Origin: Akkermansia muciniphila
Lineage (GTDB): Bacteria > Verrucomicrobiota > Verrucomicrobiia > Verrucomicrobiales > Akkermansiaceae
Length of the DNA stretch: 64,000 nucleotides
Direction: 5' to 3'
NCBI GenBank assembly: GCA_945883695.1
Contig: CAMCYK010000003.1
Span: 1 to 64,000, forward strand
This document shows positions 1 through 64,000 of the stretch, piece after piece (the stretch's first letter is position 1; each line of letters starts with the position of its first letter). The translations under genes were made by a program, and so were the position numbers. The notes below the pieces were generated by a model. The model was not told where the DNA came from. It saw only the letters and a list, made by a program, of their open reading frames with translations, and did not search any database.

Positions 1-1200
1 AAGCGATGCGTGGTGAAAGCAGCGGTTCTCGATCAAGCTCTCTGGACTACCTCCAACGCGAGCTCTGAGCGACTCAAGCATCACAAGGCCCTTCTGCAAA
101 AAATGGTTGGGGCACGGCAGCCTGGTCAGGCCAGCCCGTGGATCTTCACCACCAACTACGATCTGGCCATCGAGTGGTCCGCTGAATCGGTCGGGATCCA
201 AGTCAACACGGGGTTTCTTGGGATCCACAACCGCCTCTTTTCTCCCCAGAGCTTCGATCTCGGATTCAGGCACGCCTCTGCGAGCGGCGAAGCCCGGTTC
301 GGGTGCAATGATTGCTACCTGGTGAAGCTGCACGGGTCTCTCACTTGGAGAAAGGAGTCCGGCATGGATTTCAGGGAACTTTCCTCCCATGAGATGTGGG
401 AAAGCCACGCGATTGTTTCGGCGCGGAATGGCGGACGGGAGCGGAATGCTTTCAATTACGGGAATGTCTCACCTCTGGTCACCCGCCTGCATCGCCTTGT
501 CGAGGATGAGATGTTCAAGGCCGTTGTTGACGTGGACGGAGGCAATCCGTGTCAGGGTAACGGCCACTTGGATTGGAAGGCGGAGTCGGAACACTTGATC
601 GACGAGATTTTTGGCAGTCACGACAGCACGTGGCAGGTGCAGGTCGTCAACCTCAAGCAGGTGCCCCAGGACTTGATGCCGCTCATTTTGGGCTCGTTGC
701 TTGAACTCTACGCCCAAGTCCTGTTCTCACGTGGGCAAGGGGGAAGCCCAGCGACACTGCTCGTCTTGGAAGAGGCGCACCACTACTTGCGGTCCCCCAG
801 CGGGTCTGAAGAAGATCGTGGCTCTGCGCTGGCCTACGAACGGCTTGCGAAGGAGGGGCGGAAGTTCGGTCTGTCCTTATGGCTGAGCACGCAACGCCCC
901 TCCGAAGTTTCATCAACGGTATTGTCCCAGTGCAACAACTGGGTGGTGTTCAAGCTGAATTCAGAACAGGACCAGCGGGTAGTGGCAAACTCCTGCGAAT
1001 GGGCTGATGCTCGCGACGTGCGCAGGATCTCCGGGCTCCCGAGGCAGCATGCGATGCTCTTGGGTGGTAGTTTCGCGATGCCGACCGTCGTAAAGGCTCC
1101 GACCGCTGACCCCACTCCCGAGTCTCACGATGGTGCATTCGATGCTTGGAATGATGCACGCAATGCGGACGCAGACGCGGGAGAAGACGATGATTTTTGA
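1..1200 (+). CDS. Chimeric SIR2-like / HerA-like ATPase ORF (5' end outside window; probable fusion remnant of a SIR2-HerA gene pair)
   Basis: Frame is open from base 1 (AAG CGA TGC GTG...). N-terminal half has SIR2-like motifs WIFTTNYDLAIE and YLVKLHGSLTW. C-terminal half has HerA/DUF87-type motifs WQVQVVNLKQVPQDLMPLILGSLLEL, LLVLEEAHHYL (Walker B) and RKFGLSLWLSTQRPSEV. No Walker A in the ORF. Confidence 0.7.
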   Translation, partial: KRCVVKAAVLDQALWTTSNASSERLKHHKALLQKMVGARQPGQASPWIFTTNYDLAIEWSAESVGIQVNTGFLGIHNRLFSPQSFDLGFRHASASGEARFGCNDCYLVKLHGSLTWRKESGMDFRELSSHEMWESHAIVSARNGGRERNAFNYGNVSPLVTRLHRLVEDEMFKAVVDVDGGNPCQGNGHLDWKAESEHLIDEIFGSHDSTWQVQVVNLKQVPQDLMPLILGSLLELYAQVLFSRGQGGSPATLLVLEEAHHYLRSPSGSEEDRGSALAYERLAKEGRKFGLSLWLSTQRPSEVSSTVLSQCNNWVVFKLNSEQDQRVVANSCEWADARDVRRISGLPRQHAMLLGGSFAMPTVVKAPTADPTPESHDGAFDAWNDARNADADAGEDDDF

Positions 1201-3043
1201 TTCTGATCCCATGGCATCCAAGCTCCCCATCAATCTCGAAAATCTCCTCCGGCAACGGCAGGTGGAAGGGGAGCGCATCGAGTATAAGGCCGGCTGGAAC
1301 CCGGACGCGATCCTGCGGACGCTGTGTGCCTTCGCCAATGACTTCGAGAACCTGGGCGGAGGCTACGTGGTGATCGGACAGGATTGCGATGCCGACGGGC
1401 GGCCGGTGTTTCCGCCGGTGGGTGTGCCGGAGAGCCAGCTCGACAAGATCCAGCAGGAGCTGCTCGGCTACTGCAACCTGATCCAGCCGCCGTATTTCCC
1501 GCTGCTGAGCGTGGAGCGCTTCGAGGAGCGGAATCTGCTGGTCCTGTGGGCACCGGGCGGCCTGAGCCGGCCCTACAAGGTTCCCAAGGCGGTGACGGCC
1601 AAGACGAAGGAATACCGCTACTACATCCGCCGCTACTCCAGCACCATCGAGGCGAAAGGGGAGGACGAGCGGGAGCTAATCAGCCTGACGGCTCAGGTGC
1701 CCTTTGACGACCGGGTGAATCAGAGCGCCACGCCGGCCGACCTGTCGCCGCGCTTGATGGCGGAGTTCCTGCGCGAGGTGGGCAGCGATCTGGCTGAGGA
1801 CGCGGCCACGCTACCGGTCGAGGCGCTGGGCCGGCAGATGAAGGTGGTGACAGGCCCGAGTGAGGCCCCGCTGCCGCAGAACGTCGGGCTGCTGTTCTTC
1901 AACGAACATCCGGAACGCTTTTTCCCGGTCACGCAGATCGACGTCGTGTGGTTCCCGGAAGGCGCGGGAGGGGATCGCTTCGAGGAAAAGGTGTTCCAAG
2001 GGCCGCTGGGCCGGATCACCCGGGATGCGCTGGGCTTCATCCAGAGCCAGTATCTCAAGCAGACGGTGCTCAAGCACCCGCAGCGGGCCGAAGCGGAACG
2101 CTTCTGGAACGTGCCCTACGCCGCGCTGGAGGAAGCGCTGGTGAATGCCGTGTTCCACCGTTCGTACGAGATCCGCGAGCCGATCGAGGTGCGGATCACG
2201 CCGGAGGACATCGTGGTGCTGAGCTTCCCCGGCCCGGACCGCTCGATCCGGCTGGAGGACCTGAAGCGGGGTCGGGCGGTTTCCCGCCGCTACCGCAACC
2301 GGAGGATCGGCGAATTCCTGAAGGAGCTGGACCTGACGGAAGGCCGCTGCACCGGCATCTCCAAGATCATCTCCTCGATGGCCGCCAACGGGTCGCCACC
2401 GCCTGAGTTCGAGACGGACGAGGACCGCAGCTACTTCCTGATCCGGCTGCCGGTCCACGAAAAGGCCGGGGTTTCCACCGAACTTGAGCGGGAATCCGGT
2501 TCGGGGAAAAGTTCGGAGAAAACCGGCTCAGGTTCGGAGAAAAGTTCGGTGAAAACGGCGGGGGATACGGCCGGAAGGATCGTGGAGCAGCTCCGCCGGA
2601 ACCCTGCGGTGACCGCCGGCGAGATGGCGATGGCGCTGGGGATTTCCACCCGTGCCGTCGAGAAGCAGCTATTAAAGCTTAGGGATTTAGAGCGTATTCG
2701 TCGTGAGGGTGCCGCCAAAGGTGGACACTGGGTGGTGCTGGGCGAGGAGGGGGCGGATGATGAGACGCCTGCCCTGGCCACGGTTGGCGTCGGGGATCGG
2801 ACGTCGGGGGCGACTACCCAAGAAAGTGGCCAGAAGACTACCCAAGAAACTACCCAAGAAAAGATTCTGGCCCACCTGCGAGTCACCCCGGCGATGACCG
2901 GGGTGGACTTGGCCCAGGCCATCGGCATCACCGCCGATGGCATCAAATACCATTTGGCCAAGCTCAAGGCAGCCGGAAGGATCCAGCACCACGGTCCGAC
3001 CAAGGCTGGCTACTGGGAAGTCATCGACCCATCATCGCCATGA
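1190..3043 (+). CDS. AlbA_2 (Schlafen-type) ATP-binding protein with two C-terminal winged-helix domains
   Basis: RIEYKAGWNPDAILRTLCAFANDFENLGGGYVVIGQD is AlbA_2-like; AALEEALVNAVFHRSYE is HATPase_c_4-like; two wHTH repeats follow. ATG at 1190 or 1211; the track start at 1130 is probably too early. Confidence 0.8.
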   Translation: MIFDSDPMASKLPINLENLLRQRQVEGERIEYKAGWNPDAILRTLCAFANDFENLGGGYVVIGQDCDADGRPVFPPVGVPESQLDKIQQELLGYCNLIQPPYFPLLSVERFEERNLLVLWAPGGLSRPYKVPKAVTAKTKEYRYYIRRYSSTIEAKGEDERELISLTAQVPFDDRVNQSATPADLSPRLMAEFLREVGSDLAEDAATLPVEALGRQMKVVTGPSEAPLPQNVGLLFFNEHPERFFPVTQIDVVWFPEGAGGDRFEEKVFQGPLGRITRDALGFIQSQYLKQTVLKHPQRAEAERFWNVPYAALEEALVNAVFHRSYEIREPIEVRITPEDIVVLSFPGPDRSIRLEDLKRGRAVSRRYRNRRIGEFLKELDLTEGRCTGISKIISSMAANGSPPPEFETDEDRSYFLIRLPVHEKAGVSTELERESGSGKSSEKTGSGSEKSSVKTAGDTAGRIVEQLRRNPAVTAGEMAMALGISTRAVEKQLLKLRDLERIRREGAAKGGHWVVLGEEGADDETPALATVGVGDRTSGATTQESGQKTTQETTQEKILAHLRVTPAMTGVDLAQAIGITADGIKYHLAKLKAAGRIQHHGPTKAGYWEVIDPSSP

Positions 3044-6000
3044 AAGACAGCGCCGAACAGATCCGGCTCGACGAACGCAACCACGTCGAGAAGCCGATGC
3101 TGGATCAGCTCGCCGGGCTGGGCTGGGAGATCCTCGACTTGGATGCCAAGCAGCACCCGGGAGCCAGCCATCGGACGAGTTTCAGCGAGGTGGTGATGCT
3201 GCCGGTGCTGCGGGAGCAACTGAAGCTGATCCAGCCCTGGCTGGAGGACGATCAGGTGGAGGACGTGGTCAAGCAGCTGACCGCCGGCTTCAACGGCAGC
3301 AACCTGCTCCAGAACAACCAGCACTTGTTCCGCCCGCTGCAAGAGGGGACCAGCGTCGCCGAGAACCGCAAGACCGGCGAGAAGAGCCCGACGGTGAGGT
3401 TCATCGACTTCAACCGGAAGGAGCACAACCGCTTCATCGCCGTCTGCCAGTTCAAGGTGCGGATCCTCGGGACCGCCCACCATATCATCCCGGACATCGT
3501 GCTGTTCATCAACGGCCTGCCGGTCGTGGTGGTCGAGTGCAAGTCCCCCAAGGCGAAGGACCCGATCCCGGAGGCGATCGACCAACTGTTGCGCTACAGC
3601 GAGCAGCGGGGCGCGAAGGGCGAGGGGAGCGCGCCGTTGTTCTACTACAACCAGTTTCTCGTCACGACCTGCCGGCAGGAAGCGAAGTTCGGCACGATCA
3701 CGACCCACAGCGGGAAGCATTTCTACCGCTGGTCGGATCCTTTTCCCAAGACGCTCAACGACCTCGCCCACGGCGGCAGCAGCCCGAACGACCAGCAGCG
3801 GCTAGTCGCGGGGATGTTGGATCACCTCAACCTGCTGGATATCATCCGGACCTTCACGATTTTCAGCACCAACGACAAGGGAGAGCTGATCAAGGTGGTG
3901 GGGCGCTACCAGCAGTTCCGCGCCGTGAAGCTGGCGGTGAAGCGCCTGCTGGCCGGCAAGAATCCGCGGGAGCGCAGCGGGATCATCTGGCACACCCAGG
4001 GCTCAGGAAAGTCGCTGACGATGATGTTCATGGTGCGGGAGATGTACCGGCATCCGTCACTATCGAAATGGAAGGTCGTCTTCGTCACCGACCGGACGCA
4101 ACTGGAACAGCAGCTCGGCGAGACCAGCCAGAGCATCGGCTTCACCGTCAAGCCGGCCGACAGCATCAAGAAGCTGAAAGAACTGCTGGCGAGCGATGCC
4201 TCCGATCTGGTGATGGCGATGATCCACAAGTTCCGCGAGACCGATCTGGCGGAAACCTTTCCCGAGCTGAACGCCAGCCCCTACATCCTGGTGATGACCG
4301 ACGAGGCGCATCGTTCCCAGTACGCGCTGCTGGGTGCCAACCTCGACAAGGCGATCCCGAAGGCGACGAAGATCGGCTACACCGGCACGCCGATCGACAA
4401 GACCGAGCGGGTCTTCGGCGACTACATCGACAAATACACGATGCGGCAGGCCATCGCCGACGGGGTGACGCTGGAGATCATTTATGAAGGCCGCACCCAC
4501 AACGCCGAGGTGCCGGACAAGGCGGGGATGGACGCCATGTTCAAGGATGTCTTCCACGATTACACCTTGCCGGAGCACCTTCAGATCATGGGGGCGGGCG
4601 GACGGCGGGCCTACCTGGAAGCCGACACGACCATCGCGGCGAAGGCCCGGGACATGGTTGCGCATTATCTGACCCATGTCTTTCCCAACGGCTACAAGGC
4701 GCAGATCGTCGCGACCTCGCGCGAGGCCGCGGTGCGCTACAAGAAGCACGTGGATGACGCGGTGAAGGAGGCCATCGCGGAGCTGGAGAAGTCCAATCCA
4801 AGGCAGATCGATGTGGCCGCGCTGAAACGGATGAAGAGCGATGTGGTGATCTCTGGCAACCACAACGACGAGCTGCATCTGAAGGCCTTCACCGATTCCT
4901 CCAAGGACGAGACGACGATCAAGAGCTTCAAGCTGGCCTTCGGGAAGGAGGACCACGGCGTGAGCGGCGACACGGGGATCGTGATCGTCAACAACATGCT
5001 GCTGACGGGCTTCGACGCGCCGGTGGAGCAGGTGATGTACTTGGACAAGATCATCGTCGCCCACGGCCTGCTCCAGGCGATCGCGCGGGTGAACCGCGTC
5101 GGCGGCGACTCGAAGGAGAAGGGCTTCGTGGTGGACTACGTCGGCATCGGCCACCACCTGAAGAAGGCGCTCGATAACTATGACGAGCGGGAGCAGAACG
5201 AGGTGTTGGACGTGCTGAGCTTCCCCGAGCAGGAGCTGCGCGAGCTGAAGGCCAGCCACGCCGCGATCCTGGAACTGCTCCAGCGGCATCGGCTGACGGA
5301 CCTGAGCGATCACGACGCGTTCTACGATGTGTTTTACGACGAAGACCTGCGCTTCGAGTTCATGAGCCGCTTCAAGCAGTTCACCAAGCACCTGAACCTC
5401 GTCTTCCCGGCCAAGGAGGCGCTCGATTACATGGGGGACTACCAGGCGCTGGTGGAGATCAACGTGCTCGCGGCGAAGCATTTCCGGGACGAGCGGCTGA
5501 GCATGAAGGGGATCCCGCCCAAGCTGCGGAGCATCACCGACAAGTTCCTCGAATCCCGTGGGATCGACGTGAAGGTGCAACCGATCTCCATCCTGGACGA
5601 GGACTTCCAGAAGGAAGTGAAGAAGCACGACCGCACCAAGAACAAGGCGGCGGAGATCGAGCACGCGATCCGCCACCACCTCGATGTCGATCTGGTCGAC
5701 GACCCCGAACTCCAGGCCTCGTTCGCGGAGGTGCTGAAGAAGATCCTGGAGGAATTCGCGAACAACTGGCGGAAGATTTACGAGGAGCTGGAGAGGCTGC
5801 GGCAGCGCATCCTGGACGTGAGCAAGGAGCCGACGTACGGACTGCACCCGAAGAAGGAGATGCCGCTCTTCCGAATGCTGCGGGCCGAGATCTTCGGGGA
5901 GCGGGTGGTCATCCACTCCGCGACCTCGCTCGCGGAGGATGAGGCTCCCTACGGCATGAAGGAAGAGGAGCGAGTCAGCCATCTGGTCGCCCTGACCCAG

Positions 6001-6213
6001 CACTTGTACGGGGAGATCGAGCGGGAGCTGAAGTTGGCCGGCTACTGGGAGAGCATCCCGGCGCGCAACAAGCTGGTCGCGGACCTTCAGAAAGTGCTGT
6101 TGCAGCGGGAGTTTGAAAGACTCCCCGGGATTGTGCTGAAGCGGAAGCAGATCATCAGCCGCCTGATGGAGATCGCCGAGCGGAACCACGACACCATCCT
6201 GCACGCCGACTGA
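3040..6213 (+). CDS. hsdR: Type I restriction endonuclease subunit R (HsdR)
   Basis: 1057 aa; HSDR_N nuclease region (VVVVECKSPKA), Walker A (TQGSGKSLTMMFM), VVFVTDRTQLEQQL, MTDEAHRSQYA and helicase motifs. ATGA overlap with the upstream gene. Confidence 0.95.
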   Translation: MKDSAEQIRLDERNHVEKPMLDQLAGLGWEILDLDAKQHPGASHRTSFSEVVMLPVLREQLKLIQPWLEDDQVEDVVKQLTAGFNGSNLLQNNQHLFRPLQEGTSVAENRKTGEKSPTVRFIDFNRKEHNRFIAVCQFKVRILGTAHHIIPDIVLFINGLPVVVVECKSPKAKDPIPEAIDQLLRYSEQRGAKGEGSAPLFYYNQFLVTTCRQEAKFGTITTHSGKHFYRWSDPFPKTLNDLAHGGSSPNDQQRLVAGMLDHLNLLDIIRTFTIFSTNDKGELIKVVGRYQQFRAVKLAVKRLLAGKNPRERSGIIWHTQGSGKSLTMMFMVREMYRHPSLSKWKVVFVTDRTQLEQQLGETSQSIGFTVKPADSIKKLKELLASDASDLVMAMIHKFRETDLAETFPELNASPYILVMTDEAHRSQYALLGANLDKAIPKATKIGYTGTPIDKTERVFGDYIDKYTMRQAIADGVTLEIIYEGRTHNAEVPDKAGMDAMFKDVFHDYTLPEHLQIMGAGGRRAYLEADTTIAAKARDMVAHYLTHVFPNGYKAQIVATSREAAVRYKKHVDDAVKEAIAELEKSNPRQIDVAALKRMKSDVVISGNHNDELHLKAFTDSSKDETTIKSFKLAFGKEDHGVSGDTGIVIVNNMLLTGFDAPVEQVMYLDKIIVAHGLLQAIARVNRVGGDSKEKGFVVDYVGIGHHLKKALDNYDEREQNEVLDVLSFPEQELRELKASHAAILELLQRHRLTDLSDHDAFYDVFYDEDLRFEFMSRFKQFTKHLNLVFPAKEALDYMGDYQALVEINVLAAKHFRDERLSMKGIPPKLRSITDKFLESRGIDVKVQPISILDEDFQKEVKKHDRTKNKAAEIEHAIRHHLDVDLVDDPELQASFAEVLKKILEEFANNWRKIYEELERLRQRILDVSKEPTYGLHPKKEMPLFRMLRAEIFGERVVIHSATSLAEDEAPYGMKEEERVSHLVALTQHLYGEIERELKLAGYWESIPARNKLVADLQKVLLQREFERLPGIVLKRKQIISRLMEIAERNHDTILHAD

Positions 6214-6896
6214 TGAAGCTGGACTACCGCATCGTCCGATCCGACCGGCGCAAAAAGCTGACGATCACCGTGGAGCGGGATCGGTCGGTCGTGGTGCATG
6301 CGCCCACGGCGGCGACGGACGAAGCAATCCAACGGGTGCTGGACTCCAAGCGGCAGTGGCTTTTCGACAAGGTCAATCATGCCCAGAAGTACCAGGACCG
6401 TCCGCATCCCCCGGGCAAGGAGTTGGTGAACGGCGAGTCCGCTCCCTACCTCGGGCGAGACTACCGGATCGAGATCGCGGACACCCCGAGTGGCGGGGTG
6501 GAGTTTTCGCGGCGCTTCCTGATTCCGGCCGCGTTGAAGACCGCTGGTCGTGAGGTCCTGAAGCAGTGGTATCTCGAACGGGCTCGGCAAACGATCCTGC
6601 CCCGGGTGCAACGCCACGCCGTCGAACTCGGCGTTGTGGTCGCCAAGGCGTCCATCGTGGACAACCGTTACCGATGGGGTTCCTGCACCGTGAAAGACCA
6701 CGTGAATTTCAACTGGCGGCTGATCAAGGCCCCGATGTTCGTGATCGATTATGTGATCGTCCATGAGCTGGCGCACCTGTTGGAGACCAACCACACGGCC
6801 CGCTTCTGGAATATCGTCCGGGCGAAAGCACCGACCTCGGAAAAGGCCAAGGCGTGGTTGAAGGAGCACGGGCAGTTGCTGGAGGAGGAGGTGTGA
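6213..6896 (+). CDS. YgjP-like / SprT-like M48-type metallopeptidase
   Basis: RYRWGSCT ... VIDYVIVHELAHLLETNHTARFW (HExxH). TGATG overlap with hsdR. Confidence 0.9.
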   Translation: MKLDYRIVRSDRRKKLTITVERDRSVVVHAPTAATDEAIQRVLDSKRQWLFDKVNHAQKYQDRPHPPGKELVNGESAPYLGRDYRIEIADTPSGGVEFSRRFLIPAALKTAGREVLKQWYLERARQTILPRVQRHAVELGVVVAKASIVDNRYRWGSCTVKDHVNFNWRLIKAPMFVIDYVIVHELAHLLETNHTARFWNIVRAKAPTSEKAKAWLKEHGQLLEEEV

Positions 6897-7185
6897 GGTG
6901 GCGGGGCCTTCCGCCGGACCGGGGGCGCGGGGAACTCTCCGCCGGGCAGCGAAGCTCGCTGGTGCCCCTGCTGGCCAGGAACGAAAATGCCATTGAACTG
7001 CCCGCCGAGCATTTGAGGAAGGATCGGTGACCCTGTAAGGGAAGTTAATCGTTGAGAGTGTTTTCATATTCTGAACTATCAACAATCAATCATAGACACT
7101 CAACTCGGTTTTTCAGGGTGACCGTTCCCACGGGCTGCGACCCCGGACGTGAAAGAGGCCGCGGTACGGGCTGGGATGCGGGCGC

Positions 7186-8163
7186 TTACCGGACTCCGGC
7201 ATTGCGGACAAAATCCACGAACCTCGCGCGGTGGGCCGCGACCATTTCGGCTTCGCCGGCGATCTTGAAGAACCAGGTGACTTCGCCGGTGCGGAGGATG
7301 GCGGCGGTGATCGCGCCATGGCGCTTGCCGCTGAAGAGGGGCTCGGCACTGACCATGTGCGTGAGCGTGATGGAGCCGGCCGGGCTCTGCAGGGTTTCGC
7401 CGACGGCGGGGTCGTCTTCCTTTTCCAAAGGGGAAAGGCGGAGCTGGGCGCGCCAGAGGTTGACGTTCTCCAGGTTGCTGCCGCCCTCGCCGGGGAGTGA
7501 GACGACGGAGACGTCGCCAGCGATGCCATCGGGTCCGGGGGCGGGGATGCGGTAGCTGGCGAAGCGCATCGCGTTGCCTTCCTGTTTTTCCCATCCGGCG
7601 GGCGGGTGGAGGTCGATCGCAGGCGTCTCCACTCCGGCGGCTGATCCGATTTCCACGCTTTTGAGGAGTTCCATGAAGCCGGGCCGGGCGGTCTCGAGGG
7701 CGGGGCTGGAGGAGTCGAGCTTGAAGAACCAGGTCTCGCCATCCACGGGGATGATGGCGGCGAGAATGCCGCGCTCGGCGCCTTTCAGCTCGAACCAACG
7801 CGCCTGCGCGTCGCCTTCCGCCAGCGCGATGGCCGTGCCGCCGGTCTCCAGGGATGGCTCGAGGCCGACCTGTTCCCGCCAACGGTTCACGTTGGCGCCG
7901 ATGCCTCCGGCGTCGCCGGGGAACTTCGAAACGGCGGCGGTGATGCCGGGGGCGATGCGGTAACGGGCGATCTGGAATTGGCCGGGCGTCTCCTCTTCCC
8001 ATGTCTCCGGCGGGATCCAGCGGAGGGGGCGCGGCGGCCTGTTTTCGGACGCGGCTTCGCTTGTTCCCGGATCGGGGGTGGCGATGCGGAAGCTGGGGAT
8101 TTCCTTTTCCTTGGAGCAGCAAAGCAGCGCCAGGGAAAGGATGGCGACGAGGACGGGCTTCAT
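7186..8163 (-). CDS. Putative lipoprotein with tandemly duplicated domain, paralog of 24718..25764
   Basis: Lipobox-like MKPVLVAILSLALLCCSKEK; two repeats of [PG]GDxGG..xxNVNRWRxQ(V/L)xL...ETWFFK. ATG at 8163; ORF extends to 8181. Confidence 0.7.
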   Translation of the reverse strand: MKPVLVAILSLALLCCSKEKEIPSFRIATPDPGTSEAASENRPPRPLRWIPPETWEEETPGQFQIARYRIAPGITAAVSKFPGDAGGIGANVNRWREQVGLEPSLETGGTAIALAEGDAQARWFELKGAERGILAAIIPVDGETWFFKLDSSSPALETARPGFMELLKSVEIGSAAGVETPAIDLHPPAGWEKQEGNAMRFASYRIPAPGPDGIAGDVSVVSLPGEGGSNLENVNLWRAQLRLSPLEKEDDPAVGETLQSPAGSITLTHMVSAEPLFSGKRHGAITAAILRTGEVTWFFKIAGEAEMVAAHRARFVDFVRNAGVR

Positions 8164-8173
8164 GGGAGGCGGC

Positions 8174-9883
8174 TCACTCACCGGCCTTGGCCGGCTCCGC
8201 GGGCGTCCCGCCGAGCGGCGCGAACGGGCTGCTGTTGTGGTAGGTATGGCAGCTCGTGCAGCGCTGGTCGATGCCGCCCTGCGGGCTGTGGCAATCGACG
8301 CAGGACTTGATGGAGGGGAGGTTGAGGTCGCTGGTGAGCCCGCTCTTCATCACGTCGTGGCAATCGAGGCAGGTGAGGCCTTTCTCGTGGAGGGAATGGT
8401 CGAATTTCCCGAGGGTCATCCAGCGGACAGGGACGCCGACCTTCTCGATCTTCGGCGTGGCGTTGTCGCCCTCGGCCTCCTTCACGTCATGACAGACGGC
8501 GCAGCCGGTGAAGGCGGCGCGCTGGCCATCGGCGAACTTGGTGCCCTTGTCGGAGAAGAAGACCATGTGCTCGAGATCCTCGCCGGTCTTGTATTGTTCT
8601 TCGATGCCGTCGCGTTTTTCCCTGATGTATCGGGCGAGCGTCTCGCGGCTGGTGATGCCCTCGACATCGCGGCCGAACTCCTCGTACTGGATATTGAGGC
8701 TGCGGAGAAAGGCGCGGACGTGGTAGGGGTCGCCGTGAGGCAGGGTGAGGCCGGGGGTTTCCTCGTCGAACTGGAGGGTGTGGCATTCGATGCAGTGCTT
8801 CCCGTAGGTGATCGGAAGCTGGTATTCGCCGCGGCCATCCTTTTCGTGGCAATCGGCGCAGTTGAGCTCGCGCGGAATGTTGCCCTGGCCCATGTGGACG
8901 GCGTGGTTGAACTTGAGGGTGTTGGTGTCCTGCACCTTGCCTGCAAGGCTGTCCTTGATCTGGCGGAACTCGGGATGGTCGGTGTGGAAAGCGGTGATGA
9001 CACCGGTATAGCCGCCTGGCGGTCGCTCGCGGGGCGGGACCCTCCCCTCGCCGCCCGACGCGGGTTTCGGGAACGCATGGGGGTTGATCCCCGCGCCGAG
9101 TTCCATCGACTTCGCCATGAGATCGGCGGAGCCGTGGCAGGCGGTGCAGTAGGCGTTGTCGACCGGGGGCATGAAGCCGCTGGTGCCGTGCTCCTTGTGG
9201 CATTCGTGGCAGGCGAAATCGGCCGGCATGTTCGGCTGGTGGAAATCCTTGCCCTGGTGGCAGGCGAGGCAACTCTTGTCCATCGCGGAGGATTCGATCG
9301 GGCCGCGCTTGATCAGGTCGGCGGGGGCAAGGCCATCCTTGAAGGCTCCGAGGGCTTTCGTGTGCCAGGAGTGGGCTCCGTCCTTCGCCCCATCGTGGCA
9401 GGCGGCGCAATTGCTGGAGTCGCCGGACATTTCCCGGTGGACCTTCCCGAAATGCTCGCTGGCGTGGACGCTGGAGATGGGGCCGGGATTGATGAAACCG
9501 TCGCGGATGTGGCGGCTGGTGCCGATGAGAAGCAGCAGGACGGTGGCGATGCAGGTGAAGACGATGGCGCGCTTCCGCACCGCACGGAGTGTCCGGCGCG
9601 GCTGGCACTTCGGGATCGCGTTGCAGCAGGTGCCGTCGGGAAGCGGACCTTTTTCGCACTTGCCTCCGCCGGACTTCGGGCGGGTGCAGGTCCAGTGGCC
9701 TTTCGACTCGCCCGCTTTGACGACCAGCTTCGGCGAGCACTCGCAGGTGGCGCGGCACCTGCCCTTCGGCGAGGGGCCGATCCTGCAGGGACAGCCCTCG
9801 CAGGCATGGCCGCATTCCCAATCCATGTTGGGGCGGACATACTCGTTGGAGGCGAACTCCGGGGATTTCGAGTCGTTTTTCAT
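8174..9883 (-). CDS. Membrane-anchored decaheme cytochrome c with N-terminal Cys-rich domain
   Basis: Ten CXXCH motifs (CAACH, CLACH, CHECH, CTACH, CADCH, CIECH, CAVCH, CLDCH, CVDCH, CTSCH) after a single TM helix (AIVFTCIATVLLLLIG); about 12 Cys precede the TM. Confidence 0.9.
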   Translation of the reverse strand: MKNDSKSPEFASNEYVRPNMDWECGHACEGCPCRIGPSPKGRCRATCECSPKLVVKAGESKGHWTCTRPKSGGGKCEKGPLPDGTCCNAIPKCQPRRTLRAVRKRAIVFTCIATVLLLLIGTSRHIRDGFINPGPISSVHASEHFGKVHREMSGDSSNCAACHDGAKDGAHSWHTKALGAFKDGLAPADLIKRGPIESSAMDKSCLACHQGKDFHQPNMPADFACHECHKEHGTSGFMPPVDNAYCTACHGSADLMAKSMELGAGINPHAFPKPASGGEGRVPPRERPPGGYTGVITAFHTDHPEFRQIKDSLAGKVQDTNTLKFNHAVHMGQGNIPRELNCADCHEKDGRGEYQLPITYGKHCIECHTLQFDEETPGLTLPHGDPYHVRAFLRSLNIQYEEFGRDVEGITSRETLARYIREKRDGIEEQYKTGEDLEHMVFFSDKGTKFADGQRAAFTGCAVCHDVKEAEGDNATPKIEKVGVPVRWMTLGKFDHSLHEKGLTCLDCHDVMKSGLTSDLNLPSIKSCVDCHSPQGGIDQRCTSCHTYHNSSPFAPLGGTPAEPAKAGE

Positions 9884-10716
9884 GGCGCGGATCCCGAGAA
9901 CGAATAGACGACGATCACGTGCGCCACACTGAGGATGAGCAGCGAGTAGCTCAGCGGGATGTGGGTGAAAAGCCAGACGCGCAGCGTGAACTGGAGCGAA
10001 TACTGGTAATCGAGCAGATGCTTCCGTTCGGCGAGATCCCTCAGCTTGTCCAGCAACTCGCCTTCGGCCTTCTTGGCGTAGCGCCCGATCTCATCGAACT
10101 GGGAGCGGTGCGCCGCCTGGGGAGCCCGGGAACTCCGCAGGTGCGCTCCGAAGTTGGCGGGCCTCGTGAAAAACAGCCCGAGTTTCCCGGTGTAGAAGTC
10201 CGCGATCACCGGCGATGTCTGACCGTCCACACCCGCCAGCACCAGCGCCTCCGCCTCCTCGCGGAGCCTGTTGCGGGCATGGGGGATCCGCTCGAACGGC
10301 GTCTCGAAACCCGCGTCGGTGAGGCGTTTCGGGAACGCGCGGCTGATCCAAAGCCCGATCACGCCGGTGACGAAGACGATGGCGAAGCACCCCGCGATGA
10401 TCTGGTTGAGCAGGCCGTGCGGCCATGAGAATCCGATGTGGATGAGAAAGAGGAATCCGGAGAGGATGCCGGCATACACGTGGAGTTGAAGCCAGGTGCT
10501 GACGCCGCCCATGCGGAGAAAGGGGACCTTTTTACGGAGGTTGAAGAAGGTGAGGAAAAGCATCACCCCGAACAGAATCCAGCCGCTGAGGAAGGGGTGG
10601 CGCGGATAGAGCGGCGCGAATTTCACGTAAGCCACGACCAGCCCGGCCACCGCCAAGGTGGTAAGCAAGGTGCCTGCGAGACGACGGCGGACCAGTTCTA
10701 TTTCCTTTTTAGCCAA
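9880..10716 (-). CDS. Integral membrane protein, cytochrome-b / ferric-reductase-like
   Basis: Several TM segments with conserved-looking His (LQLHVYAGILSGFLFLIHIGF; FTHIPLSYSLLILSVAHVIVV). A TTG start at 10716 fits operon overlap better than the track start 10821. Confidence 0.65.
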   Translation of the reverse strand: MAKKEIELVRRRLAGTLLTTLAVAGLVVAYVKFAPLYPRHPFLSGWILFGVMLFLTFFNLRKKVPFLRMGGVSTWLQLHVYAGILSGFLFLIHIGFSWPHGLLNQIIAGCFAIVFVTGVIGLWISRAFPKRLTDAGFETPFERIPHARNRLREEAEALVLAGVDGQTSPVIADFYTGKLGLFFTRPANFGAHLRSSRAPQAAHRSQFDEIGRYAKKAEGELLDKLRDLAERKHLLDYQYSLQFTLRVWLFTHIPLSYSLLILSVAHVIVVYSFSGSAP

Positions 10717-12455
10717 TGGGCGAGCGGGGTGATTCGGGTAAGGTCGGTGCGGCTGAGCGCGTCGTGCGGGCAGGCGTTCACGCAGGCGGGGCCGCTTTTC
10801 TGCTCCACGCAGAAGTCGCACTTGGTGGCCGCGAGAATGGGTTGGAACTCCTCGTCCACCAGGAACTCGCCCTTTTGCGAGCGTATCTCGACCATCCGGA
10901 TCGAGTCATAGGGGCAGTTGTTCGCACATGCGGTGCAGCCGATGCAGGTGGCGGGGTTGATGACCACCTCGCCGCCGAAGCTGGTGCGGTGGATCGCGCC
11001 GGTGGGGCAGCCGATCATGCAGACCGGATCGACGCAATGCATGCACGCGTTGGCGATCATCAGGTTGCCGATCATCGGCCCGTGGCGGAGGAAGCGGGGG
11101 TTGCCGTCGTGGGTGGCGGCGCAGGCCCGGACGCAGTCGTCGCAGCGGGTGCAGCGATCCATGTCGATCACCATGGCCTTGGTGCCGTTGAGGAAACGGT
11201 TCTCCGCCATGAATTCCATGAGGCGGGCCGGGGGCGCTTCACCATCCTCGCTGATCCCCGGGTCGCCAACCTTCGGCAAACGGGCCGGACCGAACACATT
11301 TTCAACCCACCCGAGGTTCGCGAATTTCTCCAGCGCGGCGGTGGGTATGAAAATGAGGTGGGCGTAGCCAAGCGAGCGGAGGGTGTGGACGGATTGCAGG
11401 CCCTCGTCGGAGTTCTTCCAATGGTTGGCGATTTCCCCGAAGCCGAACATGCTGCCCGGGCCGATGTAGTTGAGCGTCCGCTCCCCGCTGCCGAACTTCT
11501 GGCTGACGCGGCAGAAGCCGGCGCGGATCATGTGGATGCCATTCAGGTATTCGCCTTCCCTGACGATGAGCGGCTCGTTGTCGGACGTGGATGAACCGCC
11601 GTCCTTGGCCAACCGCTTGTAGATGCCGGACCAGTTGTAATCGCCGTGGGTTTCCAACTGGGCCTCGGTGCAAAGCTCCCCGTAACTCGCCTCGTCGAGG
11701 TGGCTGAAAAGCGGGTGGTGGCTGAGAAAAGACTTCAGCGAGTTCTCCCGGTAGATCTCGTCGATCCTCGCCTTCAGCGCGGGATCGTATTTCATGATGT
11801 CGCGCAGACCTTCCCAACTGAACTCGAGCAGGCGGGTGTCCGGCAAGGCCGCGACGATTGTCCTGGTGCGCGGCATGCGGCTCAGCGCGGAGATTTCCCC
11901 GAACATGCTGCCCGCGCCCATCTTTTCGGTGTGTGAGCCGGAAACAATGCGCGGGTAATCATAAAGGTAAACGGACCTGCGGCCGTTGCCGGAGAAATCC
12001 TTGCCATCATCACCTGCGAAGGGCGAGCGCCCCCGCCGGCCTTCCGGCTCCGGGTTGTTGGTCCAAAGCTGCGCGAAGCGGGAGACGAAACTTCTCTTGA
12101 CGCTCGGCGCACGGCCGAGGAGGCGGGGATCAATCTCAGGCCGGATGACGACCTCCACCTCGCCGGCAAGCACGAGGTAAGCGGAGGTTCCGTAGTCACC
12201 CTTCCTGATGACGATCTCGCCCGGTGAGAAATCGCGCACGGCGGAGTCGTATCTCAGGATTTCGCGGAGCGGGGTTCCGGAGGGAAACCGGGAGGCATCC
12301 ATGCTGGCGAACGGCTCCGATGCGAGAAGCATGTCCAGCGTGGCCTCGTCCATTTCGGGATCGAGCGGGTCGCCCCAGCGCTGGGGCCGGGCCGCCAGGC
12401 TGACGAGGTTCGCGAGGTTGGTTTCGGATTGCACCATGGCTGGGGTTTCAGGCAT
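10698..12455 (-). CDS. Two cyclic-nucleotide-binding-like domains fused to a four-[4Fe-4S] ferredoxin domain (HybA/DmsB-like)
   Basis: SMFGEISALSRMPRTRTIVA phosphate-binding-cassette motif plus a second cNBD-like region (GSMFGFGEIANHW). C-term CTRCDDCVRAC, CMHCVDPVCMIGC, CIGCTACANNC, CDFCVEQKSGPACVNAC. Confidence 0.85.
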   Translation of the reverse strand: MPETPAMVQSETNLANLVSLAARPQRWGDPLDPEMDEATLDMLLASEPFASMDASRFPSGTPLREILRYDSAVRDFSPGEIVIRKGDYGTSAYLVLAGEVEVVIRPEIDPRLLGRAPSVKRSFVSRFAQLWTNNPEPEGRRGRSPFAGDDGKDFSGNGRRSVYLYDYPRIVSGSHTEKMGAGSMFGEISALSRMPRTRTIVAALPDTRLLEFSWEGLRDIMKYDPALKARIDEIYRENSLKSFLSHHPLFSHLDEASYGELCTEAQLETHGDYNWSGIYKRLAKDGGSSTSDNEPLIVREGEYLNGIHMIRAGFCRVSQKFGSGERTLNYIGPGSMFGFGEIANHWKNSDEGLQSVHTLRSLGYAHLIFIPTAALEKFANLGWVENVFGPARLPKVGDPGISEDGEAPPARLMEFMAENRFLNGTKAMVIDMDRCTRCDDCVRACAATHDGNPRFLRHGPMIGNLMIANACMHCVDPVCMIGCPTGAIHRTSFGGEVVINPATCIGCTACANNCPYDSIRMVEIRSQKGEFLVDEEFQPILAATKCDFCVEQKSGPACVNACPHDALSRTDLTRITPLAHWLKRK

Positions 12456-13797
12456 CAAGCACCATTCTCCCATTGGGTCGGCAGATACAGGCAAGGCAGC
12501 TGCCTTCCTCCGGCTCATCGCCGGGTTCGCCGATGTATTCGACATGGCCATCCTTGATCGCCACCTTGCAGCTCCCGCAGCCCCCCGAACGGCAACCCGC
12601 GTCGATGGTGGTGATCCCGTTGGCTTCGGCGAAATCCAGCAGATTCGCCACGGTGGGATCCCACATGAGTTTTTTGCCGGTGCGGGCGAACTCGATCTCC
12701 ACCAGCGACTGGCTTTCCTTGTCCGGTTTGCCCGCGGGCTCTTTCGGTTTGGTGCTCACGGTCGCGGGGCCGAACGCCTCGAACTTCACGTCCTTCTTCG
12801 GAACTCCCCATTCGTAAAGCCCGCTCACGAGGCTGTCCATGAACGGGCCGGGGCCGCACAGGTAGTATTCGTAATTGCTGGACGGCAGGACCTGCTTCAG
12901 CAGATCCACCGTGACCCGGCTCTGGTGGTTGAAATTCGTTCCCGCCGCATCTCCCTCGAAAGGACGGCTGTAGCAGATATGGAGCCGCATGTTCGGGTTC
13001 TTCTTCTGCAACTCGATCACCTCGTCCCGGAACATGTGGTCCGCGCTGTTGCGGCAGCCGAAAAAGAAATAGATCTCCCGCGGATCCCTGGTGTGGGCGA
13101 GCACCCGCGCCATGGCCAGCATGGGGGTGATGCCGATGCCGCCCGAGATCAGGACGACCGGTCGATCCATCTCCACATCGAGGTAGAATTTCCCGGAGGG
13201 CGCCTTCACGTCCACGATGTCGCCTTCCTTCACCTGGTCCGCGAAATGGTTGGAAACCGCACCCGGCGATCCGTCGGCGCGGACGTAGCGTTTGATGGTC
13301 ACCCGGTAATGGGTGTCGCTGATCGAACCGTCCGAAAGCGAGTAGCACCGCACCAGGGGCTTCGGCTCATTCGGGAATTTGAACTCGAAGGTGAGATATT
13401 GACCGGGCTTGAACGGCGGCAACCGCCTGCCGTTGTGGGGCGTGAGGTAGAAGGAATAGGTGTCCTCGCATTCCTCCACTTTCCGGGCGACGGTGAACTT
13501 CCGGTAGCCGTTCCACGCCACCTCGGGCGCGGCCTGGGCCTTCAGGTTCAGCAGTTCGATTTTCTTCCCCAGCGCGGCGAGTTCCAGGCGGCTTCGTTGG
13601 GACTCGAACGCGTGGCGACGGGCGGCCGCCCACCATTGTGTGGCGATGTAGCCGAACATGAGCGCCACCCCGCCCGCACCGACGATGAGGGCGGGATCCG
13701 AGAAGACGGGGGACGGGAGCAGGGTCTCGGGGTTCACATTCTTGGAGGTGCGGATGACTGGCGTCCGAGCCGGATTTCGCAATTGCTTCGAGGGCAC
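12448..13797 (-). CDS. FAD/NAD(P)-binding oxidoreductase with C-terminal 2Fe-2S ferredoxin domain
   Basis: Ferredoxin-NAD(P) reductase motifs RCYSLSDGS, VVLISGGIGITPMLAMA; 2Fe-2S motif CRSGGCGSCKVAIKDG...GSCLACIC; N-terminal hydrophobic segment. Confidence 0.85.
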   Translation of the reverse strand: MPSKQLRNPARTPVIRTSKNVNPETLLPSPVFSDPALIVGAGGVALMFGYIATQWWAAARRHAFESQRSRLELAALGKKIELLNLKAQAAPEVAWNGYRKFTVARKVEECEDTYSFYLTPHNGRRLPPFKPGQYLTFEFKFPNEPKPLVRCYSLSDGSISDTHYRVTIKRYVRADGSPGAVSNHFADQVKEGDIVDVKAPSGKFYLDVEMDRPVVLISGGIGITPMLAMARVLAHTRDPREIYFFFGCRNSADHMFRDEVIELQKKNPNMRLHICYSRPFEGDAAGTNFNHQSRVTVDLLKQVLPSSNYEYYLCGPGPFMDSLVSGLYEWGVPKKDVKFEAFGPATVSTKPKEPAGKPDKESQSLVEIEFARTGKKLMWDPTVANLLDFAEANGITTIDAGCRSGGCGSCKVAIKDGHVEYIGEPGDEPEEGSCLACICRPNGRMVLDA

Positions 13798-14005
13798 CGC
13801 CCTCCCTTGAGGGTAGAAATATTAACTTCTTTTTCCTTATGAGAAAGATCAAATCGGGGGAGCCCCGTCAACCCCCACTTCGGCAAGGCGGCGGCACCCC
13901 CTGTCTGTCAGGAGGTCCGGAGGCCCTGCCCGCCCCGCTTCGCGGCCCGCGGTTCAGGTGAATCGACTTGCCAGAATGAGGCCTGAAACGTTAGGAAGTC
14001 CTCAA

Positions 14006-15139
14006 ATGCGGGGAGGCTTTCAATTTATTGCGGCTGTGGTCTCGCTCTGTTTTCCGCAGGCCGCCCCGGCCGAACCGGCCGGCGCGTCGAGGGTGCTGGG
14101 TTCCGGATCCTGCGCCACGAGCGGTTGCCACGGCGGCGCGGGGCCGAACCGCGGGGCTTATCATATCTGGAAACGCGCCGATCCGCACTTCAAGGCTTCC
14201 GCGACTTTGACGAACGGGCAATCCAAGGCGATGGCGCGAAAGCTGGGGATTGCGAGTGCCGCGGAATCGGCAAGTTGCACCGTTTGCCACGCGCCGATGC
14301 GGAATGTGGAGCCTGCGCTGTTTGCGCCCTCCGGGAAGGACCAGGCCCAGGAGGATTTCTCCTGCGCGAACTGCCATGGCGGCGCCGAGGACTGGATCCT
14401 CTCGCACACCCGCCCCGAATATCCGAGGGCGGCTCTGGTAAAGCTGGGGATGCGGCCGTTGGAAAGCGCCTACCAGCGGGCGAACAGCTGCGTCGCCTGC
14501 CACCAGAACCTGAGCGACGATCTCGTGAAAGCGAACCATCCGCCGCTGATCTTCGAACTCGACGGTCTGCTGGTCGAGCAACCCAAGCATTGGCGCGAGG
14601 ACAAGGAGTTCTCCCACGCGAAGACCTGGCTCGTCGGCCAGGCGGTGGCGTTGCGCGAGACCGCGGCGCAGGCGGCCCGCGAGCCCGGCGATCGGAGAAA
14701 CGCGGAGATCGAGGCGATCAAGGAGCTGCTGTCTGCGAGCGCCACCGGCTGGGACGGCGGCGCGGGAGCGGATCTCGTCCGTGCGGCGGATGACTTCGCG
14801 AGACGGATTTCCGACGCGCCGATGACTTCCGCGCAAGCACGCTCGGCGCTCGACCGGCTCATGGGAAACCGGAAACCCTTCGAGATCGGCGCCTTCGGAA
14901 CGGTTGCGGATGAATACCGCATGTGGGCGGTCGGCTACTACGCGGAGCGCGTGGCGCTGGCGATCGACCGGCTGAACCAATCCCTCGTCTTGTCCGGCCA
15001 GAAAGCCGTGGTCGCCGAGGAAGCGCTCGACGGGCTGTTCAAGGCCGCGAAGCCGCCGAAGTGCTTTGACGCGGATGTGGCTGAACACTTTGTCAGGAAG
15101 CTCGATGGCCTGGCAAAATCCAACCCGGGTGCCGAATAA
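14006..15139 (+). CDS. Secreted c554-like multiheme cytochrome c
   Basis: Signal peptide MRGGFQFIAAVVSLCFPQAAPAEPA; CATSGCH (CX4CH), CTVCH, CANCH, CVACH. Confidence 0.8.
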   Translation: MRGGFQFIAAVVSLCFPQAAPAEPAGASRVLGSGSCATSGCHGGAGPNRGAYHIWKRADPHFKASATLTNGQSKAMARKLGIASAAESASCTVCHAPMRNVEPALFAPSGKDQAQEDFSCANCHGGAEDWILSHTRPEYPRAALVKLGMRPLESAYQRANSCVACHQNLSDDLVKANHPPLIFELDGLLVEQPKHWREDKEFSHAKTWLVGQAVALRETAAQAAREPGDRRNAEIEAIKELLSASATGWDGGAGADLVRAADDFARRISDAPMTSAQARSALDRLMGNRKPFEIGAFGTVADEYRMWAVGYYAERVALAIDRLNQSLVLSGQKAVVAEEALDGLFKAAKPPKCFDADVAEHFVRKLDGLAKSNPGAE

Positions 15140-15175
15140 TCACCAGGTTCCTCAATCCATGGAAGTTCCGAGGAA

Positions 15176-17650
15176 ATGACCGGCGGATTTTTCAAAACAG
15201 GCCGGCGGCTTGCGTTTTCCTGCGCGGGCGTGCTGCTGACGACCTGCTATCATCCGCCGCACAAGCGGACAGCGGGGTTGGATCCCGAGCCCGGCCAGCA
15301 GCGCCCCGACCGCCTGACCGCGCATCAACTCCGCGCCGAGACCGTGCCGGATAGCCCGGAGTCGTTTTCTCCGGACGCAGGGGTGCCATTCGACCGCGAG
15401 CCGCCGCCACCCAATCACGAGCTCAAGGCAGCGACCCTTGTCACGGAGGAGGCACCGCTGCGGCCTGCCGATTTCAATCCCGATCCGGGGGGCGCGGGCG
15501 CGCCGGACCCGGCCGCTTCCGTGAAGGCGGGCGATGCTCCGAACCCTCCGGGCGACGGCGCGGACGCGGAGGGTTCGGGGCGGTTCTTCGAGGACGACCT
15601 GGGCACCGGCGACGACCGCTTTTTCCCCCGTGATGCCGGCGTGCCGAAGGAATCCCGCAGATACTTCCCGGAGAGCCCGAAGATCCCGGACGATTTGAGC
15701 CTTCCGCGCCTCGGGGTGACGGGCCGCGAACTGGAATTCACGTTGGTCGAGGAGGTGGAGGATCTCTACGAGCCGGAAATCCCCGGCGCGCTGCTGCTGC
15801 CACGCAAGGACGTCCGCTACGAGGAGCGCATCTACGAGCACTGGCACGCGGGGCATCACGATCACGTCGAATACCCCGACCACACCAAGCCGGTCGAGAA
15901 CCGCTACCTCGTCCCGCCCGGCAGATGGGACCGCTACGAGGATCCCAAGCTCGCGGAAACGCCCTACGAGGAGAGAACCCCCTACCTGTGGCACCCCTAC
16001 TACCAGAGCAAGCTCAAGGGGGACATCCCGATCTACGGCCAGGAATACTTCGCGTCGCTCACCTTCCAGAACATCACCGAACTCGAGTTGCATGACATCC
16101 CGATCCCGTCCGGCGTCAGCACCGCGCGGCCGTTCAGTTCCGAGTTTTACGGGCGTGGCGATCAGGAGGTCGTGGTCACGAACACCAGCCTGACGCTCGA
16201 CATCTTCCGCGGGGAAACTTCGTTCAAGCCGGTGGAGTGGATGTTCCGCATCCAGCCCGTGTTCAACACGAACTACATTTCCGGTTACGAAGCGGGCGTG
16301 CTCTCGGCCGATCCCCGTGGCCTCGGCGTCGGCACGAACCCGCCGCCGGCCTTCGGTGGCAACCCCAGCCTCGCCAGCCCCGGAGAGATCGATTTTTTCC
16401 TCGATCCGTTGCTGTTCCCCGCCAGATCCGACTTCCACGACACGCGGGCGACCGACCGCTTCGAGAACCGCTTGGCCCTGCAGCAGTTCTTCTTCGAGAC
16501 CCATCTGCTGGATCTCACGGAAAACTACGACTTCGCCGCGCTGCGGGTTGGAACTCAGATCTTCAACGCGGATTTCCGCGGCCACGTCTTTTTCGAGTCG
16601 AACTGGGGTTACCGCATGTTCGGTAACTTTGCCAAGAACCGCCTGCAGTACAACATCGCGCTGTTCGATCTTTTCGAAAAGGAATCCTTCTCCGAGTTGA
16701 ACACGTGGGAAGACCGTGAGCAGAGCGTGTTCGTGGCGAACCTCTATTGCCAGGATTTCATGTTCGAGGGCTACACCGCGCAGGTCAGTTTCCTCGCGAA
16801 CTGGGACGACGGCGGGGGCGGCCTCACCTACGACAGCGCGGGTAACGTCGTCCGCCCCGCCCCCATCGGCACCATCGCCCCGCACCAGCTTGAGGCCTAC
16901 TATCTCGGTTGGAACGGAGAGGGCCACATCGGCCGCGCGAACATCAGCCACTCTCTCTACCATGTCTTCGGCGAGGACGAACTGAACGGCATTGCCGGGC
17001 GCTCCGTTGACATCAGCGCATGGATGGCGGCGTTGGAGATCTCCGTGGACGTCGACTGGATGCGTCACAAGTTCACCTTGTTTTACGGATCGGGGGACAG
17101 CGACGCTACCGACAACACCGCGACCGGCTGGGACGCCATCGTCGACAATCCGAACTTCACCGGCGGCCCCTTCAGCTACTGGCAGAGGCAGGGCATGAAC
17201 CTCGGCGGGACGGCCGTCGCACTGAAGCAGCGCCTGAGCCTGATCCCCGACCTCAGCTCCAACAAGTTCCTCGGCCAGTCCAGCTTCGTGAACCCCGGCA
17301 TCTTCATCGCGGGTGTCGGCGAGGAATGGGAAATCACACCCAAGGCGCGGCTGTTCGCCAACCTGAACTACATGCTTTTCATGGAGACCGACGCGATCTC
17401 CACGGCGCTTGTCACCGATGAGATCGACCGGGAGATCGGCTGGGATCTCAGCTTCGGCGTGGAATACAGGCCTTTGCTCACGGACAACATCCGCCTCTCC
17501 GCGGGTCTCGGGATGCTGTTCCCCGGCGCGGGCTTCAAGGACATCTACCGGGTGTCCTCGCCCGGCGTCGCCGGTTTCACGGCGGCCAACGCCGAGGAGA
17601 TATCGGAAGTCCTTTACAGCGGATTCTTCGCGGCAAACATGACGTTCTGA
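15176..17650 (+). CDS. Outer-membrane beta-barrel protein (candidate porin of a porin-cytochrome conduit)
   Basis: N-terminal signal/lipobox-like VLLTTCYHPP; amphipathic strand pattern; ends in aromatic Phe (YSGFFAANMTF), typical of beta-barrel OMPs; next to multiheme cytochrome genes. Confidence 0.6.
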   Translation: MTGGFFKTGRRLAFSCAGVLLTTCYHPPHKRTAGLDPEPGQQRPDRLTAHQLRAETVPDSPESFSPDAGVPFDREPPPPNHELKAATLVTEEAPLRPADFNPDPGGAGAPDPAASVKAGDAPNPPGDGADAEGSGRFFEDDLGTGDDRFFPRDAGVPKESRRYFPESPKIPDDLSLPRLGVTGRELEFTLVEEVEDLYEPEIPGALLLPRKDVRYEERIYEHWHAGHHDHVEYPDHTKPVENRYLVPPGRWDRYEDPKLAETPYEERTPYLWHPYYQSKLKGDIPIYGQEYFASLTFQNITELELHDIPIPSGVSTARPFSSEFYGRGDQEVVVTNTSLTLDIFRGETSFKPVEWMFRIQPVFNTNYISGYEAGVLSADPRGLGVGTNPPPAFGGNPSLASPGEIDFFLDPLLFPARSDFHDTRATDRFENRLALQQFFFETHLLDLTENYDFAALRVGTQIFNADFRGHVFFESNWGYRMFGNFAKNRLQYNIALFDLFEKESFSELNTWEDREQSVFVANLYCQDFMFEGYTAQVSFLANWDDGGGGLTYDSAGNVVRPAPIGTIAPHQLEAYYLGWNGEGHIGRANISHSLYHVFGEDELNGIAGRSVDISAWMAALEISVDVDWMRHKFTLFYGSGDSDATDNTATGWDAIVDNPNFTGGPFSYWQRQGMNLGGTAVALKQRLSLIPDLSSNKFLGQSSFVNPGIFIAGVGEEWEITPKARLFANLNYMLFMETDAISTALVTDEIDREIGWDLSFGVEYRPLLTDNIRLSAGLGMLFPGAGFKDIYRVSSPGVAGFTAANAEEISEVLYSGFFAANMTF

Positions 17651-17652
17651 CG

Positions 17653-20600
17653 ATGACAAGTTCCAGAAATCATTCGTGGATCTGCTGCGCGCTGGTCGCC
17701 GCCTGTGCCGGCGTCATTCCCGCCCGTTCCCAGGACCAGCCGGCACCGTCAGTGGTCCGCGGAGGCCTGTTCGGGCCACCCATCGCCGCGCGGGAGACAC
17801 CCAGACCGGATGTCGCGATTCCGAAACCGAACAAGATCGACCAGTCTGTCGCGGCGATGTTGGCGAAAAGCAAAGGCTGCATCGAGTGCCACGAGAACAC
17901 CCACGACCCTCACGGCAGCGAGTTCGTCCGCCTCGGTTGCACCGACTGCCACGGCGGCGACCCCACTTCCGGCCTCACGATGAAGCAGGCGCACCCGATG
18001 CCTCTCAACCCGGTGTTCTTCGAGAGCGCCGCGAATCCCAGCGACAGCACCGTCCTGCTCAACCACGAGTCGCCCGGATTCATCAAGTTCGTGAACCCGG
18101 GTGATCTCCGCGTCGCGAAGGAAACCTGCGGCGGGTGCCACGCCGAATCCGTGGATCACGTGAACCACAGCATGATGCGCCACGGCGCGATGCTCTGGGG
18201 CGCGGCGGCCTACAACAATGGCGCGTATCCCGCGAAGGATTCGATTTTCGGCCAGGCCTACGGAGCCAACGGCGTGGCGCTCGCGCTGCAAAGCCCGGTC
18301 AAGGTCACTCCGGAGATGCAGAGAACCATGGGGATCGTGGACGCGATCTTCCCGCTTCCCCGCTTCAACATTTCACAGCCCGGCAACATCTTCCGCATTT
18401 TCGAAAAAGGCGGCAGCCGCCTCGCGGAGCTCGGCAACCCGGACCCCTTCGATCCGCCCGGCAGGCCGTTCCGCCGCCTCGGCGAGCGGGGCCTCGGCAC
18501 CTCGTCGCGGGTCGATCCCGTCATCATCGGCGCGCACAAGACCCGCCTTCACGATCCGTTGCTGGACTTCTTCGGATCGAACGACAGGCCCGGCGATTAC
18601 CGCTCGAGCGGCTGCACCGCCTGCCACGTGGTCTACGCCAACGACCGCTCGCCGTCGAATTCCGGCTGGTACAGCGCCTACGGCAACCAGGGACTTTCCT
18701 TCAACCCGGATCCGATGATCTCCAAGAAGGAAAAGGGCCATCCGATCGAACACAAGTTCACCCGGAGCATCCCCTCCAGCCAGTGCATGAACTGCCACAT
18801 GCACCAGGGCAACCTGTTCGTGAATCCTTATCTCGGATACACTTGGTGGGATCAGGAATCCGACGCGGAGTTCATGTATCCGAAAAAGCAGAAGAACCCC
18901 ACGGACGAGGAGATGGCGGAATCGCTGCGCCGCAACCCCGAGGCCGCCGCCGCCCGCGGGCTTTGGGGGAACGTGAATTTCCTGGAGAAATCCGCCGAGC
19001 TCAATCCCAAGCTCAAGGACACCCAGTTCGCCGATTACCACGGCCACGGCTGGATGTTCCGCGCCGTGTTCAAGAAGGACCGCGAGGGCAACCTGCTCAC
19101 GCTGGAGGGCGACAAGATCGACCACGCCGACAAGGACAAGTTCAAGAAGGCGGTCCACCTGAAGGACATCCACCTCGCGCTCGGCATGCAGTGCGTCGAT
19201 TGCCATTTCCTCAACGACGCCCATGGCAACGGCCTGCTTTATGTCGAGCCCCGCGCGGCCACCGCGATCATGTGCGTGGACTGCCACGGCACCGTCAGCG
19301 CCCGCGCGTCACTCGTCACCTCCGGCAAGGGTGGCACCCTCTCGAAGGACGGCAAGGTGGAGCCCGTCGATCTGCGGGAAAGCAACACGCCCTTCGGCCC
19401 GCGCTTCACCTGGAGCGCGGACGGCAAAAGCCTCATCCAGCAGTCTTCGATGGACCGGAATCTGAAGTGGGAGGTCCCGCAGACCCTCGACACGGTCGAT
19501 CCGGATTCCCGCGACTACAACATCATGAGCGCCTATGCGAAAACGCTGAAGCGCGACGGCAAGACATGGGGCGCGGTGCCGGCCGACAAGGCGGGTTGCG
19601 CGAAACAACTCGCCCACAGCAACGAGAACATGGACTGCCAGACCTGCCACAGCTCGTGGGCGACAAGCTGCTTCGGCTGCCACATCCCGATGGAGGCGAA
19701 CTACAAGATGGCGGCCAACAAGTTCGAGGGCACCACCTCGCGGAATTTCAGCTCCTACAACCCGCAGGTCGTTCGCGATGACGTCTTCATGCTGGGCATC
19801 GACAGCACCGCGAAGGACCACCGGCTCGCCGTGCTCCGTTCGTCGAGCGCGGTGGTCGTGGGTTCGCAGGGGCCGAACCGGGAGTGGTTCTACACCCAGC
19901 AGCAGACGGTTTCCTCCGAGGGCTATTCGGGCCAGGCGTTCAACCCGCACTTCGCGCACACCACCAGCGGTGTGGGCACCACGAAGAACTGCACGGACTG
20001 CCACCTTTCGCAGGACAACGACAACAACGCGATCATGACCCAGCTGCTTGGCTTCGGCACGGGCACGGTGAACTTTTTCGGAAGGTTCGCCTACGTCGGC
20101 ACGGACGACCACGGTCTCAGCGCGGTGGCATGGACGGAGCGTACGGAGCCCCAGGCGGCGATCGGCAGCCACCTGCACAAATACGCCTACCCGGACTTTT
20201 ACGAGCAGCACCTCGCGAACCAATCGATCCTCAAAACCTCCCACCACCACCACGCCAAGGGCGGCGCGGCGGATCTTCAGTTGCGCGGAGAATATCTTTA
20301 CGCGGCCCTGGGGAAAAGCGGCTTCGGGGTGTTCGACGTGGCGAACGTGGACAACAAGAACTTTTCCGAGCGCATCGTGACCACGCCGGTCTCCGCGCTG
20401 GGCCAGAAAACCTTTCTGAAATCGCCCCACGCCACCTCGATCACCCTTCCCAGCACCCTGATCAACGATCCGAAGCGCAAGCGCCTGCCCGCGAACGAGG
20501 AGCAGCCGATCGCGGATTACCACGGCTACGCATTTGTGACCGACCTCGAGGAAGGCCTGATCGTCGCGGACGTTGCGACCTTGCTGGATGGAAACCCGGC

Positions 20601-21537
20601 GAACAATTTCATCCGCAAGGCCGCGTCCTTCAATCCGGACGGCGCGCTGGACGGCGCTCGGCACTCCTGGATGGCGGGGCAATGGCTCTACATCACCACC
20701 GCGCGGGGGCTGGCGGTCGTCGATGTGAAGGATCCCGAGAAGCCGGTGATGGCCGGCGGTTACTCCGGCTCCTTCCTCCGCGATGCCCGCCAGTCCACGC
20801 TGCAATGGCACTATTGCTTTGTGACCGATGCGGACGGCGTGAAGGTCTTCGACGTTTCCAACCCCGCCAAACCGCAGCCGATCGACGGGGCGTCGGTGCC
20901 TTTGGGCCAAGCCAACGGGCTCTACGCCGCGCGGACCTATCTCTACGTCGCCAACGGCGCGCAGGGGCTCGCGATCATCGACATCAAGAATCCCGCCAAG
21001 CCGCGCAAGCTCTCCGACTTCACCGCTGGAGGACGCATCAACGACGCCCGCGACGTCCAGATCGGCTCGGTCAGCGCCTCGATGTATGCCCACGTCGCGG
21101 ACGGCCGCAACGGCCTGCGCGTCGTGCAGCTCATCTCGCCGGAAAACGTTCCCGGCCACATGGGCTTCTCGCCCAAACCGGAGCCGAAGCTGATCGCGAC
21201 CTACCCGACCAAGGGGCCGGCGGTCACCGTCTCGCGCGGGCTCGACCGCGACCGTGTGGTCGACGAAAGCGGCAACCAGACGGTGGTCTTCGGACGGCGT
21301 GGATCGCGCCCGTTCAACCTCGGGGAAATGGCGGCCTTTTTCCGCAAACCGGGCGGCGGGGAATACCGGGTCCACGACGTCAAGCATGGTGAAAACGGTT
21401 CGTTGACCGACGTGCACAACCGCGTTCTCGCGCCCGGCGAGGAGTTCGCGATCCCCGCCTCGGCGCGGGACGGCGAGCCCGCTCCAAGCACCGGCCGACT
21501 GAGGAAAAGAAGGGCCCCCACGGAAACCGGACCATGA
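17653..21537 (+). CDS. Large decaheme cytochrome c with C-terminal LVIVD-type beta-propeller
   Basis: Ten CXXCH (CIECH, CTDCH, CGGCH, CTACH, CMNCH, CVDCH, CVDCH, CQTCH, CFGCH, CTDCH); C-term repeats such as YLYVANGAQGLAIIDIKNPAKP. Confidence 0.85.
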   Translation: MTSSRNHSWICCALVAACAGVIPARSQDQPAPSVVRGGLFGPPIAARETPRPDVAIPKPNKIDQSVAAMLAKSKGCIECHENTHDPHGSEFVRLGCTDCHGGDPTSGLTMKQAHPMPLNPVFFESAANPSDSTVLLNHESPGFIKFVNPGDLRVAKETCGGCHAESVDHVNHSMMRHGAMLWGAAAYNNGAYPAKDSIFGQAYGANGVALALQSPVKVTPEMQRTMGIVDAIFPLPRFNISQPGNIFRIFEKGGSRLAELGNPDPFDPPGRPFRRLGERGLGTSSRVDPVIIGAHKTRLHDPLLDFFGSNDRPGDYRSSGCTACHVVYANDRSPSNSGWYSAYGNQGLSFNPDPMISKKEKGHPIEHKFTRSIPSSQCMNCHMHQGNLFVNPYLGYTWWDQESDAEFMYPKKQKNPTDEEMAESLRRNPEAAAARGLWGNVNFLEKSAELNPKLKDTQFADYHGHGWMFRAVFKKDREGNLLTLEGDKIDHADKDKFKKAVHLKDIHLALGMQCVDCHFLNDAHGNGLLYVEPRAATAIMCVDCHGTVSARASLVTSGKGGTLSKDGKVEPVDLRESNTPFGPRFTWSADGKSLIQQSSMDRNLKWEVPQTLDTVDPDSRDYNIMSAYAKTLKRDGKTWGAVPADKAGCAKQLAHSNENMDCQTCHSSWATSCFGCHIPMEANYKMAANKFEGTTSRNFSSYNPQVVRDDVFMLGIDSTAKDHRLAVLRSSSAVVVGSQGPNREWFYTQQQTVSSEGYSGQAFNPHFAHTTSGVGTTKNCTDCHLSQDNDNNAIMTQLLGFGTGTVNFFGRFAYVGTDDHGLSAVAWTERTEPQAAIGSHLHKYAYPDFYEQHLANQSILKTSHHHHAKGGAADLQLRGEYLYAALGKSGFGVFDVANVDNKNFSERIVTTPVSALGQKTFLKSPHATSITLPSTLINDPKRKRLPANEEQPIADYHGYAFVTDLEEGLIVADVATLLDGNPANNFIRKAASFNPDGALDGARHSWMAGQWLYITTARGLAVVDVKDPEKPVMAGGYSGSFLRDARQSTLQWHYCFVTDADGVKVFDVSNPAKPQPIDGASVPLGQANGLYAARTYLYVANGAQGLAIIDIKNPAKPRKLSDFTAGGRINDARDVQIGSVSASMYAHVADGRNGLRVVQLISPENVPGHMGFSPKPEPKLIATYPTKGPAVTVSRGLDRDRVVDESGNQTVVFGRRGSRPFNLGEMAAFFRKPGGGEYRVHDVKHGENGSLTDVHNRVLAPGEEFAIPASARDGEPAPSTGRLRKRRAPTETGP

Positions 21538-22829
21538 AAGCCTATCCCGCATTTGGTGCCTTGCTGCTCTCCGCTACCGCGATCTTCGCAGCGGAGAGCA
21601 TCGCCCCCGTCTCGGGCGCAAGCGGCGAGGCCGGTCACCAGGACGGCACCGGTGGCGCGGCGCGCTTCAACGATCCGATGGGGCTGGCTCGCGACGCGCA
21701 GGGCAACCTTTACATCTGCGACGCCCGCAACCACGCGATCCGGAAGGTCGCCCCGGGCGGTGTCGTCACCACGGTGGCCGGCCGGCCCGGCGAGCCGGGC
21801 GCGGTGGACGGCGCGGGCTCCGCGGCGCGTTTCAATTTCCCGGCGGATATCGCCGTCGCCCCGAACGGCACGCTCTACGTCGCGGACCGCGGAAACCATT
21901 GCATCCGGGTCATCACCGCGAACGGTGCGGTCACCACCCTCGCCGGTGATCCCGGCAGCGCGGATGATATCAACAAGGATTACGGCGAAACCTACAAATC
22001 GGTTCCCGCCCGGCTCGATGGCAAGGGCGCGGCCGCCCGCTTCAACGGCCCCAGCGGGATCGCCTACGCCCCCGCCGGATTTCTCTACGTGAGCGATACC
22101 GGCAACCAGATCATCCGCAAGGTCACGCTCAAAGGCGCCGTCTCCACCGTGGCCGGCAAGGCGGGCGAGTGGGGAAGCGCCGACGGCTCCGCCAGGAAAG
22201 CGCGCTTCTCCTCGCCGACGGGGCTTTGCATCGGCGCGGACGGCGACCTCTACATCGCCGATTCCATGAACCACGCGATCCGCCGCATGACCCCGAAGGC
22301 GGTCGTCACCACCTTCGCGGGAAATCCGCTCGAAGCCGGCTGCACGCCGGGGCCGCGCCTTCAAGCGCGCTTCTGTGAACCCACCGACATCGCCCCTCAT
22401 CCCGGCGGTGGCTTCATCATCTGCGAATCCTTCGGGAACGCCCTTTTCCGGCTCGCCGCCGACGGCCACGTCTCCCTTTTCGCCGGCCAGACCGATTCCG
22501 GCCCCGCGCCAAACTCGCTGTCCCATCCGAACTCCGCCGTCTGCGACGACACCGGCAATGTCTTCGTGTCGGACACCTTCAACCAGGAGGTGCGCCTGAT
22601 CATCGAGAAATTCCGCGCCTCCATCGAACGCGTCGGCGGCGCGGACCAGTTCAGGCTCACCTGGGACAGCATCCCCGGCCGCACTTACCAGCTCCAGATC
22701 CTCGGGAACCAAGGTTGGGAAAACGCGGCGCCGCCCCCCGTCCTGGCCACCGCCGGGGAAAGCTCCGTCAGCTTCCCCATGCCGCAGGAAAAGACCGGCA
22801 TCTACCGCGTCCTGATGTTGGGGTTTTGA
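21534..22829 (+). CDS. NHL-repeat secreted protein
   Basis: Repeats of DAQGNLYICDARNHAIRKV / PNGTLYVADRGNHCIRVI / ADGDLYIADSMNHAIRRM; ATGA overlap with 17653..21537. Confidence 0.85.
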   Translation: MKAYPAFGALLLSATAIFAAESIAPVSGASGEAGHQDGTGGAARFNDPMGLARDAQGNLYICDARNHAIRKVAPGGVVTTVAGRPGEPGAVDGAGSAARFNFPADIAVAPNGTLYVADRGNHCIRVITANGAVTTLAGDPGSADDINKDYGETYKSVPARLDGKGAAARFNGPSGIAYAPAGFLYVSDTGNQIIRKVTLKGAVSTVAGKAGEWGSADGSARKARFSSPTGLCIGADGDLYIADSMNHAIRRMTPKAVVTTFAGNPLEAGCTPGPRLQARFCEPTDIAPHPGGGFIICESFGNALFRLAADGHVSLFAGQTDSGPAPNSLSHPNSAVCDDTGNVFVSDTFNQEVRLIIEKFRASIERVGGADQFRLTWDSIPGRTYQLQILGNQGWENAAPPPVLATAGESSVSFPMPQEKTGIYRVLMLGF

Positions 22830-22928
22830 GGTGGGACCACGGAGCGCGGGCTTCGACGGTTCCGCCGCACGCGTCACCGTCGGAAGCTGCCGACGCTCGC
22901 AACGCGGTGAATGCCGGGTTTCCGAAAC

Positions 22929-24587
22929 TCAGAAACTCGAAGAGGCGCGGGGGAACCTGGCGTAGGGGAGGCGGGCGCGCTCATAGACGAAGTTGTCCGC
23001 GCGGCTTGCCGGAGGTGGCAGGAAGTTCTTCGCGCCGCTCGCGCCGACGATGTCGTCCTGCTCGATGCCGTCGCCGGACACGCCGATGGCGCCGACGAGG
23101 ACTCCGTTGCGGTAGAGCGGAAAGCCGCCCGGGAAAATCGTGATGCCGTTGGGCACGTTCAGGTTGATCGGGGCGGAGGGAATGTTGCCGCCCTGGAGGG
23201 AGAAGAGCACTTGAAGCTCGGCCAAGGGTCCGCGCGGAGTGCTGTTGATGCCCGGCGGATAAAATGCCTGGGCAAGGAAACCGACCGAACGGGAGGAAAA
23301 CGCCCGTGGACTTCCGCGTTCCAACCCGCGCGAGAAGAACAGGGCGGTCCGCGCCTTCTGAACCGCCACGTCCCAACTGAAAATCGTCGCATCCGGCGTG
23401 CGGTAGGTGCCCAGCACGACCGGCTCCACACCGTTGGCGTTGGGATTGTTCACCACGGAAATCCAGACCTGGGTGATCTGCCCGCGCGGCAGGCGGATCC
23501 CGGCGCGGGTGATCTGCGAACGCTCCGCCGCCAACCTCAGGATGCCTTCCACCTCGGCGGCGCTGAGCCGCGCGGCTCCGGCGATCGTTCCGGGCCCGGG
23601 ATCGGCGCGGATCGCGGAGCGGAGTTCTCCCGGGACGCCGCCCGGGCCGGTGAGGCCGAAGGGGTTCGGATACACGACGGACGGCGGCGAGGCCTTGGGC
23701 GCGTAATCGACCGAATCATCGTCGGCGGAGGGGGCGATACCGTCGATGTCGGCGAAACCCACCGCCTGACCGTTCGCGGCGAGGAAGGTCGCGGGATCGG
23801 CCACGGTGGCGTTCGAACCCGCGCCGGCCACGTAGGCCAGCCGCACGCCGTCGATGGCGACGTTGTTGCCGCCGAAAACCGGACCCGGCCGGAAGCCCGC
23901 CTGGCCGCCCAACGCGATGCGCTCGTTGATGTTCGGTCCGAAGAAGATCTCGAAATCCTCGACAGGAGTGTCCGCGAAGCCCACCACGCCGATGCCGCCG
24001 ACCAGCACGCCGTCTTTGAAGAGCGGCACTCCGCCGGGACTGGAACCGGCGGCGGGAAGGGTGAGCAGCGAAGTGAAGGGCACGCTGCGGAATTGGTCGG
24101 CGGGCGTCGCGCTCTCGAGGTCGTCCACACCGGGCACGGGTGGCAAGGGGAAGGTGCCGTCGGGGCGGGGCGCCTTGTATTTGTTCGTGTCCGAGAACGC
24201 CATGCTTGAAAAATTCACGCCGACCAGCGGGCCGTTCGGTCGGTTTGCCACGGCGGGCGGGAAATGCCTTTGCACGATGAATGCCGCGGTGCGTGAGGTG
24301 AAGGCGTGCTGGTTGCTGCTGAGGAAAGCCGCCGCGCCCGCTTTCGATACCACATCCGCGACCACGGACGGTGTCGGGTTGGGTGCCGCCGCACCATTCA
24401 CATCCCAGACCGCCAGCACATGCCCCTCGCGGTCGGTGATCGCGATCACCCGGTTCTCTTCCGGTGAGATGGCCTTGGCCTCCTGGACCGCCTGCGCCAG
24501 GACCTGCCGCACCTCCCCGATCTCCATTCGCTGCGCGAAAAGCGGCGAAACCGGAGCGAGGAGGAACAAGGGGATCCGCCAATCCAT
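22929..24587 (-). CDS. Secreted GlcG/HbpS-like heme-binding family protein, two domains
   Basis: Signal peptide MDWRIPLFLLAPVSPLFAQ; VRQVLAQAVQEAKA...RVIAITDREGHVLAVWDV; second copy EGILRLAAERSQI...TIFSWDVAVQKARTALFF. ATG at 24587 preferred over track start 24791. Confidence 0.7.
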   Translation of the reverse strand: MDWRIPLFLLAPVSPLFAQRMEIGEVRQVLAQAVQEAKAISPEENRVIAITDREGHVLAVWDVNGAAAPNPTPSVVADVVSKAGAAAFLSSNQHAFTSRTAAFIVQRHFPPAVANRPNGPLVGVNFSSMAFSDTNKYKAPRPDGTFPLPPVPGVDDLESATPADQFRSVPFTSLLTLPAAGSSPGGVPLFKDGVLVGGIGVVGFADTPVEDFEIFFGPNINERIALGGQAGFRPGPVFGGNNVAIDGVRLAYVAGAGSNATVADPATFLAANGQAVGFADIDGIAPSADDDSVDYAPKASPPSVVYPNPFGLTGPGGVPGELRSAIRADPGPGTIAGAARLSAAEVEGILRLAAERSQITRAGIRLPRGQITQVWISVVNNPNANGVEPVVLGTYRTPDATIFSWDVAVQKARTALFFSRGLERGSPRAFSSRSVGFLAQAFYPPGINSTPRGPLAELQVLFSLQGGNIPSAPINLNVPNGITIFPGGFPLYRNGVLVGAIGVSGDGIEQDDIVGASGAKNFLPPPASRADNFVYERARLPYARFPRASSSF

Positions 24588-24717
24588 GACTGGGTCCCTT
24601 ATCCCCGAGCCGGGTCGGGATGACAAGGGAATAGCAGGCGTTGGACAAGGCCAGTCCGCACATCTTGTTCTCGACGCGTGCCCCGTTTGCGGGCGAGGTT
24701 TTGCCTGACCTCCCACC

Positions 24718-25764
24718 ATGCCAAACCACGCCCTACCCGCCCTTGTACTCTGCCTCGCCATCTGTTCCTGCAAGGATGATGAGGTCCGCACCTACCGGGT
24801 GGCCGCGGAGCCGGAGGCCGCAACGAAGCCGCCTCGGAGCGTGGGAGTGAATGACCACGCGGTGCCTTCCGAGTCCGTGACGTGGCGCGCCTTGCCGGGT
24901 TGGCAAGAGGAGGAGGCGGGCAAATTCCTCACCGCGGCCTACACCGTGCCGGGTCTCGGGCGCTTGACGGTTTCCAAACTCGGCGGCGACGGCGGCGGAC
25001 TCGCGGCGAACGTGAACCGCTGGCGCGGGCAGGTGGGCATGCAGCCGCTGCCGGACGGCGAGGTGCGCGGCCAGCCGATGCCGGTGACGGGAAGCGACCG
25101 CGAGATGCTGCTTTTCAACCTCAACCCGGACGACGCGGCAACCGACGCGGAGGGCGTCTTCGCCGCCGTGCTGCCGCTCGGCCCGGAGACATGGTATTTC
25201 AAACTCCCCGGCCCGTCCGCGAAGCTGCGCGAAAGCGGCGGCGAGGTGTTGCTGGCTTTCCTCGCCGAAGTCCGCATCGCCGGCGAGGAACAAGCCGCGC
25301 CGCCAACGCCTTCCGCCCCCGCCGCGCCGGAAATACCGAAAATCCAAGTCACCGCGCCGGAGGGCTGGGAACCGAGCGCAGGCAGCTCGATGCGCGTCGC
25401 GAGTTTCGCGATCAAGGGCGCGGACGGCACCACGGCGGATGTCTCCGTGATCCCCCTGCCCGGCGATTCCGGGAGCGTGCTCGAGAACGTGAACCGCTGG
25501 CGCGGCCAGGTGCAGCTCCCCCCCCTCCCGTCCGCCGATGAGCCCGCGCTCGGCGCGGAAATGGACGGCGTGGCGGGCACATTTTTCGTGACCCACATGG
25601 TCAGCGGGGAGGCGGTGCTCGACGGGAAGAAAGCGGCGATTTCCACCGCGATCCTGAAGACGGAAGGGATCACATGGTTTTTCAAGATGACCGGAGAGGC
25701 CACCCTGGTGGAGGCCAACCGGGAGAAATTCGAAGCCTTCGCACGCGCCGCGACCTTCCCATGA
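24718..25764 (+). CDS. Putative lipoprotein with tandem duplicated domain, paralog of 7186..8163
   Basis: Lipobox-like LVLCLAICSCKDD; LAANVNRWRGQVGMQPL and LENVNRWRGQVQLPPL; C-term TWFFKMTGEATLVEANREKF matches TWFFKIAGEAEMVAAHRARF of the paralog. Confidence 0.75.
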   Translation: MPNHALPALVLCLAICSCKDDEVRTYRVAAEPEAATKPPRSVGVNDHAVPSESVTWRALPGWQEEEAGKFLTAAYTVPGLGRLTVSKLGGDGGGLAANVNRWRGQVGMQPLPDGEVRGQPMPVTGSDREMLLFNLNPDDAATDAEGVFAAVLPLGPETWYFKLPGPSAKLRESGGEVLLAFLAEVRIAGEEQAAPPTPSAPAAPEIPKIQVTAPEGWEPSAGSSMRVASFAIKGADGTTADVSVIPLPGDSGSVLENVNRWRGQVQLPPLPSADEPALGAEMDGVAGTFFVTHMVSGEAVLDGKKAAISTAILKTEGITWFFKMTGEATLVEANREKFEAFARAATFP

Positions 25765-26924
25765 TGCTGCGGTCCGCCGGAAGATTCCTGAGTTCCCTGC
25801 GCCTTACGGTAACGCTGCTGGGCTTATCGATGGTGCTGATTTTCGTCGGCACGGTCTCACAGGTCTCTCTCGGCATCCACGAGGTCGTGGAGCTTTATTT
25901 CCGCTCGTGGATCGCGTGGTGGGATGTGATGCCGGGGGAAAAGGTATTCAAGATCCCGCTCCCCGGCGGCGGGCTGATCGGCTGCCTGCTCATCGTGAAC
26001 CTCCTCGCCGCGCACGGCACGCGCTTCAAGCTCCGATGGAGCAAGGCGGGCATCATGCTCATCCACGCCGGCATTTTGCTGATGCTCATCGGCGAGCTGG
26101 GCACCGGATTCCTCGGAAAGGAGGCGCAGATGACCGTCAACGAAGGCCAGTCGATGAACTACTCCACCTTCCCCCGCGAGGTGGAGCTGGCCGTGATCGA
26201 GGTTTCCGGGGACGGCATGGAAACGGTGCACGCCATCCCGCAGAGCCGCCTCAAAGACGGCGCGGCGTTTCCTTTCCCCGGCTTCACCTTGCGGATCGAC
26301 CGCCATTTCGAGAACAGCGAGATCCTCGAGGAAAAGGTGGCGGGCGAAGGTTTCGATCCGGTCCGCGCGACGACCGGCGCGGGGATCGGCTACGCGGTGC
26401 GGACGAAGCCGCGCGAGACGGCGATGGATCGGCGCGACCTCGCGACCTCGTTCGTCAGCGTCCTGCCGGACGGTGGCGCGCCGCCGGGCCGCTGGCTGCT
26501 TTCCAATGCTCTCGCCGGCGCGCAGTCCTTCGAGGCGGGCGGGAAAAGCTGGAAGATGGCGATCCGCCCGGCCCGCCTTTACCATCCGTTCACCATCAAG
26601 CTGCTCGACTTCAGCCACGACCGTTACCTCGGCACGAACGTCCCGAAGAATTTCTCCAGCAAGATCCGCCTGCTCAACCCGACGACCGGCGAGGACCGGG
26701 AGGATCTGATCTACATGAACCATCCCCTGCGCTACCAGGGACTCACCTTTTACCAATCCGGCTTCGCGAACGACGACACCACCACCATTTTTCAGGTCGT
26801 GAAAAACCCGGTCTGGACGCTCCCCTACATCTCCTGCGCGATGGTCTCCGCCGGCCTGCTCTGGGTGTTCTCCGCGCACCTGCTGAAAGCCGTCGCCCGC
26901 CGCAAAACCGTCACCGCGTCATGA
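25761..26924 (+). CDS. resB: ResB-like cytochrome c biogenesis protein (System II)
   Basis: FLSSLRLTVTLLGLSMVLIFVGTVSQ...; MNHPLRYQGLTFYQSGF; ATGA overlap with upstream lipoprotein gene. Confidence 0.85.
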   Translation: MMLRSAGRFLSSLRLTVTLLGLSMVLIFVGTVSQVSLGIHEVVELYFRSWIAWWDVMPGEKVFKIPLPGGGLIGCLLIVNLLAAHGTRFKLRWSKAGIMLIHAGILLMLIGELGTGFLGKEAQMTVNEGQSMNYSTFPREVELAVIEVSGDGMETVHAIPQSRLKDGAAFPFPGFTLRIDRHFENSEILEEKVAGEGFDPVRATTGAGIGYAVRTKPRETAMDRRDLATSFVSVLPDGGAPPGRWLLSNALAGAQSFEAGGKSWKMAIRPARLYHPFTIKLLDFSHDRYLGTNVPKNFSSKIRLLNPTTGEDREDLIYMNHPLRYQGLTFYQSGFANDDTTTIFQVVKNPVWTLPYISCAMVSAGLLWVFSAHLLKAVARRKTVTAS

Positions 26925-28747
26925 CCGATTTTTCACGGAACCATCTCGCGTGGCTCCTCCCCGCGCTCTGCCTCGTTTTCCTCGCGGCGAACGCGTTCCG
27001 GGCGACGCGTCCGTCCGAGGGTTTCGATTTCCCGAACTTCGGCACCCTGCCTGTCGTTTCGAACGGGCGGGTGCAACCGCTCGATTCGCTTGCGCGCAAC
27101 ACCCTGCTCGCGATCCACGCGAAGCAACGCGTGCCGGGCGAAGGCACTCCCTCCGCTCCCTCCGCATGGCTCGCGGAACTCGCCTTCAAACCCGCGCTCG
27201 CCGACACGCGGAAAATTTTCCTGATCCACCACGATGACCTTCTCGGCCTCACCGGCCTCACTCGCGGCGAGGAGAAAAGCTTTTCCTTCGACCAGCTCCA
27301 GCCCTCTTTCCCCACCCTGCAAAAGGAAGCCGGCCGGATCGAGAAAATCGATGCGCAGGCGCGCAGCGCTTACGAAAAAGCCCTGATGCGGCTCACGCGG
27401 AACCTCTTCGCCTACAACCAGCTCAAGCACGCCCTCGCGCTGCCGCGGAAGGAGAACATCGAGACGGAATTCGGGCTCTTCCTGGAGAAGGTCACCGCCG
27501 CACTGTCCGCCGCCGACAACAAGGACGCGCCGAAGGACCAGCCGCTCATCGACGACGCCTCCGCGCGGATGCGCGAGATGCTCGCGTGGGCGCCCTTCAG
27601 CGAGGTCTTCACCACGCCCTCCGGCACCGGCGACGCGGGCTGGCGGAAACTCCCGGATTCCGTGATCGACTCCGCCGACACCGGCAAACTCCACCCCGCG
27701 GCGCTCGCCTACGCCCGCCTCGGCGATTCCTACCGCACGGGGAATACCGCCGCCTTCAACTCCGCCGTCGCGGATTACCGCAAATGGCTTTCCGAAAACC
27801 GTTCCGAAGCCCTCGCCAAAAGCTCGGCGGAAACGCTCTTCAACCGCATCGCGCCGTTTTACCAAAGCATGGCGCTCTACGTTGCGGCCTTCCTTTGCGC
27901 CGCGTTCTCATGGCTGCGGGCCGGTTCCGCCCTGCGCGTCGCCGCGTTCCGCATCCTGCTGATCGGCTTCGTGGTGCACACCGCAGGGCTCATCACCCGC
28001 ATGACACTCGAAGGCCGGCCGCCGGTCACGAACCTCTATTCCTCCGCCATTTTCATCGGCTGGGGCGTCATTGTCCTCAGTGCCGTGCTTGAGATATTTC
28101 ACCGCAACGCGATCGGCACGGCGGTCGCCGCCGCGGTCGGCTTCGCCACGCTTCTCGTCGCGCACCACCTTTCCCTTTCCGGAGACACCCTGGAAATGAT
28201 GCGCGCCGTGCTCGACACGAATTTCTGGCTCGCCACCCACGTCGTCGTCATCACCCTCGGTTACTCGGCTTGCTTCCTGGCCGGCGGCATCGCCATCGCC
28301 TGGATCCTTCGCCGCGCTTTCGGCGGCATTCCGCCCGCGACCAGCGCCTCGATGCGCGGCATGGTCTATGGAGTCATCTGTTTCGCCACGCTCGCCAGCT
28401 TCGTCGGCACGGTGCTCGGCGGCATCTGGGCGGACCAGTCGTGGGGCAGGTTCTGGGGCTGGGATCCCAAGGAAAACGGCGCCCTGCTGATCGTGATCTG
28501 GAACGCGATCATCCTCCACGCCCGCTGGGGGGGCATGGTGAAGGAGCGCGGCATGATGGTCATGGCGGTCTTCGGAAACGTGATCACCTCGTGGTCATGG
28601 TTCGGCACGAACATGCTCGGCATCGGCCTGCATTCCTACGGCTTCACCGACGCCGCCTTCTTCTGGCTGTCCGCCTTCATCGTTTCCCAACTCGTCATCA
28701 TGGCGCTGGCCTATCTGCCGCAGCGGAAAAGGCTGGAAACCACCTGA
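26921..28747 (+). CDS. ccsA: CcsA-like cytochrome c assembly protein (System II)
   Basis: Tryptophan-rich WGRFWGWDPKENGALLIVIWNAIILHARW motif in a multi-TM C-terminus; ATG at 26921 overlaps resB stop. Track start 25907 lies inside resB and is rejected. Confidence 0.9.
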   Translation: MTDFSRNHLAWLLPALCLVFLAANAFRATRPSEGFDFPNFGTLPVVSNGRVQPLDSLARNTLLAIHAKQRVPGEGTPSAPSAWLAELAFKPALADTRKIFLIHHDDLLGLTGLTRGEEKSFSFDQLQPSFPTLQKEAGRIEKIDAQARSAYEKALMRLTRNLFAYNQLKHALALPRKENIETEFGLFLEKVTAALSAADNKDAPKDQPLIDDASARMREMLAWAPFSEVFTTPSGTGDAGWRKLPDSVIDSADTGKLHPAALAYARLGDSYRTGNTAAFNSAVADYRKWLSENRSEALAKSSAETLFNRIAPFYQSMALYVAAFLCAAFSWLRAGSALRVAAFRILLIGFVVHTAGLITRMTLEGRPPVTNLYSSAIFIGWGVIVLSAVLEIFHRNAIGTAVAAAVGFATLLVAHHLSLSGDTLEMMRAVLDTNFWLATHVVVITLGYSACFLAGGIAIAWILRRAFGGIPPATSASMRGMVYGVICFATLASFVGTVLGGIWADQSWGRFWGWDPKENGALLIVIWNAIILHARWGGMVKERGMMVMAVFGNVITSWSWFGTNMLGIGLHSYGFTDAAFFWLSAFIVSQLVIMALAYLPQRKRLETT

Positions 28748-28933
28748 TAGAAGAACCTCCTCGATTTGCAATCAGCTCCGCCCTTCCGCCCAGCAGACGG
28801 CGCAAACGAGCTTTGACGACCGGACGCACTTCCAAGGAGATGCTTTTCCCGGGAAAGACCGGGCCAAGCCGGTGCTGCTGGAGTTCCCGAACGCGTAAAA
28901 CGAAAAACCCGCTGGCGTCGTCGGGGGGTAAGC

Positions 28934-28984
28934 GCGTTGATCGGAGTGTCGCGTTGATCGGAGTGTCGCGTTGATCGGAGTGTC
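28934..28984. repeat. Three perfect tandem copies of a 17-bp unit GCGTTGATCGGAGTGTC
   Basis: Direct reading: GCGTTGATCGGAGTGTC at 28934, 28951 and 28968, followed by GCTT. Confidence 0.95.
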
Positions 28985-29125
28985 GCTTGGAAGAGCTGCC
29001 GGACCTGCCGCCCACCGCGTGGTTGAAGGCCGAGGGCGAACCGGTGCGGTTGGATGAGCCAGCCGAAGAGGGAGAAGCTAATGGCGTAAAACCGGTCTAC
29101 GCCCGGAATCCCAGATCCCACCGCA

Positions 29126-30874
29126 TCAGGATGAGACCGGACGCCGGCGGGACAACAAACCGCAGGCAAGGAGAATCGCGGTCGCGCCCAGCCCGCCCGG
29201 CTCAGGCACGGCGGACACGGCGGACCAGCTGAGAGATTGACCGCTCACCGCGAAGGAGCCCCAGTTGTTCGGTGCCACGGTCTTGCCATTGTAGGAATAC
29301 TGGAAGCCGCCGCTGAAGACCGAGGCCCAGTCCGAGAGGGTGGCGCTGCCATTCGCGGATTTGAAAATGTCCGTCCAGGTGCGGTCCTGGTCCCAGAAGC
29401 CGCCGGTGAAATCCTGGGTGCCGGTGAGCATGATCTTGAAGATCGCCCCGCTGCCGGCGACTGCCGTGGTGTTGACGCCGTCGTAGGCCGTGCCGCGGTT
29501 GGTTTCCGGAGCGGCCTGCGCGGTATCGATTTCCCACTTGAAGATCGACCCGCTGGAGAAGGTGGTGGTGCCGGCGACGGTGAGCACGCCCGGGCTGTTG
29601 CCGGGAGCAAGTGCGCCACCGCTGAAAATGGTGGTGTTTCCTCCGACCGCGCCGCTGCCGGCGAGAATGGCACCACTGGAGACGCCGACGGCGGAGCTGG
29701 CGGAGGTGGAGCCGTTGATGATGAGCATCCCGCCGGCCACGGTGGTCGCGCCGGTGTAGGTGTTCGCAGCGGCAAGGGTGAGCGTGCCCGCACCCTCCTT
29801 GCTCAGCGAGCCAGCCCCGCTGATGCCCCCCTGCACCTCGAAGGAACCGCCGGAAAAACCGAGCTGCCCGCCGTTGGTGGCGATCGCACCCGAGAGGATG
29901 ACTTTGCCGTCGCCGCTGTTTTCAAGAGTGGCGACCTGACCGTCGAGGCTGATGGAATTGCCAAAGGTGTTGGCGGTGCCGTTGTTCGCCGCGAGGGAAT
30001 CGAACACCACGGAAGCCGCCGAGCCGATTTCCACCCGCGCGCTGCCAAGGTTCCCCGCCTCGCCGACGGTGAGGCGGCTACCCTCGAGCACCGAGGCGGT
30101 CCCGGAAAAGATATTGCTGCCAGCCAGGCGCAGGCCACCGGCACCGGCGACCTCGATCTCCCCTGCTCCTTGGATTTTTCCGCTGTAAGTGGCTCCTTGG
30201 GCGCCTTCGTTGAAAGTCACCTTGGCCCCGGCTTCCATCAGCAGCCCGCTCCCGGCCTGGCCGGCGCTGAGAGTCTGGTCGCTGCCAGCCTGATAGATCT
30301 GCGGCGCGGCTCCGAGATCGGCGACCGCCCCTGAGAGAATCGAGCTCCCCGAATCGTCGTAGGCCCAATCCAGCACCACGCCGCCAACATCGTTGCGGGT
30401 CAGGTTCACGCGCATCCAACCGTAGTTAACGGCGTTACCGCGCAGCAGTGTGAAACCCAGATAGCCGGTCTGCCCGGCGCTGAATTGCCCCGCACCCGGC
30501 CCGAGGTGGCCGGAGTCGTCCTCGGCCCCGGAACCGCCCCAACCGGTGGCAACCTGCGAAGTAGCGCCGACGGAGGATCCCAAGGCCAGAGCCCGAATCG
30601 GGTCCTCATTGCCCGTCCCGATCCGCACCGGCTGAAAGCTGGGAGAATTGGCGATCCCGAGACCGCCGAAAAATGGATTGAGGTCCCAATTGCCGCTGGC
30701 CGACCCGCCGTTTTGGAAATCGGTGAGATCGATGAACACCCCCTCGAAATCCCGGGTGATCGAGATGTTTTGCTCCCCGCTGTAAACGATGGCGGCGCCG
30801 GCGGGGACGGCCGTGGCGCAGCCGAAAAGCGTGACCTGCCACCACTGACTCCCCGTTGGATAGGATGGTTTCAT
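29126..30874 (-). CDS. PEP-CTERM protein with autotransporter-associated beta-strand repeats
   Basis: GAGTLTLAAANTYTGATTVAGGMLIINGSTSASSAVGV repeats; C-term AVPEPGGLGATAILLACGLLSRRRPVSS. Confidence 0.85.
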   Translation of the reverse strand: MKPSYPTGSQWWQVTLFGCATAVPAGAAIVYSGEQNISITRDFEGVFIDLTDFQNGGSASGNWDLNPFFGGLGIANSPSFQPVRIGTGNEDPIRALALGSSVGATSQVATGWGGSGAEDDSGHLGPGAGQFSAGQTGYLGFTLLRGNAVNYGWMRVNLTRNDVGGVVLDWAYDDSGSSILSGAVADLGAAPQIYQAGSDQTLSAGQAGSGLLMEAGAKVTFNEGAQGATYSGKIQGAGEIEVAGAGGLRLAGSNIFSGTASVLEGSRLTVGEAGNLGSARVEIGSAASVVFDSLAANNGTANTFGNSISLDGQVATLENSGDGKVILSGAIATNGGQLGFSGGSFEVQGGISGAGSLSKEGAGTLTLAAANTYTGATTVAGGMLIINGSTSASSAVGVSSGAILAGSGAVGGNTTIFSGGALAPGNSPGVLTVAGTTTFSSGSIFKWEIDTAQAAPETNRGTAYDGVNTTAVAGSGAIFKIMLTGTQDFTGGFWDQDRTWTDIFKSANGSATLSDWASVFSGGFQYSYNGKTVAPNNWGSFAVSGQSLSWSAVSAVPEPGGLGATAILLACGLLSRRRPVSS

Positions 30875-30878
30875 GGGT

Positions 30879-31847
30879 TCACTCGGATTGCACTTTCACT
30901 CGAAAATACCTGGCCTTCCTGCCATTCACAAAAAACGGATAGGGCACGGAAACCGCCTCGATTTCGCCATCGTCCGCCAACACGGTGGGCGTCGAAGTGG
31001 AGGCCCGCCAGCTGGACAGATCACCGCTGAACTCGACAGTGTAGGTGAGGCCGACGGCGGCGTGGTTCTTGCGGCGGGCGAACACCGCACGAAAGGAGAA
31101 GCTGCTGCCGGTGCCACTGGCGAACGGCAGCGGGACGCCGCGCTCCAACAAGTTCGCCCCGCTCCAGCGGAGCATTCCGCCGCTAAATTGCACGGGATTC
31201 AGGCCAAAAGCGTATTCCTGTAAATTGTTGAGCCCGTCCGAATCCGCGTCGCTGGCGGGACCGCCGTTTTGATTTGCATCGCCGAAATGGCCGACCTGCC
31301 AAAGATCGGCCAGGCCGTCGGCGGCATAGATCCCGAAGTCGTCATCGCCGGTGTTCACGACCTGGATGGAGAGGGTTCCCGCGAGGGCCTGATAGGCAGC
31401 ACGGACCACGGCGGTGCTTGTCTGATAGACCGATCCGGCGGTGACAAGTCCTCCGCTGCTGATGCCGGCCAGGGGCCCGCTTTGCACGCTCCATGCGAGC
31501 CATTCCGCGGCGAGTGGCGCGCTCGTCCCATCATCGTACCGCAGGCTTGCCCCGAGCTGGCGGCCGGCCCGCTCATGCAGAATGATCCCGGAGTCGGCGT
31601 CATCGAGGAGCAGCTCCACGGCATCGAGCAGCTGGCCGGAGAATCCCGTGCGCAGGCGATAGTCGGGTGACGAACCCGCCTGACCGGACGCGGTGGTGGA
31701 ATTGACCTGATAGTCCTCACTGCCGGCAGCCAGGCCGCCGCCATCCCATGAGACCGGGGCAAGCTGATAGTCCGCGCTGGTCCCGGCCACCGCGGGCAGC
31801 GTGAGAAAGAACCCGAGAATCAACCCGCGCGGCCCTTGCATCTTCAT
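30879..31847 (-). CDS. Secreted hypothetical protein with C-terminal DxDSDGLxNLxEY module
   Basis: Signal peptide MKMQGPRGLILGFFLTLPAVAG; SDADSDGLNNLQEYAFGLNP... YTVEFSGDLSSW...ARYFRVKVQ. Confidence 0.6.
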   Translation of the reverse strand: MKMQGPRGLILGFFLTLPAVAGTSADYQLAPVSWDGGGLAAGSEDYQVNSTTASGQAGSSPDYRLRTGFSGQLLDAVELLLDDADSGIILHERAGRQLGASLRYDDGTSAPLAAEWLAWSVQSGPLAGISSGGLVTAGSVYQTSTAVVRAAYQALAGTLSIQVVNTGDDDFGIYAADGLADLWQVGHFGDANQNGGPASDADSDGLNNLQEYAFGLNPVQFSGGMLRWSGANLLERGVPLPFASGTGSSFSFRAVFARRKNHAAVGLTYTVEFSGDLSSWRASTSTPTVLADDGEIEAVSVPYPFFVNGRKARYFRVKVQSE

Positions 31848-34639
31848 TCCCCCAGCGCCGCTTCCAGTTTCCGCAGGCGGAGCTCCTGGGCGGAGATTTG
31901 TTGCTTCAAGGCTTGGTTTTCCCGATGCAGTTCCTGCACGGCGGCGGCGGTGTAAATGGTGAGCGGATAGGTATCCACCTGCAGGATCTCCGAGCCGTCG
32001 GGCATAGTCTCGCCGCTGCTTTTCACATCATCCGGGAAGATCCGCGCGAATTCCTGGGCGATCACGTTCGGATAGCGGCGGTCCTCAATCTCAGGGTGGG
32101 CCGCCAGGTAGTCCTGATGATAACGGAAATCCACGAGACGGACCTGATCGAGTTTCTCCAAGGCACCGGAGATCGACTCGATATCGGTCTTGATCCGGCG
32201 ATCGGAATTCGAGAGCCAGCTTCCGGCGGTGCTCTTGCTGGCATTGCCATTCACTTCCAGGGCGTTGGTGGCCGGCGAGCGCTGGATGCCGACCTTCCCG
32301 GTGAAGACGTTGTCCTGATCGAGGCGGGCGACTTGGGCCGAAACCGAATCGGAGCGCAGGGCCACGGCATGATTCGCACCGGCGGCAATCGCGGTGATCT
32401 GGGTGGCTCCCGCAGGGAAGGTGGCCTTCCCGCTGGTGGTGTCACCAGCGAATATCAAGGTGCCATCCGACTTCAGCCCGAGACTGAAACCGTAACCCGC
32501 GGCGATTCTGGTGATTCCGCTCCAACTCGCAGGAGTCGTGACCTGACCCGAGAGATCCCACCCCCAAGCCACCACCGTGCCATTGCTTTTGAGAGCGAGG
32601 CTGTGATAAGCTCCGGCGGCGATGGCCACCACTCCGGATGCTGCTTCTGCCGGCACGATGTTTTGGCCCACGCCATCGACTTCACCGCCCCGTCCCCACG
32701 CGACCACCGCACCCGCGGAAGTGAGTGCGAGTGAGTGGTCATAACCTGCAGCGATGGCAGTTACGGCGACACCGCCGAGGCTCGAGGGGAGGGTCGTCTG
32801 GCCCCAGTAATTGTCGCCCCATGCCCGCAGCGAGCCATCTCCCAGAAGTGCAAGGCTGTGATTGGCACCTGCCGCGACCTTGGCGGCGGTGTTGATGTTT
32901 GCTGGAATGGTGCATTGCCCATAAACGTTGTTTCCCCAGGCGATCAGCGTGCCGTCGCTCTTACAAACCAGATTGTGTTCAGCGCCGGCGGTGATCTCCG
33001 TGACACCCGTGGCGGTGCTTGGAACGGTGGTCTGCCCTTTGCTGTTGAGTCCCCAGGCCAGGACAGTGCCATTGTCGAGCAATGCCAGGCTGTGGGAAGC
33101 TCCGCACGCGACGTTGGCAACATTGGAGAGGCTTGGGACCGTGACTTGACCGTAGGTATTTTCGCCCCAGGCGACCACTGGCTTGAGTGGTGCGGCCACC
33201 ACGCTGGCCAGCGGAACTTGCGTGATACTGCCGGAGTCCGAGAGAACCACCGCCTTACGAGTAGGGGTGGCTGAATTGGTGGTCAGATACAGATTGGTGC
33301 CATCAAACTCCACCGAGCCGAAGACCGGCGTCGTCAGGCTGGTGCCGGCGGCCAGCCGCAGCGGGGCGGATGCACTGCTTCCCGCGGGGAGAAGCACCGT
33401 GCCGGTGAATGCGGGACTGGCCAGGTTCGCTTTGAGCTCCAGCGCCGCTTGCTGTGCCGTGGAGACCGGCTTGTTCGCATCCGCGGTGTTCGTGACGTTG
33501 CCGAGTCCCACCATCGTGGAAGTGATGCCGCCCACGGTTCCCGTGAAGGTGGGACTGGCCAGGTTCGCCTTGAGGGCAAGCGCCGTTTGCTGCGCCGTGG
33601 AGACCGGTTTGTTCGCATCCGAAGTGTTGCTCACGTTGCCGAGCCCCACCATCGCGGCGGTGATGCCATTCACGGTTCCGGTGAAGGTCGGATTGGCGCG
33701 GTTCGCTTTGAGATCGAGTGCCGCTTGCTGTGCCGTGGAGACCGGCTTGTTCGCATCCGAAGTGTTGTCCACTTTGCCGAGACCCACCATCGACTCGTCG
33801 ATGCCACGCACGGTTCCGGTGAAGGTAGGACTGGCCAGGTTCGCCTTGAGAGCAAGCGCCGTTTGCTGCGCGGTGGAGACCGGCTTGTTCGCATCCGAGG
33901 TGTTGCTCACGTTGCCGAGGCCCACCATCGCGGCGGTGATGCCGCCCACGGTTCCGGTGAAGGTCGGAGATTCCAAGGGGGCCAACAAGGCAGCGTTCCC
34001 ATGTATCTTACCAAGAGCAGAGAGAATTGAATCTCCCTCCATAAGCGTTCCTGTGCTGGATGCGAATCCAGTGAGAAACTTGCCTGTCACGACCTGGCTG
34101 GAAATCGAGGTCGCGTTCTGGGCGCCACTCACATCACCCGAGAGCAGTCCGGTAAAACGGGCGGCCTCCACAGCCTGCTCAGCGGCAACAGCGTTCTCCG
34201 CATGAAACGCATAGGGAGTGGCAGCCAGCCGCTGGTCCGGAGAAATCTGTTGAAATCCACGACTGCCATCATTGAACCAGACGCGCAGGCGGACATCATC
34301 GTGGTCCAGCGCGCTTGCAGGGAGGTCGGTCATGTTGGCCAGCGCGGAATCGCCCAGCAGGACCGCGTAGAGGCCGTTGGTGACGGACAGCATGACCGGG
34401 GAGGTTGGCGCCGCACCCGCGGTGCTGGTTCCGTCGTTGCTCCAATAGCTGATCGATCCGCTCCCATTGACCAATGCGAACTTGAACTGGCCGCTGCCAT
34501 TGAAGTTCACCCCGGCCACGGCGATGCGTCCCTGATGATTGAGCACCTGAGGCACTGCGGCACCGGACTCCAATACTCCCAGCGCCGAAAAGAAGGCGAG
34601 CAGGCTGACTTGGAAAAGATCGCGTGTTTTGAAAGTCAT
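31844..34639 (-). CDS. Tail-fibre-like secreted protein with 46-aa repeats, RCC1-like repeats and C-terminal S74 domain
   Basis: Repeats SPTFTGTVGGITAAMVGLGNVSNTSDANKPVSTAQQTALALKANLA; RCC1-like SLALLDNGTVLAWGLNSKGQTTVP; C-term NSDRRIKTDIESISGALEKLDQVRLVDFRY plus coiled coil. Confidence 0.85.
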   Translation of the reverse strand: MTFKTRDLFQVSLLAFFSALGVLESGAAVPQVLNHQGRIAVAGVNFNGSGQFKFALVNGSGSISYWSNDGTSTAGAAPTSPVMLSVTNGLYAVLLGDSALANMTDLPASALDHDDVRLRVWFNDGSRGFQQISPDQRLAATPYAFHAENAVAAEQAVEAARFTGLLSGDVSGAQNATSISSQVVTGKFLTGFASSTGTLMEGDSILSALGKIHGNAALLAPLESPTFTGTVGGITAAMVGLGNVSNTSDANKPVSTAQQTALALKANLASPTFTGTVRGIDESMVGLGKVDNTSDANKPVSTAQQAALDLKANRANPTFTGTVNGITAAMVGLGNVSNTSDANKPVSTAQQTALALKANLASPTFTGTVGGITSTMVGLGNVTNTADANKPVSTAQQAALELKANLASPAFTGTVLLPAGSSASAPLRLAAGTSLTTPVFGSVEFDGTNLYLTTNSATPTRKAVVLSDSGSITQVPLASVVAAPLKPVVAWGENTYGQVTVPSLSNVANVACGASHSLALLDNGTVLAWGLNSKGQTTVPSTATGVTEITAGAEHNLVCKSDGTLIAWGNNVYGQCTIPANINTAAKVAAGANHSLALLGDGSLRAWGDNYWGQTTLPSSLGGVAVTAIAAGYDHSLALTSAGAVVAWGRGGEVDGVGQNIVPAEAASGVVAIAAGAYHSLALKSNGTVVAWGWDLSGQVTTPASWSGITRIAAGYGFSLGLKSDGTLIFAGDTTSGKATFPAGATQITAIAAGANHAVALRSDSVSAQVARLDQDNVFTGKVGIQRSPATNALEVNGNASKSTAGSWLSNSDRRIKTDIESISGALEKLDQVRLVDFRYHQDYLAAHPEIEDRRYPNVIAQEFARIFPDDVKSSGETMPDGSEILQVDTYPLTIYTAAAVQELHRENQALKQQISAQELRLRKLEAALGE
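33419..33970 (-). repeat. Four coding tandem repeats of 138 bp (46 aa)
   Basis: Protein residues 224-407 of the 31844..34639 CDS; copies S/NPTFTGTV(x)GI...KPVSTAQQ(T/A)AL(x)LKAN(L/R)A. Confidence 0.9.
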
Positions 34640-35229
34640 GGTTTCAGCTTTGGAGGCGGAGTGCTTGGAATGCGGCCGGGTGACTGGGCACCCTGGGCGG
34701 CCGGTGCCGGTTCCGGCGCCCCCTTCGTGAAGCCACGACCGGAATCGGTGGCGTAGAGAGTGTTATCGGATTTGCTGAACATCAGGCACATGCCTCCGTG
34801 TGAGGCCCGCAGGACAGTGAAGTCCTCCGGCTTGAAGCGGAACCAGCCGGGAGCCTCGGAAACCACCGGTGCCGAGGAGGCGGGCACCAGACCGAAGGCA
34901 TTGTCATCGCGCAAATACTGGATCAACCCGGTCGAAGCACTGACGACCAGGAACCATTGCCAGCGCTCGAGACCATCGGCGTCCCGCCACTCGTGGCGCT
35001 CGGCATGCTGGATATGGTCATCGTTGCCGGGACGCCGCCAGAATGCCCGTTCGAAAATCTTTTCGGAATCCGTCACCGTATCCGTCGGAGCCCCCTGCCG
35101 CCATGCGATTGGGCCCGGCTTTTCGGGTGCGACGGTGTCCGCCAGCGGAATCCACCGGCTCAGGGCCAACCACGTGACGGCCGAAATCGCTGCGACACCG
35201 GCCAAAGCCATCTTGCGGGACGGGTTCAT
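34636..35229 (-). CDS. Hypothetical single-TM/secreted protein of giant-protein operon
   Basis: MNPSRKMALAGVAAISAVTWLALSRW; ATG at 35229 overlaps the stop of the giant gene and its own stop overlaps the next start. Confidence 0.65.
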   Translation of the reverse strand: MNPSRKMALAGVAAISAVTWLALSRWIPLADTVAPEKPGPIAWRQGAPTDTVTDSEKIFERAFWRRPGNDDHIQHAERHEWRDADGLERWQWFLVVSASTGLIQYLRDDNAFGLVPASSAPVVSEAPGWFRFKPEDFTVLRASHGGMCLMFSKSDNTLYATDSGRGFTKGAPEPAPAAQGAQSPGRIPSTPPPKLKP

Positions 35230-38200
35230 CAGTTCCCGGAGTTCGAGTAGGTGCGGAGGAAGAGTTGGATGTCCTTCACGCTCGCCGCGAAGTTGTTCAT
35301 GCCCGTTTGCTCGTCTTTGAGCAGGGTATGGGCCGGAATGACGATCTTCCATTGGCTGTTCCAGACACTGCGGCCGATGAGGCGGGCGTTGGTGAAGACG
35401 GTCGGCAGGGACCCGTCTTCGTAGATTGCGGGATCCGCCACCATCCGGAAGGCCTGGTGCTTGCGGATTACCCACGGCCGTTCGGCGAAGGTGTCGTTCG
35501 GGCCGAAGAACTGCGTGGTGTTGAAATCACTGGCTCCGAGGTTGTAGGGCAGCGGAAGAGCCTGATCGACCACCTGCCAACTGCGGATGTCGCCGGTGTC
35601 CCCCATCGGGGTGCGCATGAAATCCGAGCCGCAGGGAATCAGGTAGGCATACGGCGTCGCGCTGAGGGCGTTTGGCTGCGTGGCTTCCCCATAACTCATG
35701 CCAACGTAACCCGGCAGGGCGACGCCGACGGCGGCGATCTTGGTGGCGAAGTTGCTCTGGCTGTAGGAATGGTCTCCAGCCGCGAGATCGAGGCCGAAGA
35801 AATTCTTGCCATCCTCCACCGTGGTGCTGAAGGGAATGATGAAGCCGGGAATCGCGCTGCCGTCCGCTTTCTTCAGCCCGCGGCAGTAGGCGGCGACTTG
35901 GGGATCCGACAAGACATTGGGAACGATGTGTTGCTCGAGGGTCTGCTGCCAGGCCTCGTCTGCGGAGACCGTCTCTTCTTCAACATGGGGCAGGATTCGG
36001 AACAACTCCTGTCGCAGGGAAAACAGCGTGTTGTAGTGATCCGGATTGTTGATCCCGAGACGGGCTTCCGCGACGGCGAAGTCCGCGTTGAGCTGGGCCA
36101 TGGTGCCGGCCAGTCCGGCGTCGCCGAGCGTGCTGGTGGTGGCTTGCGGCTCGCCGCCGGTCAGATCCCCGAGCGAGCGGGAGGCGACGAGGCGGTTGAT
36201 CACCGCTTGTCCCTGCGGGGTGCCGAGCAGGCCGGTTTCGTAGTCGTAACTTTTGGCCGCGAGGTAGCTGTAGCGGCCCGCGAGGTCGAACAAGGTCCGG
36301 TATTGCACCAGCGCCTCGTTGCGGAAGGTGCGGAAGGTCAGGTCCTTGGTGCGATAGCCGTTGATCACCGAGGCGGCACGCTGGCGCAAGGTCTCGCGCC
36401 GCAGGCGAATGGTCTCTCCGGCCACCTGCAAGTTCTGGATTTTCTGCGTGGCGGTGGCGTAGGCGGTGGTCAGCTCGGTGAAGCGGGTGTACATCCCGAT
36501 GAGCTCGCGGTAGGTCTGCTCGAATTCGTACGCGGCCTGCAGTTCGTCCTGGGTGAAGCCGAGGCTCATCAGGGTGTTTTCCTTGATGAGCTCCAAGCCT
36601 CCGCCCACCGTGGCCATGAGCATGCGGGACGCCGCATAATTGGTCGCGGCCGTGGCTTTCAAAGAACCCTCCGTCGCTGCTCCTGCGAACTTGATCCCGC
36701 CACGGCCCACTGAAGTGACGTCGTTTGAGAATCCAAAGCTCAGGGGCAGCATTTCAGAAGCTCCATCCTCGATATCATCAACGAAATCCGCGCCAAATTC
36801 AGCAACCTGGCCGATGGTCTCGAGCACCGCAGCAGCGGTAGCGTTCACCACCAGACCCGTGCCAATAACCGCCGTCGTCGTTTGCTGGCCCGCATGCATG
36901 GACACCAGGCCTTTGAACGCTTCAGCCTCCCGATTGAAGCGCGTCCCCAGGTCATCCAAATCATCCCGGGCCGCCAGCAGGGCGACCTGGGCGAGTTGTG
37001 CCTCGACCAGAGCGTCCTGCAGGGCTCCGGTGTAGGGCCGCTTGCCGAGCGCGCCGCCCGGACCGACCACATCGGCGAACTGAACCCACTGGTTCGGGGT
37101 CACCTGGAAGGTCTTCTCCACGGTGTCCGGCTCACCGTCACCATTCTTATCCCCCCCTTTATAACTCTTGATCATCTCATCGATGGCTCCGCCCGTGAAA
37201 GTCTGATATTGCATCGGGTAGCGATAGGTCACGGTCACGGGCGTGGCCGTGTCGATCCAGTCGAGCGGACGGTCGATGATGTTCCAGCGGAAATAGTCCG
37301 GATCTTCATATCCCTGCGGATAGATCTTCCCGGGCCCGACATCACCGGCATAGGGGTTGCCGTAAATGTCCTTCAGTTCCTGAAGCATGGCGTATTCCTC
37401 GTCCTCGATGGCCGTCTGCTGGTCGCTGATCTGGTTCTCCTGGTTGCGCAGCAGCCGGGTCATGGTGGCGGCTTGATTGAAGGAACCGGCGGCATTGTTC
37501 AGGGCGCGCAAGGCGCGTGCCGAAATCTGCTCATAGTGGCTGGCTCCCCCGTCAACGCCTGAAAGCTCCTGGCCTTGCGAGTTGTTCCAATACGGATCCA
37601 GGTCGAAGGCGATCGCCCCCGGGGCCAGGCCCAGCGGGTTGAGGCGGTCGTTGGCGGAGTCCATGGTCGTCTGGAAGCTGAGCGCCAGGGAAGGCAGCTC
37701 GTTGAGTTCCGGCACCGTCGTGCGGTCCACAATCTGCACGCCGCTGTGATTCGGATCGTTATCCACATCCGGCAGCATTGCATTGCCGACGATCCAGTGG
37801 AAGAAGGCTCCCTGGGTCGAGCGGCTGGCGGTTTCGTCCAGCCCCTGATGCCGGACGACGGAAGTGCGGGAATTGGTCTTGCCATCCCGGAACTGCGACC
37901 AGCCGGCGTCCGGATCGTCCTGGTAGCTCTGGCGGTGGACCAACCCGAGCACCTGCTGGGCGGTGCGGCCGACGTTGGCGGCGGCGGCGGCGAACTTCCG
38001 CTCGTCCTTGTAGTCCACCGACACCGGCACGCCGAGCACCGTCACCGTCTCGGCGCTGGGCCGCCAGGTGAAATACGGGTGGGTGAGCAGCTTGTAGTAG
38101 CCCTTGAGCGCGGTGAGATAGTGACCGTAAGCATCGCCATGGCCCTGCGGGAACATGCGCTGGGCATCCGCCGCATCGACATTGCCGTTGGCGGTGCTGG

Positions 38201-41200
38201 CGCCCGCCTTTTCGCTGATGTTGTAGTTCACCGCATAGAGGGCCTCGCCGCTGTTGATGCCGCGGGTGTAGTTCCACCACAGGCGGTTGTAAGCCGGGCC
38301 TCGCGCCGTGCCGTGGGCATTGAAGTCATCCCGGCCGCGCAGCAGGGCGAGCTCCTCATCGAGCGAGCTGGCCACCTGGCCCTCGAAGGCGAAACGGCTG
38401 GTGTTGACCTCGGTCACGCTGTCCTTGTCGTCGATCGAGATCGTCGGATTGGCCCCGTCCGCGTACGCCTCGTTGCCGAGGATGGTGTAAAGGTCGTTGA
38501 GATAACCGGCGGCGAGAATGAGCGCGTTGTTGGTGGTGGCGGTGTCGAGGTCGGAGTTGATCGTGAAGCCCTTGCCGCGGTTGAGCACGGTCTCGTAAAT
38601 CTCGATCAACCCGGCGTCGTTGATGTTCTCCATGTTGAGGGCGATGTCGCCCTCCCAACGGGTGCCCGCCTGGGTGAGCAGGGAGACATCCGTGTTGATC
38701 GAGTTGCTGTAGAGATCCGACATCCGCTGGTTGAAGGGCGTGATCTTGGCGAGCACGCGCTTGATCCAGCCCTCGACGAGCATCGCATCGGTCCAGTCCG
38801 ACCAACTGCCTGCAGGGACGCTCCCCTGCGCCTTGAGCCGGTAGCTCATGGTGAAATTGACATCTCCCATCAGCACGGCGGGATTGCTGAGAACCGCAGC
38901 CGGGTCCGCCCCCACCAGAATCGAGCCGCCGAGGCTGTAGGGAGTGTTATCGGGATCGATCCAAGCGGAGCCCTGGGAGTTGTTGTCATCCGGCAGAACC
39001 GGTGCCTGGCCGCTGCTGTCGTTGAAAGCATAGCGATAGCGGAACTCGAAGTTCTCCGGCTTGCCACCGTAGTCGCCGCTGTGACGTACGGACACTTTTT
39101 CATCCAGTGGGTTGGACGAGAGCAGCACCTTGAGGTCTCCCTGGTAGAGGTCGGGCACGACCTTGATGATCTGCATCTGCACCGGATCCCCCGGATCCGT
39201 AAAGGCGCGGCCGTTGCCAAAGACCAGCGTCACATAGCCGGTGCCGTCCCCCGTGGAACTCAGGGCATAGCCGGCTACCGCCGTGTCAGGATCGGTGATG
39301 TCCGAACGCCCCATGACCGGAATCGTCTGATCCAGCCCGGTATTCACCACATACGTGTCCGGCACCGTGGCGCTCTCGCGGAAGGTCTCGAGCGTGGTCG
39401 AGAGCCCGTCGATCGCGTCATCCCACGCCGTCCTGTCCGCCGCGTCGGCAGCCGCCGGAAGGAGTGCCTTGAGAGCCGCCACATCCTGCTGGCTGAGCTG
39501 GTTGAGATTGAAATAATCTTCCGTCGCGACTTCGTCCACAAACTCGCCGATGAGCTCCAGGCGTTTCTGGAGGGCATCGTAATAGAAGCGGTTCTGGAGG
39601 TTGGGCGGCAGGCCCTGGAAGTAGGTCTTGCCGGCGTAGTCGCTGGTGCGCAGCCCCGGGGGCAGCTCGTCCATGGCCGAGGTTTTCGCGCGGATCGGAT
39701 CGTGCAAGGCCACCGACGAAGCATCCAACGTCATGGCCATCGATTGCTGGTAGAGTACTTGGGCGCTGCTCTGGCCAAGCACCTGGGGCAGGCCACCGCC
39801 GTTGGTGGAGCTGGCCTTGGCTTTGCCCAGGGTCTCGGCCATCGCCAGTTCGGGAACCACGCTGCGCTGCGCCACCGGCAGGGACGTGTCGTCCGGCCAC
39901 TTCGGCAGATAAGTGAGGGTGACCGAAGAGCCGCCGCCGGTATTCGCAATGAAAGGCTGGATGCTGCCCAGCGCAGGCTGTGCGTTCAGAGCAAGGGCGG
40001 GGAAATCGAATTCCTCCCGCTGGTTGTAGTAGAACTTCATGCCGAAGCTCGGCTGCGTGCCGACCCCCACCTCTCCCCGGTGTGGACCGCGGAACAACCA
40101 ATGCGTGCCCTTGCGGTCCTCAAAGGTGAACTTGTTGTAAGCCATGAAGAAGGCGGTGGGAACATTGCCGATTTCAACCGGAGGCAAGGTATCCGGGAGG
40201 AGCACCACTTCTTCGTTGCGCACCGATTGGTCCGGATTCTTGGGCAGCGGCAAAAGTGCCAGCGGCAGCGGCGGGGTGAGCGGAGTGCCGGCGATTTTGT
40301 TATATTGCAGCGGATAGGTGGCGGTCGCGCGGACCACCTTGGCCACCCGCATCGCCGGACGCATGTCCCCGGCATCGGTGTATTGCAGCAGGACGAACGG
40401 CTCGGAACTGGTGGCGAGATTCAAGTCATCGCGCAGGGCAAAGAGATTGCCATCGATCAGCAGGCCGTGCTCTTCGTTGGGGTTGTAGCCCGGCAGCGCG
40501 GGATCCGGCTGGCGATAGATGCTGCCGGAGGTCTGGACGGAGGTGAGTGCCGGGTTCTCCAGCCCCTTGAGCGAGGCGATCACGAGTTGCTGCGGATTTT
40601 CCGGCCAGCTCACCTGATAGCGCGCGGAGATGGCGGGAACGTAGAACGGCGCGATCTTCGTCGCGGCGGGAAAAGACACCTTCTTGAACCACCAGACGGA
40701 AAGCTGATTGCGGCCGGACAAGGCGTTGACCGGGATGATGGCTCCGGCCGCGGCACCGGGGAAACCGGCGTCGCCGAGGGGATTCACATAAGCAGCTGGG
40801 GCATAGCAATCGCCGCTGGAGATATGGCCGGCGATTTCATAACCCGGCCCGGGGGGCTCGATGCGGCTGCCGACGGAGGCCGCGGTGCGCCCGCCGGTGG
40901 TGGCGCCGACGGCCGTCGCAGGCGACCAGTCGCGCAAGCCGTCGCCATTGAGGTCGTTGAGGGTGTAAACGGCGGGTCGGCTTTCATCGATCGTCAGGGT
41001 CGCGGGATTGTCGGCGACGGCGGGCGAGCCCAGCACGTCCTCGGACTCGATCCACAAGCGCAGATACTGGGCACCCGCCACCGAGCTGAACTTGAGCAGC
41101 GAGCGGTTCCGCCGGTCCGGGCTGCTGGCCGTGAACTTGACCAGCAGGCGCTGGGAAGCCCCGTCGATCTCCGCCTCCAGCTCCGCCGGATCGTCCTGGA

Positions 41201-43259
41201 ACACCAGGCTCGGCAGGCTGATGGCTTCAAACTTCGGCCCGAGAGCGGCGTCCGCGCCGGTCTGGGTGACGTTGACCGGCTCGTAATCGGCCGGGCTGGC
41301 GGGCCACTGGTGAAGGTAGCTCCGCTTGGCCACCGGCCACGAGATGTCCAGGCCGGTAATCGCACCGCCCGAAACCTCATGCAGCGAGGCGTCGAATTTC
41401 GCCATCCAGTAAAGCACCATGTTGTCCGGATTCAGGTTCTCGCGCTCGGCGAAATAATCGGTGATCCCGTCCGGGCGGATGAAGGTGCCGTAGAGCGGCT
41501 TGCTGGTCACGCCGGTGGCCAAGGTGGGCAACACGGGGCTCATCTGGTCGTCGCCGTTTTCCTCGGGGCCTTCGCGGGGCCGCAGCTGCTCACCCAGCGG
41601 AGTCACGAGGGTCTCCACATCGGCGCTGCGGCGGATCTCGACGATGTCGGCGCCGAGGAATTCATGGCGGCCGAGCTCGCCCTGGATCTCGCCGCCCAGG
41701 TATTCGACGAAGACGCGGCCCTCCGCATTGTAGGCGCGGAGCGCGGGCAGGCCGGACAGCGTGTCGAACCACAGCGTGCGCGGCTCCCCCGGCGCGGCGA
41801 CGCCCGGGTTGCTCGAACCACCGACCGGGGTGTATTCCACGGCCTGGCCCGCCACGAAGGAGTTGAAGACCGGATTCACCCGCACGATGCGGCCGGTCGG
41901 GATGCGGACCATCGGGCCATCGAAGGTTTTCTCCGTCCAGTAGATCACCCGCGGCTCGGCTTGCGAAGCGGATGACACCGCGAAGGTCTCGCGCCGGAAC
42001 TTGTAGGTCGGCGTGGATTCGCCGGGCGCGGAGGTATCCGGCAGGGCGGAGACCCAGGTGACCGCCACCCGGCCGGTCTGGCTGGCAAAGACCTTGTCCG
42101 CGTGAGGGCTGTAGTAGTAAGACTGGTAGGGCTGATAGGTCTTGGAGGTGCTGGCGGCAATGTTCGCATTGGCCGGCCCGGACAGCGTCAGCGTGCCGCC
42201 ATTGATGAGCTGCACCTCGCGTCCCAGCAGGGTGGCACCGACTGTAAGACCCGTCGGCACGCTGGACACTTCCACCACAGGGCTGGTGGTGGAACTTCGG
42301 GTCACCGCGACGGTTCCGGTGGGTAGCAGCGGCTCGGTCAGTCCATCCACGGTATTGGTCAGCCGCACGGAGCTGAACACCTCGCCCGGCTGCACCGGCT
42401 GGGCCCGCCAATAACCGCTGTCCGCCAGCGCCGCGCCATCCCAACTGACGGACGGGCGCTGGATTTCATCCCCCATGAAATAGCGCGGGACTCCGGAGGC
42501 GAAAGCATACCCGAAAAGGCTGTGCTTCAGCTGGGACTGCGCGACCAGCATGCCATTCTCGAGCGCGAATGCGCCGGGATATCTGCTGATCGAAGCCACT
42601 GCAGTGGCCCGATTATTGCCCTGCTTGGGCGGCCCCAGGGTAACCATAGGCAACGAAGTATAACCACTTCCTTTGACCGTGACCTGCACCTCCACCACAC
42701 GGCCTGACAAAAGCACCGCTTTGCCGGTAGCACCGCTGCCGCCGCCACCGGAAAATGTTACCTGTGGCGGGTCGATATATCCCGACCCGGAATCGGTCAC
42801 CTTGATAAAGCTGAGTTGATTCCCCGCGCCTATGGCACCCGACGAGGCTGCGGTGGATGCCCGCCCGGCGAACTGGACGTTGGTGACCGGAGTGCCGGTG
42901 GGCACCTTGGGCGGCGCGATGACGACTAACGGCGGAAAGGCGGCACTGTAGCCGCTGCCACCGTTGGTGATCGTGAACGCCGTCACCACTCCGCCGCTGA
43001 TCGTCGCGGTGGCTGTGGCGGTCGTGCCGCTGGCGGGCGCCGCAATGCTCACCACCGGGGCGCTCGCATAGCCACTGCCGCCACCGCGCACCGTGATCGC
43101 GGTGAGCACCCCGGCACCCGATACAGTCGGCGAGCCCCCCGCCCGCCGCTTGTCGAGGAGGTTGGTCGCACCGCCCTTCAGTTCAAACTGGGCGTGGGCC
43201 GCCGGGGCGCAGAGCAGCGCGGCGAGGGCGGCCATCAAGGTGAGGACTCGGAAGTTCAT
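35229..43259 (-). CDS. Giant secreted protein (2676 aa)
   Basis: Signal peptide MNFRVLTLMAALAALLCAPAAHAQ; N-terminal GSGYxxxPxVxI repeats; single uninterrupted 8-kb ORF in an overlapping gene string. Confidence 0.85.
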   Translation of the reverse strand: MNFRVLTLMAALAALLCAPAAHAQFELKGGATNLLDKRRAGGSPTVSGAGVLTAITVRGGGSGYASAPVVSIAAPASGTTATATATISGGVVTAFTITNGGSGYSAAFPPLVVIAPPKVPTGTPVTNVQFAGRASTAASSGAIGAGNQLSFIKVTDSGSGYIDPPQVTFSGGGGSGATGKAVLLSGRVVEVQVTVKGSGYTSLPMVTLGPPKQGNNRATAVASISRYPGAFALENGMLVAQSQLKHSLFGYAFASGVPRYFMGDEIQRPSVSWDGAALADSGYWRAQPVQPGEVFSSVRLTNTVDGLTEPLLPTGTVAVTRSSTTSPVVEVSSVPTGLTVGATLLGREVQLINGGTLTLSGPANANIAASTSKTYQPYQSYYYSPHADKVFASQTGRVAVTWVSALPDTSAPGESTPTYKFRRETFAVSSASQAEPRVIYWTEKTFDGPMVRIPTGRIVRVNPVFNSFVAGQAVEYTPVGGSSNPGVAAPGEPRTLWFDTLSGLPALRAYNAEGRVFVEYLGGEIQGELGRHEFLGADIVEIRRSADVETLVTPLGEQLRPREGPEENGDDQMSPVLPTLATGVTSKPLYGTFIRPDGITDYFAERENLNPDNMVLYWMAKFDASLHEVSGGAITGLDISWPVAKRSYLHQWPASPADYEPVNVTQTGADAALGPKFEAISLPSLVFQDDPAELEAEIDGASQRLLVKFTASSPDRRNRSLLKFSSVAGAQYLRLWIESEDVLGSPAVADNPATLTIDESRPAVYTLNDLNGDGLRDWSPATAVGATTGGRTAASVGSRIEPPGPGYEIAGHISSGDCYAPAAYVNPLGDAGFPGAAAGAIIPVNALSGRNQLSVWWFKKVSFPAATKIAPFYVPAISARYQVSWPENPQQLVIASLKGLENPALTSVQTSGSIYRQPDPALPGYNPNEEHGLLIDGNLFALRDDLNLATSSEPFVLLQYTDAGDMRPAMRVAKVVRATATYPLQYNKIAGTPLTPPLPLALLPLPKNPDQSVRNEEVVLLPDTLPPVEIGNVPTAFFMAYNKFTFEDRKGTHWLFRGPHRGEVGVGTQPSFGMKFYYNQREEFDFPALALNAQPALGSIQPFIANTGGGSSVTLTYLPKWPDDTSLPVAQRSVVPELAMAETLGKAKASSTNGGGLPQVLGQSSAQVLYQQSMAMTLDASSVALHDPIRAKTSAMDELPPGLRTSDYAGKTYFQGLPPNLQNRFYYDALQKRLELIGEFVDEVATEDYFNLNQLSQQDVAALKALLPAAADAADRTAWDDAIDGLSTTLETFRESATVPDTYVVNTGLDQTIPVMGRSDITDPDTAVAGYALSSTGDGTGYVTLVFGNGRAFTDPGDPVQMQIIKVVPDLYQGDLKVLLSSNPLDEKVSVRHSGDYGGKPENFEFRYRYAFNDSSGQAPVLPDDNNSQGSAWIDPDNTPYSLGGSILVGADPAAVLSNPAVLMGDVNFTMSYRLKAQGSVPAGSWSDWTDAMLVEGWIKRVLAKITPFNQRMSDLYSNSINTDVSLLTQAGTRWEGDIALNMENINDAGLIEIYETVLNRGKGFTINSDLDTATTNNALILAAGYLNDLYTILGNEAYADGANPTISIDDKDSVTEVNTSRFAFEGQVASSLDEELALLRGRDDFNAHGTARGPAYNRLWWNYTRGINSGEALYAVNYNISEKAGASTANGNVDAADAQRMFPQGHGDAYGHYLTALKGYYKLLTHPYFTWRPSAETVTVLGVPVSVDYKDERKFAAAAANVGRTAQQVLGLVHRQSYQDDPDAGWSQFRDGKTNSRTSVVRHQGLDETASRSTQGAFFHWIVGNAMLPDVDNDPNHSGVQIVDRTTVPELNELPSLALSFQTTMDSANDRLNPLGLAPGAIAFDLDPYWNNSQGQELSGVDGGASHYEQISARALRALNNAAGSFNQAATMTRLLRNQENQISDQQTAIEDEEYAMLQELKDIYGNPYAGDVGPGKIYPQGYEDPDYFRWNIIDRPLDWIDTATPVTVTYRYPMQYQTFTGGAIDEMIKSYKGGDKNGDGEPDTVEKTFQVTPNQWVQFADVVGPGGALGKRPYTGALQDALVEAQLAQVALLAARDDLDDLGTRFNREAEAFKGLVSMHAGQQTTTAVIGTGLVVNATAAAVLETIGQVAEFGADFVDDIEDGASEMLPLSFGFSNDVTSVGRGGIKFAGAATEGSLKATAATNYAASRMLMATVGGGLELIKENTLMSLGFTQDELQAAYEFEQTYRELIGMYTRFTELTTAYATATQKIQNLQVAGETIRLRRETLRQRAASVINGYRTKDLTFRTFRNEALVQYRTLFDLAGRYSYLAAKSYDYETGLLGTPQGQAVINRLVASRSLGDLTGGEPQATTSTLGDAGLAGTMAQLNADFAVAEARLGINNPDHYNTLFSLRQELFRILPHVEEETVSADEAWQQTLEQHIVPNVLSDPQVAAYCRGLKKADGSAIPGFIIPFSTTVEDGKNFFGLDLAAGDHSYSQSNFATKIAAVGVALPGYVGMSYGEATQPNALSATPYAYLIPCGSDFMRTPMGDTGDIRSWQVVDQALPLPYNLGASDFNTTQFFGPNDTFAERPWVIRKHQAFRMVADPAIYEDGSLPTVFTNARLIGRSVWNSQWKIVIPAHTLLKDEQTGMNNFAASVKDIQLFLRTYSNSGN

Positions 43260-43538
43260 GACTGACGGAAAAGTGAGGTAGGTTAAAAAATATCAGTCGG
43301 CCGGCCAGGGGCCGGCGGCGCGCAGGGCGGGCGCCGGTCGGGCCGGGCGGATAAAGAGGGGGACAGCCACGGCCAGGGCCCCGCCGTCACCTTCCTGGAC
43401 GCCGCAGGCAGCCGCCAGGCGGGCCACGGGCGCTGGCTTGGAGAGCGCTGGCTCACCGCCGCGCCCGCGGCGCGGGAGCCGTGCTGGATGCTTGTGCTGG
43501 CGTGATTCATCGGAGGTGTGATCGGAGCCATCCGTGGC

Positions 43539-45977
43539 TTACTCCGCGGCCTTGGCCGTCTTCAGCGAAACGGTCTTGACTGAGTTCCCATTGGACATCC
43601 TCCGTTCGAGGGCGATCAGACGCGCCTCGTGACTTGCCTCCGTGGCCGCGAGCTCGAGCCGCAGCGCCGCGGTCTCATCCCGCAAGGCCTGAATCTCCGC
43701 ATCCTTTTCGTGGATCTGAGTGCTGAGTTTGCCTAGAGCGGCATCGTTGCTGGCTTTATATTCCTGCAAGGCTTTTGCCGTGATCGTCGCAAAGCTGGTG
43801 TAACCCACAGTCTTCAATCCATCGGTCCCGGTGGCGACAAGATCAGGGAAGAGCGGCTCCACCTCTTGCGCAATTACCCCGAACTCAGGCTTGATCGCTG
43901 GGTCGCTGTTGTCCTTCCAACGGTAGCGACGAAACTGCACTTGCATCAATCGATCCAACATCGGCTCCGCATCCTCGATATCCTTCTTGAGGCTGCGGTC
44001 TGAATACCAATCCAGGTTATTATCTCCATCGTAACTAAATCCCCTCCAATTGTTCTGGCTTTGACCGGGATTATAAACATCAAAGGCGATTCCTCCGCGA
44101 TCCTGCCGGTAAGACATTTTTACATAGCTGGTATTACCGTTGACTGCCGTCCCCGTGGATACAAATCCGCTGGTTGTGGTGGTAATCGCACCTTGGCTGG
44201 TATCCAAGGTACCCACTCCCAATCTCCCTGATTGCAAATACATTTCCACCACCGAGGCGTTGTTGCGGATAAACAATCCGGCAGTGCCATAATTGAGAAA
44301 AGTTCCATTTGTCGCCCGTGGCCAAAAGACCCGCTCAGCGACACCCACGTTGTTTTTCCCCAAAATACAGGGTCCATTCCCCATCATGATGTCGCCGTCC
44401 AAATTCAATTGTCCACTCACGCGAGCCGCGCCAGCCACATCGAGTGTATGTTGCGGACTCGAGATGCCGATCCCCACGTTGCCGCCGTTCGGGTTGATCG
44501 CCAGGGGAAATGAGACGCCATCCCAGGTTCTCTTCGATTGGATCCAATTTCCCCAGCCATTGTTGTTGTTATAGGTCCCGAGATGGAGGGCGCTATCGGA
44601 GGCGCCGATGGCGGCGACCGCGTTTGCCGATGTCACCGCATTGGTGGTCGTCTGCGCGGCTAATGGAGCCAGCACCTGCAGGAGGTTGGCGGGCGCCGCC
44701 GTGCCGATGCCGATCTTGCCGCTGCCGTCGATCGACAGAATGCCAGGACTGAAGGCACCGGATGTCCCTCCACCAAAACCGAAGGTGGTGGATGACTGAG
44801 CGTAACCCAAACCCATGACCTGGCCACCCGCGCGCACAAAGGCCAGGTGCGATCCCGTGTGCCCCGTGGCAGGCCGGCTGATCTGCGCGGAGCCGAAGGT
44901 TCCGGAGGTCGTTCCATCGATAAGATCCAATCTGGCGATTGGCGTGGCGGTGCCGATGCCGACGTTGCCACTGTTCGAGACAATCGATCCCCCCGTGACC
45001 GCCCCGCTGGCATTGATCGCGCCCGTCACATCGAGGGCGACGGTGGGAGCGGAAGTATTGACCCCGACATTGCCGCCGCTGGGATTCAGCAGGAGCTGGC
45101 CCGCCGTCGAGAGAGCGGTGTAGGATTGGAGGGAAGCCTTGTTGGCGGAGGTGTCGTAGCCGAGCAGCAGGCGCTTGTTGTTGTCCGCGTTGCCGCGGAT
45201 CGTGAGCTGGTCGGCCGGGCTGGCGGCCATGTCGCCCTGCAGCGTGAGCTTGTTGGTGGCGGAGCTGATGGACGTCGCGCCGATGCCGACGCGGCCGTTG
45301 GCATCCCAGCGCAGCGCGGTGCTCCGCAAGCCGGAGGCATTGGAACCGAGCGCCCCCCCGGCGTTGCCATAGAGCACCGGACCGTCCACGGCAGTGCCGC
45401 CGAACAGGCGGTCGGTGCCATACCAGCCGAGACCATAGTTGCTGGCGGTGCCGGTGAGCGGGGTGAGGGCGAGATCGGAGGAACTGCCGATGCTCTCCGC
45501 GAACTTGGCCCGCATGGCGAAGGCGGTGGAGACGATCTGCTGGCGCGGAGTGATTTCATTGTCGGAAAGCGTGATGGTCGCGGCGGAGGCCACCGTCACC
45601 CCCAGAAAGCGGGCGCTACCGTTGAACGCCGTGCCGAGATCCGCGAGTTTCCGGTCGGCTTCACTGTAGCCGAAGGTCGCGGTCGGATTGGCCACGCCCT
45701 GGCCGACGAGCACGCTGAACTCACCTTCGGAAACCGTGACCGTCTGGGCCTCGGAGTAGATGAGGTTGGCGGTGTTGGTGGAGGACGGGCTGTCCCAGAT
45801 GCGGAAGATCACCGTGCGGTTGACCGGGGTGCCCGCACCCACGTTGCTTCCCGCCGCATCCACCACGCGCCCTTGGTAGCTGATGAAGTTCGGCACGGCG
45901 CTGGTTTGCGCCGTGGCCGGGCCGGCGACCAGCGCCAGCAGGGCGGCGCAGGCGGTGAGCAGAGGATGGAGTTTCAT
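43539..45977 (-). CDS. Secreted tail-fibre-like protein with C-terminal S74 intramolecular chaperone domain
   Basis: Signal peptide MKLHPLLTACAALLALVAGPATAQ; C-term WYSDRSLKKDIEDAEPMLDRLMQVQFRRYRW...FGVIAQEVEPLFPDLV plus coiled coil. ATG 45977; track start 46478 is too early. Confidence 0.85.
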   Translation of the reverse strand: MKLHPLLTACAALLALVAGPATAQTSAVPNFISYQGRVVDAAGSNVGAGTPVNRTVIFRIWDSPSSTNTANLIYSEAQTVTVSEGEFSVLVGQGVANPTATFGYSEADRKLADLGTAFNGSARFLGVTVASAATITLSDNEITPRQQIVSTAFAMRAKFAESIGSSSDLALTPLTGTASNYGLGWYGTDRLFGGTAVDGPVLYGNAGGALGSNASGLRSTALRWDANGRVGIGATSISSATNKLTLQGDMAASPADQLTIRGNADNNKRLLLGYDTSANKASLQSYTALSTAGQLLLNPSGGNVGVNTSAPTVALDVTGAINASGAVTGGSIVSNSGNVGIGTATPIARLDLIDGTTSGTFGSAQISRPATGHTGSHLAFVRAGGQVMGLGYAQSSTTFGFGGGTSGAFSPGILSIDGSGKIGIGTAAPANLLQVLAPLAAQTTTNAVTSANAVAAIGASDSALHLGTYNNNNGWGNWIQSKRTWDGVSFPLAINPNGGNVGIGISSPQHTLDVAGAARVSGQLNLDGDIMMGNGPCILGKNNVGVAERVFWPRATNGTFLNYGTAGLFIRNNASVVEMYLQSGRLGVGTLDTSQGAITTTTSGFVSTGTAVNGNTSYVKMSYRQDRGGIAFDVYNPGQSQNNWRGFSYDGDNNLDWYSDRSLKKDIEDAEPMLDRLMQVQFRRYRWKDNSDPAIKPEFGVIAQEVEPLFPDLVATGTDGLKTVGYTSFATITAKALQEYKASNDAALGKLSTQIHEKDAEIQALRDETAALRLELAATEASHEARLIALERRMSNGNSVKTVSLKTAKAAE

Positions 45978-46021
45978 GATGGTGACGTGGGACGGGTGCT
46001 GAGGTTTGAATCGGGCAAGGA

Positions 46022-47698
46022 TCAGGGATTGAGGGCGCCGAGTTCCGAGGCGCGGCGGAGTTCGAAGATGCCGGAGAGCCGGAGGCCGTCGCCTGTGCCG
46101 ACACCGGCGCTGTCCTTGTGCAGGCCGCTGACGACCTCGCCGTAGGTGCCACCGATGACGCTGCTGCCCCAGGCGGTGGCGCTGCCGCCGCCGGGCGGAG
46201 TGTCCGTAAAGGTGAAGGTAACTTGGCGGGTGACGCTGTGGCTTTCCTGGCCGGCCACGAGCGCGGTCTGGCCGCTCTTGTTGTCGTGATCCGGGTGATA
46301 CTGGTGGACGAAGGGGTTGGTCGGATCGTCGAAAGGCGTGGCGATGGTGCAGGACAGTTCGCTGCCGATGCCAAAGCTGCCGGAGCCCCCCAGCGCCAGA
46401 CCCAGCGGCATGTGGGTGGCGACGATGCGGCGGGCCGCGGCTTTGGCGTCCGCCTTCAAGCCGGCCTCCGACAGGCACAAGCCGAAGTCGTGTGGCGCGG
46501 CGGCCATCGGGCCCATGAAGACTTGGGAAAGCACGCGGGCGGTCCCGTCATCGGCCACATGGATCAGGTAGCGCAGCGGGAACGTGCCGCCCGCAGGCTT
46601 CACCGCATCCGCCAGCGGCTTGCTTTCCACGGCCGTGACCACGGCGTCGCCGATCCAGAGCCCGGCCAGCGTGCTCTTGCGGGCGGTGGCCGGGATGAGG
46701 ATGTCAAAGGTATTGGCCGAGTCGGTGAAACGCAGCAGGGAGGCGTAAAGCGCGTTCGCCTCCGCAGCGCTCATGGCACTGCGGTCGATGCCGAAGCTCA
46801 GCTCGACGCTGGAATTCGGCGCGATGGTCTCGCTGTAAGCCGCGGCGATCGGGGTTTCCTCCCACTCCGCCTGGTCGTCAAGAGTGCGGCGCGTGAGCGG
46901 CACCGCGGCGGTGACAGGCTCCTGGCCGCTGGGCGGGCTGTCGGAAGCGACGGGCTCGATCCGCAGCGTCATGACGGCGGCAGTGCGGTTCATCACCCGG
47001 GCCGTGATCACCGAACCACGCCGGCCAAAGGCCAGACCCTCGTTGTTGGAAAGGGTGATCTGGACCGGCGCGTAGAAATTTCCCACCACTTCGGAGGAGA
47101 ACCAGTAGGCTTGGTCGCGGTCCACCCGCTCCGTGGCAGGGGAGAAGATCTGCAAGGGATTGCCCGCGCTCAACTCGCCGCCGACATATTTGAAAATCCT
47201 GGCATTCGCGGCAATCGCCGTGGGGAAGGTGGCGAAGTAGTTCGAGAAACTCGGAAAATTTCCCGTCGCCTTGCTGCTGGGGAAGCCGAGGAAATTCGCG
47301 CCGCTGCGCACCCACGTGTTGCTTGGCGGCAGCGGCCGGTGGGGGATCCCGACGGATGCGGCAGCGGAGCACTTCACCAGATAGGCCGACTGGCCGGTCA
47401 GGCCGATCAGCGAGTCAGCGGTGTCACCGCGCACCCACTTGCTCCACTCGGGCGTGCCATTGCTCGGAAGCAACGGGGTGCTGGTGAAGCCGACCTGGGT
47501 GGGATTCGGGTTCCAGCGCCAGACCTCGGTGACTGTGGGATACGCCGCAAAAAGCTCATCCGGCGTGACGTGACTGGCATCGCCGTGCAGGTAAATCGAG
47601 TTCCACCCGCTCTTGAACGCGTAGCTGGTGGTCTGCCATTGCGCGTGCGCGGTGGCGGCGGGGAAAAGCGTGGCGAGGGCAAGGAAGATCGATTTCAT
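46022..47698 (-). CDS. Secreted hypothetical protein of giant-protein operon
   Basis: Signal peptide MKSIFLALATLFPAATAHAQ followed by WQTTSYAFKSGWNSIYLHGDAS; ATG 47698 overlaps stop of upstream gene. Confidence 0.65.
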   Translation of the reverse strand: MKSIFLALATLFPAATAHAQWQTTSYAFKSGWNSIYLHGDASHVTPDELFAAYPTVTEVWRWNPNPTQVGFTSTPLLPSNGTPEWSKWVRGDTADSLIGLTGQSAYLVKCSAAASVGIPHRPLPPSNTWVRSGANFLGFPSSKATGNFPSFSNYFATFPTAIAANARIFKYVGGELSAGNPLQIFSPATERVDRDQAYWFSSEVVGNFYAPVQITLSNNEGLAFGRRGSVITARVMNRTAAVMTLRIEPVASDSPPSGQEPVTAAVPLTRRTLDDQAEWEETPIAAAYSETIAPNSSVELSFGIDRSAMSAAEANALYASLLRFTDSANTFDILIPATARKSTLAGLWIGDAVVTAVESKPLADAVKPAGGTFPLRYLIHVADDGTARVLSQVFMGPMAAAPHDFGLCLSEAGLKADAKAAARRIVATHMPLGLALGGSGSFGIGSELSCTIATPFDDPTNPFVHQYHPDHDNKSGQTALVAGQESHSVTRQVTFTFTDTPPGGGSATAWGSSVIGGTYGEVVSGLHKDSAGVGTGDGLRLSGIFELRRASELGALNP

Positions 47699-48546
47699 CG
47701 GACAGAAAGGCGGTAGAATTCCTTGGTGCTGGAGCGCGGCGCGCTGAAGGCGGAAACGATTCCGACATCGCTGGCCTGGTGGGCGTCGTTGCCAGCGCCG
47801 GGAGCGCCCACGGAAAAGGGCACCCGCGTCCACGTCTTCATGTCGAGCGTGCTCTCAAGGGTGTAAACCTTGCCGGTGATGCCGTAGAACTCGAAGCGCA
47901 CGCTCTGCGGCAGCTTCTCCTTCATCGTCAGGTTGAAGGTCTCCGTCGCGTCACCGGCGAAGGTGCCCGCGATGTATTCCAACAGGTTGCTTTGGCCGTC
48001 CTTGTCGAAGTCGCCATTCGGATTGATGAGGCTGAGATCCCACTCGCCGTTTTCATCCGGATAGAGTCCGGCTTGATAGAGCTGCCAGGCTTCCCAGGTG
48101 TCGGGCAAGCCGTCCTTGTCCCGGTCCTCGCCGAGCGTGAGATCGAGCTTCACCCGCTCGCCCCCCTTCCCTGCCGTGAGGTTCCCAGAAACTTCGATCG
48201 GGTAGAAGAACTCGCCATTCATCGAAACAACCAAGCTGAACAGTCCTCCGGCGGCGACGGCCTTGTCCGTGTAGAAGGTCGTGCCGCTGCGGTTCTGATC
48301 GATCCGCAGGTTGAGCTCGTAGCTCTGGTCGAGGCGGTTGGAGGTGATCGGAGTGCGGCCGACCTCCACCCCGCCCTTGAGCAGGATGACCACCGCGCCC
48401 TCGGCAGTGACCGTCTGGCCGACTTGGTCGCGGACCATGCCGTAAAGCGTGTAATAGGGCGCGGGCGGGAACGCGCCGGCGATGCCGGTGGCAAGCAGCA
48501 GGCCGGTCAAAACGAGCGGAGTGATTCGTTGGGAGAGGCGGTTCAT
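47695..48546 (-). CDS. Secreted protein with DxDxDG calcium-loop-like motifs; first gene of giant-protein operon
   Basis: Signal peptide MNRLSQRITPLVLTGLLLATGIAGA; DRDKDGLPDTWEAWQ, DFDKDGQSNLLEY; C-term YTLESTLDMKTWTRV...FYRLSVR. ATG at 48546. Confidence 0.7.
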   Translation of the reverse strand: MNRLSQRITPLVLTGLLLATGIAGAFPPAPYYTLYGMVRDQVGQTVTAEGAVVILLKGGVEVGRTPITSNRLDQSYELNLRIDQNRSGTTFYTDKAVAAGGLFSLVVSMNGEFFYPIEVSGNLTAGKGGERVKLDLTLGEDRDKDGLPDTWEAWQLYQAGLYPDENGEWDLSLINPNGDFDKDGQSNLLEYIAGTFAGDATETFNLTMKEKLPQSVRFEFYGITGKVYTLESTLDMKTWTRVPFSVGAPGAGNDAHQASDVGIVSAFSAPRSSTKEFYRLSVR

Positions 48547-48620
48547 GTGATGGATTGGAAGGCAGCACCCCGCTGGCAGGATCGGAGGTTTCCTAACAGG
48601 CAGCCGGAGGACTCTTCGGG

Positions 48621-48639
48621 CGGAAAATCCACTTTTCCG
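48621..48639. promoter_or_regulatory. Perfect inverted repeat CGGAAAA-TCCAC-TTTTCCG upstream of giant-protein operon
   Basis: Direct reading: 7-bp arms, 5-bp spacer. Confidence 0.4.
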
Positions 48640-48650
48640 CACTGCCTGAA

Positions 48651-48663
48651 TGCAATTTTTGCA
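48651..48663. promoter_or_regulatory. Palindromic candidate operator TGCAA-TTT-TTGCA (box 1)
   Basis: Direct reading; about 105 bp upstream of the start at 48546. Confidence 0.55.
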
Positions 48664-48845
48664 CAGCACACCCCGCCGAAACCGGTTAGATAATGGCACT
48701 CCCCATGGGGCCAGTTCAATCGAGATGAAGCTTTGCCCGTCCCCCTCTTCTTGATGCGGATTACTGAAGGCGATTCACCGCTCGTCCGCGCTTCGCTTTT
48801 CTTTCCCTCTCCTCATTCAAAATTCAAAATTTCAATCCACCACCC

Positions 48846-49109
48846 TCAATCCCGGGTAGGTCCGCCCTGCCCCTCGGAGAATGAACCATCGTCAAGCGAC
48901 ATGAGCTTGTTGTAACCATTGATCGCCGGGGAACGCACGTCCATTACGATGGTGTAATTCGTGCGATTAGCGAGAGCAGTAACATCGAGATTCAGTCCTT
49001 GTGAAGCTCCCACATTGAGCACCGTCTTCGCCGGATAGACCCGGATCACCGGAGCCGGCGGGGTTGCGAGCAGCACCGGGAATTCCCGTTCCTGCGGCGG
49101 CCGAACCAC
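48846..49109 (-). pseudogene. Possible gene fragment or short secreted-type ORF
   Basis: 87-aa ORF with beta-rich composition (VIRVYPAKTVLNVGASQGLNLDVTALANRTNYTIVMDVRSPAINGYNKLM) but no signal peptide. Confidence 0.2.
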
Positions 49110-49221
49110 AACAAGCCAGACAGGGGCGAACCAACCCAGCCCCAGCCTTCAGCCTTGAAACACGTCGCAGAAAGAAATTGCGCGGTCACGCCGGCTGGAT
49201 GAGATCGTCCGTCACTCAGGA

Positions 49222-50364
49222 TTGGCGCAGATGAACGACGAGACTTTTTGCATTCCATCTGACAAGCCGCGGGCCGCCGGGTGCCCCCACTCCGGGGTCG
49301 GATTCGATCACGCCTGCAGATGGGACCTCGAGTCGGCGCTGGCTATGTTGGAACGCCCACCCGATGGACCAGCGAAAGTCAGCCTGCCGGACGCTTCGCG
49401 CATGGCGTGGCGGGAGGCGGTCCGCTGCATCGGACGGCTGCACTGGCGATCGCTCCAGGTGGTCGACGCACGTTCGCTGGAGGACGCCGACTCGGTCTAT
49501 GACGCGTGTCTCGAGCACCTGCGTCGCGCCACCCGGGACGGCCGGATCGTGCCGATGCAGACGGTCTTCGCCCCGTGGCGGGGGACGGAAGGGGGAATCC
49601 GCATTTGGAACCACCAGCTGCTGCGCTATGCCGGCTACCGCGGTCCGGACGGCTTGGTGCTGGGAGATCCGCAAAACGTCGATTTCACGAGACTGGTCCG
49701 CTCGCTCGGATGGTCGCCACCCGCCAATCCCGGATCCTTCGACCTGCTGCCGCTGGTCATCCAGGCGGGCGGGAAACTCGTGGTGCGGGACCTTCCACGG
49801 GAGGCGGTGCTGGAGGTCCGGCTGGAGCATCCGGAATATCCGTGGTTTGAGGCGCTCGGGTTGCGCTGGCATGCGGTACCGGCGGTCTCGGACATGATGC
49901 TGGTGACGCGGGATGAAGTATTCCCCTGTGCCCCGTTCAACGGCTGGTACATGGGAACGGAGATCGGTGCCCGCAATCTCGGCGACACCGGTCGCTACAA
50001 CATGCTGCCGCGGATTGCCGAGAAGCTCGGCCTCGACCAAGTTCGGGACCGCTTGTGGAAAGACCGGGCGCTGTTGGTCATCAACGAAGCCGTGCTTCAC
50101 TCCTTCGAGCGGGACGGGGTGAAGGTGGTCGATCACCACCAGGCTTCCCGGGAGTTCCTCACCCACTGCGACCGCGAGCACGAGGCAGGCCGGGAGGTGC
50201 AGGCGGAGTGGTCCTGGATCGTGCCGCCGGTTTCCGCGTCTGCCACCGGGGTGTTTCACCGCCTCTATCCACTCCGCCCCAAGCTTCCGAACCTGCTGCT
50301 TCAGGTGGCCGCATGGAATACGCCGGAGGGAGCGCGCCTCCTCAAGCGCTTCGCCCGACCTTAG
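49222..50364 (+). CDS. nos: Nitric oxide synthase oxygenase (bacterial NOS)
   Basis: Heme-thiolate motif AVRCIGRLHWRSLQVVDAR; signature APFNGWYMGTEIGARNLGDTGRYNMLPRIAEKLGLD; C-term VPPVSASATGVFHRLYPL. No reductase domain. Confidence 0.95.
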   Translation: MAQMNDETFCIPSDKPRAAGCPHSGVGFDHACRWDLESALAMLERPPDGPAKVSLPDASRMAWREAVRCIGRLHWRSLQVVDARSLEDADSVYDACLEHLRRATRDGRIVPMQTVFAPWRGTEGGIRIWNHQLLRYAGYRGPDGLVLGDPQNVDFTRLVRSLGWSPPANPGSFDLLPLVIQAGGKLVVRDLPREAVLEVRLEHPEYPWFEALGLRWHAVPAVSDMMLVTRDEVFPCAPFNGWYMGTEIGARNLGDTGRYNMLPRIAEKLGLDQVRDRLWKDRALLVINEAVLHSFERDGVKVVDHHQASREFLTHCDREHEAGREVQAEWSWIVPPVSASATGVFHRLYPLRPKLPNLLLQVAAWNTPEGARLLKRFARP

Positions 50365-50431
50365 CCCCCCCCCGGACGATCCTGCCCGTTCCTATCAGGA
50401 GTATCGACCTTTTCAACCCGGCAACCTGAAA

Positions 50432-50444
50432 TGCAACTTTTGCA
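50432..50444. promoter_or_regulatory. Palindromic candidate operator TGCAA-CTT-TTGCA (box 2)
   Basis: Direct reading (extended ATGCAACTTTTGCAT, 50431-50445); about 72 bp upstream of the MarR-like start. Confidence 0.6.
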
Positions 50445-50516
50445 TGTTTTTCACTAAACTTCAAAAAGTAAGCCATTGCTTAACATCTTCGAATCGCGAA
50501 CGAAAGGGCGAACAAA

Positions 50517-50894
50517 ATGTCAAACTTCATTACCCAAGAATCGACGCCGACCGCCCCGTCAATCGGAAGTCGCCGAATCCGACCGTTTCAGGAACTGGAT
50601 CAGTTTCTCAGAGAAGTCGATGGAATGGAACTTGGATTCAGAGGGCTGCATTTACTGGTTCACCTTCACCTCTCGACCAGCAGCAAGCGCCTCAAGGAAC
50701 TGGCTTCGGCGATCGGAATCTCAGGCGCGGGCATCACCGGGGTTGCCGACCAACTTCAGGCGAAAGGCCTGGTGGTCCGGGAGATTCCTCCGAATGACCG
50801 CCGCTCGATCTACTTGACACTTACCCCGCTTGGCACCCGATTTGCCAACTGGATCGGAGATTCTCTTGAACGGGCCTTCGGAGATAAATCGTGA
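50517..50894 (+). CDS. MarR-like winged-helix transcriptional regulator
   Basis: SSKRLKELASAIGISGAGITGVADQLQAKGLVVREIPPNDRRSIYLTLTPLGTRFANWI, typical MarR wHTH and wing. Confidence 0.85.
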   Translation: MSNFITQESTPTAPSIGSRRIRPFQELDQFLREVDGMELGFRGLHLLVHLHLSTSSKRLKELASAIGISGAGITGVADQLQAKGLVVREIPPNDRRSIYLTLTPLGTRFANWIGDSLERAFGDKS

Positions 50895-51112
50895 TTCCAA
50901 GGCAAGCGTCCTCAACTCGTCCCCCGGTGTCACTCCGGCGGGCGGGCGATCGCGCGGCTTCCCCAGCCACGGCTTGACGGTGGCGGGGTTGATAGCCCCC
51001 GCGGGACAGCCTTGGCCGGGCTCCAGCCACTCCGCGGCGCCCCGCTCCCCCGGGGAGGAACCACCGGATGGACCCACCGCACCAAGCCGACCCTGCCCGC
51101 CAGCTCCGGATC

Positions 51113-52630
51113 TCATGGCCCCGTCGCCTTGACCCGGATGCGATAGAAGCCCTTCCCCCGATCCGGCGCGACCGGTGCAACCCGGACTTCCTCGCAATCG
51201 TCGTCCACCGGAACGACTTTGCTTGGCACTTCTTCCCAGCGGGTGAGATCAGGCGAATGCTCGATGATGAGCGAAATTCCGGGAAGCGCGCGCTGGCGCT
51301 TGATGACCACGGGTGCCCGGCTGCCAGCCAACTCGATCAGCGGATTGACCGTAGGCGCCCCCGGGTCGCTGCCGAGGGCATATTCGACCAGATTGAGCAG
51401 ACCGTCGTTGTCCGCGTCCATCCCGCCGCCCGCCTCCGCGCCGGCAGGAAGCTTCGAGCCGATCCATTCCTGATAGACCGCATCCGTCACGATCAGATCA
51501 TCCTCCGCGGCTCCCTGGTAGTTGGAATCATCCACCACGGCTTTCACGCGATAGCCCCCGGCGGTGGCCGGCAATTCAAGCGAGTTGTTGTAGGTGAGCA
51601 CCACCTTGAGGCCGGGAGGAACCGTGGTCACTTGCGGCAGCTGGAAGCCACGGCCCGTGGAAGTCACCAGCCCCCCCAGGACCACTCCCGCGCCCGCCGG
51701 CCCGATCACCGCATGCGCCTCGCCGGCCACCGCGGAATCCCCCCCGGCGACCACGTGATATTCCCCCGCATTCACCGGCGCTTCCATCGTCAGCCCCGCC
51801 GGCACGGGTGAATCCCTCGTCACAACCTTGATCATCGGCGAGCCGATCGACATCCAATTCCGGGCCGGGTAGTACCATTGGGGCGGCTTCACCCAGACCA
51901 CGGCGTCGCGATCCAGATCCTCGCCCACCGAAGGCGTGGCTCCCGAGAGGGCGAAGTTCAAGCTGTTGTAGGGCCCTTTGACGCCGAGCGGAACCTCCCC
52001 CGTCTTCTCGGTGTTGAAAGAGATCACGACCGCGTAGTTCGGCGGCAGCGCCACCCCGGCCAGGAAAGGGATGGTCACCTTGAAAGCGTAGCCGTTGTAG
52101 GGATAGGGCTTGCCGTTCGGCAGCGCGAGCGGCCGCCACGGGACTTCGACGGAAACCGTGCTGGACCCCAGCGGGCTGAACTGCTGCGGGCCCCCGGCAT
52201 CCCCGACCGGACTGAAAAACGACGCCTTGACCCGGTGGACATAGCCGGCCGGATTGGCGGCGCGCAGGGCCGGCCAGTCACTTCCCCGGGCCCATGTGAC
52301 CAGCACGGCTTCGACCAGATCCACGTAGCGGCCCGTGCCCGGAGATTTCACGACGTCCCCGAGGCCGGCCGTGCCCTGGCCGGCTGCGGCAATGCTGATA
52401 TACGAGAGATCGAGCACGGCGGGAACGCGGTTGAACGCGATGTCCGCACCCGAATACCGCAGCGGGCGGTAACTCATCCGCCCGGGCTCCGGGCCGCGCG
52501 GGAGCGGCAACCACGACCAGGGCGCCCCGCTGTAGGTCTGCCGCAGCCCGGCGAACACGGGCTCCTGGCCGGCGGCAACTGGAAGCAGCAGCAACGCGAA
52601 GAGCAGCGGCTTGGGATCGATGTGACTCAT
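51113..52630 (-). CDS. Secreted protein with C-terminal DxDNDGLxNLxEY module
   Basis: ATG at 52630, signal peptide MSHIDPKPLLFALLLLPVAAG; C-term DADNDGLLNLVEYALGSDPG...IIEHSPDLTRWEEV...FYRIRV. Confidence 0.65.
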   Translation of the reverse strand: MSHIDPKPLLFALLLLPVAAGQEPVFAGLRQTYSGAPWSWLPLPRGPEPGRMSYRPLRYSGADIAFNRVPAVLDLSYISIAAAGQGTAGLGDVVKSPGTGRYVDLVEAVLVTWARGSDWPALRAANPAGYVHRVKASFFSPVGDAGGPQQFSPLGSSTVSVEVPWRPLALPNGKPYPYNGYAFKVTIPFLAGVALPPNYAVVISFNTEKTGEVPLGVKGPYNSLNFALSGATPSVGEDLDRDAVVWVKPPQWYYPARNWMSIGSPMIKVVTRDSPVPAGLTMEAPVNAGEYHVVAGGDSAVAGEAHAVIGPAGAGVVLGGLVTSTGRGFQLPQVTTVPPGLKVVLTYNNSLELPATAGGYRVKAVVDDSNYQGAAEDDLIVTDAVYQEWIGSKLPAGAEAGGGMDADNDGLLNLVEYALGSDPGAPTVNPLIELAGSRAPVVIKRQRALPGISLIIEHSPDLTRWEEVPSKVVPVDDDCEEVRVAPVAPDRGKGFYRIRVKATGP

Positions 52631-52726
52631 GAGCTTGTCCCCGAAAACTTTGCGGAAAAAAAAGGCGGCATCCCCGGATGGAGAGCCGCCTTCCAATGAA
52701 AAACCCGACAGCGTGGCGACCTCGCG

Positions 52727-53587
52727 TTACACGCCGAGACGCTTCCGGCGCAGGACGAACGGCAGCACCGACACCAGGCACAGCATCAGTCCCGACGGCT
52801 CCGGCACCCCATAAGTGATCCCGCCGACCGCCAGGAAGTTGGAGCCCAGGCCGCCGACCTCCGTGCCGCTCTCGCGCCACCCGAGCTGGATGCCCGCGAT
52901 CTGGTCGGCGGAAGATCCCGCCAAGAGCCCGGAGGTGCTTGCCGTAGCTCCCCCGCCAGCCACCGACAATTGGAAGTCGACCCCCCCCGGAATCGCGGAC
53001 GCCTTGGTCACGACCGTCATCGCGTAGAGGCCGCCGAGGGTTTGGGAACCCTCGAAAACAGCCCCGAACGCGGTCGCCGACATCACTCCGCCGGTCGACC
53101 AGTGCATGTTCCAGGTCGCGGAAAGTTCAGCACTCGGATCAGTGGACTGCGAATTGGGAACAAAGACCAGGCTGAACAGCTCGGAACCGGCACTATTCAC
53201 ATAGCCAATCGAGAAGCGGTTGCGGTCGACGTCGCCGGGGAAGGAGTCCGCATAGGTCGTGATGCTGTCCTGAATGGCGAAATTCAGCTCCATCCTCGAC
53301 TCGGACAAACCCAGCAGGACCGGGTACTGGGTGATGGTGATCCCGCTGGGAGCGGCCGCAGGCTCGGAGTCGTAGTAACCGCCCAACGCCACGCCACTGG
53401 TAGCGCCGATCGGGTGGACGAAGGCGCGGGGATAGACCTCCCCGTCGACGAAATTGCTTTCGGACTGGACCCAGCCACGCACCCCGTCCAGCGCTGACTG
53501 GCTGGGAAGACCGGAGAGGTCCAGCGTGAATACAGCAGCTTGGGCCGTGTGGACGGCAGCCAGTGCGAGTAAAGGAATGATTCTCAT
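52727..53587 (-). CDS. PEP-CTERM sorting-domain protein
   Basis: Signal peptide MRIIPLLALAAVHTAQA; C-term YGVPEPSGLMLCLVSVLPFVLRRKRLGV. Confidence 0.85.
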   Translation of the reverse strand: MRIIPLLALAAVHTAQAAVFTLDLSGLPSQSALDGVRGWVQSESNFVDGEVYPRAFVHPIGATSGVALGGYYDSEPAAAPSGITITQYPVLLGLSESRMELNFAIQDSITTYADSFPGDVDRNRFSIGYVNSAGSELFSLVFVPNSQSTDPSAELSATWNMHWSTGGVMSATAFGAVFEGSQTLGGLYAMTVVTKASAIPGGVDFQLSVAGGGATASTSGLLAGSSADQIAGIQLGWRESGTEVGGLGSNFLAVGGITYGVPEPSGLMLCLVSVLPFVLRRKRLGV

Positions 53588-53631
53588 GGGAAATGCAGAT
53601 TAGGGAGTTACCGGGGGAACCGTCCCGCGAG

Positions 53632-53781
53632 TCAAAGACCGCTGATCACCGGACGATCCACCGTCGTGGTAACGACGATCGGTGGCGGGGTGGAGGAGGG
53701 AGGACGCCGGGCGGCCTCGACTTGAGTGACTGACAGACCGGTCAGGGCCAGCGCGAACCAGAGTTTGGAGGTTGTTTTCAT
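53632..53781 (-). CDS. Small secreted peptide (49 aa)
   Basis: MKTTSKLWFALALTGLSVTQVEAARRPPSSTPPPIVVTTTVDRPVISGL; ATG at 53781. Confidence 0.5.
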   Translation of the reverse strand: MKTTSKLWFALALTGLSVTQVEAARRPPSSTPPPIVVTTTVDRPVISGL

Positions 53782-53840
53782 TGCGAGCTCAAAGTGGTCC
53801 GCGACCCCTCGCGGCTCAATGCCCATCGTGATTTGATTCG

Positions 53841-53853
53841 TGCAAGTTTTGCA
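53841..53853. promoter_or_regulatory. Palindromic candidate operator TGCAA-GTT-TTGCA (box 3)
   Basis: Direct reading (extended GTGCAAGTTTTGCAC, 53840-53854); about 60 bp upstream of the 53781 start. Confidence 0.6.
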
Positions 53854-53881
53854 CTACCCGATTGGATCCCCTCCCCAGCCG

Positions 53882-55957
53882 TCACCGGCCGCCCGACCTT
53901 CCCTCGAGAAGGGCGATCAGTTCACCATGATCCTCCAGCTCGAGCATCATGCCGCGGAGAGCCGGCTCGAGCCGCGCCAGCGCCGGCCGCGGCAAGCGCA
54001 GAACTGCTTCTTCGAGCAGTTCGCGGTCACCCGCAGCGAGCGCGACACAATCCGCTTCGAGGTCCTCGCTCCCCAGCGCCGCCCGGATCGCGCCGGCAAA
54101 CGCCGTTCTCACGATCGCCGGATCGGAGCCCGCCACCTCCCGCTGGGCCCGCGCCCAGCTCAGCGCCACCCCCCACAGCCTCACGCTTTCCTCCGGACGG
54201 ATCCGCTTCCAGCCTTCGGCCTGGACCAGCGGCAGGCGCACCCAGCGGGGCGACAAGAGCCGCTGCCGCGCGAAGTCCGCCTCGACCTGCGAGTCCTTGT
54301 CATCGAAATGCAAGGCCAGCATCCCGTGCAAGCCGTGCAACCGCGGATCCAGCGGCGCGATCCTCAGCGCGGATTCCAGCTCCGAGAGCGCCAGCTCCAG
54401 CGGATCCACCGGCCCCGGCAGCGGCGGTTCCACGCCTCCCGCCACCGCCGCCTGATCGAGCGCATACAGTCGCCGCGCCTCCTTCAAGCGGGCCTCCACC
54501 TGCCCCGCCGGGGTCACCGGCCGCCCGGTGACGGCCCCGTGCAGCAGCACCGCCCCGCCCGCCAGCACCACCATCCCCGCGGCGCGCCAGGTCCAGCGCC
54601 CCGTGCCGCCCTGGCCCCGCGCGTGGAACGGCCCGCTGAGGGCCAACAGATAGCCGGAAAACCACAGCAAGCTCTCCCGATGGAGCGGCACGTCGACGAT
54701 CCCATGCACCAGGGGCAGCGACGCCGCGACCACCAGACCGCAGCGCAAGGCCCGGTCGGGCCCCTTCCGGGCGGCCCTCACCCCGCAGCCGACCACCGCC
54801 AATCCCAGGATCAGCACGGTGGCGGCCGCCGGAACTCCGGATTCCGCCGCCATCCACAGCCAACTGCTCTCGGGGTGCAGATGAAGCCCGCCGTTCACGT
54901 TCGCCGCAAGGCTCCGGTACTGCGGGAACACCACGCGGAACTGGCCGGTTCCCCAGCCGGTCAGCGGCTGCGAGCGGATCATCCCCAGCGTGTCGTTGAA
55001 GATCTCCAGCCGGTGGTCCAGCTTCACGACCGCACCCGCTTCAGTCTCCCCGGCCGGATCCCAGAGCTTGCGGGCCAGCCGCTCCTTCACCCGGCTGTCG
55101 GGAACCAGCAGCACCACCGCCGCCGCCAGCACCAGCAGCCCGAGAATCTTCGCCCCGTGGCCGCGCAGATAGGCGCGTCCCGAAAGCACCCCGATTCCCG
55201 CCACCCCCAGCAGCAGCAGGAAGATGCCGGCCCGGCTGAGGTTGACGAACACCAGCGCCAGCGTCAGCGACGTCACCGCGCCGATGGCGAAGCCGATCAG
55301 GCCGAGCGACCGCCTTCGTCCCGCCTGCAACAGGAGTCCGGTCGCGACCGCAGCCCCCATCGCCAGCAAGGTCGCGTTGTGGTTGCGGTTGGTGAAAAAC
55401 CCGAACAGTTTGCCCGCGTCGGCGCCGCCCTTTGATTCCCAGGCGATCATCGCCAGCACCAGATAGACCAGAACCACGGCGAGCGCCCCGATCGCGAAGG
55501 CGGTCCGCCGCGACCCCGGATCAGGCAGGCTCAGGATCCGCAGCAGGACCAGACCAGACAAGAATTGGCCGGCCAGCCCTTCGAGGGCCAACGGGAGCTG
55601 CGGCGTGATTCGATCTCCCGTCGGGAGGCCCGCGGCACCGAGCACGCCACGCCACTCCGCCACCCGGCCGAAGTCGGCGGGCAGCAGGTTGAGGACCGCG
55701 CAGCCGAGCCAGACGAGCGCCAGAATCCATACCCAGCGCGGCAGGGCGGCGACCGCCGGGCTCGCCAGCATCCACCCGCCCGCCAACACCAGGCCCAGAC
55801 CCAGGACCCCCTCCCGGGGACCCGCCGCCACCAGCCACAAGACCAGCAGCAGCCAGGGCAACCAACGGTGCCCGCCCGCGGCCCGTCCCTCCCCCTCCAT
55901 TTCCGGCGGCCAATCCCTCATCCCGGACTCCGTCCCGTCCTTCCGCAACCCGCTCAT
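53882..55957 (-). CDS. O-antigen ligase / Wzy-like polytopic membrane protein
   Basis: Many TM segments; LTGWGTGQFRVVFPQYRSLAANVNGGLHLHPESSWLWMAAESGVPAAATV is Wzy_C-like. Confidence 0.8.
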   Translation of the reverse strand: MSGLRKDGTESGMRDWPPEMEGEGRAAGGHRWLPWLLLVLWLVAAGPREGVLGLGLVLAGGWMLASPAVAALPRWVWILALVWLGCAVLNLLPADFGRVAEWRGVLGAAGLPTGDRITPQLPLALEGLAGQFLSGLVLLRILSLPDPGSRRTAFAIGALAVVLVYLVLAMIAWESKGGADAGKLFGFFTNRNHNATLLAMGAAVATGLLLQAGRRRSLGLIGFAIGAVTSLTLALVFVNLSRAGIFLLLLGVAGIGVLSGRAYLRGHGAKILGLLVLAAAVVLLVPDSRVKERLARKLWDPAGETEAGAVVKLDHRLEIFNDTLGMIRSQPLTGWGTGQFRVVFPQYRSLAANVNGGLHLHPESSWLWMAAESGVPAAATVLILGLAVVGCGVRAARKGPDRALRCGLVVAASLPLVHGIVDVPLHRESLLWFSGYLLALSGPFHARGQGGTGRWTWRAAGMVVLAGGAVLLHGAVTGRPVTPAGQVEARLKEARRLYALDQAAVAGGVEPPLPGPVDPLELALSELESALRIAPLDPRLHGLHGMLALHFDDKDSQVEADFARQRLLSPRWVRLPLVQAEGWKRIRPEESVRLWGVALSWARAQREVAGSDPAIVRTAFAGAIRAALGSEDLEADCVALAAGDRELLEEAVLRLPRPALARLEPALRGMMLELEDHGELIALLEGRSGGR

Positions 55958-57360
55958 AGCCGCCCTTTCAAGTTATGCCTCTCCAGCATGTTGTAAACCG
56001 TGCGCAGGCTGACACCCAGCTTGGCCGCGACCCGCCGCCGGTTCCCTCCGCTCAATTTCAGCGCGTCGATCAATGCGACCCGCTCCAGATCGCCCAGCCG
56101 CCCGCCTTCGCCGCTGCCGCCATCGGTCTCCATGCCGGACAACCACGCCGACGCCCCTTCTTCCAGATCGCCGGAGTCGATCTCATCCACCGGTCCCTTG
56201 CTGAGAATCGAATGGATCACCCACTCGAGCTCGGTCATGTTCCCCGGCCAGTCATGATCCATCACCCAGGACCAAGCCCTGCGGCTGAGAGTCGGGCGGC
56301 GGATTGCCAGCGCGATGCAGACTTCCGACAAAACCTTTTCCACCAATGGCAGCAGGTCCTCGTGCCGGCGACGGAGACTCGGCAGCTCGATCCTGATCGC
56401 GGCCAACAAATACAGCAGATCCTGACACGAGTGCTCCAGCGCGATCTGCTGGTGGAACGGGAGGCCCGAGACCGCGATCACCCGGCAGTTGCCGGTCCCC
56501 GCCTCCATCGCTTTGCCAAGACCGGCCTGGCTGTCCGCGGGGAGATTCTCGATTCCCCGCAGCAGCAAGGTCGAGGGCAGCGACCGCGTGAAGAGCCCCT
56601 TTTTGCGAATCCGAATCTCCTGCAAGCCCGGAGTCACGATTTCCCCGCCGGAGACCGTCATGCTCAGGATCTCTCCCGCGACCGAGCCACATTCGATCTC
56701 CACCAGGTCGCGCCTCCGGCTACCTGGCATCGAGCTGTGGATCCGGCGTGCCAGCGCATACCTGCCAACCCCGGCCTCCCCCTCGATCAGCACCGGGCTC
56801 CGGGCGGCGACCGCATGGTGGAACAGCTCGTCCACGTTGATCATCGCCTTCGATCGCCACGGAAACCCGAGACCGCCGCCCGCCGGCGGCGCGACTCCCG
56901 GCACCGACGACTCCAGCCGCGAGCGCTCGTGCGCCGCCCTGACGAGCTGGAACAAGGCCTCCGGCTCCGCAGGTTTCACCGCATACTCGAGCGCGCCGGC
57001 ACGGATCGCGCTGACCGCGTCAGCCGCCCGGTCCCTCGCGGTCAGGACGATGCAAGGGACCTCCGGATGTTCCTGTTTGAGTTCCCGCAGCAGATCCAGA
57101 CCGTCACAGTCCGGCAGCCCCAGATCAAGGATCAGGACATCCCATGGCCGCCTCCCGCGGGCCATGGCGCTCTGCTGGCGGACTTCCGCACCATTGCTCA
57201 TCAAGACCGGCAGGAACCCGTGCCGCCGGGCATACTCCACCAGGATCAGACCGGTAACCCCGTCGTCCTCCACGATTCCCAGCGTCGCGGGAGGCCCCTC
57301 GCCGCCATCGCCGCTCCCGCGATCCGCACGAAGCCAGGGATTACCCGTCTCTTGAGTCAT
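55954..57360 (-). CDS. Response regulator: REC + degenerate NtrC-type AAA+ + Fis HTH
   Basis: REC motifs VLILDLGLPDCDG and YAVKP; AAA+ Walker A replaced by GEAGVGRYA, Walker B by LLLRGIENLP; C-term GGNRRRVAAKLGVSLRTVYNMLERHNL. ATG at 57360 (track 57420). Confidence 0.8.
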   Translation of the reverse strand: MTQETGNPWLRADRGSGDGGEGPPATLGIVEDDGVTGLILVEYARRHGFLPVLMSNGAEVRQQSAMARGRRPWDVLILDLGLPDCDGLDLLRELKQEHPEVPCIVLTARDRAADAVSAIRAGALEYAVKPAEPEALFQLVRAAHERSRLESSVPGVAPPAGGGLGFPWRSKAMINVDELFHHAVAARSPVLIEGEAGVGRYALARRIHSSMPGSRRRDLVEIECGSVAGEILSMTVSGGEIVTPGLQEIRIRKKGLFTRSLPSTLLLRGIENLPADSQAGLGKAMEAGTGNCRVIAVSGLPFHQQIALEHSCQDLLYLLAAIRIELPSLRRRHEDLLPLVEKVLSEVCIALAIRRPTLSRRAWSWVMDHDWPGNMTELEWVIHSILSKGPVDEIDSGDLEEGASAWLSGMETDGGSGEGGRLGDLERVALIDALKLSGGNRRRVAAKLGVSLRTVYNMLERHNLKGRL

Positions 57361-57517
57361 TGACACTTGGATCGATTGTCGCACGACGACGCTGCCGCTT
57401 CCCGCTTTGCCTACGGCCATGCCAGTCAGTGGCTAACGCCAGTTCCGGCACGTCGCGACCGCTCCTTCCTGCGTTCCGCTAGCGGGCGCCGAAGCGCCCC
57501 GGCGCAAGCCCCGCCCC

Positions 57518-59425
57518 TCAGGCCACTTCCTCGCCGCTTGCCGACTCGGTCGGCACCTCGTCACCCGTCAATACAAAGTCCCACTCGAATAGCTTCAGTC
57601 CGGACTTTTCCAAAACCGCTCTCAACTTCGCCCGCTTCACCTCGTCCAACCCGCGGATTGCGACCATCACCCCGTCCAACCCAAGTTTGGCGCTAAGTCG
57701 CGGCAGATCCTCCACCGTCCCCAGAATCTCGAAGCCCCTCATCAACCGCCCTTTCAACAAGCGCTTGTCATCCAGCAGCCCGACGACCTGCACGGTTTCG
57801 AAGTGCCCTTGGGGAATCGCGGTCAAGTGGTCAAGATAAAGATCTCCCAACTCGCCGGCGCCATACACGACGATGCGGCAACGGCCCCCTGGCAGCACCC
57901 GCGCCTGCCGGTGCAAGCTATCCACCGCCAGCTCGCGGAGCACCTCGGGCAGAGCCCGCGGAACCAGTATGCCGACGGCGGCCATCATGGACGCCATGGC
58001 TGAGATCCTGGTGACCTGCCACGTCAGATCACCGGAAGCGACCTGGACCAACGCCGCCGTCACCATGCCGGCCAAAAACAACCCAACCGCCACCAGCAAG
58101 AATTCGCGGAGCCTGGCCCGGCTCCACATTCGTCGATAGACCCGCAATAGCAGAAGCATCATAAGCCCGGTCGCTGTAAAAATACCGATAAAACTCCAAG
58201 TTGGCGCAGATTCCATCCGGCCCGGATCGAAGTTCGCATCCATCAGATTCGCAGTCAATGCAGCCAGCGACAACACCAGCAAGTCCCATAAGATATACCA
58301 AGGTTTCAGACCGCGACCACCCTCCCGGCGCTTGAGCGCCAATTGAACCAGCTCCCCGCTCTGGATAAACTCAAGACCCGCCAGATGCTTCAACCCGAAA
58401 AGCGCGATCACAAATCCCGCGACCGCGGCGATCACCATCCCTCGCCCTCCAATCAACAACGGCGCAAGCGCGACGAGCGACAAAACCACGGCGCTGCCGT
58501 GTAAGATCCGCGTCACCTTCAACTGTGACCAGCCGCGAGCCAACAACCTGTGGTGCAGGTGATCCTTGTCGGGAGCGAAGATACCGACCGCGCCGCCCTC
58601 GCCCCGCCAGTCGCTCAACAGCTTGCGCACCGACCTCCGCCAGACCGCCAGCAGCACGTCGATCAGTGGAACTCCGGCCACCGCCAGCGGCAGCAGGAGC
58701 GAGGCCCCGATGGCCTTTCTCCCAACCACTTCGGTGGCCGCGGTCGCCACGAACAGCCCTAGCATCATCGAGCCGGCATCCCCCAGGAAGATCCGCGCCG
58801 GATGTCGGTTGTAGCGCAGGAACCCGCCCAACGAGGCGACCATCAACCCGAGCAGCAGCGCATCCCCCGGCTGGCCCTGTGCCATTTGGATCACCGCCAT
58901 TCCCGACAAGCTGATCGCCGCCAGCCCGGCACAGAGTCCATCGAGCCCGTCGATCAGGTTGAACGCGTTCACCAGCAGGACGATCCACGCCACCCAGATT
59001 CCCAAATCGACGACCAGCGGGACCTCGTATCCCAGCAAGCTGCTCCCGCTGCCCGGCTTGAGCCACCAGTAAAGCACCGCCGCCGCCACCTGCCCCGCCA
59101 GCTTCACCCACGGACGGATGCCCCCCCGGTCATCGGTCACGCCGACCGCCACCAGCAGCGCCGACGCCGCGATGAAGGCGGAGAGCACCCCGGCCTGCCC
59201 GCCGACCAAGACCGCGGGGAAGAACAGGGTCAGAGCCAGTCCACCCATCACGAACGTCAGCCACACCGCCAGCCCGCCGGCCCGCGGAACCGCGTTCAAA
59301 TGAACCCGCCGTTCGTCCGGCAGGTCCATCAGCCCCAGCCGCGGCCCCGCCGCGATCATGAAGCGGCTGAGGCCCAAAGCGACACCATAACTGCCCACCA
59401 GCAGTGCGATCGATAAAATTATCAT
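57518..59425 (-). CDS. WecA/MraY-type undecaprenyl-phosphate sugar transferase fused to a CapD/PglF-N-like Rossmann domain
   Basis: GLMDLPDERRVHLNAVPRAGGLAVW, NAFNLIDGLDGLCAG, RIFLGDAGSMMLG, DKDHLHHRLLARG; C-term CRIVVYGAGELGDLYLDHL...VVGLLDDKRLLKGRLMRGFEILG. Confidence 0.85.
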   Translation of the reverse strand: MIILSIALLVGSYGVALGLSRFMIAAGPRLGLMDLPDERRVHLNAVPRAGGLAVWLTFVMGGLALTLFFPAVLVGGQAGVLSAFIAASALLVAVGVTDDRGGIRPWVKLAGQVAAAVLYWWLKPGSGSSLLGYEVPLVVDLGIWVAWIVLLVNAFNLIDGLDGLCAGLAAISLSGMAVIQMAQGQPGDALLLGLMVASLGGFLRYNRHPARIFLGDAGSMMLGLFVATAATEVVGRKAIGASLLLPLAVAGVPLIDVLLAVWRRSVRKLLSDWRGEGGAVGIFAPDKDHLHHRLLARGWSQLKVTRILHGSAVVLSLVALAPLLIGGRGMVIAAVAGFVIALFGLKHLAGLEFIQSGELVQLALKRREGGRGLKPWYILWDLLVLSLAALTANLMDANFDPGRMESAPTWSFIGIFTATGLMMLLLLRVYRRMWSRARLREFLLVAVGLFLAGMVTAALVQVASGDLTWQVTRISAMASMMAAVGILVPRALPEVLRELAVDSLHRQARVLPGGRCRIVVYGAGELGDLYLDHLTAIPQGHFETVQVVGLLDDKRLLKGRLMRGFEILGTVEDLPRLSAKLGLDGVMVAIRGLDEVKRAKLRAVLEKSGLKLFEWDFVLTGDEVPTESASGEEVA

Positions 59426-59600
59426 TTTTAATTCAAATATTAACAAGCGACTTGTCGCCATTTCATCCGCGGCGGCCCGCTCGCGCCCCTCTCCGCCGCC
59501 GCCGCCCCCTGCTGACGCTCACTCGCCATGAACCAGCCTGACCACCGGTTCCAAGACGCGCGCCGCCAACCCGCGGGGGGCTCGCTGCGGCGAACGCTCT

Positions 59601-60113
59601 TCAAGCCCGCACTTGCTTCAACCTGAGGTTCATTCGGCACCAGCCATTTAAATGGTTCGCGACTTGCGCCAGGCAACCGGCTGCGGAACCCGCCTCTGGC
59701 GGCAGCTCCGCGACCCTCATCCGCTCGCGGTCCACCACCAGGGTCCCGACAATGCGGTTGAAATGGAAGGGGCTGCGATCCCTCAGGGGCTGGCCGCCCT
59801 GAACCAAGCCGTCGAAGATTTGCGCGCTCGCCACCAAAACCAGATGAATATCTTGTGGCCGGAACGGCCCCGTCCGCAGCAGCGCCGATGCGCATTCCGA
59901 CCGCACCTGGTTCTTCCACCGCCGCGCATCCGCCAGCCCCTCCCAATCATCGGGCAGCGAACAAACAAGACAACTCGACCGCCGCAGCATGAACCGCCAG
60001 GTCGAAAGATACGCGGCTTCGACACTCCCAAGCCGCAAGAACTGGCATTCCTCGACGAACCTGTGGTTCACCAGATTATCGGAAAGCATCACAACCACCC
60101 CAATATCTTTCAT
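59601..60113 (-). CDS. Hypothetical protein
   Basis: ORF from MKDIGVVVMLSDNLVNHRFVEECQF; no family recognised. Confidence 0.35.
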   Translation of the reverse strand: MKDIGVVVMLSDNLVNHRFVEECQFLRLGSVEAAYLSTWRFMLRRSSCLVCSLPDDWEGLADARRWKNQVRSECASALLRTGPFRPQDIHLVLVASAQIFDGLVQGGQPLRDRSPFHFNRIVGTLVVDRERMRVAELPPEAGSAAGCLAQVANHLNGWCRMNLRLKQVRA

Positions 60114-60195
60114 AGCCGTATCAATACCCTGGTAATATTTATCAACCCATCCCTTGCACCTCGCGGTGCATCCCGCGGCACCGACCCCGCGCACC

Positions 60196-60223
60196 GGAAC
60201 CCGGAACCCGGAACCCGGAACCC
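60196..60223. repeat. Four tandem copies of 7-bp GGAACCC
   Basis: Direct reading. Confidence 0.9.
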
Positions 60224-60228
60224 GGAGC

Positions 60229-61380
60229 CTAGCTAGCCGCCACCTCGGCAAAATCAGCGTTTCCGTGAGCACCCGCCGGCCCGGCAGCAGCCATGAAAAT
60301 CCTCTCAATAATCTCGACGATCCTGTGGCCGGCCCCGCCGTCCCACAACGCGGGAATCCCTGAAGATTTCCACCGCCCCTCGAATAATTCATGCATCACC
60401 GGCGGCAGGCGGCCAGGATCAGTGCCCACCAGCACGTTCGAACCGATGGTAACGGTCTCGGGCCGCTCGGTGTTATCCCTCAAAGTCAAGCACGGAATCC
60501 CCAGCACCGTCGTTTCTTCGGTGATTCCACCGGAATCCGTGACGACCGCGAACGCATGGGAAACCAGGAAATTGAATTCAAGGTAGGGCAGTGGTTCCAC
60601 AAGATAAAGATTGGAGGCCGCGATTCCCGCGCCTTCAAGAATCCGCGCGGTGCGCGGATGCACCGGGAAAACGATCGGGTATCCACGCGAGTGCTCGACG
60701 ATCATCCCCAGGAGCTCCGCCAATCCGTCCACCTGATCCACATTCGCCGGGCGGTGAAGCGTCAGCACGAGATATTTTCCAGCCTCAAGCCCGAGTTCAT
60801 TCCAGCAGGCTGGAGCAACAAAACGCGGGCGCTGTTTCAGAAGGGTGTCGATCATCGTATTCCCGACGAAGAAAATCCTCTCCTCCGCTGCGCCGCTTGC
60901 CCGGAGCGCCGCGTTGGCGGTTTCACTGGTGGTGAAAAAGTAATCCGTCAGCGCGTCGGTCACCATCCGGTTGATCTCTTCAGGCATGCTGAGGTCACCG
61001 GATCGAATTCCGGCTTCGACATGCGCGACCGGCACCTGCATTTTTTTCGCCGTGATCGCGCAGGCCATGGTCGAAGTCACGTCTCCCACCACCAGACACA
61101 GGTCGGAGCGGGATTCGGCCAGAAGCTTCTCGTAAGCGACCAGGATTCCGGCCGTTTGTTCCGCCTGGGTGCCGCCACCCACATTGAAGTTCACCGTGGG
61201 CTCCGGGATTCCCAATTGCTCGAAAAACGAGCCGGACATGTTGCGGTCGTAATGCTGGCCGGTGTGGATCAGGCGGAAGGAGAGAGCGGATCCGGCGGCG
61301 ATCCGCGCGTCGAGCGCCTCGATGATCGGTGCGATCTTCATGAAGTTGGGGCGGGCCCCGGCGATAATATCAATTAACAT
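60229..61380 (-). CDS. wecB: UDP-N-acetylglucosamine 2-epimerase (non-hydrolysing)
   Basis: MLIDIIAGARPNFMKIAPIIEAL; IRSGDLSMPEEINRMVTDALTDYFFTTSE; VVTDSGGITEETTVLGIPCLTLRDNTERPET. Confidence 0.95.
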   Translation of the reverse strand: MLIDIIAGARPNFMKIAPIIEALDARIAAGSALSFRLIHTGQHYDRNMSGSFFEQLGIPEPTVNFNVGGGTQAEQTAGILVAYEKLLAESRSDLCLVVGDVTSTMACAITAKKMQVPVAHVEAGIRSGDLSMPEEINRMVTDALTDYFFTTSETANAALRASGAAEERIFFVGNTMIDTLLKQRPRFVAPACWNELGLEAGKYLVLTLHRPANVDQVDGLAELLGMIVEHSRGYPIVFPVHPRTARILEGAGIAASNLYLVEPLPYLEFNFLVSHAFAVVTDSGGITEETTVLGIPCLTLRDNTERPETVTIGSNVLVGTDPGRLPPVMHELFEGRWKSSGIPALWDGGAGHRIVEIIERIFMAAAGPAGAHGNADFAEVAAS

Positions 61381-62740
61381 TGCTATAATTGGAAGAGGTT
61401 TGGGAAAGCGGAACCGTGACTGCCGGCAGCACTCCCCGCACGGCGGAGTCTTCCTGCGGAGCAAGTTCGGGCCGGGGCACCGCGGTCACCGGCTCCGCGT
61501 CAAGTAGCTCCAGATAGCGGGTGGCTAGCAGATCGCGGTCGAAGCGCGCTTGCACGAAGACCCGGCCCCGCTCGCCCATGCTTTTGAGCAAGGGGCGGTC
61601 CGCCTCGAGGGCGATCAGGGCGCGGACGAGGGCCTCGTCGTCTTCGGGAGGCATCGCGATCCCGCCACCACTGTCCTCCACCAGTTTGCGGGCATCGCCA
61701 CCGACCCCGATCAGAATCGCCCGCGCCATCCCCAGTGCCTCGAAGATCTTCGACGGGATCACCGTCTCGAACAGCGGTGACTTCTGCAGATGCACGAAGC
61801 AGAGATCCGTCGCCGCCAGAAAGGCCGGCATTTCGGACTTTGGCCGGCGGCCGGTGAACACGAGATGATCCAGCCCTTCGCGCCGCGCTTGTTGTTCCAG
61901 CTCCTCGCGGACCGCGCCGTCACCCACCGCCAGCAAGCGGATGTCGTCGCGACCCAGCTCTTTCAACCGGCGGGCCGCCCGCAGGAAAACACTCAGCCCG
62001 CTGGCCATCCCGATCGTTCCGATGTAACTGCAAACGAACTTATCCTCGAGACCCCAAGCGCGCCGCACTCCGCCCGGGTCCGGCACCGCGGCCTCCAGCA
62101 GGTCCCGGTCGACCCCGTTCATCACAATCGATATCTTATCATCCGGCACGCCTCGTTCCAACAAGCGCCGGCGGTAGCCATCGCCGACCGTCACCACCTG
62201 GTCCGCCGCCGCGTACATCCTGATTTCAAGCCACTCCAGCAATCTCATGATGGCCGGATTGCCGATCGCATCGACCGCCCCCAGCGACTCCGGCCAGATG
62301 TCGCGGATCTCCAGGATGAAGCGGGGCTTTCGCGACCACGGACGCGTGCAGCGGAACCACCACTTGCCGAGCACCCCGGCCCAGCCGCAAAAGAACTGCG
62401 GGGAGGTGGCGATCAAGCGGTCCGGCTTCGGCAGGAACATCAGCCGCAGGAGGGCGCAAACCATGAACGAAAGGTAGTTGAGAATCCGCCGGACCACTCC
62501 CTTGTTCGGCGCGAGATAAGTCCAGACGCGGATCACCCGCACGCCGTCGACCACCGACTCCTGCGGCCACAGACCGTTGGCGAAGCCGGGATAAGGCACC
62601 CCATCCGGGACGTTGGGAACCCCGGTGATGACCGTGACCTGGTGCCCCGCAGTGACCCAGCGGCGGGCAAGCGCTCCAACCCGCGAAGCCGGGGCATTGC
62701 CCTCGGGCGGATAATAATGGGTTAAAAATACAATATTCAT
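61370..62740 (-). CDS. Glycosyltransferase family 4 (WbuB-like)
   Basis: MNIVFLTHYYPPEGNAPASRVGALARRWVTAGHQVTVITGVPNVPDG; YIGTIGMASGLSVFLRAARRL; overlaps wecB start. Confidence 0.9.
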   Translation of the reverse strand: MNIVFLTHYYPPEGNAPASRVGALARRWVTAGHQVTVITGVPNVPDGVPYPGFANGLWPQESVVDGVRVIRVWTYLAPNKGVVRRILNYLSFMVCALLRLMFLPKPDRLIATSPQFFCGWAGVLGKWWFRCTRPWSRKPRFILEIRDIWPESLGAVDAIGNPAIMRLLEWLEIRMYAAADQVVTVGDGYRRRLLERGVPDDKISIVMNGVDRDLLEAAVPDPGGVRRAWGLEDKFVCSYIGTIGMASGLSVFLRAARRLKELGRDDIRLLAVGDGAVREELEQQARREGLDHLVFTGRRPKSEMPAFLAATDLCFVHLQKSPLFETVIPSKIFEALGMARAILIGVGGDARKLVEDSGGGIAMPPEDDEALVRALIALEADRPLLKSMGERGRVFVQARFDRDLLATRYLELLDAEPVTAVPRPELAPQEDSAVRGVLPAVTVPLSQTSSNYSNVN

Positions 62741-62798
62741 AAAGTTAAAATCGAACCACCGGCCCGGTGCGCCCGGACCCGCAGGAGCCGACCGCGGC

Positions 62799-64000
62799 TC
62801 AGCTCCAGCGCACCTGAACCTGCCATCCGGCTCCCGGCGGAGTGACGAGCTGGCGCAGCACGATCACCGGCCGTTCCACTCCGCCGCCGAAGGTCGGGTG
62901 GGCCAGCGACCGCTCGATGGCAAGTTCACCGCTTCCCATGACCTCGACCCGGAAGGAGCGGCCCTCCAACTCGCCATGCACCACCCGGTCCTCAACCCGC
63001 ACCTTGACGCCGGGCGCAAGGTGGATCCGGCTGCACAGCCGCGCCGCCTTGACGACCGCCACCTCGTCCCGGATGACGAGCGAGTCAGCCCGCCATTCAA
63101 AAGTCCGGCGGTGAACCGCGCGGCACGCCAGATGTTCGAAGCCGCGGTGCTCGGCGGTCAGCGTGAGGCCGTCCGCGCCGGGTTCCCAAACAAGAACCGT
63201 GGGGACCACCCGCCGGCCAACCCGGAAGCTCCCCCAAACTTCCACCGAATCCCGTCCCTCGATCTCAACCGTATTATGGGCGGCGGTGGAGCGGTCCGCC
63301 AACCGTCCCGGCCCGGGCTCATAGCTCCCGATCCCGGTGTCGGTGATCACCCGCCGCCCGCCGAGACTCAGCTCGAAGCTCAGCAAGTCGGCATGGGCGT
63401 GGCCCGGCTGATGGTCCGGGCCGATGGGCCCCGCATCGACGATCAGGTAGTTACCGGTGCCGCCGCGATAGCCGTAATAGCCGGCGGAAGGCAGTGACCA
63501 GGCTCCGGCCACCTCACCGCCCGGCCAGCGGTCGGCATAGATGCCGGGCGCGGCGTCATTGAACTGGGCGATCGCGCCGTCGGGATGGCGCAGGTGAACC
63601 AAGGCCGCGCGCATCCGGCGCGCGGGCTCCATCGCCAGGCAGGCAAGCTCGGGCCGGCCCACCTGGGTCAATACCTCCATCAGCCACAGCACCCGCAGAT
63701 GATACATCGGCGAGCGTTCGTAATGCATCCCGTCCGCAAGTATCTGCTCGGCGAGCTCCCGGCGCAGGCGCGGCAGGGTCCGCGCCAGCAGCGCGTCACG
63801 GTCGCTCCCTCCGAAGACCGAGGCCACGCAGGCCAGCGCCGCCAGATTCTCGAGCAGATGGTTGGCCTGGATGTGCGTCTCCAGATTCCGTTCCAGCCAC
63901 CCTGTCTGGCGGCCGATCGATTCGAGCAGGGCCGCCCGGAATTCCGAATCCCCCGCGGTCAGCGCGCGGTGGCGTAGGCCGAACAGCAAGGCCCAGTTCA
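62799..64000 (-). CDS. Heparinase II/III-family protein (5' end outside window)
   Basis: QPGHAHADLLSFELSLGGRRVITDTGIGSYEPGPGRLADRSTAAHNTVEIEGRDSVEVWGSFRVGRR; ORF open to right edge. Confidence 0.85.
   Translation of the reverse strand, partial: NWALLFGLRHRALTAGDSEFRAALLESIGRQTGWLERNLETHIQANHLLENLAALACVASVFGGSDRDALLARTLPRLRRELAEQILADGMHYERSPMYHLRVLWLMEVLTQVGRPELACLAMEPARRMRAALVHLRHPDGAIAQFNDAAPGIYADRWPGGEVAGAWSLPSAGYYGYRGGTGNYLIVDAGPIGPDHQPGHAHADLLSFELSLGGRRVITDTGIGSYEPGPGRLADRSTAAHNTVEIEGRDSVEVWGSFRVGRRVVPTVLVWEPGADGLTLTAEHRGFEHLACRAVHRRTFEWRADSLVIRDEVAVVKAARLCSRIHLAPGVKVRVEDRVVHGELEGRSFRVEVMGSGELAIERSLAHPTFGGGVERPVIVLRQLVTPPGAGWQVQVRWS

What the first reader, a model, noticed from the sequence alone, without database searches (positions are those of the whole stretch)
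7186..28747. Complete candidate trans-envelope electron conduit with its own cytochrome maturation genes
Two divergent arms. The minus arm (overlapping genes 13797 to 7186) goes from NAD(P)H/FAD/2Fe-2S reductase to cNMP-FeS protein to heme-b-like membrane protein to membrane-anchored decaheme cytochrome to lipoprotein. The plus arm goes from c554-like cytochrome to beta-barrel OMP to decaheme-LVIVD to NHL protein, then ResB-CcsA. Read in order, it can carry electrons from cytoplasmic NAD(P)H to the cell surface (or the reverse). Porin-multiheme cytochrome clusters are reported from Verrucomicrobia, but the dedicated cytoplasmic soluble module with a cyclic-nucleotide-sensing domain is, to my knowledge, not a standard EET set.
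Basis: partly seen in the sequence, partly recalled or inferred. Interest (0 to 1): 0.8.

Follow-up and report, generated by a model that had tools for sequence, protein, structure and literature searches.

The report
NAD(P)H-linked trans-envelope cytochrome electron conduit
Some Verrucomicrobiota, and soil Sphingobium on large plasmids, carry one inherited set of genes that looks like a wire taking electrons from NAD(P)H inside the cell, through a ferredoxin with a cyclic-nucleotide-sensing domain and many hemes, to an outer-membrane barrel; no experiment has tested it and I found no earlier description of the whole set.

Summary
The window carries two divergent arms. Minus arm: flavoprotein (FAD/NAD + 2Fe-2S), 2x cNMP domain + four 4Fe-4S sites, diheme-b-like membrane protein, TM-anchored decaheme cytochrome, lipoprotein. 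Plus arm: c554-like cytochrome, outer-membrane protein, decaheme-LVIVD cytochrome, NHL protein, lipoprotein, ResB, CcsA.

The arms are one system. In 337 genomes of the order the OMP occurs in exactly the 10 genomes with this form of the inner module (0 of 327 others). In one congener all genes lie on one strand; in an Opitutales-like family inner and outer genes form one run. Sphingobium megaplasmids carry a homologous set in which an unrelated NAD(P)-binding flavoprotein, fused to the cNMP-ferredoxin, replaces the first: the strongest evidence for NAD(P)H input. ResB-CcsA is a second, cluster-linked copy.

The OMP is barrel-like by sequence only; its structure prediction failed. Surface exposure, direction, substrate and cyclic-nucleotide control are untested. 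No similarity to MtrB or a solved conduit was found. Verdict: a real, apparently undescribed variant of porin-multiheme conduit with an NAD(P)H-linked inner module.

The parts
12448..13797 (-). m5: N-terminal TM helix + FAD_binding_6/NAD_binding_1 + plant-type 2Fe-2S flavoprotein reductase (electron entry from NAD(P)H)
   Evidence: Pfam PF00970, PF00175, PF00111; TM helix and RxYS / GGIGITP / CX4CX2C motifs by reading
10698..12437 (-). m4: two cNMP-binding domains + ferredoxin module with 16 conserved Cys (four 4Fe-4S sites)
   Evidence: Pfam cNMP_binding, Fer4 families; 16/16 Cys in 36 of 36 homologs, Glu181/Arg190 of the phosphate-binding cassette in 35 of 35 with the position; start corrected
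9880..10716 (-). m3: multi-TM membrane protein with two invariant H-X13-H pairs, inferred diheme cytochrome b
   Evidence: H78/H92/H251/H265 in all homologs with the position; Sphingobium homolog hits Ni_hydr_CYTB E=1e-4; AF2 mostly helical, pLDDT 71
8174..9883 (-). m2: ~100-aa Cys-rich N-terminal domain, one TM helix, ten CXXCH hemes
   Evidence: nine invariant Cys in the N-terminal domain; Cytochrome_C7, Cytochrom_c3_2
7186..8181 (-). m1: lipoprotein of two ~150-aa repeats, paralog of 24718-25764
   Evidence: lipobox by reading; 38% identity to the paralog; no Pfam
13958..15139 (+). p1: c554-like tetraheme cytochrome (3 CXXCH + 1 CX4CH) with signal peptide
   Evidence: Cytochrome_C554 PF13435 E=9e-8; also present in Sphingobium and in the variant-B clusters
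15176..17650 (+). p2: outer-membrane protein, N-terminal Pro-rich region (to ~270) + C-terminal beta-barrel-like part
   Evidence: C-terminal F/Y in 22 of 22 complete homologs; 17 amphipathic strands, z 3.2 vs LamB 3.1, but MalE 2.5; weak partial porin hit DESULF_POR1; AF2 uninformative
17653..21537 (+). p3: decaheme cytochrome with C-terminal LVIVD-repeat region
   Evidence: 10 CXXCH, LVIVD PF08309; ~45% identity over 92% to Sphingobium
21534..22829 (+). p4: secreted NHL-repeat beta-propeller protein
   Evidence: NHL PF01436 E=6e-36; seen only in part of the Verrucomicrobiota loci
   Evidence: PF03928 E=2e-21; start; homologs at most cluster loci incl. both sphingomonad plasmids
24718..25764 (+). 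p6: lipoprotein upstream of ResB-CcsA
   Evidence: found before ResB-CcsA in several genomes and, as a weak relative, before the housekeeping pair
25761..26924 (+). ResB (System II cytochrome c maturation)
   Evidence: PF05140 E=2e-20; start
26921..28747 (+). CcsA (System II cytochrome c maturation), second copy linked to the cluster
   Evidence: PF01578; second copy only in the two congeners that carry the cluster, among the genomes of the genus searched

Best explanation
The locus encodes one trans-envelope electron pathway. NAD(P)H reduces the membrane-anchored flavoprotein m5; electrons pass through the cNMP-domain ferredoxin m4 to the diheme-b membrane protein m3, across the inner membrane to the decaheme part of m2, through the c554-like protein p1, and out via the OMP p2 with the decaheme-LVIVD cytochrome p3 to an acceptor at or beyond the outer membrane (humics, Fe(III) or a similar acceptor in oxygen-poor freshwater or soil). 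HbpS-like, NHL and lipoproteins would serve heme supply or assembly; a second ResB-CcsA attaches the hemes. Shown: gene content, conserved redox ligands, co-inheritance of both arms, non-homologous replacement of the flavoprotein, a cluster-linked extra CcsA. Inferred: step order, outward direction, p3 as surface partner, acceptor, and any control by cyclic nucleotides.
For: Redox ligands invariant: 16 Cys of m4 (36/36), the cNMP cassette Glu/Arg (35/35), four His of m3 (34-35 of 35); ten CXXCH in m2 of complete clusters and in p3. Arms co-occur: OMP in exactly the 10 type-A genomes of 337 (Fisher 2e-19, relatedness not corrected). At phylum level 11 genomes have p3, 14 have m4, 8 have both, all adjacent. 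G008 has everything on one strand; family f9 has m5-m4-m3-m2-p2-p3 in one run. Inner-gene versus outer-gene distance correlations 0.74-0.95. Sphingobium pMSHV has c554, HbpS, OMP (E 3e-105) and decaheme-LVIVD (E 0) opposite a decaheme, a b-type protein and a fused Pyr_redox-2xcNMP-ferredoxin: a different flavoprotein class at the same position. p2 barrel-like by C-terminus and strand pattern. Extra CcsA only in G000 and G008 among congeners.
Against: No experiment. p2 AF2 model failed (pLDDT 26), no PDB relative of p2, no solid known family, and the strand count has a false positive (MalE). Surface localisation of p3 untested. A non-pumping NAD(P)H route would conserve little energy, and the genome has three COX1 hits, so anaerobic respiration need not be the purpose. 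The outer module occurs without the inner one in G355, G494, G567 and a Sphingopyxis plasmid, and the inner module without it in six other phylum-level genomes.
Confidence: 0.6

Rival explanations
1. The pathway ends in a periplasmic or outer-membrane reductase: p3 (or p1) reduces a specific soluble substrate and p2 is a channel for that substrate or its product, so no electrons leave the cell.
For: p3 is far more conserved than m2 (about 45% vs 28-30% identity to Sphingobium), as expected for an enzyme; its local matches are to ExtM (selenite/tellurite operon) and octaheme nitrite reductase; p3 carries a large LVIVD region.
Against: Those matches cover only ~50-70 residues around two heme motifs; no catalytic motif identified; the inner module pairs with a different outer set in variant B.
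Confidence: 0.2
2. Assimilatory or redox-balancing use: the same pathway, but for reducing extracellular Fe(III), humics or quinones for iron supply or disposal of excess NAD(P)H, not for respiration. (This shares the conduit with the best explanation and differs only in purpose, so the confidences are not exclusive.)
For: NAD(P)H-type rather than quinol-type entry; three COX1 hits, so oxygen respiration is likely available; Sphingobium is generally aerobic (own knowledge); HbpS-like heme proteins in the cluster.
Against: No iron-uptake or siderophore gene seen in the cluster; ten-heme proteins are a costly way to make a ferric reductase.
Confidence: 0.25
3. Electron uptake: extracellular donors feed electrons inward to quinone or NAD(P)+.
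For: Redox chains are reversible in principle; outer-membrane cytochrome systems also occur in iron oxidisers (PMC6344600).
Against: Two unrelated NAD(P)-binding flavoproteins occupy the cytoplasmic end, and reducing NAD(P)+ from Fe(II)-like donors would need energy that nothing visible here supplies.
Confidence: 0.1
4. Two independent neighbouring operons without functional link.
For: Each module is found alone in some genomes.
Against: Exact 10/10 co-occurrence at order level, single-strand and merged arrangements, matching divergence, linkage again in Sphingobium.
Confidence: 0.04

Closest known systems
Verrucomicrobia porin-multiheme cytochrome clusters (He et al. 2017, PMC5615132)
   Same: Same phylum; porin next to multiheme cytochromes, proposed for extracellular electron transfer to humics; Opitutus homologs reported there
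   Different: There: porin plus a periplasmic cytochrome with eight heme sites, inner-membrane step left open ('ET in IM'). The text read does not mention an FNR, cNMP-ferredoxin, b-type protein or LVIVD. Whether p2/p3 equal their porin/MHC could not be checked.
MtrCAB / MtrB-PioB and Geobacter porin-cytochrome conduits
   Same: Architecture: OMP with multiheme cytochromes next to it
   Different: No MtrB_PioB or other porin-cytochrome Pfam match for p2, no PDB match; known inner-membrane entry is quinol-linked (own knowledge), here NAD(P)H-type
Geobacter Ext selenite/tellurite operon (ExtM)
   Same: All 11 p3 homologs match NCBIfam ExtM locally (best 2e-20)
   Different: Match covers ~50 of 1294 residues, 54 bits vs cut-off 800
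DsrMKJOP/Tmc/Hmc-type transmembrane redox complexes
   Same: 4x4Fe-4S ferredoxin + b-type membrane protein + multiheme c; m4 matches DsrO, HmcB, DmsB at low scores
   Different: All far below curated cut-offs; cNMP domains and flavoprotein input absent there; no outer-membrane arm (own knowledge)
Ferric reductase / NADPH oxidase and cytochrome b561 proteins
   Same: Two H-X13-H pairs in a small helical membrane protein next to an FAD/NAD reductase; Sphingobium m3 weakly hits Ni_hydr_CYTB
   Different: Separate proteins with ferredoxin and decaheme partners; no significant family or PDB match for the window's m3

Membership tests
Porin-cytochrome trans-outer-membrane conduit (general architecture) | Gene for an outer-membrane beta-barrel | tested here: inconclusive
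   C-terminal F/Y in 22/22 homologs, strand pattern like LamB but MalE also scores high, weak porin hit; AF2 failed
Porin-cytochrome trans-outer-membrane conduit (general architecture) | Adjacent conserved multiheme c-type cytochrome | tested here: met
   p2-p3 adjacent in every locus that is long enough
Porin-cytochrome trans-outer-membrane conduit (general architecture) | Cytochrome inserted in the barrel / exposed at the surface | not testable with these tools
   needs localisation or structure
MtrCAB / MtrB-PioB | p2 matches the MtrB_PioB family or MtrB structures | tested here: not met
   no Pfam hit, no PDB hit
MtrCAB / MtrB-PioB | Cytochromes above the MtrC/MtrF domain cut-off | tested here: not met
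   PF22113 27.8 and 26.8 bits vs cut-off 30 for m2 and p1
Ext (ExtM) | Full-length match above the curated cut-off | tested here: not met
   54.5 bits vs 800
System II (ResB-CcsA) cytochrome maturation | ResB and CcsA families above cut-off, adjacent | tested here: met
   PF05140, PF01578
cNMP-binding protein | cNMP domain with conserved Glu and Arg of the phosphate-binding cassette | tested here: met
   E181/R190 in 35 of 35 homologs with the position; binding itself untested
Cytochrome b561 / ferric reductase-like diheme b | Two pairs of His spaced as axial ligands | tested here: met
Cytochrome b561 / ferric reductase-like diheme b | Significant family or fold match | tested here: inconclusive
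   only the Sphingobium homolog hits Ni_hydr_CYTB (1e-4, below cut-off); no PDB fold match

The most novel reading that the evidence does not exclude
A cyclic-nucleotide-gated electron valve: cAMP or a related nucleotide binds m4, a redox carrier rather than a transcription factor, and directly switches electron flow from NAD(P)H across both membranes. Conserved cassette residues and a neighbouring CpdA-like (cAMP phosphodiesterase) gene in two Sphingobium plasmids point this way.
Probability: 0.25. Interest if true: 0.88.

Novelty: new variant of a known kind. Interest (0 to 1): 0.7.

Why it matters
Known conduits are described mainly from quinol to outside. A set conserved in two phyla, with NAD(P)H-type entry, a cNMP-domain ferredoxin and exchangeable outer modules, would give a defined, testable answer to what feeds the porin-cytochrome clusters of Verrucomicrobiota (left open in PMC5615132), show that such a pathway can sit on large plasmids of Sphingobium, and allow a direct test of whether a cyclic nucleotide can gate electron transfer.

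Tried and rejected
AlphaFold2 of p2 failed, so no fold search was made with it; the m3 model gave no PDB fold match. Profile searches of p2 and m3 against PDB gave nothing meaningful. A home-made strand counter separates LamB from most soluble proteins but not MalE, and gives z 0 for the Sphingobium OMP, so it is only supportive. Ten literature searches found no description of this combined set; the library is open-access only. The 'two unrelated operons' idea was rejected on synteny. An apparent stop-containing m4 in G008 was my wrong coordinate.
Full report
Observation. The minus arm, read from the divergent middle, is m5 (12448-13797; one TM helix, FAD/NAD domains, 2Fe-2S), m4 (10698-12437; two cNMP domains, four 4Fe-4S sites), m3 (9880-10716; membrane protein), m2 (8174-9883; Cys-rich cytoplasmic-type N domain, TM helix, ten CXXCH) and m1 (7186-8181; lipoprotein). 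The plus arm is p1 (c554-like, 3 CXXCH + 1 CX4CH), p2 (OMP), p3 (ten CXXCH + LVIVD), p4 (NHL), p6 (lipoprotein, paralog of m1), ResB and CcsA. The raw ORFs of m4 and m3 start too early: a congener has a stop between m5 and the m4 start, which removes the long overlaps.

Are the arms one unit? An alignment of m4 (A4) matched 20 of 337 genomes of the order; an alignment of p2 (A2) matched 10 of the same 337. Those 10 are exactly the genomes whose m4 belongs to the window's type. The Fisher value is 2e-19, but related genomes are not independent. Gene maps show the divergent order in the window, L013, L014, L017, G341, G313, G260 and G245; in G252 both arms lie on one contig; in G259, G262 and G294 they lie on different contigs of fragmented assemblies. 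In G008, the only congener with the cluster among those searched, all genes lie on one strand: FNR, cNMP, membrane, decaheme, lipoprotein, ResB, CcsA, c554, OMP, decaheme-LVIVD, NHL. In family f9 (Opitutales-like by inference) m5-m4-m3-m2-p2-p3 run in one direction, with p1 and HbpS divergent or flanking where the contig reaches that far.

Modularity. In 388 genomes of the phylum p3 is in 11 and m4 in 14, with 8 holding both, always adjacent (Fisher 4e-11). Three genomes and a Sphingopyxis plasmid have the outer module without m4 nearby. Six have the inner module without p3; with ten genomes of the order they form a variant B in which a four-heme c554-like protein, and in many a five-heme protein of about 900 residues, replace the outer part. 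Pairwise distances of inner and outer genes correlate at 0.74-0.95.

Another phylum. tblastn over plasmids found m4 and m2 relatives close together in 12 Sphingobium records and p3 at about 45% identity over 92%. In S. herbicidovorans pMSHV a c554-like, an HbpS-like, an OMP (E 3e-105 to the p2 model) and a decaheme-LVIVD gene (E 0) stand opposite a decaheme gene with an FHA-like domain in place of the Cys-rich domain, a membrane protein with the same four His, and an 825-residue protein joining a pyridine-nucleotide flavoprotein, two cNMP domains and four 4Fe-4S sites. The flavoprotein class differs from m5 but the position is the same. I take this as the best evidence that NAD(P)H is the cytoplasmic partner. 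A CpdA-like phosphodiesterase gene is next to the decaheme gene in both records examined.

Ligands. The 16 Cys of m4 are present in 36 of 36 homologs, the cassette Glu and Arg in 35 of 35, the four His of m3 in 34-35 of 35. Nucleotide and heme binding are therefore plausible but not measured.

Outer-membrane protein. AlphaFold2 failed on p2 (pLDDT 26). Sequence evidence: C-terminal F or Y with alternating hydrophobic residues in 22 of 22 complete homologs; 17 amphipathic strands in residues 271-824, z 3.2, similar to LamB 3.1, though the soluble MalE reaches 2.5 and the Sphingobium homolog 0; a weak partial porin match in 5 of 14 homologs. I consider a barrel likely, not shown.

Maturation genes. 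The genome has three CcsA-family hits. In the genus each genome searched has one housekeeping-type copy at roughly 30-42% identity to p8; only G000 and G008, the two with the cluster, have the second. So 'its own maturation genes' holds here, but the pair is not next to the cluster in f9 or Sphingobium.

Mechanism. Most likely NAD(P)H to FAD/2Fe-2S (m5), to the ferredoxin m4, to heme b (m3), to m2, to p1, to p2/p3 at the outer membrane. Order and direction are inferred from domains and neighbours. The purpose could be respiration of humics or Fe(III), redox balancing, or reductive iron supply; three COX1 hits mean oxygen respiration is probably available.

Known systems. Porin-multiheme clusters are reported from Verrucomicrobia and their inner-membrane partner was left open (PMC5615132; see also PMC6344600). 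p2 does not match MtrB_PioB or any solved structure; p3 matches ExtM only over about 50 residues. Ten searches of an open-access library found no account of the combined set. I therefore call it a new variant of a known kind.

Noticed in passing
L013:2927, L014:8588, L017:3813, and upstream of p1 in G313, G260, G245: A 10-bp palindrome TGGCTTGCCA (or its complement) lies just upstream of the c554-like gene in six type-A loci (about 0.1 expected per locus); the window has only a degenerate form near 13958. Possible regulator site.
   Followed up: partly
1130-6896: Schlafen/AlbA-type protein, HsdR type I restriction subunit and a small YgjP-like metalloprotease by reading, i.e. part of a restriction island next to the cluster.
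   Followed up: no
43539-46478 and 31844-34639: Large proteins ending in an S74 endosialidase-chaperone-type region (Pfam hit for the first; the second by reading), near a 2676-residue secreted protein at 35229-43259.
   Followed up: no
29126-30874 and 52727-53587: PEP-CTERM-like sorting ends by reading; the first also has a PATR repeat.
   Followed up: no
53882-63989: Exopolysaccharide-type cluster by reading: O-antigen ligase-like, response regulator, undecaprenyl-phosphate transferase-like, UDP-GlcNAc epimerase, glycosyltransferase.
   Followed up: no
L078:11281-12129, L079:14410-15258: CpdA-like cAMP phosphodiesterase next to the decaheme gene of the Sphingobium clusters.
   Followed up: partly
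L127:5564-9562: The genome's other ResB-CcsA pair also has a distant relative of the m1/p6 lipoprotein beside it (E 5e-11), suggesting that the lipoprotein belongs to the maturation system.
   Followed up: no
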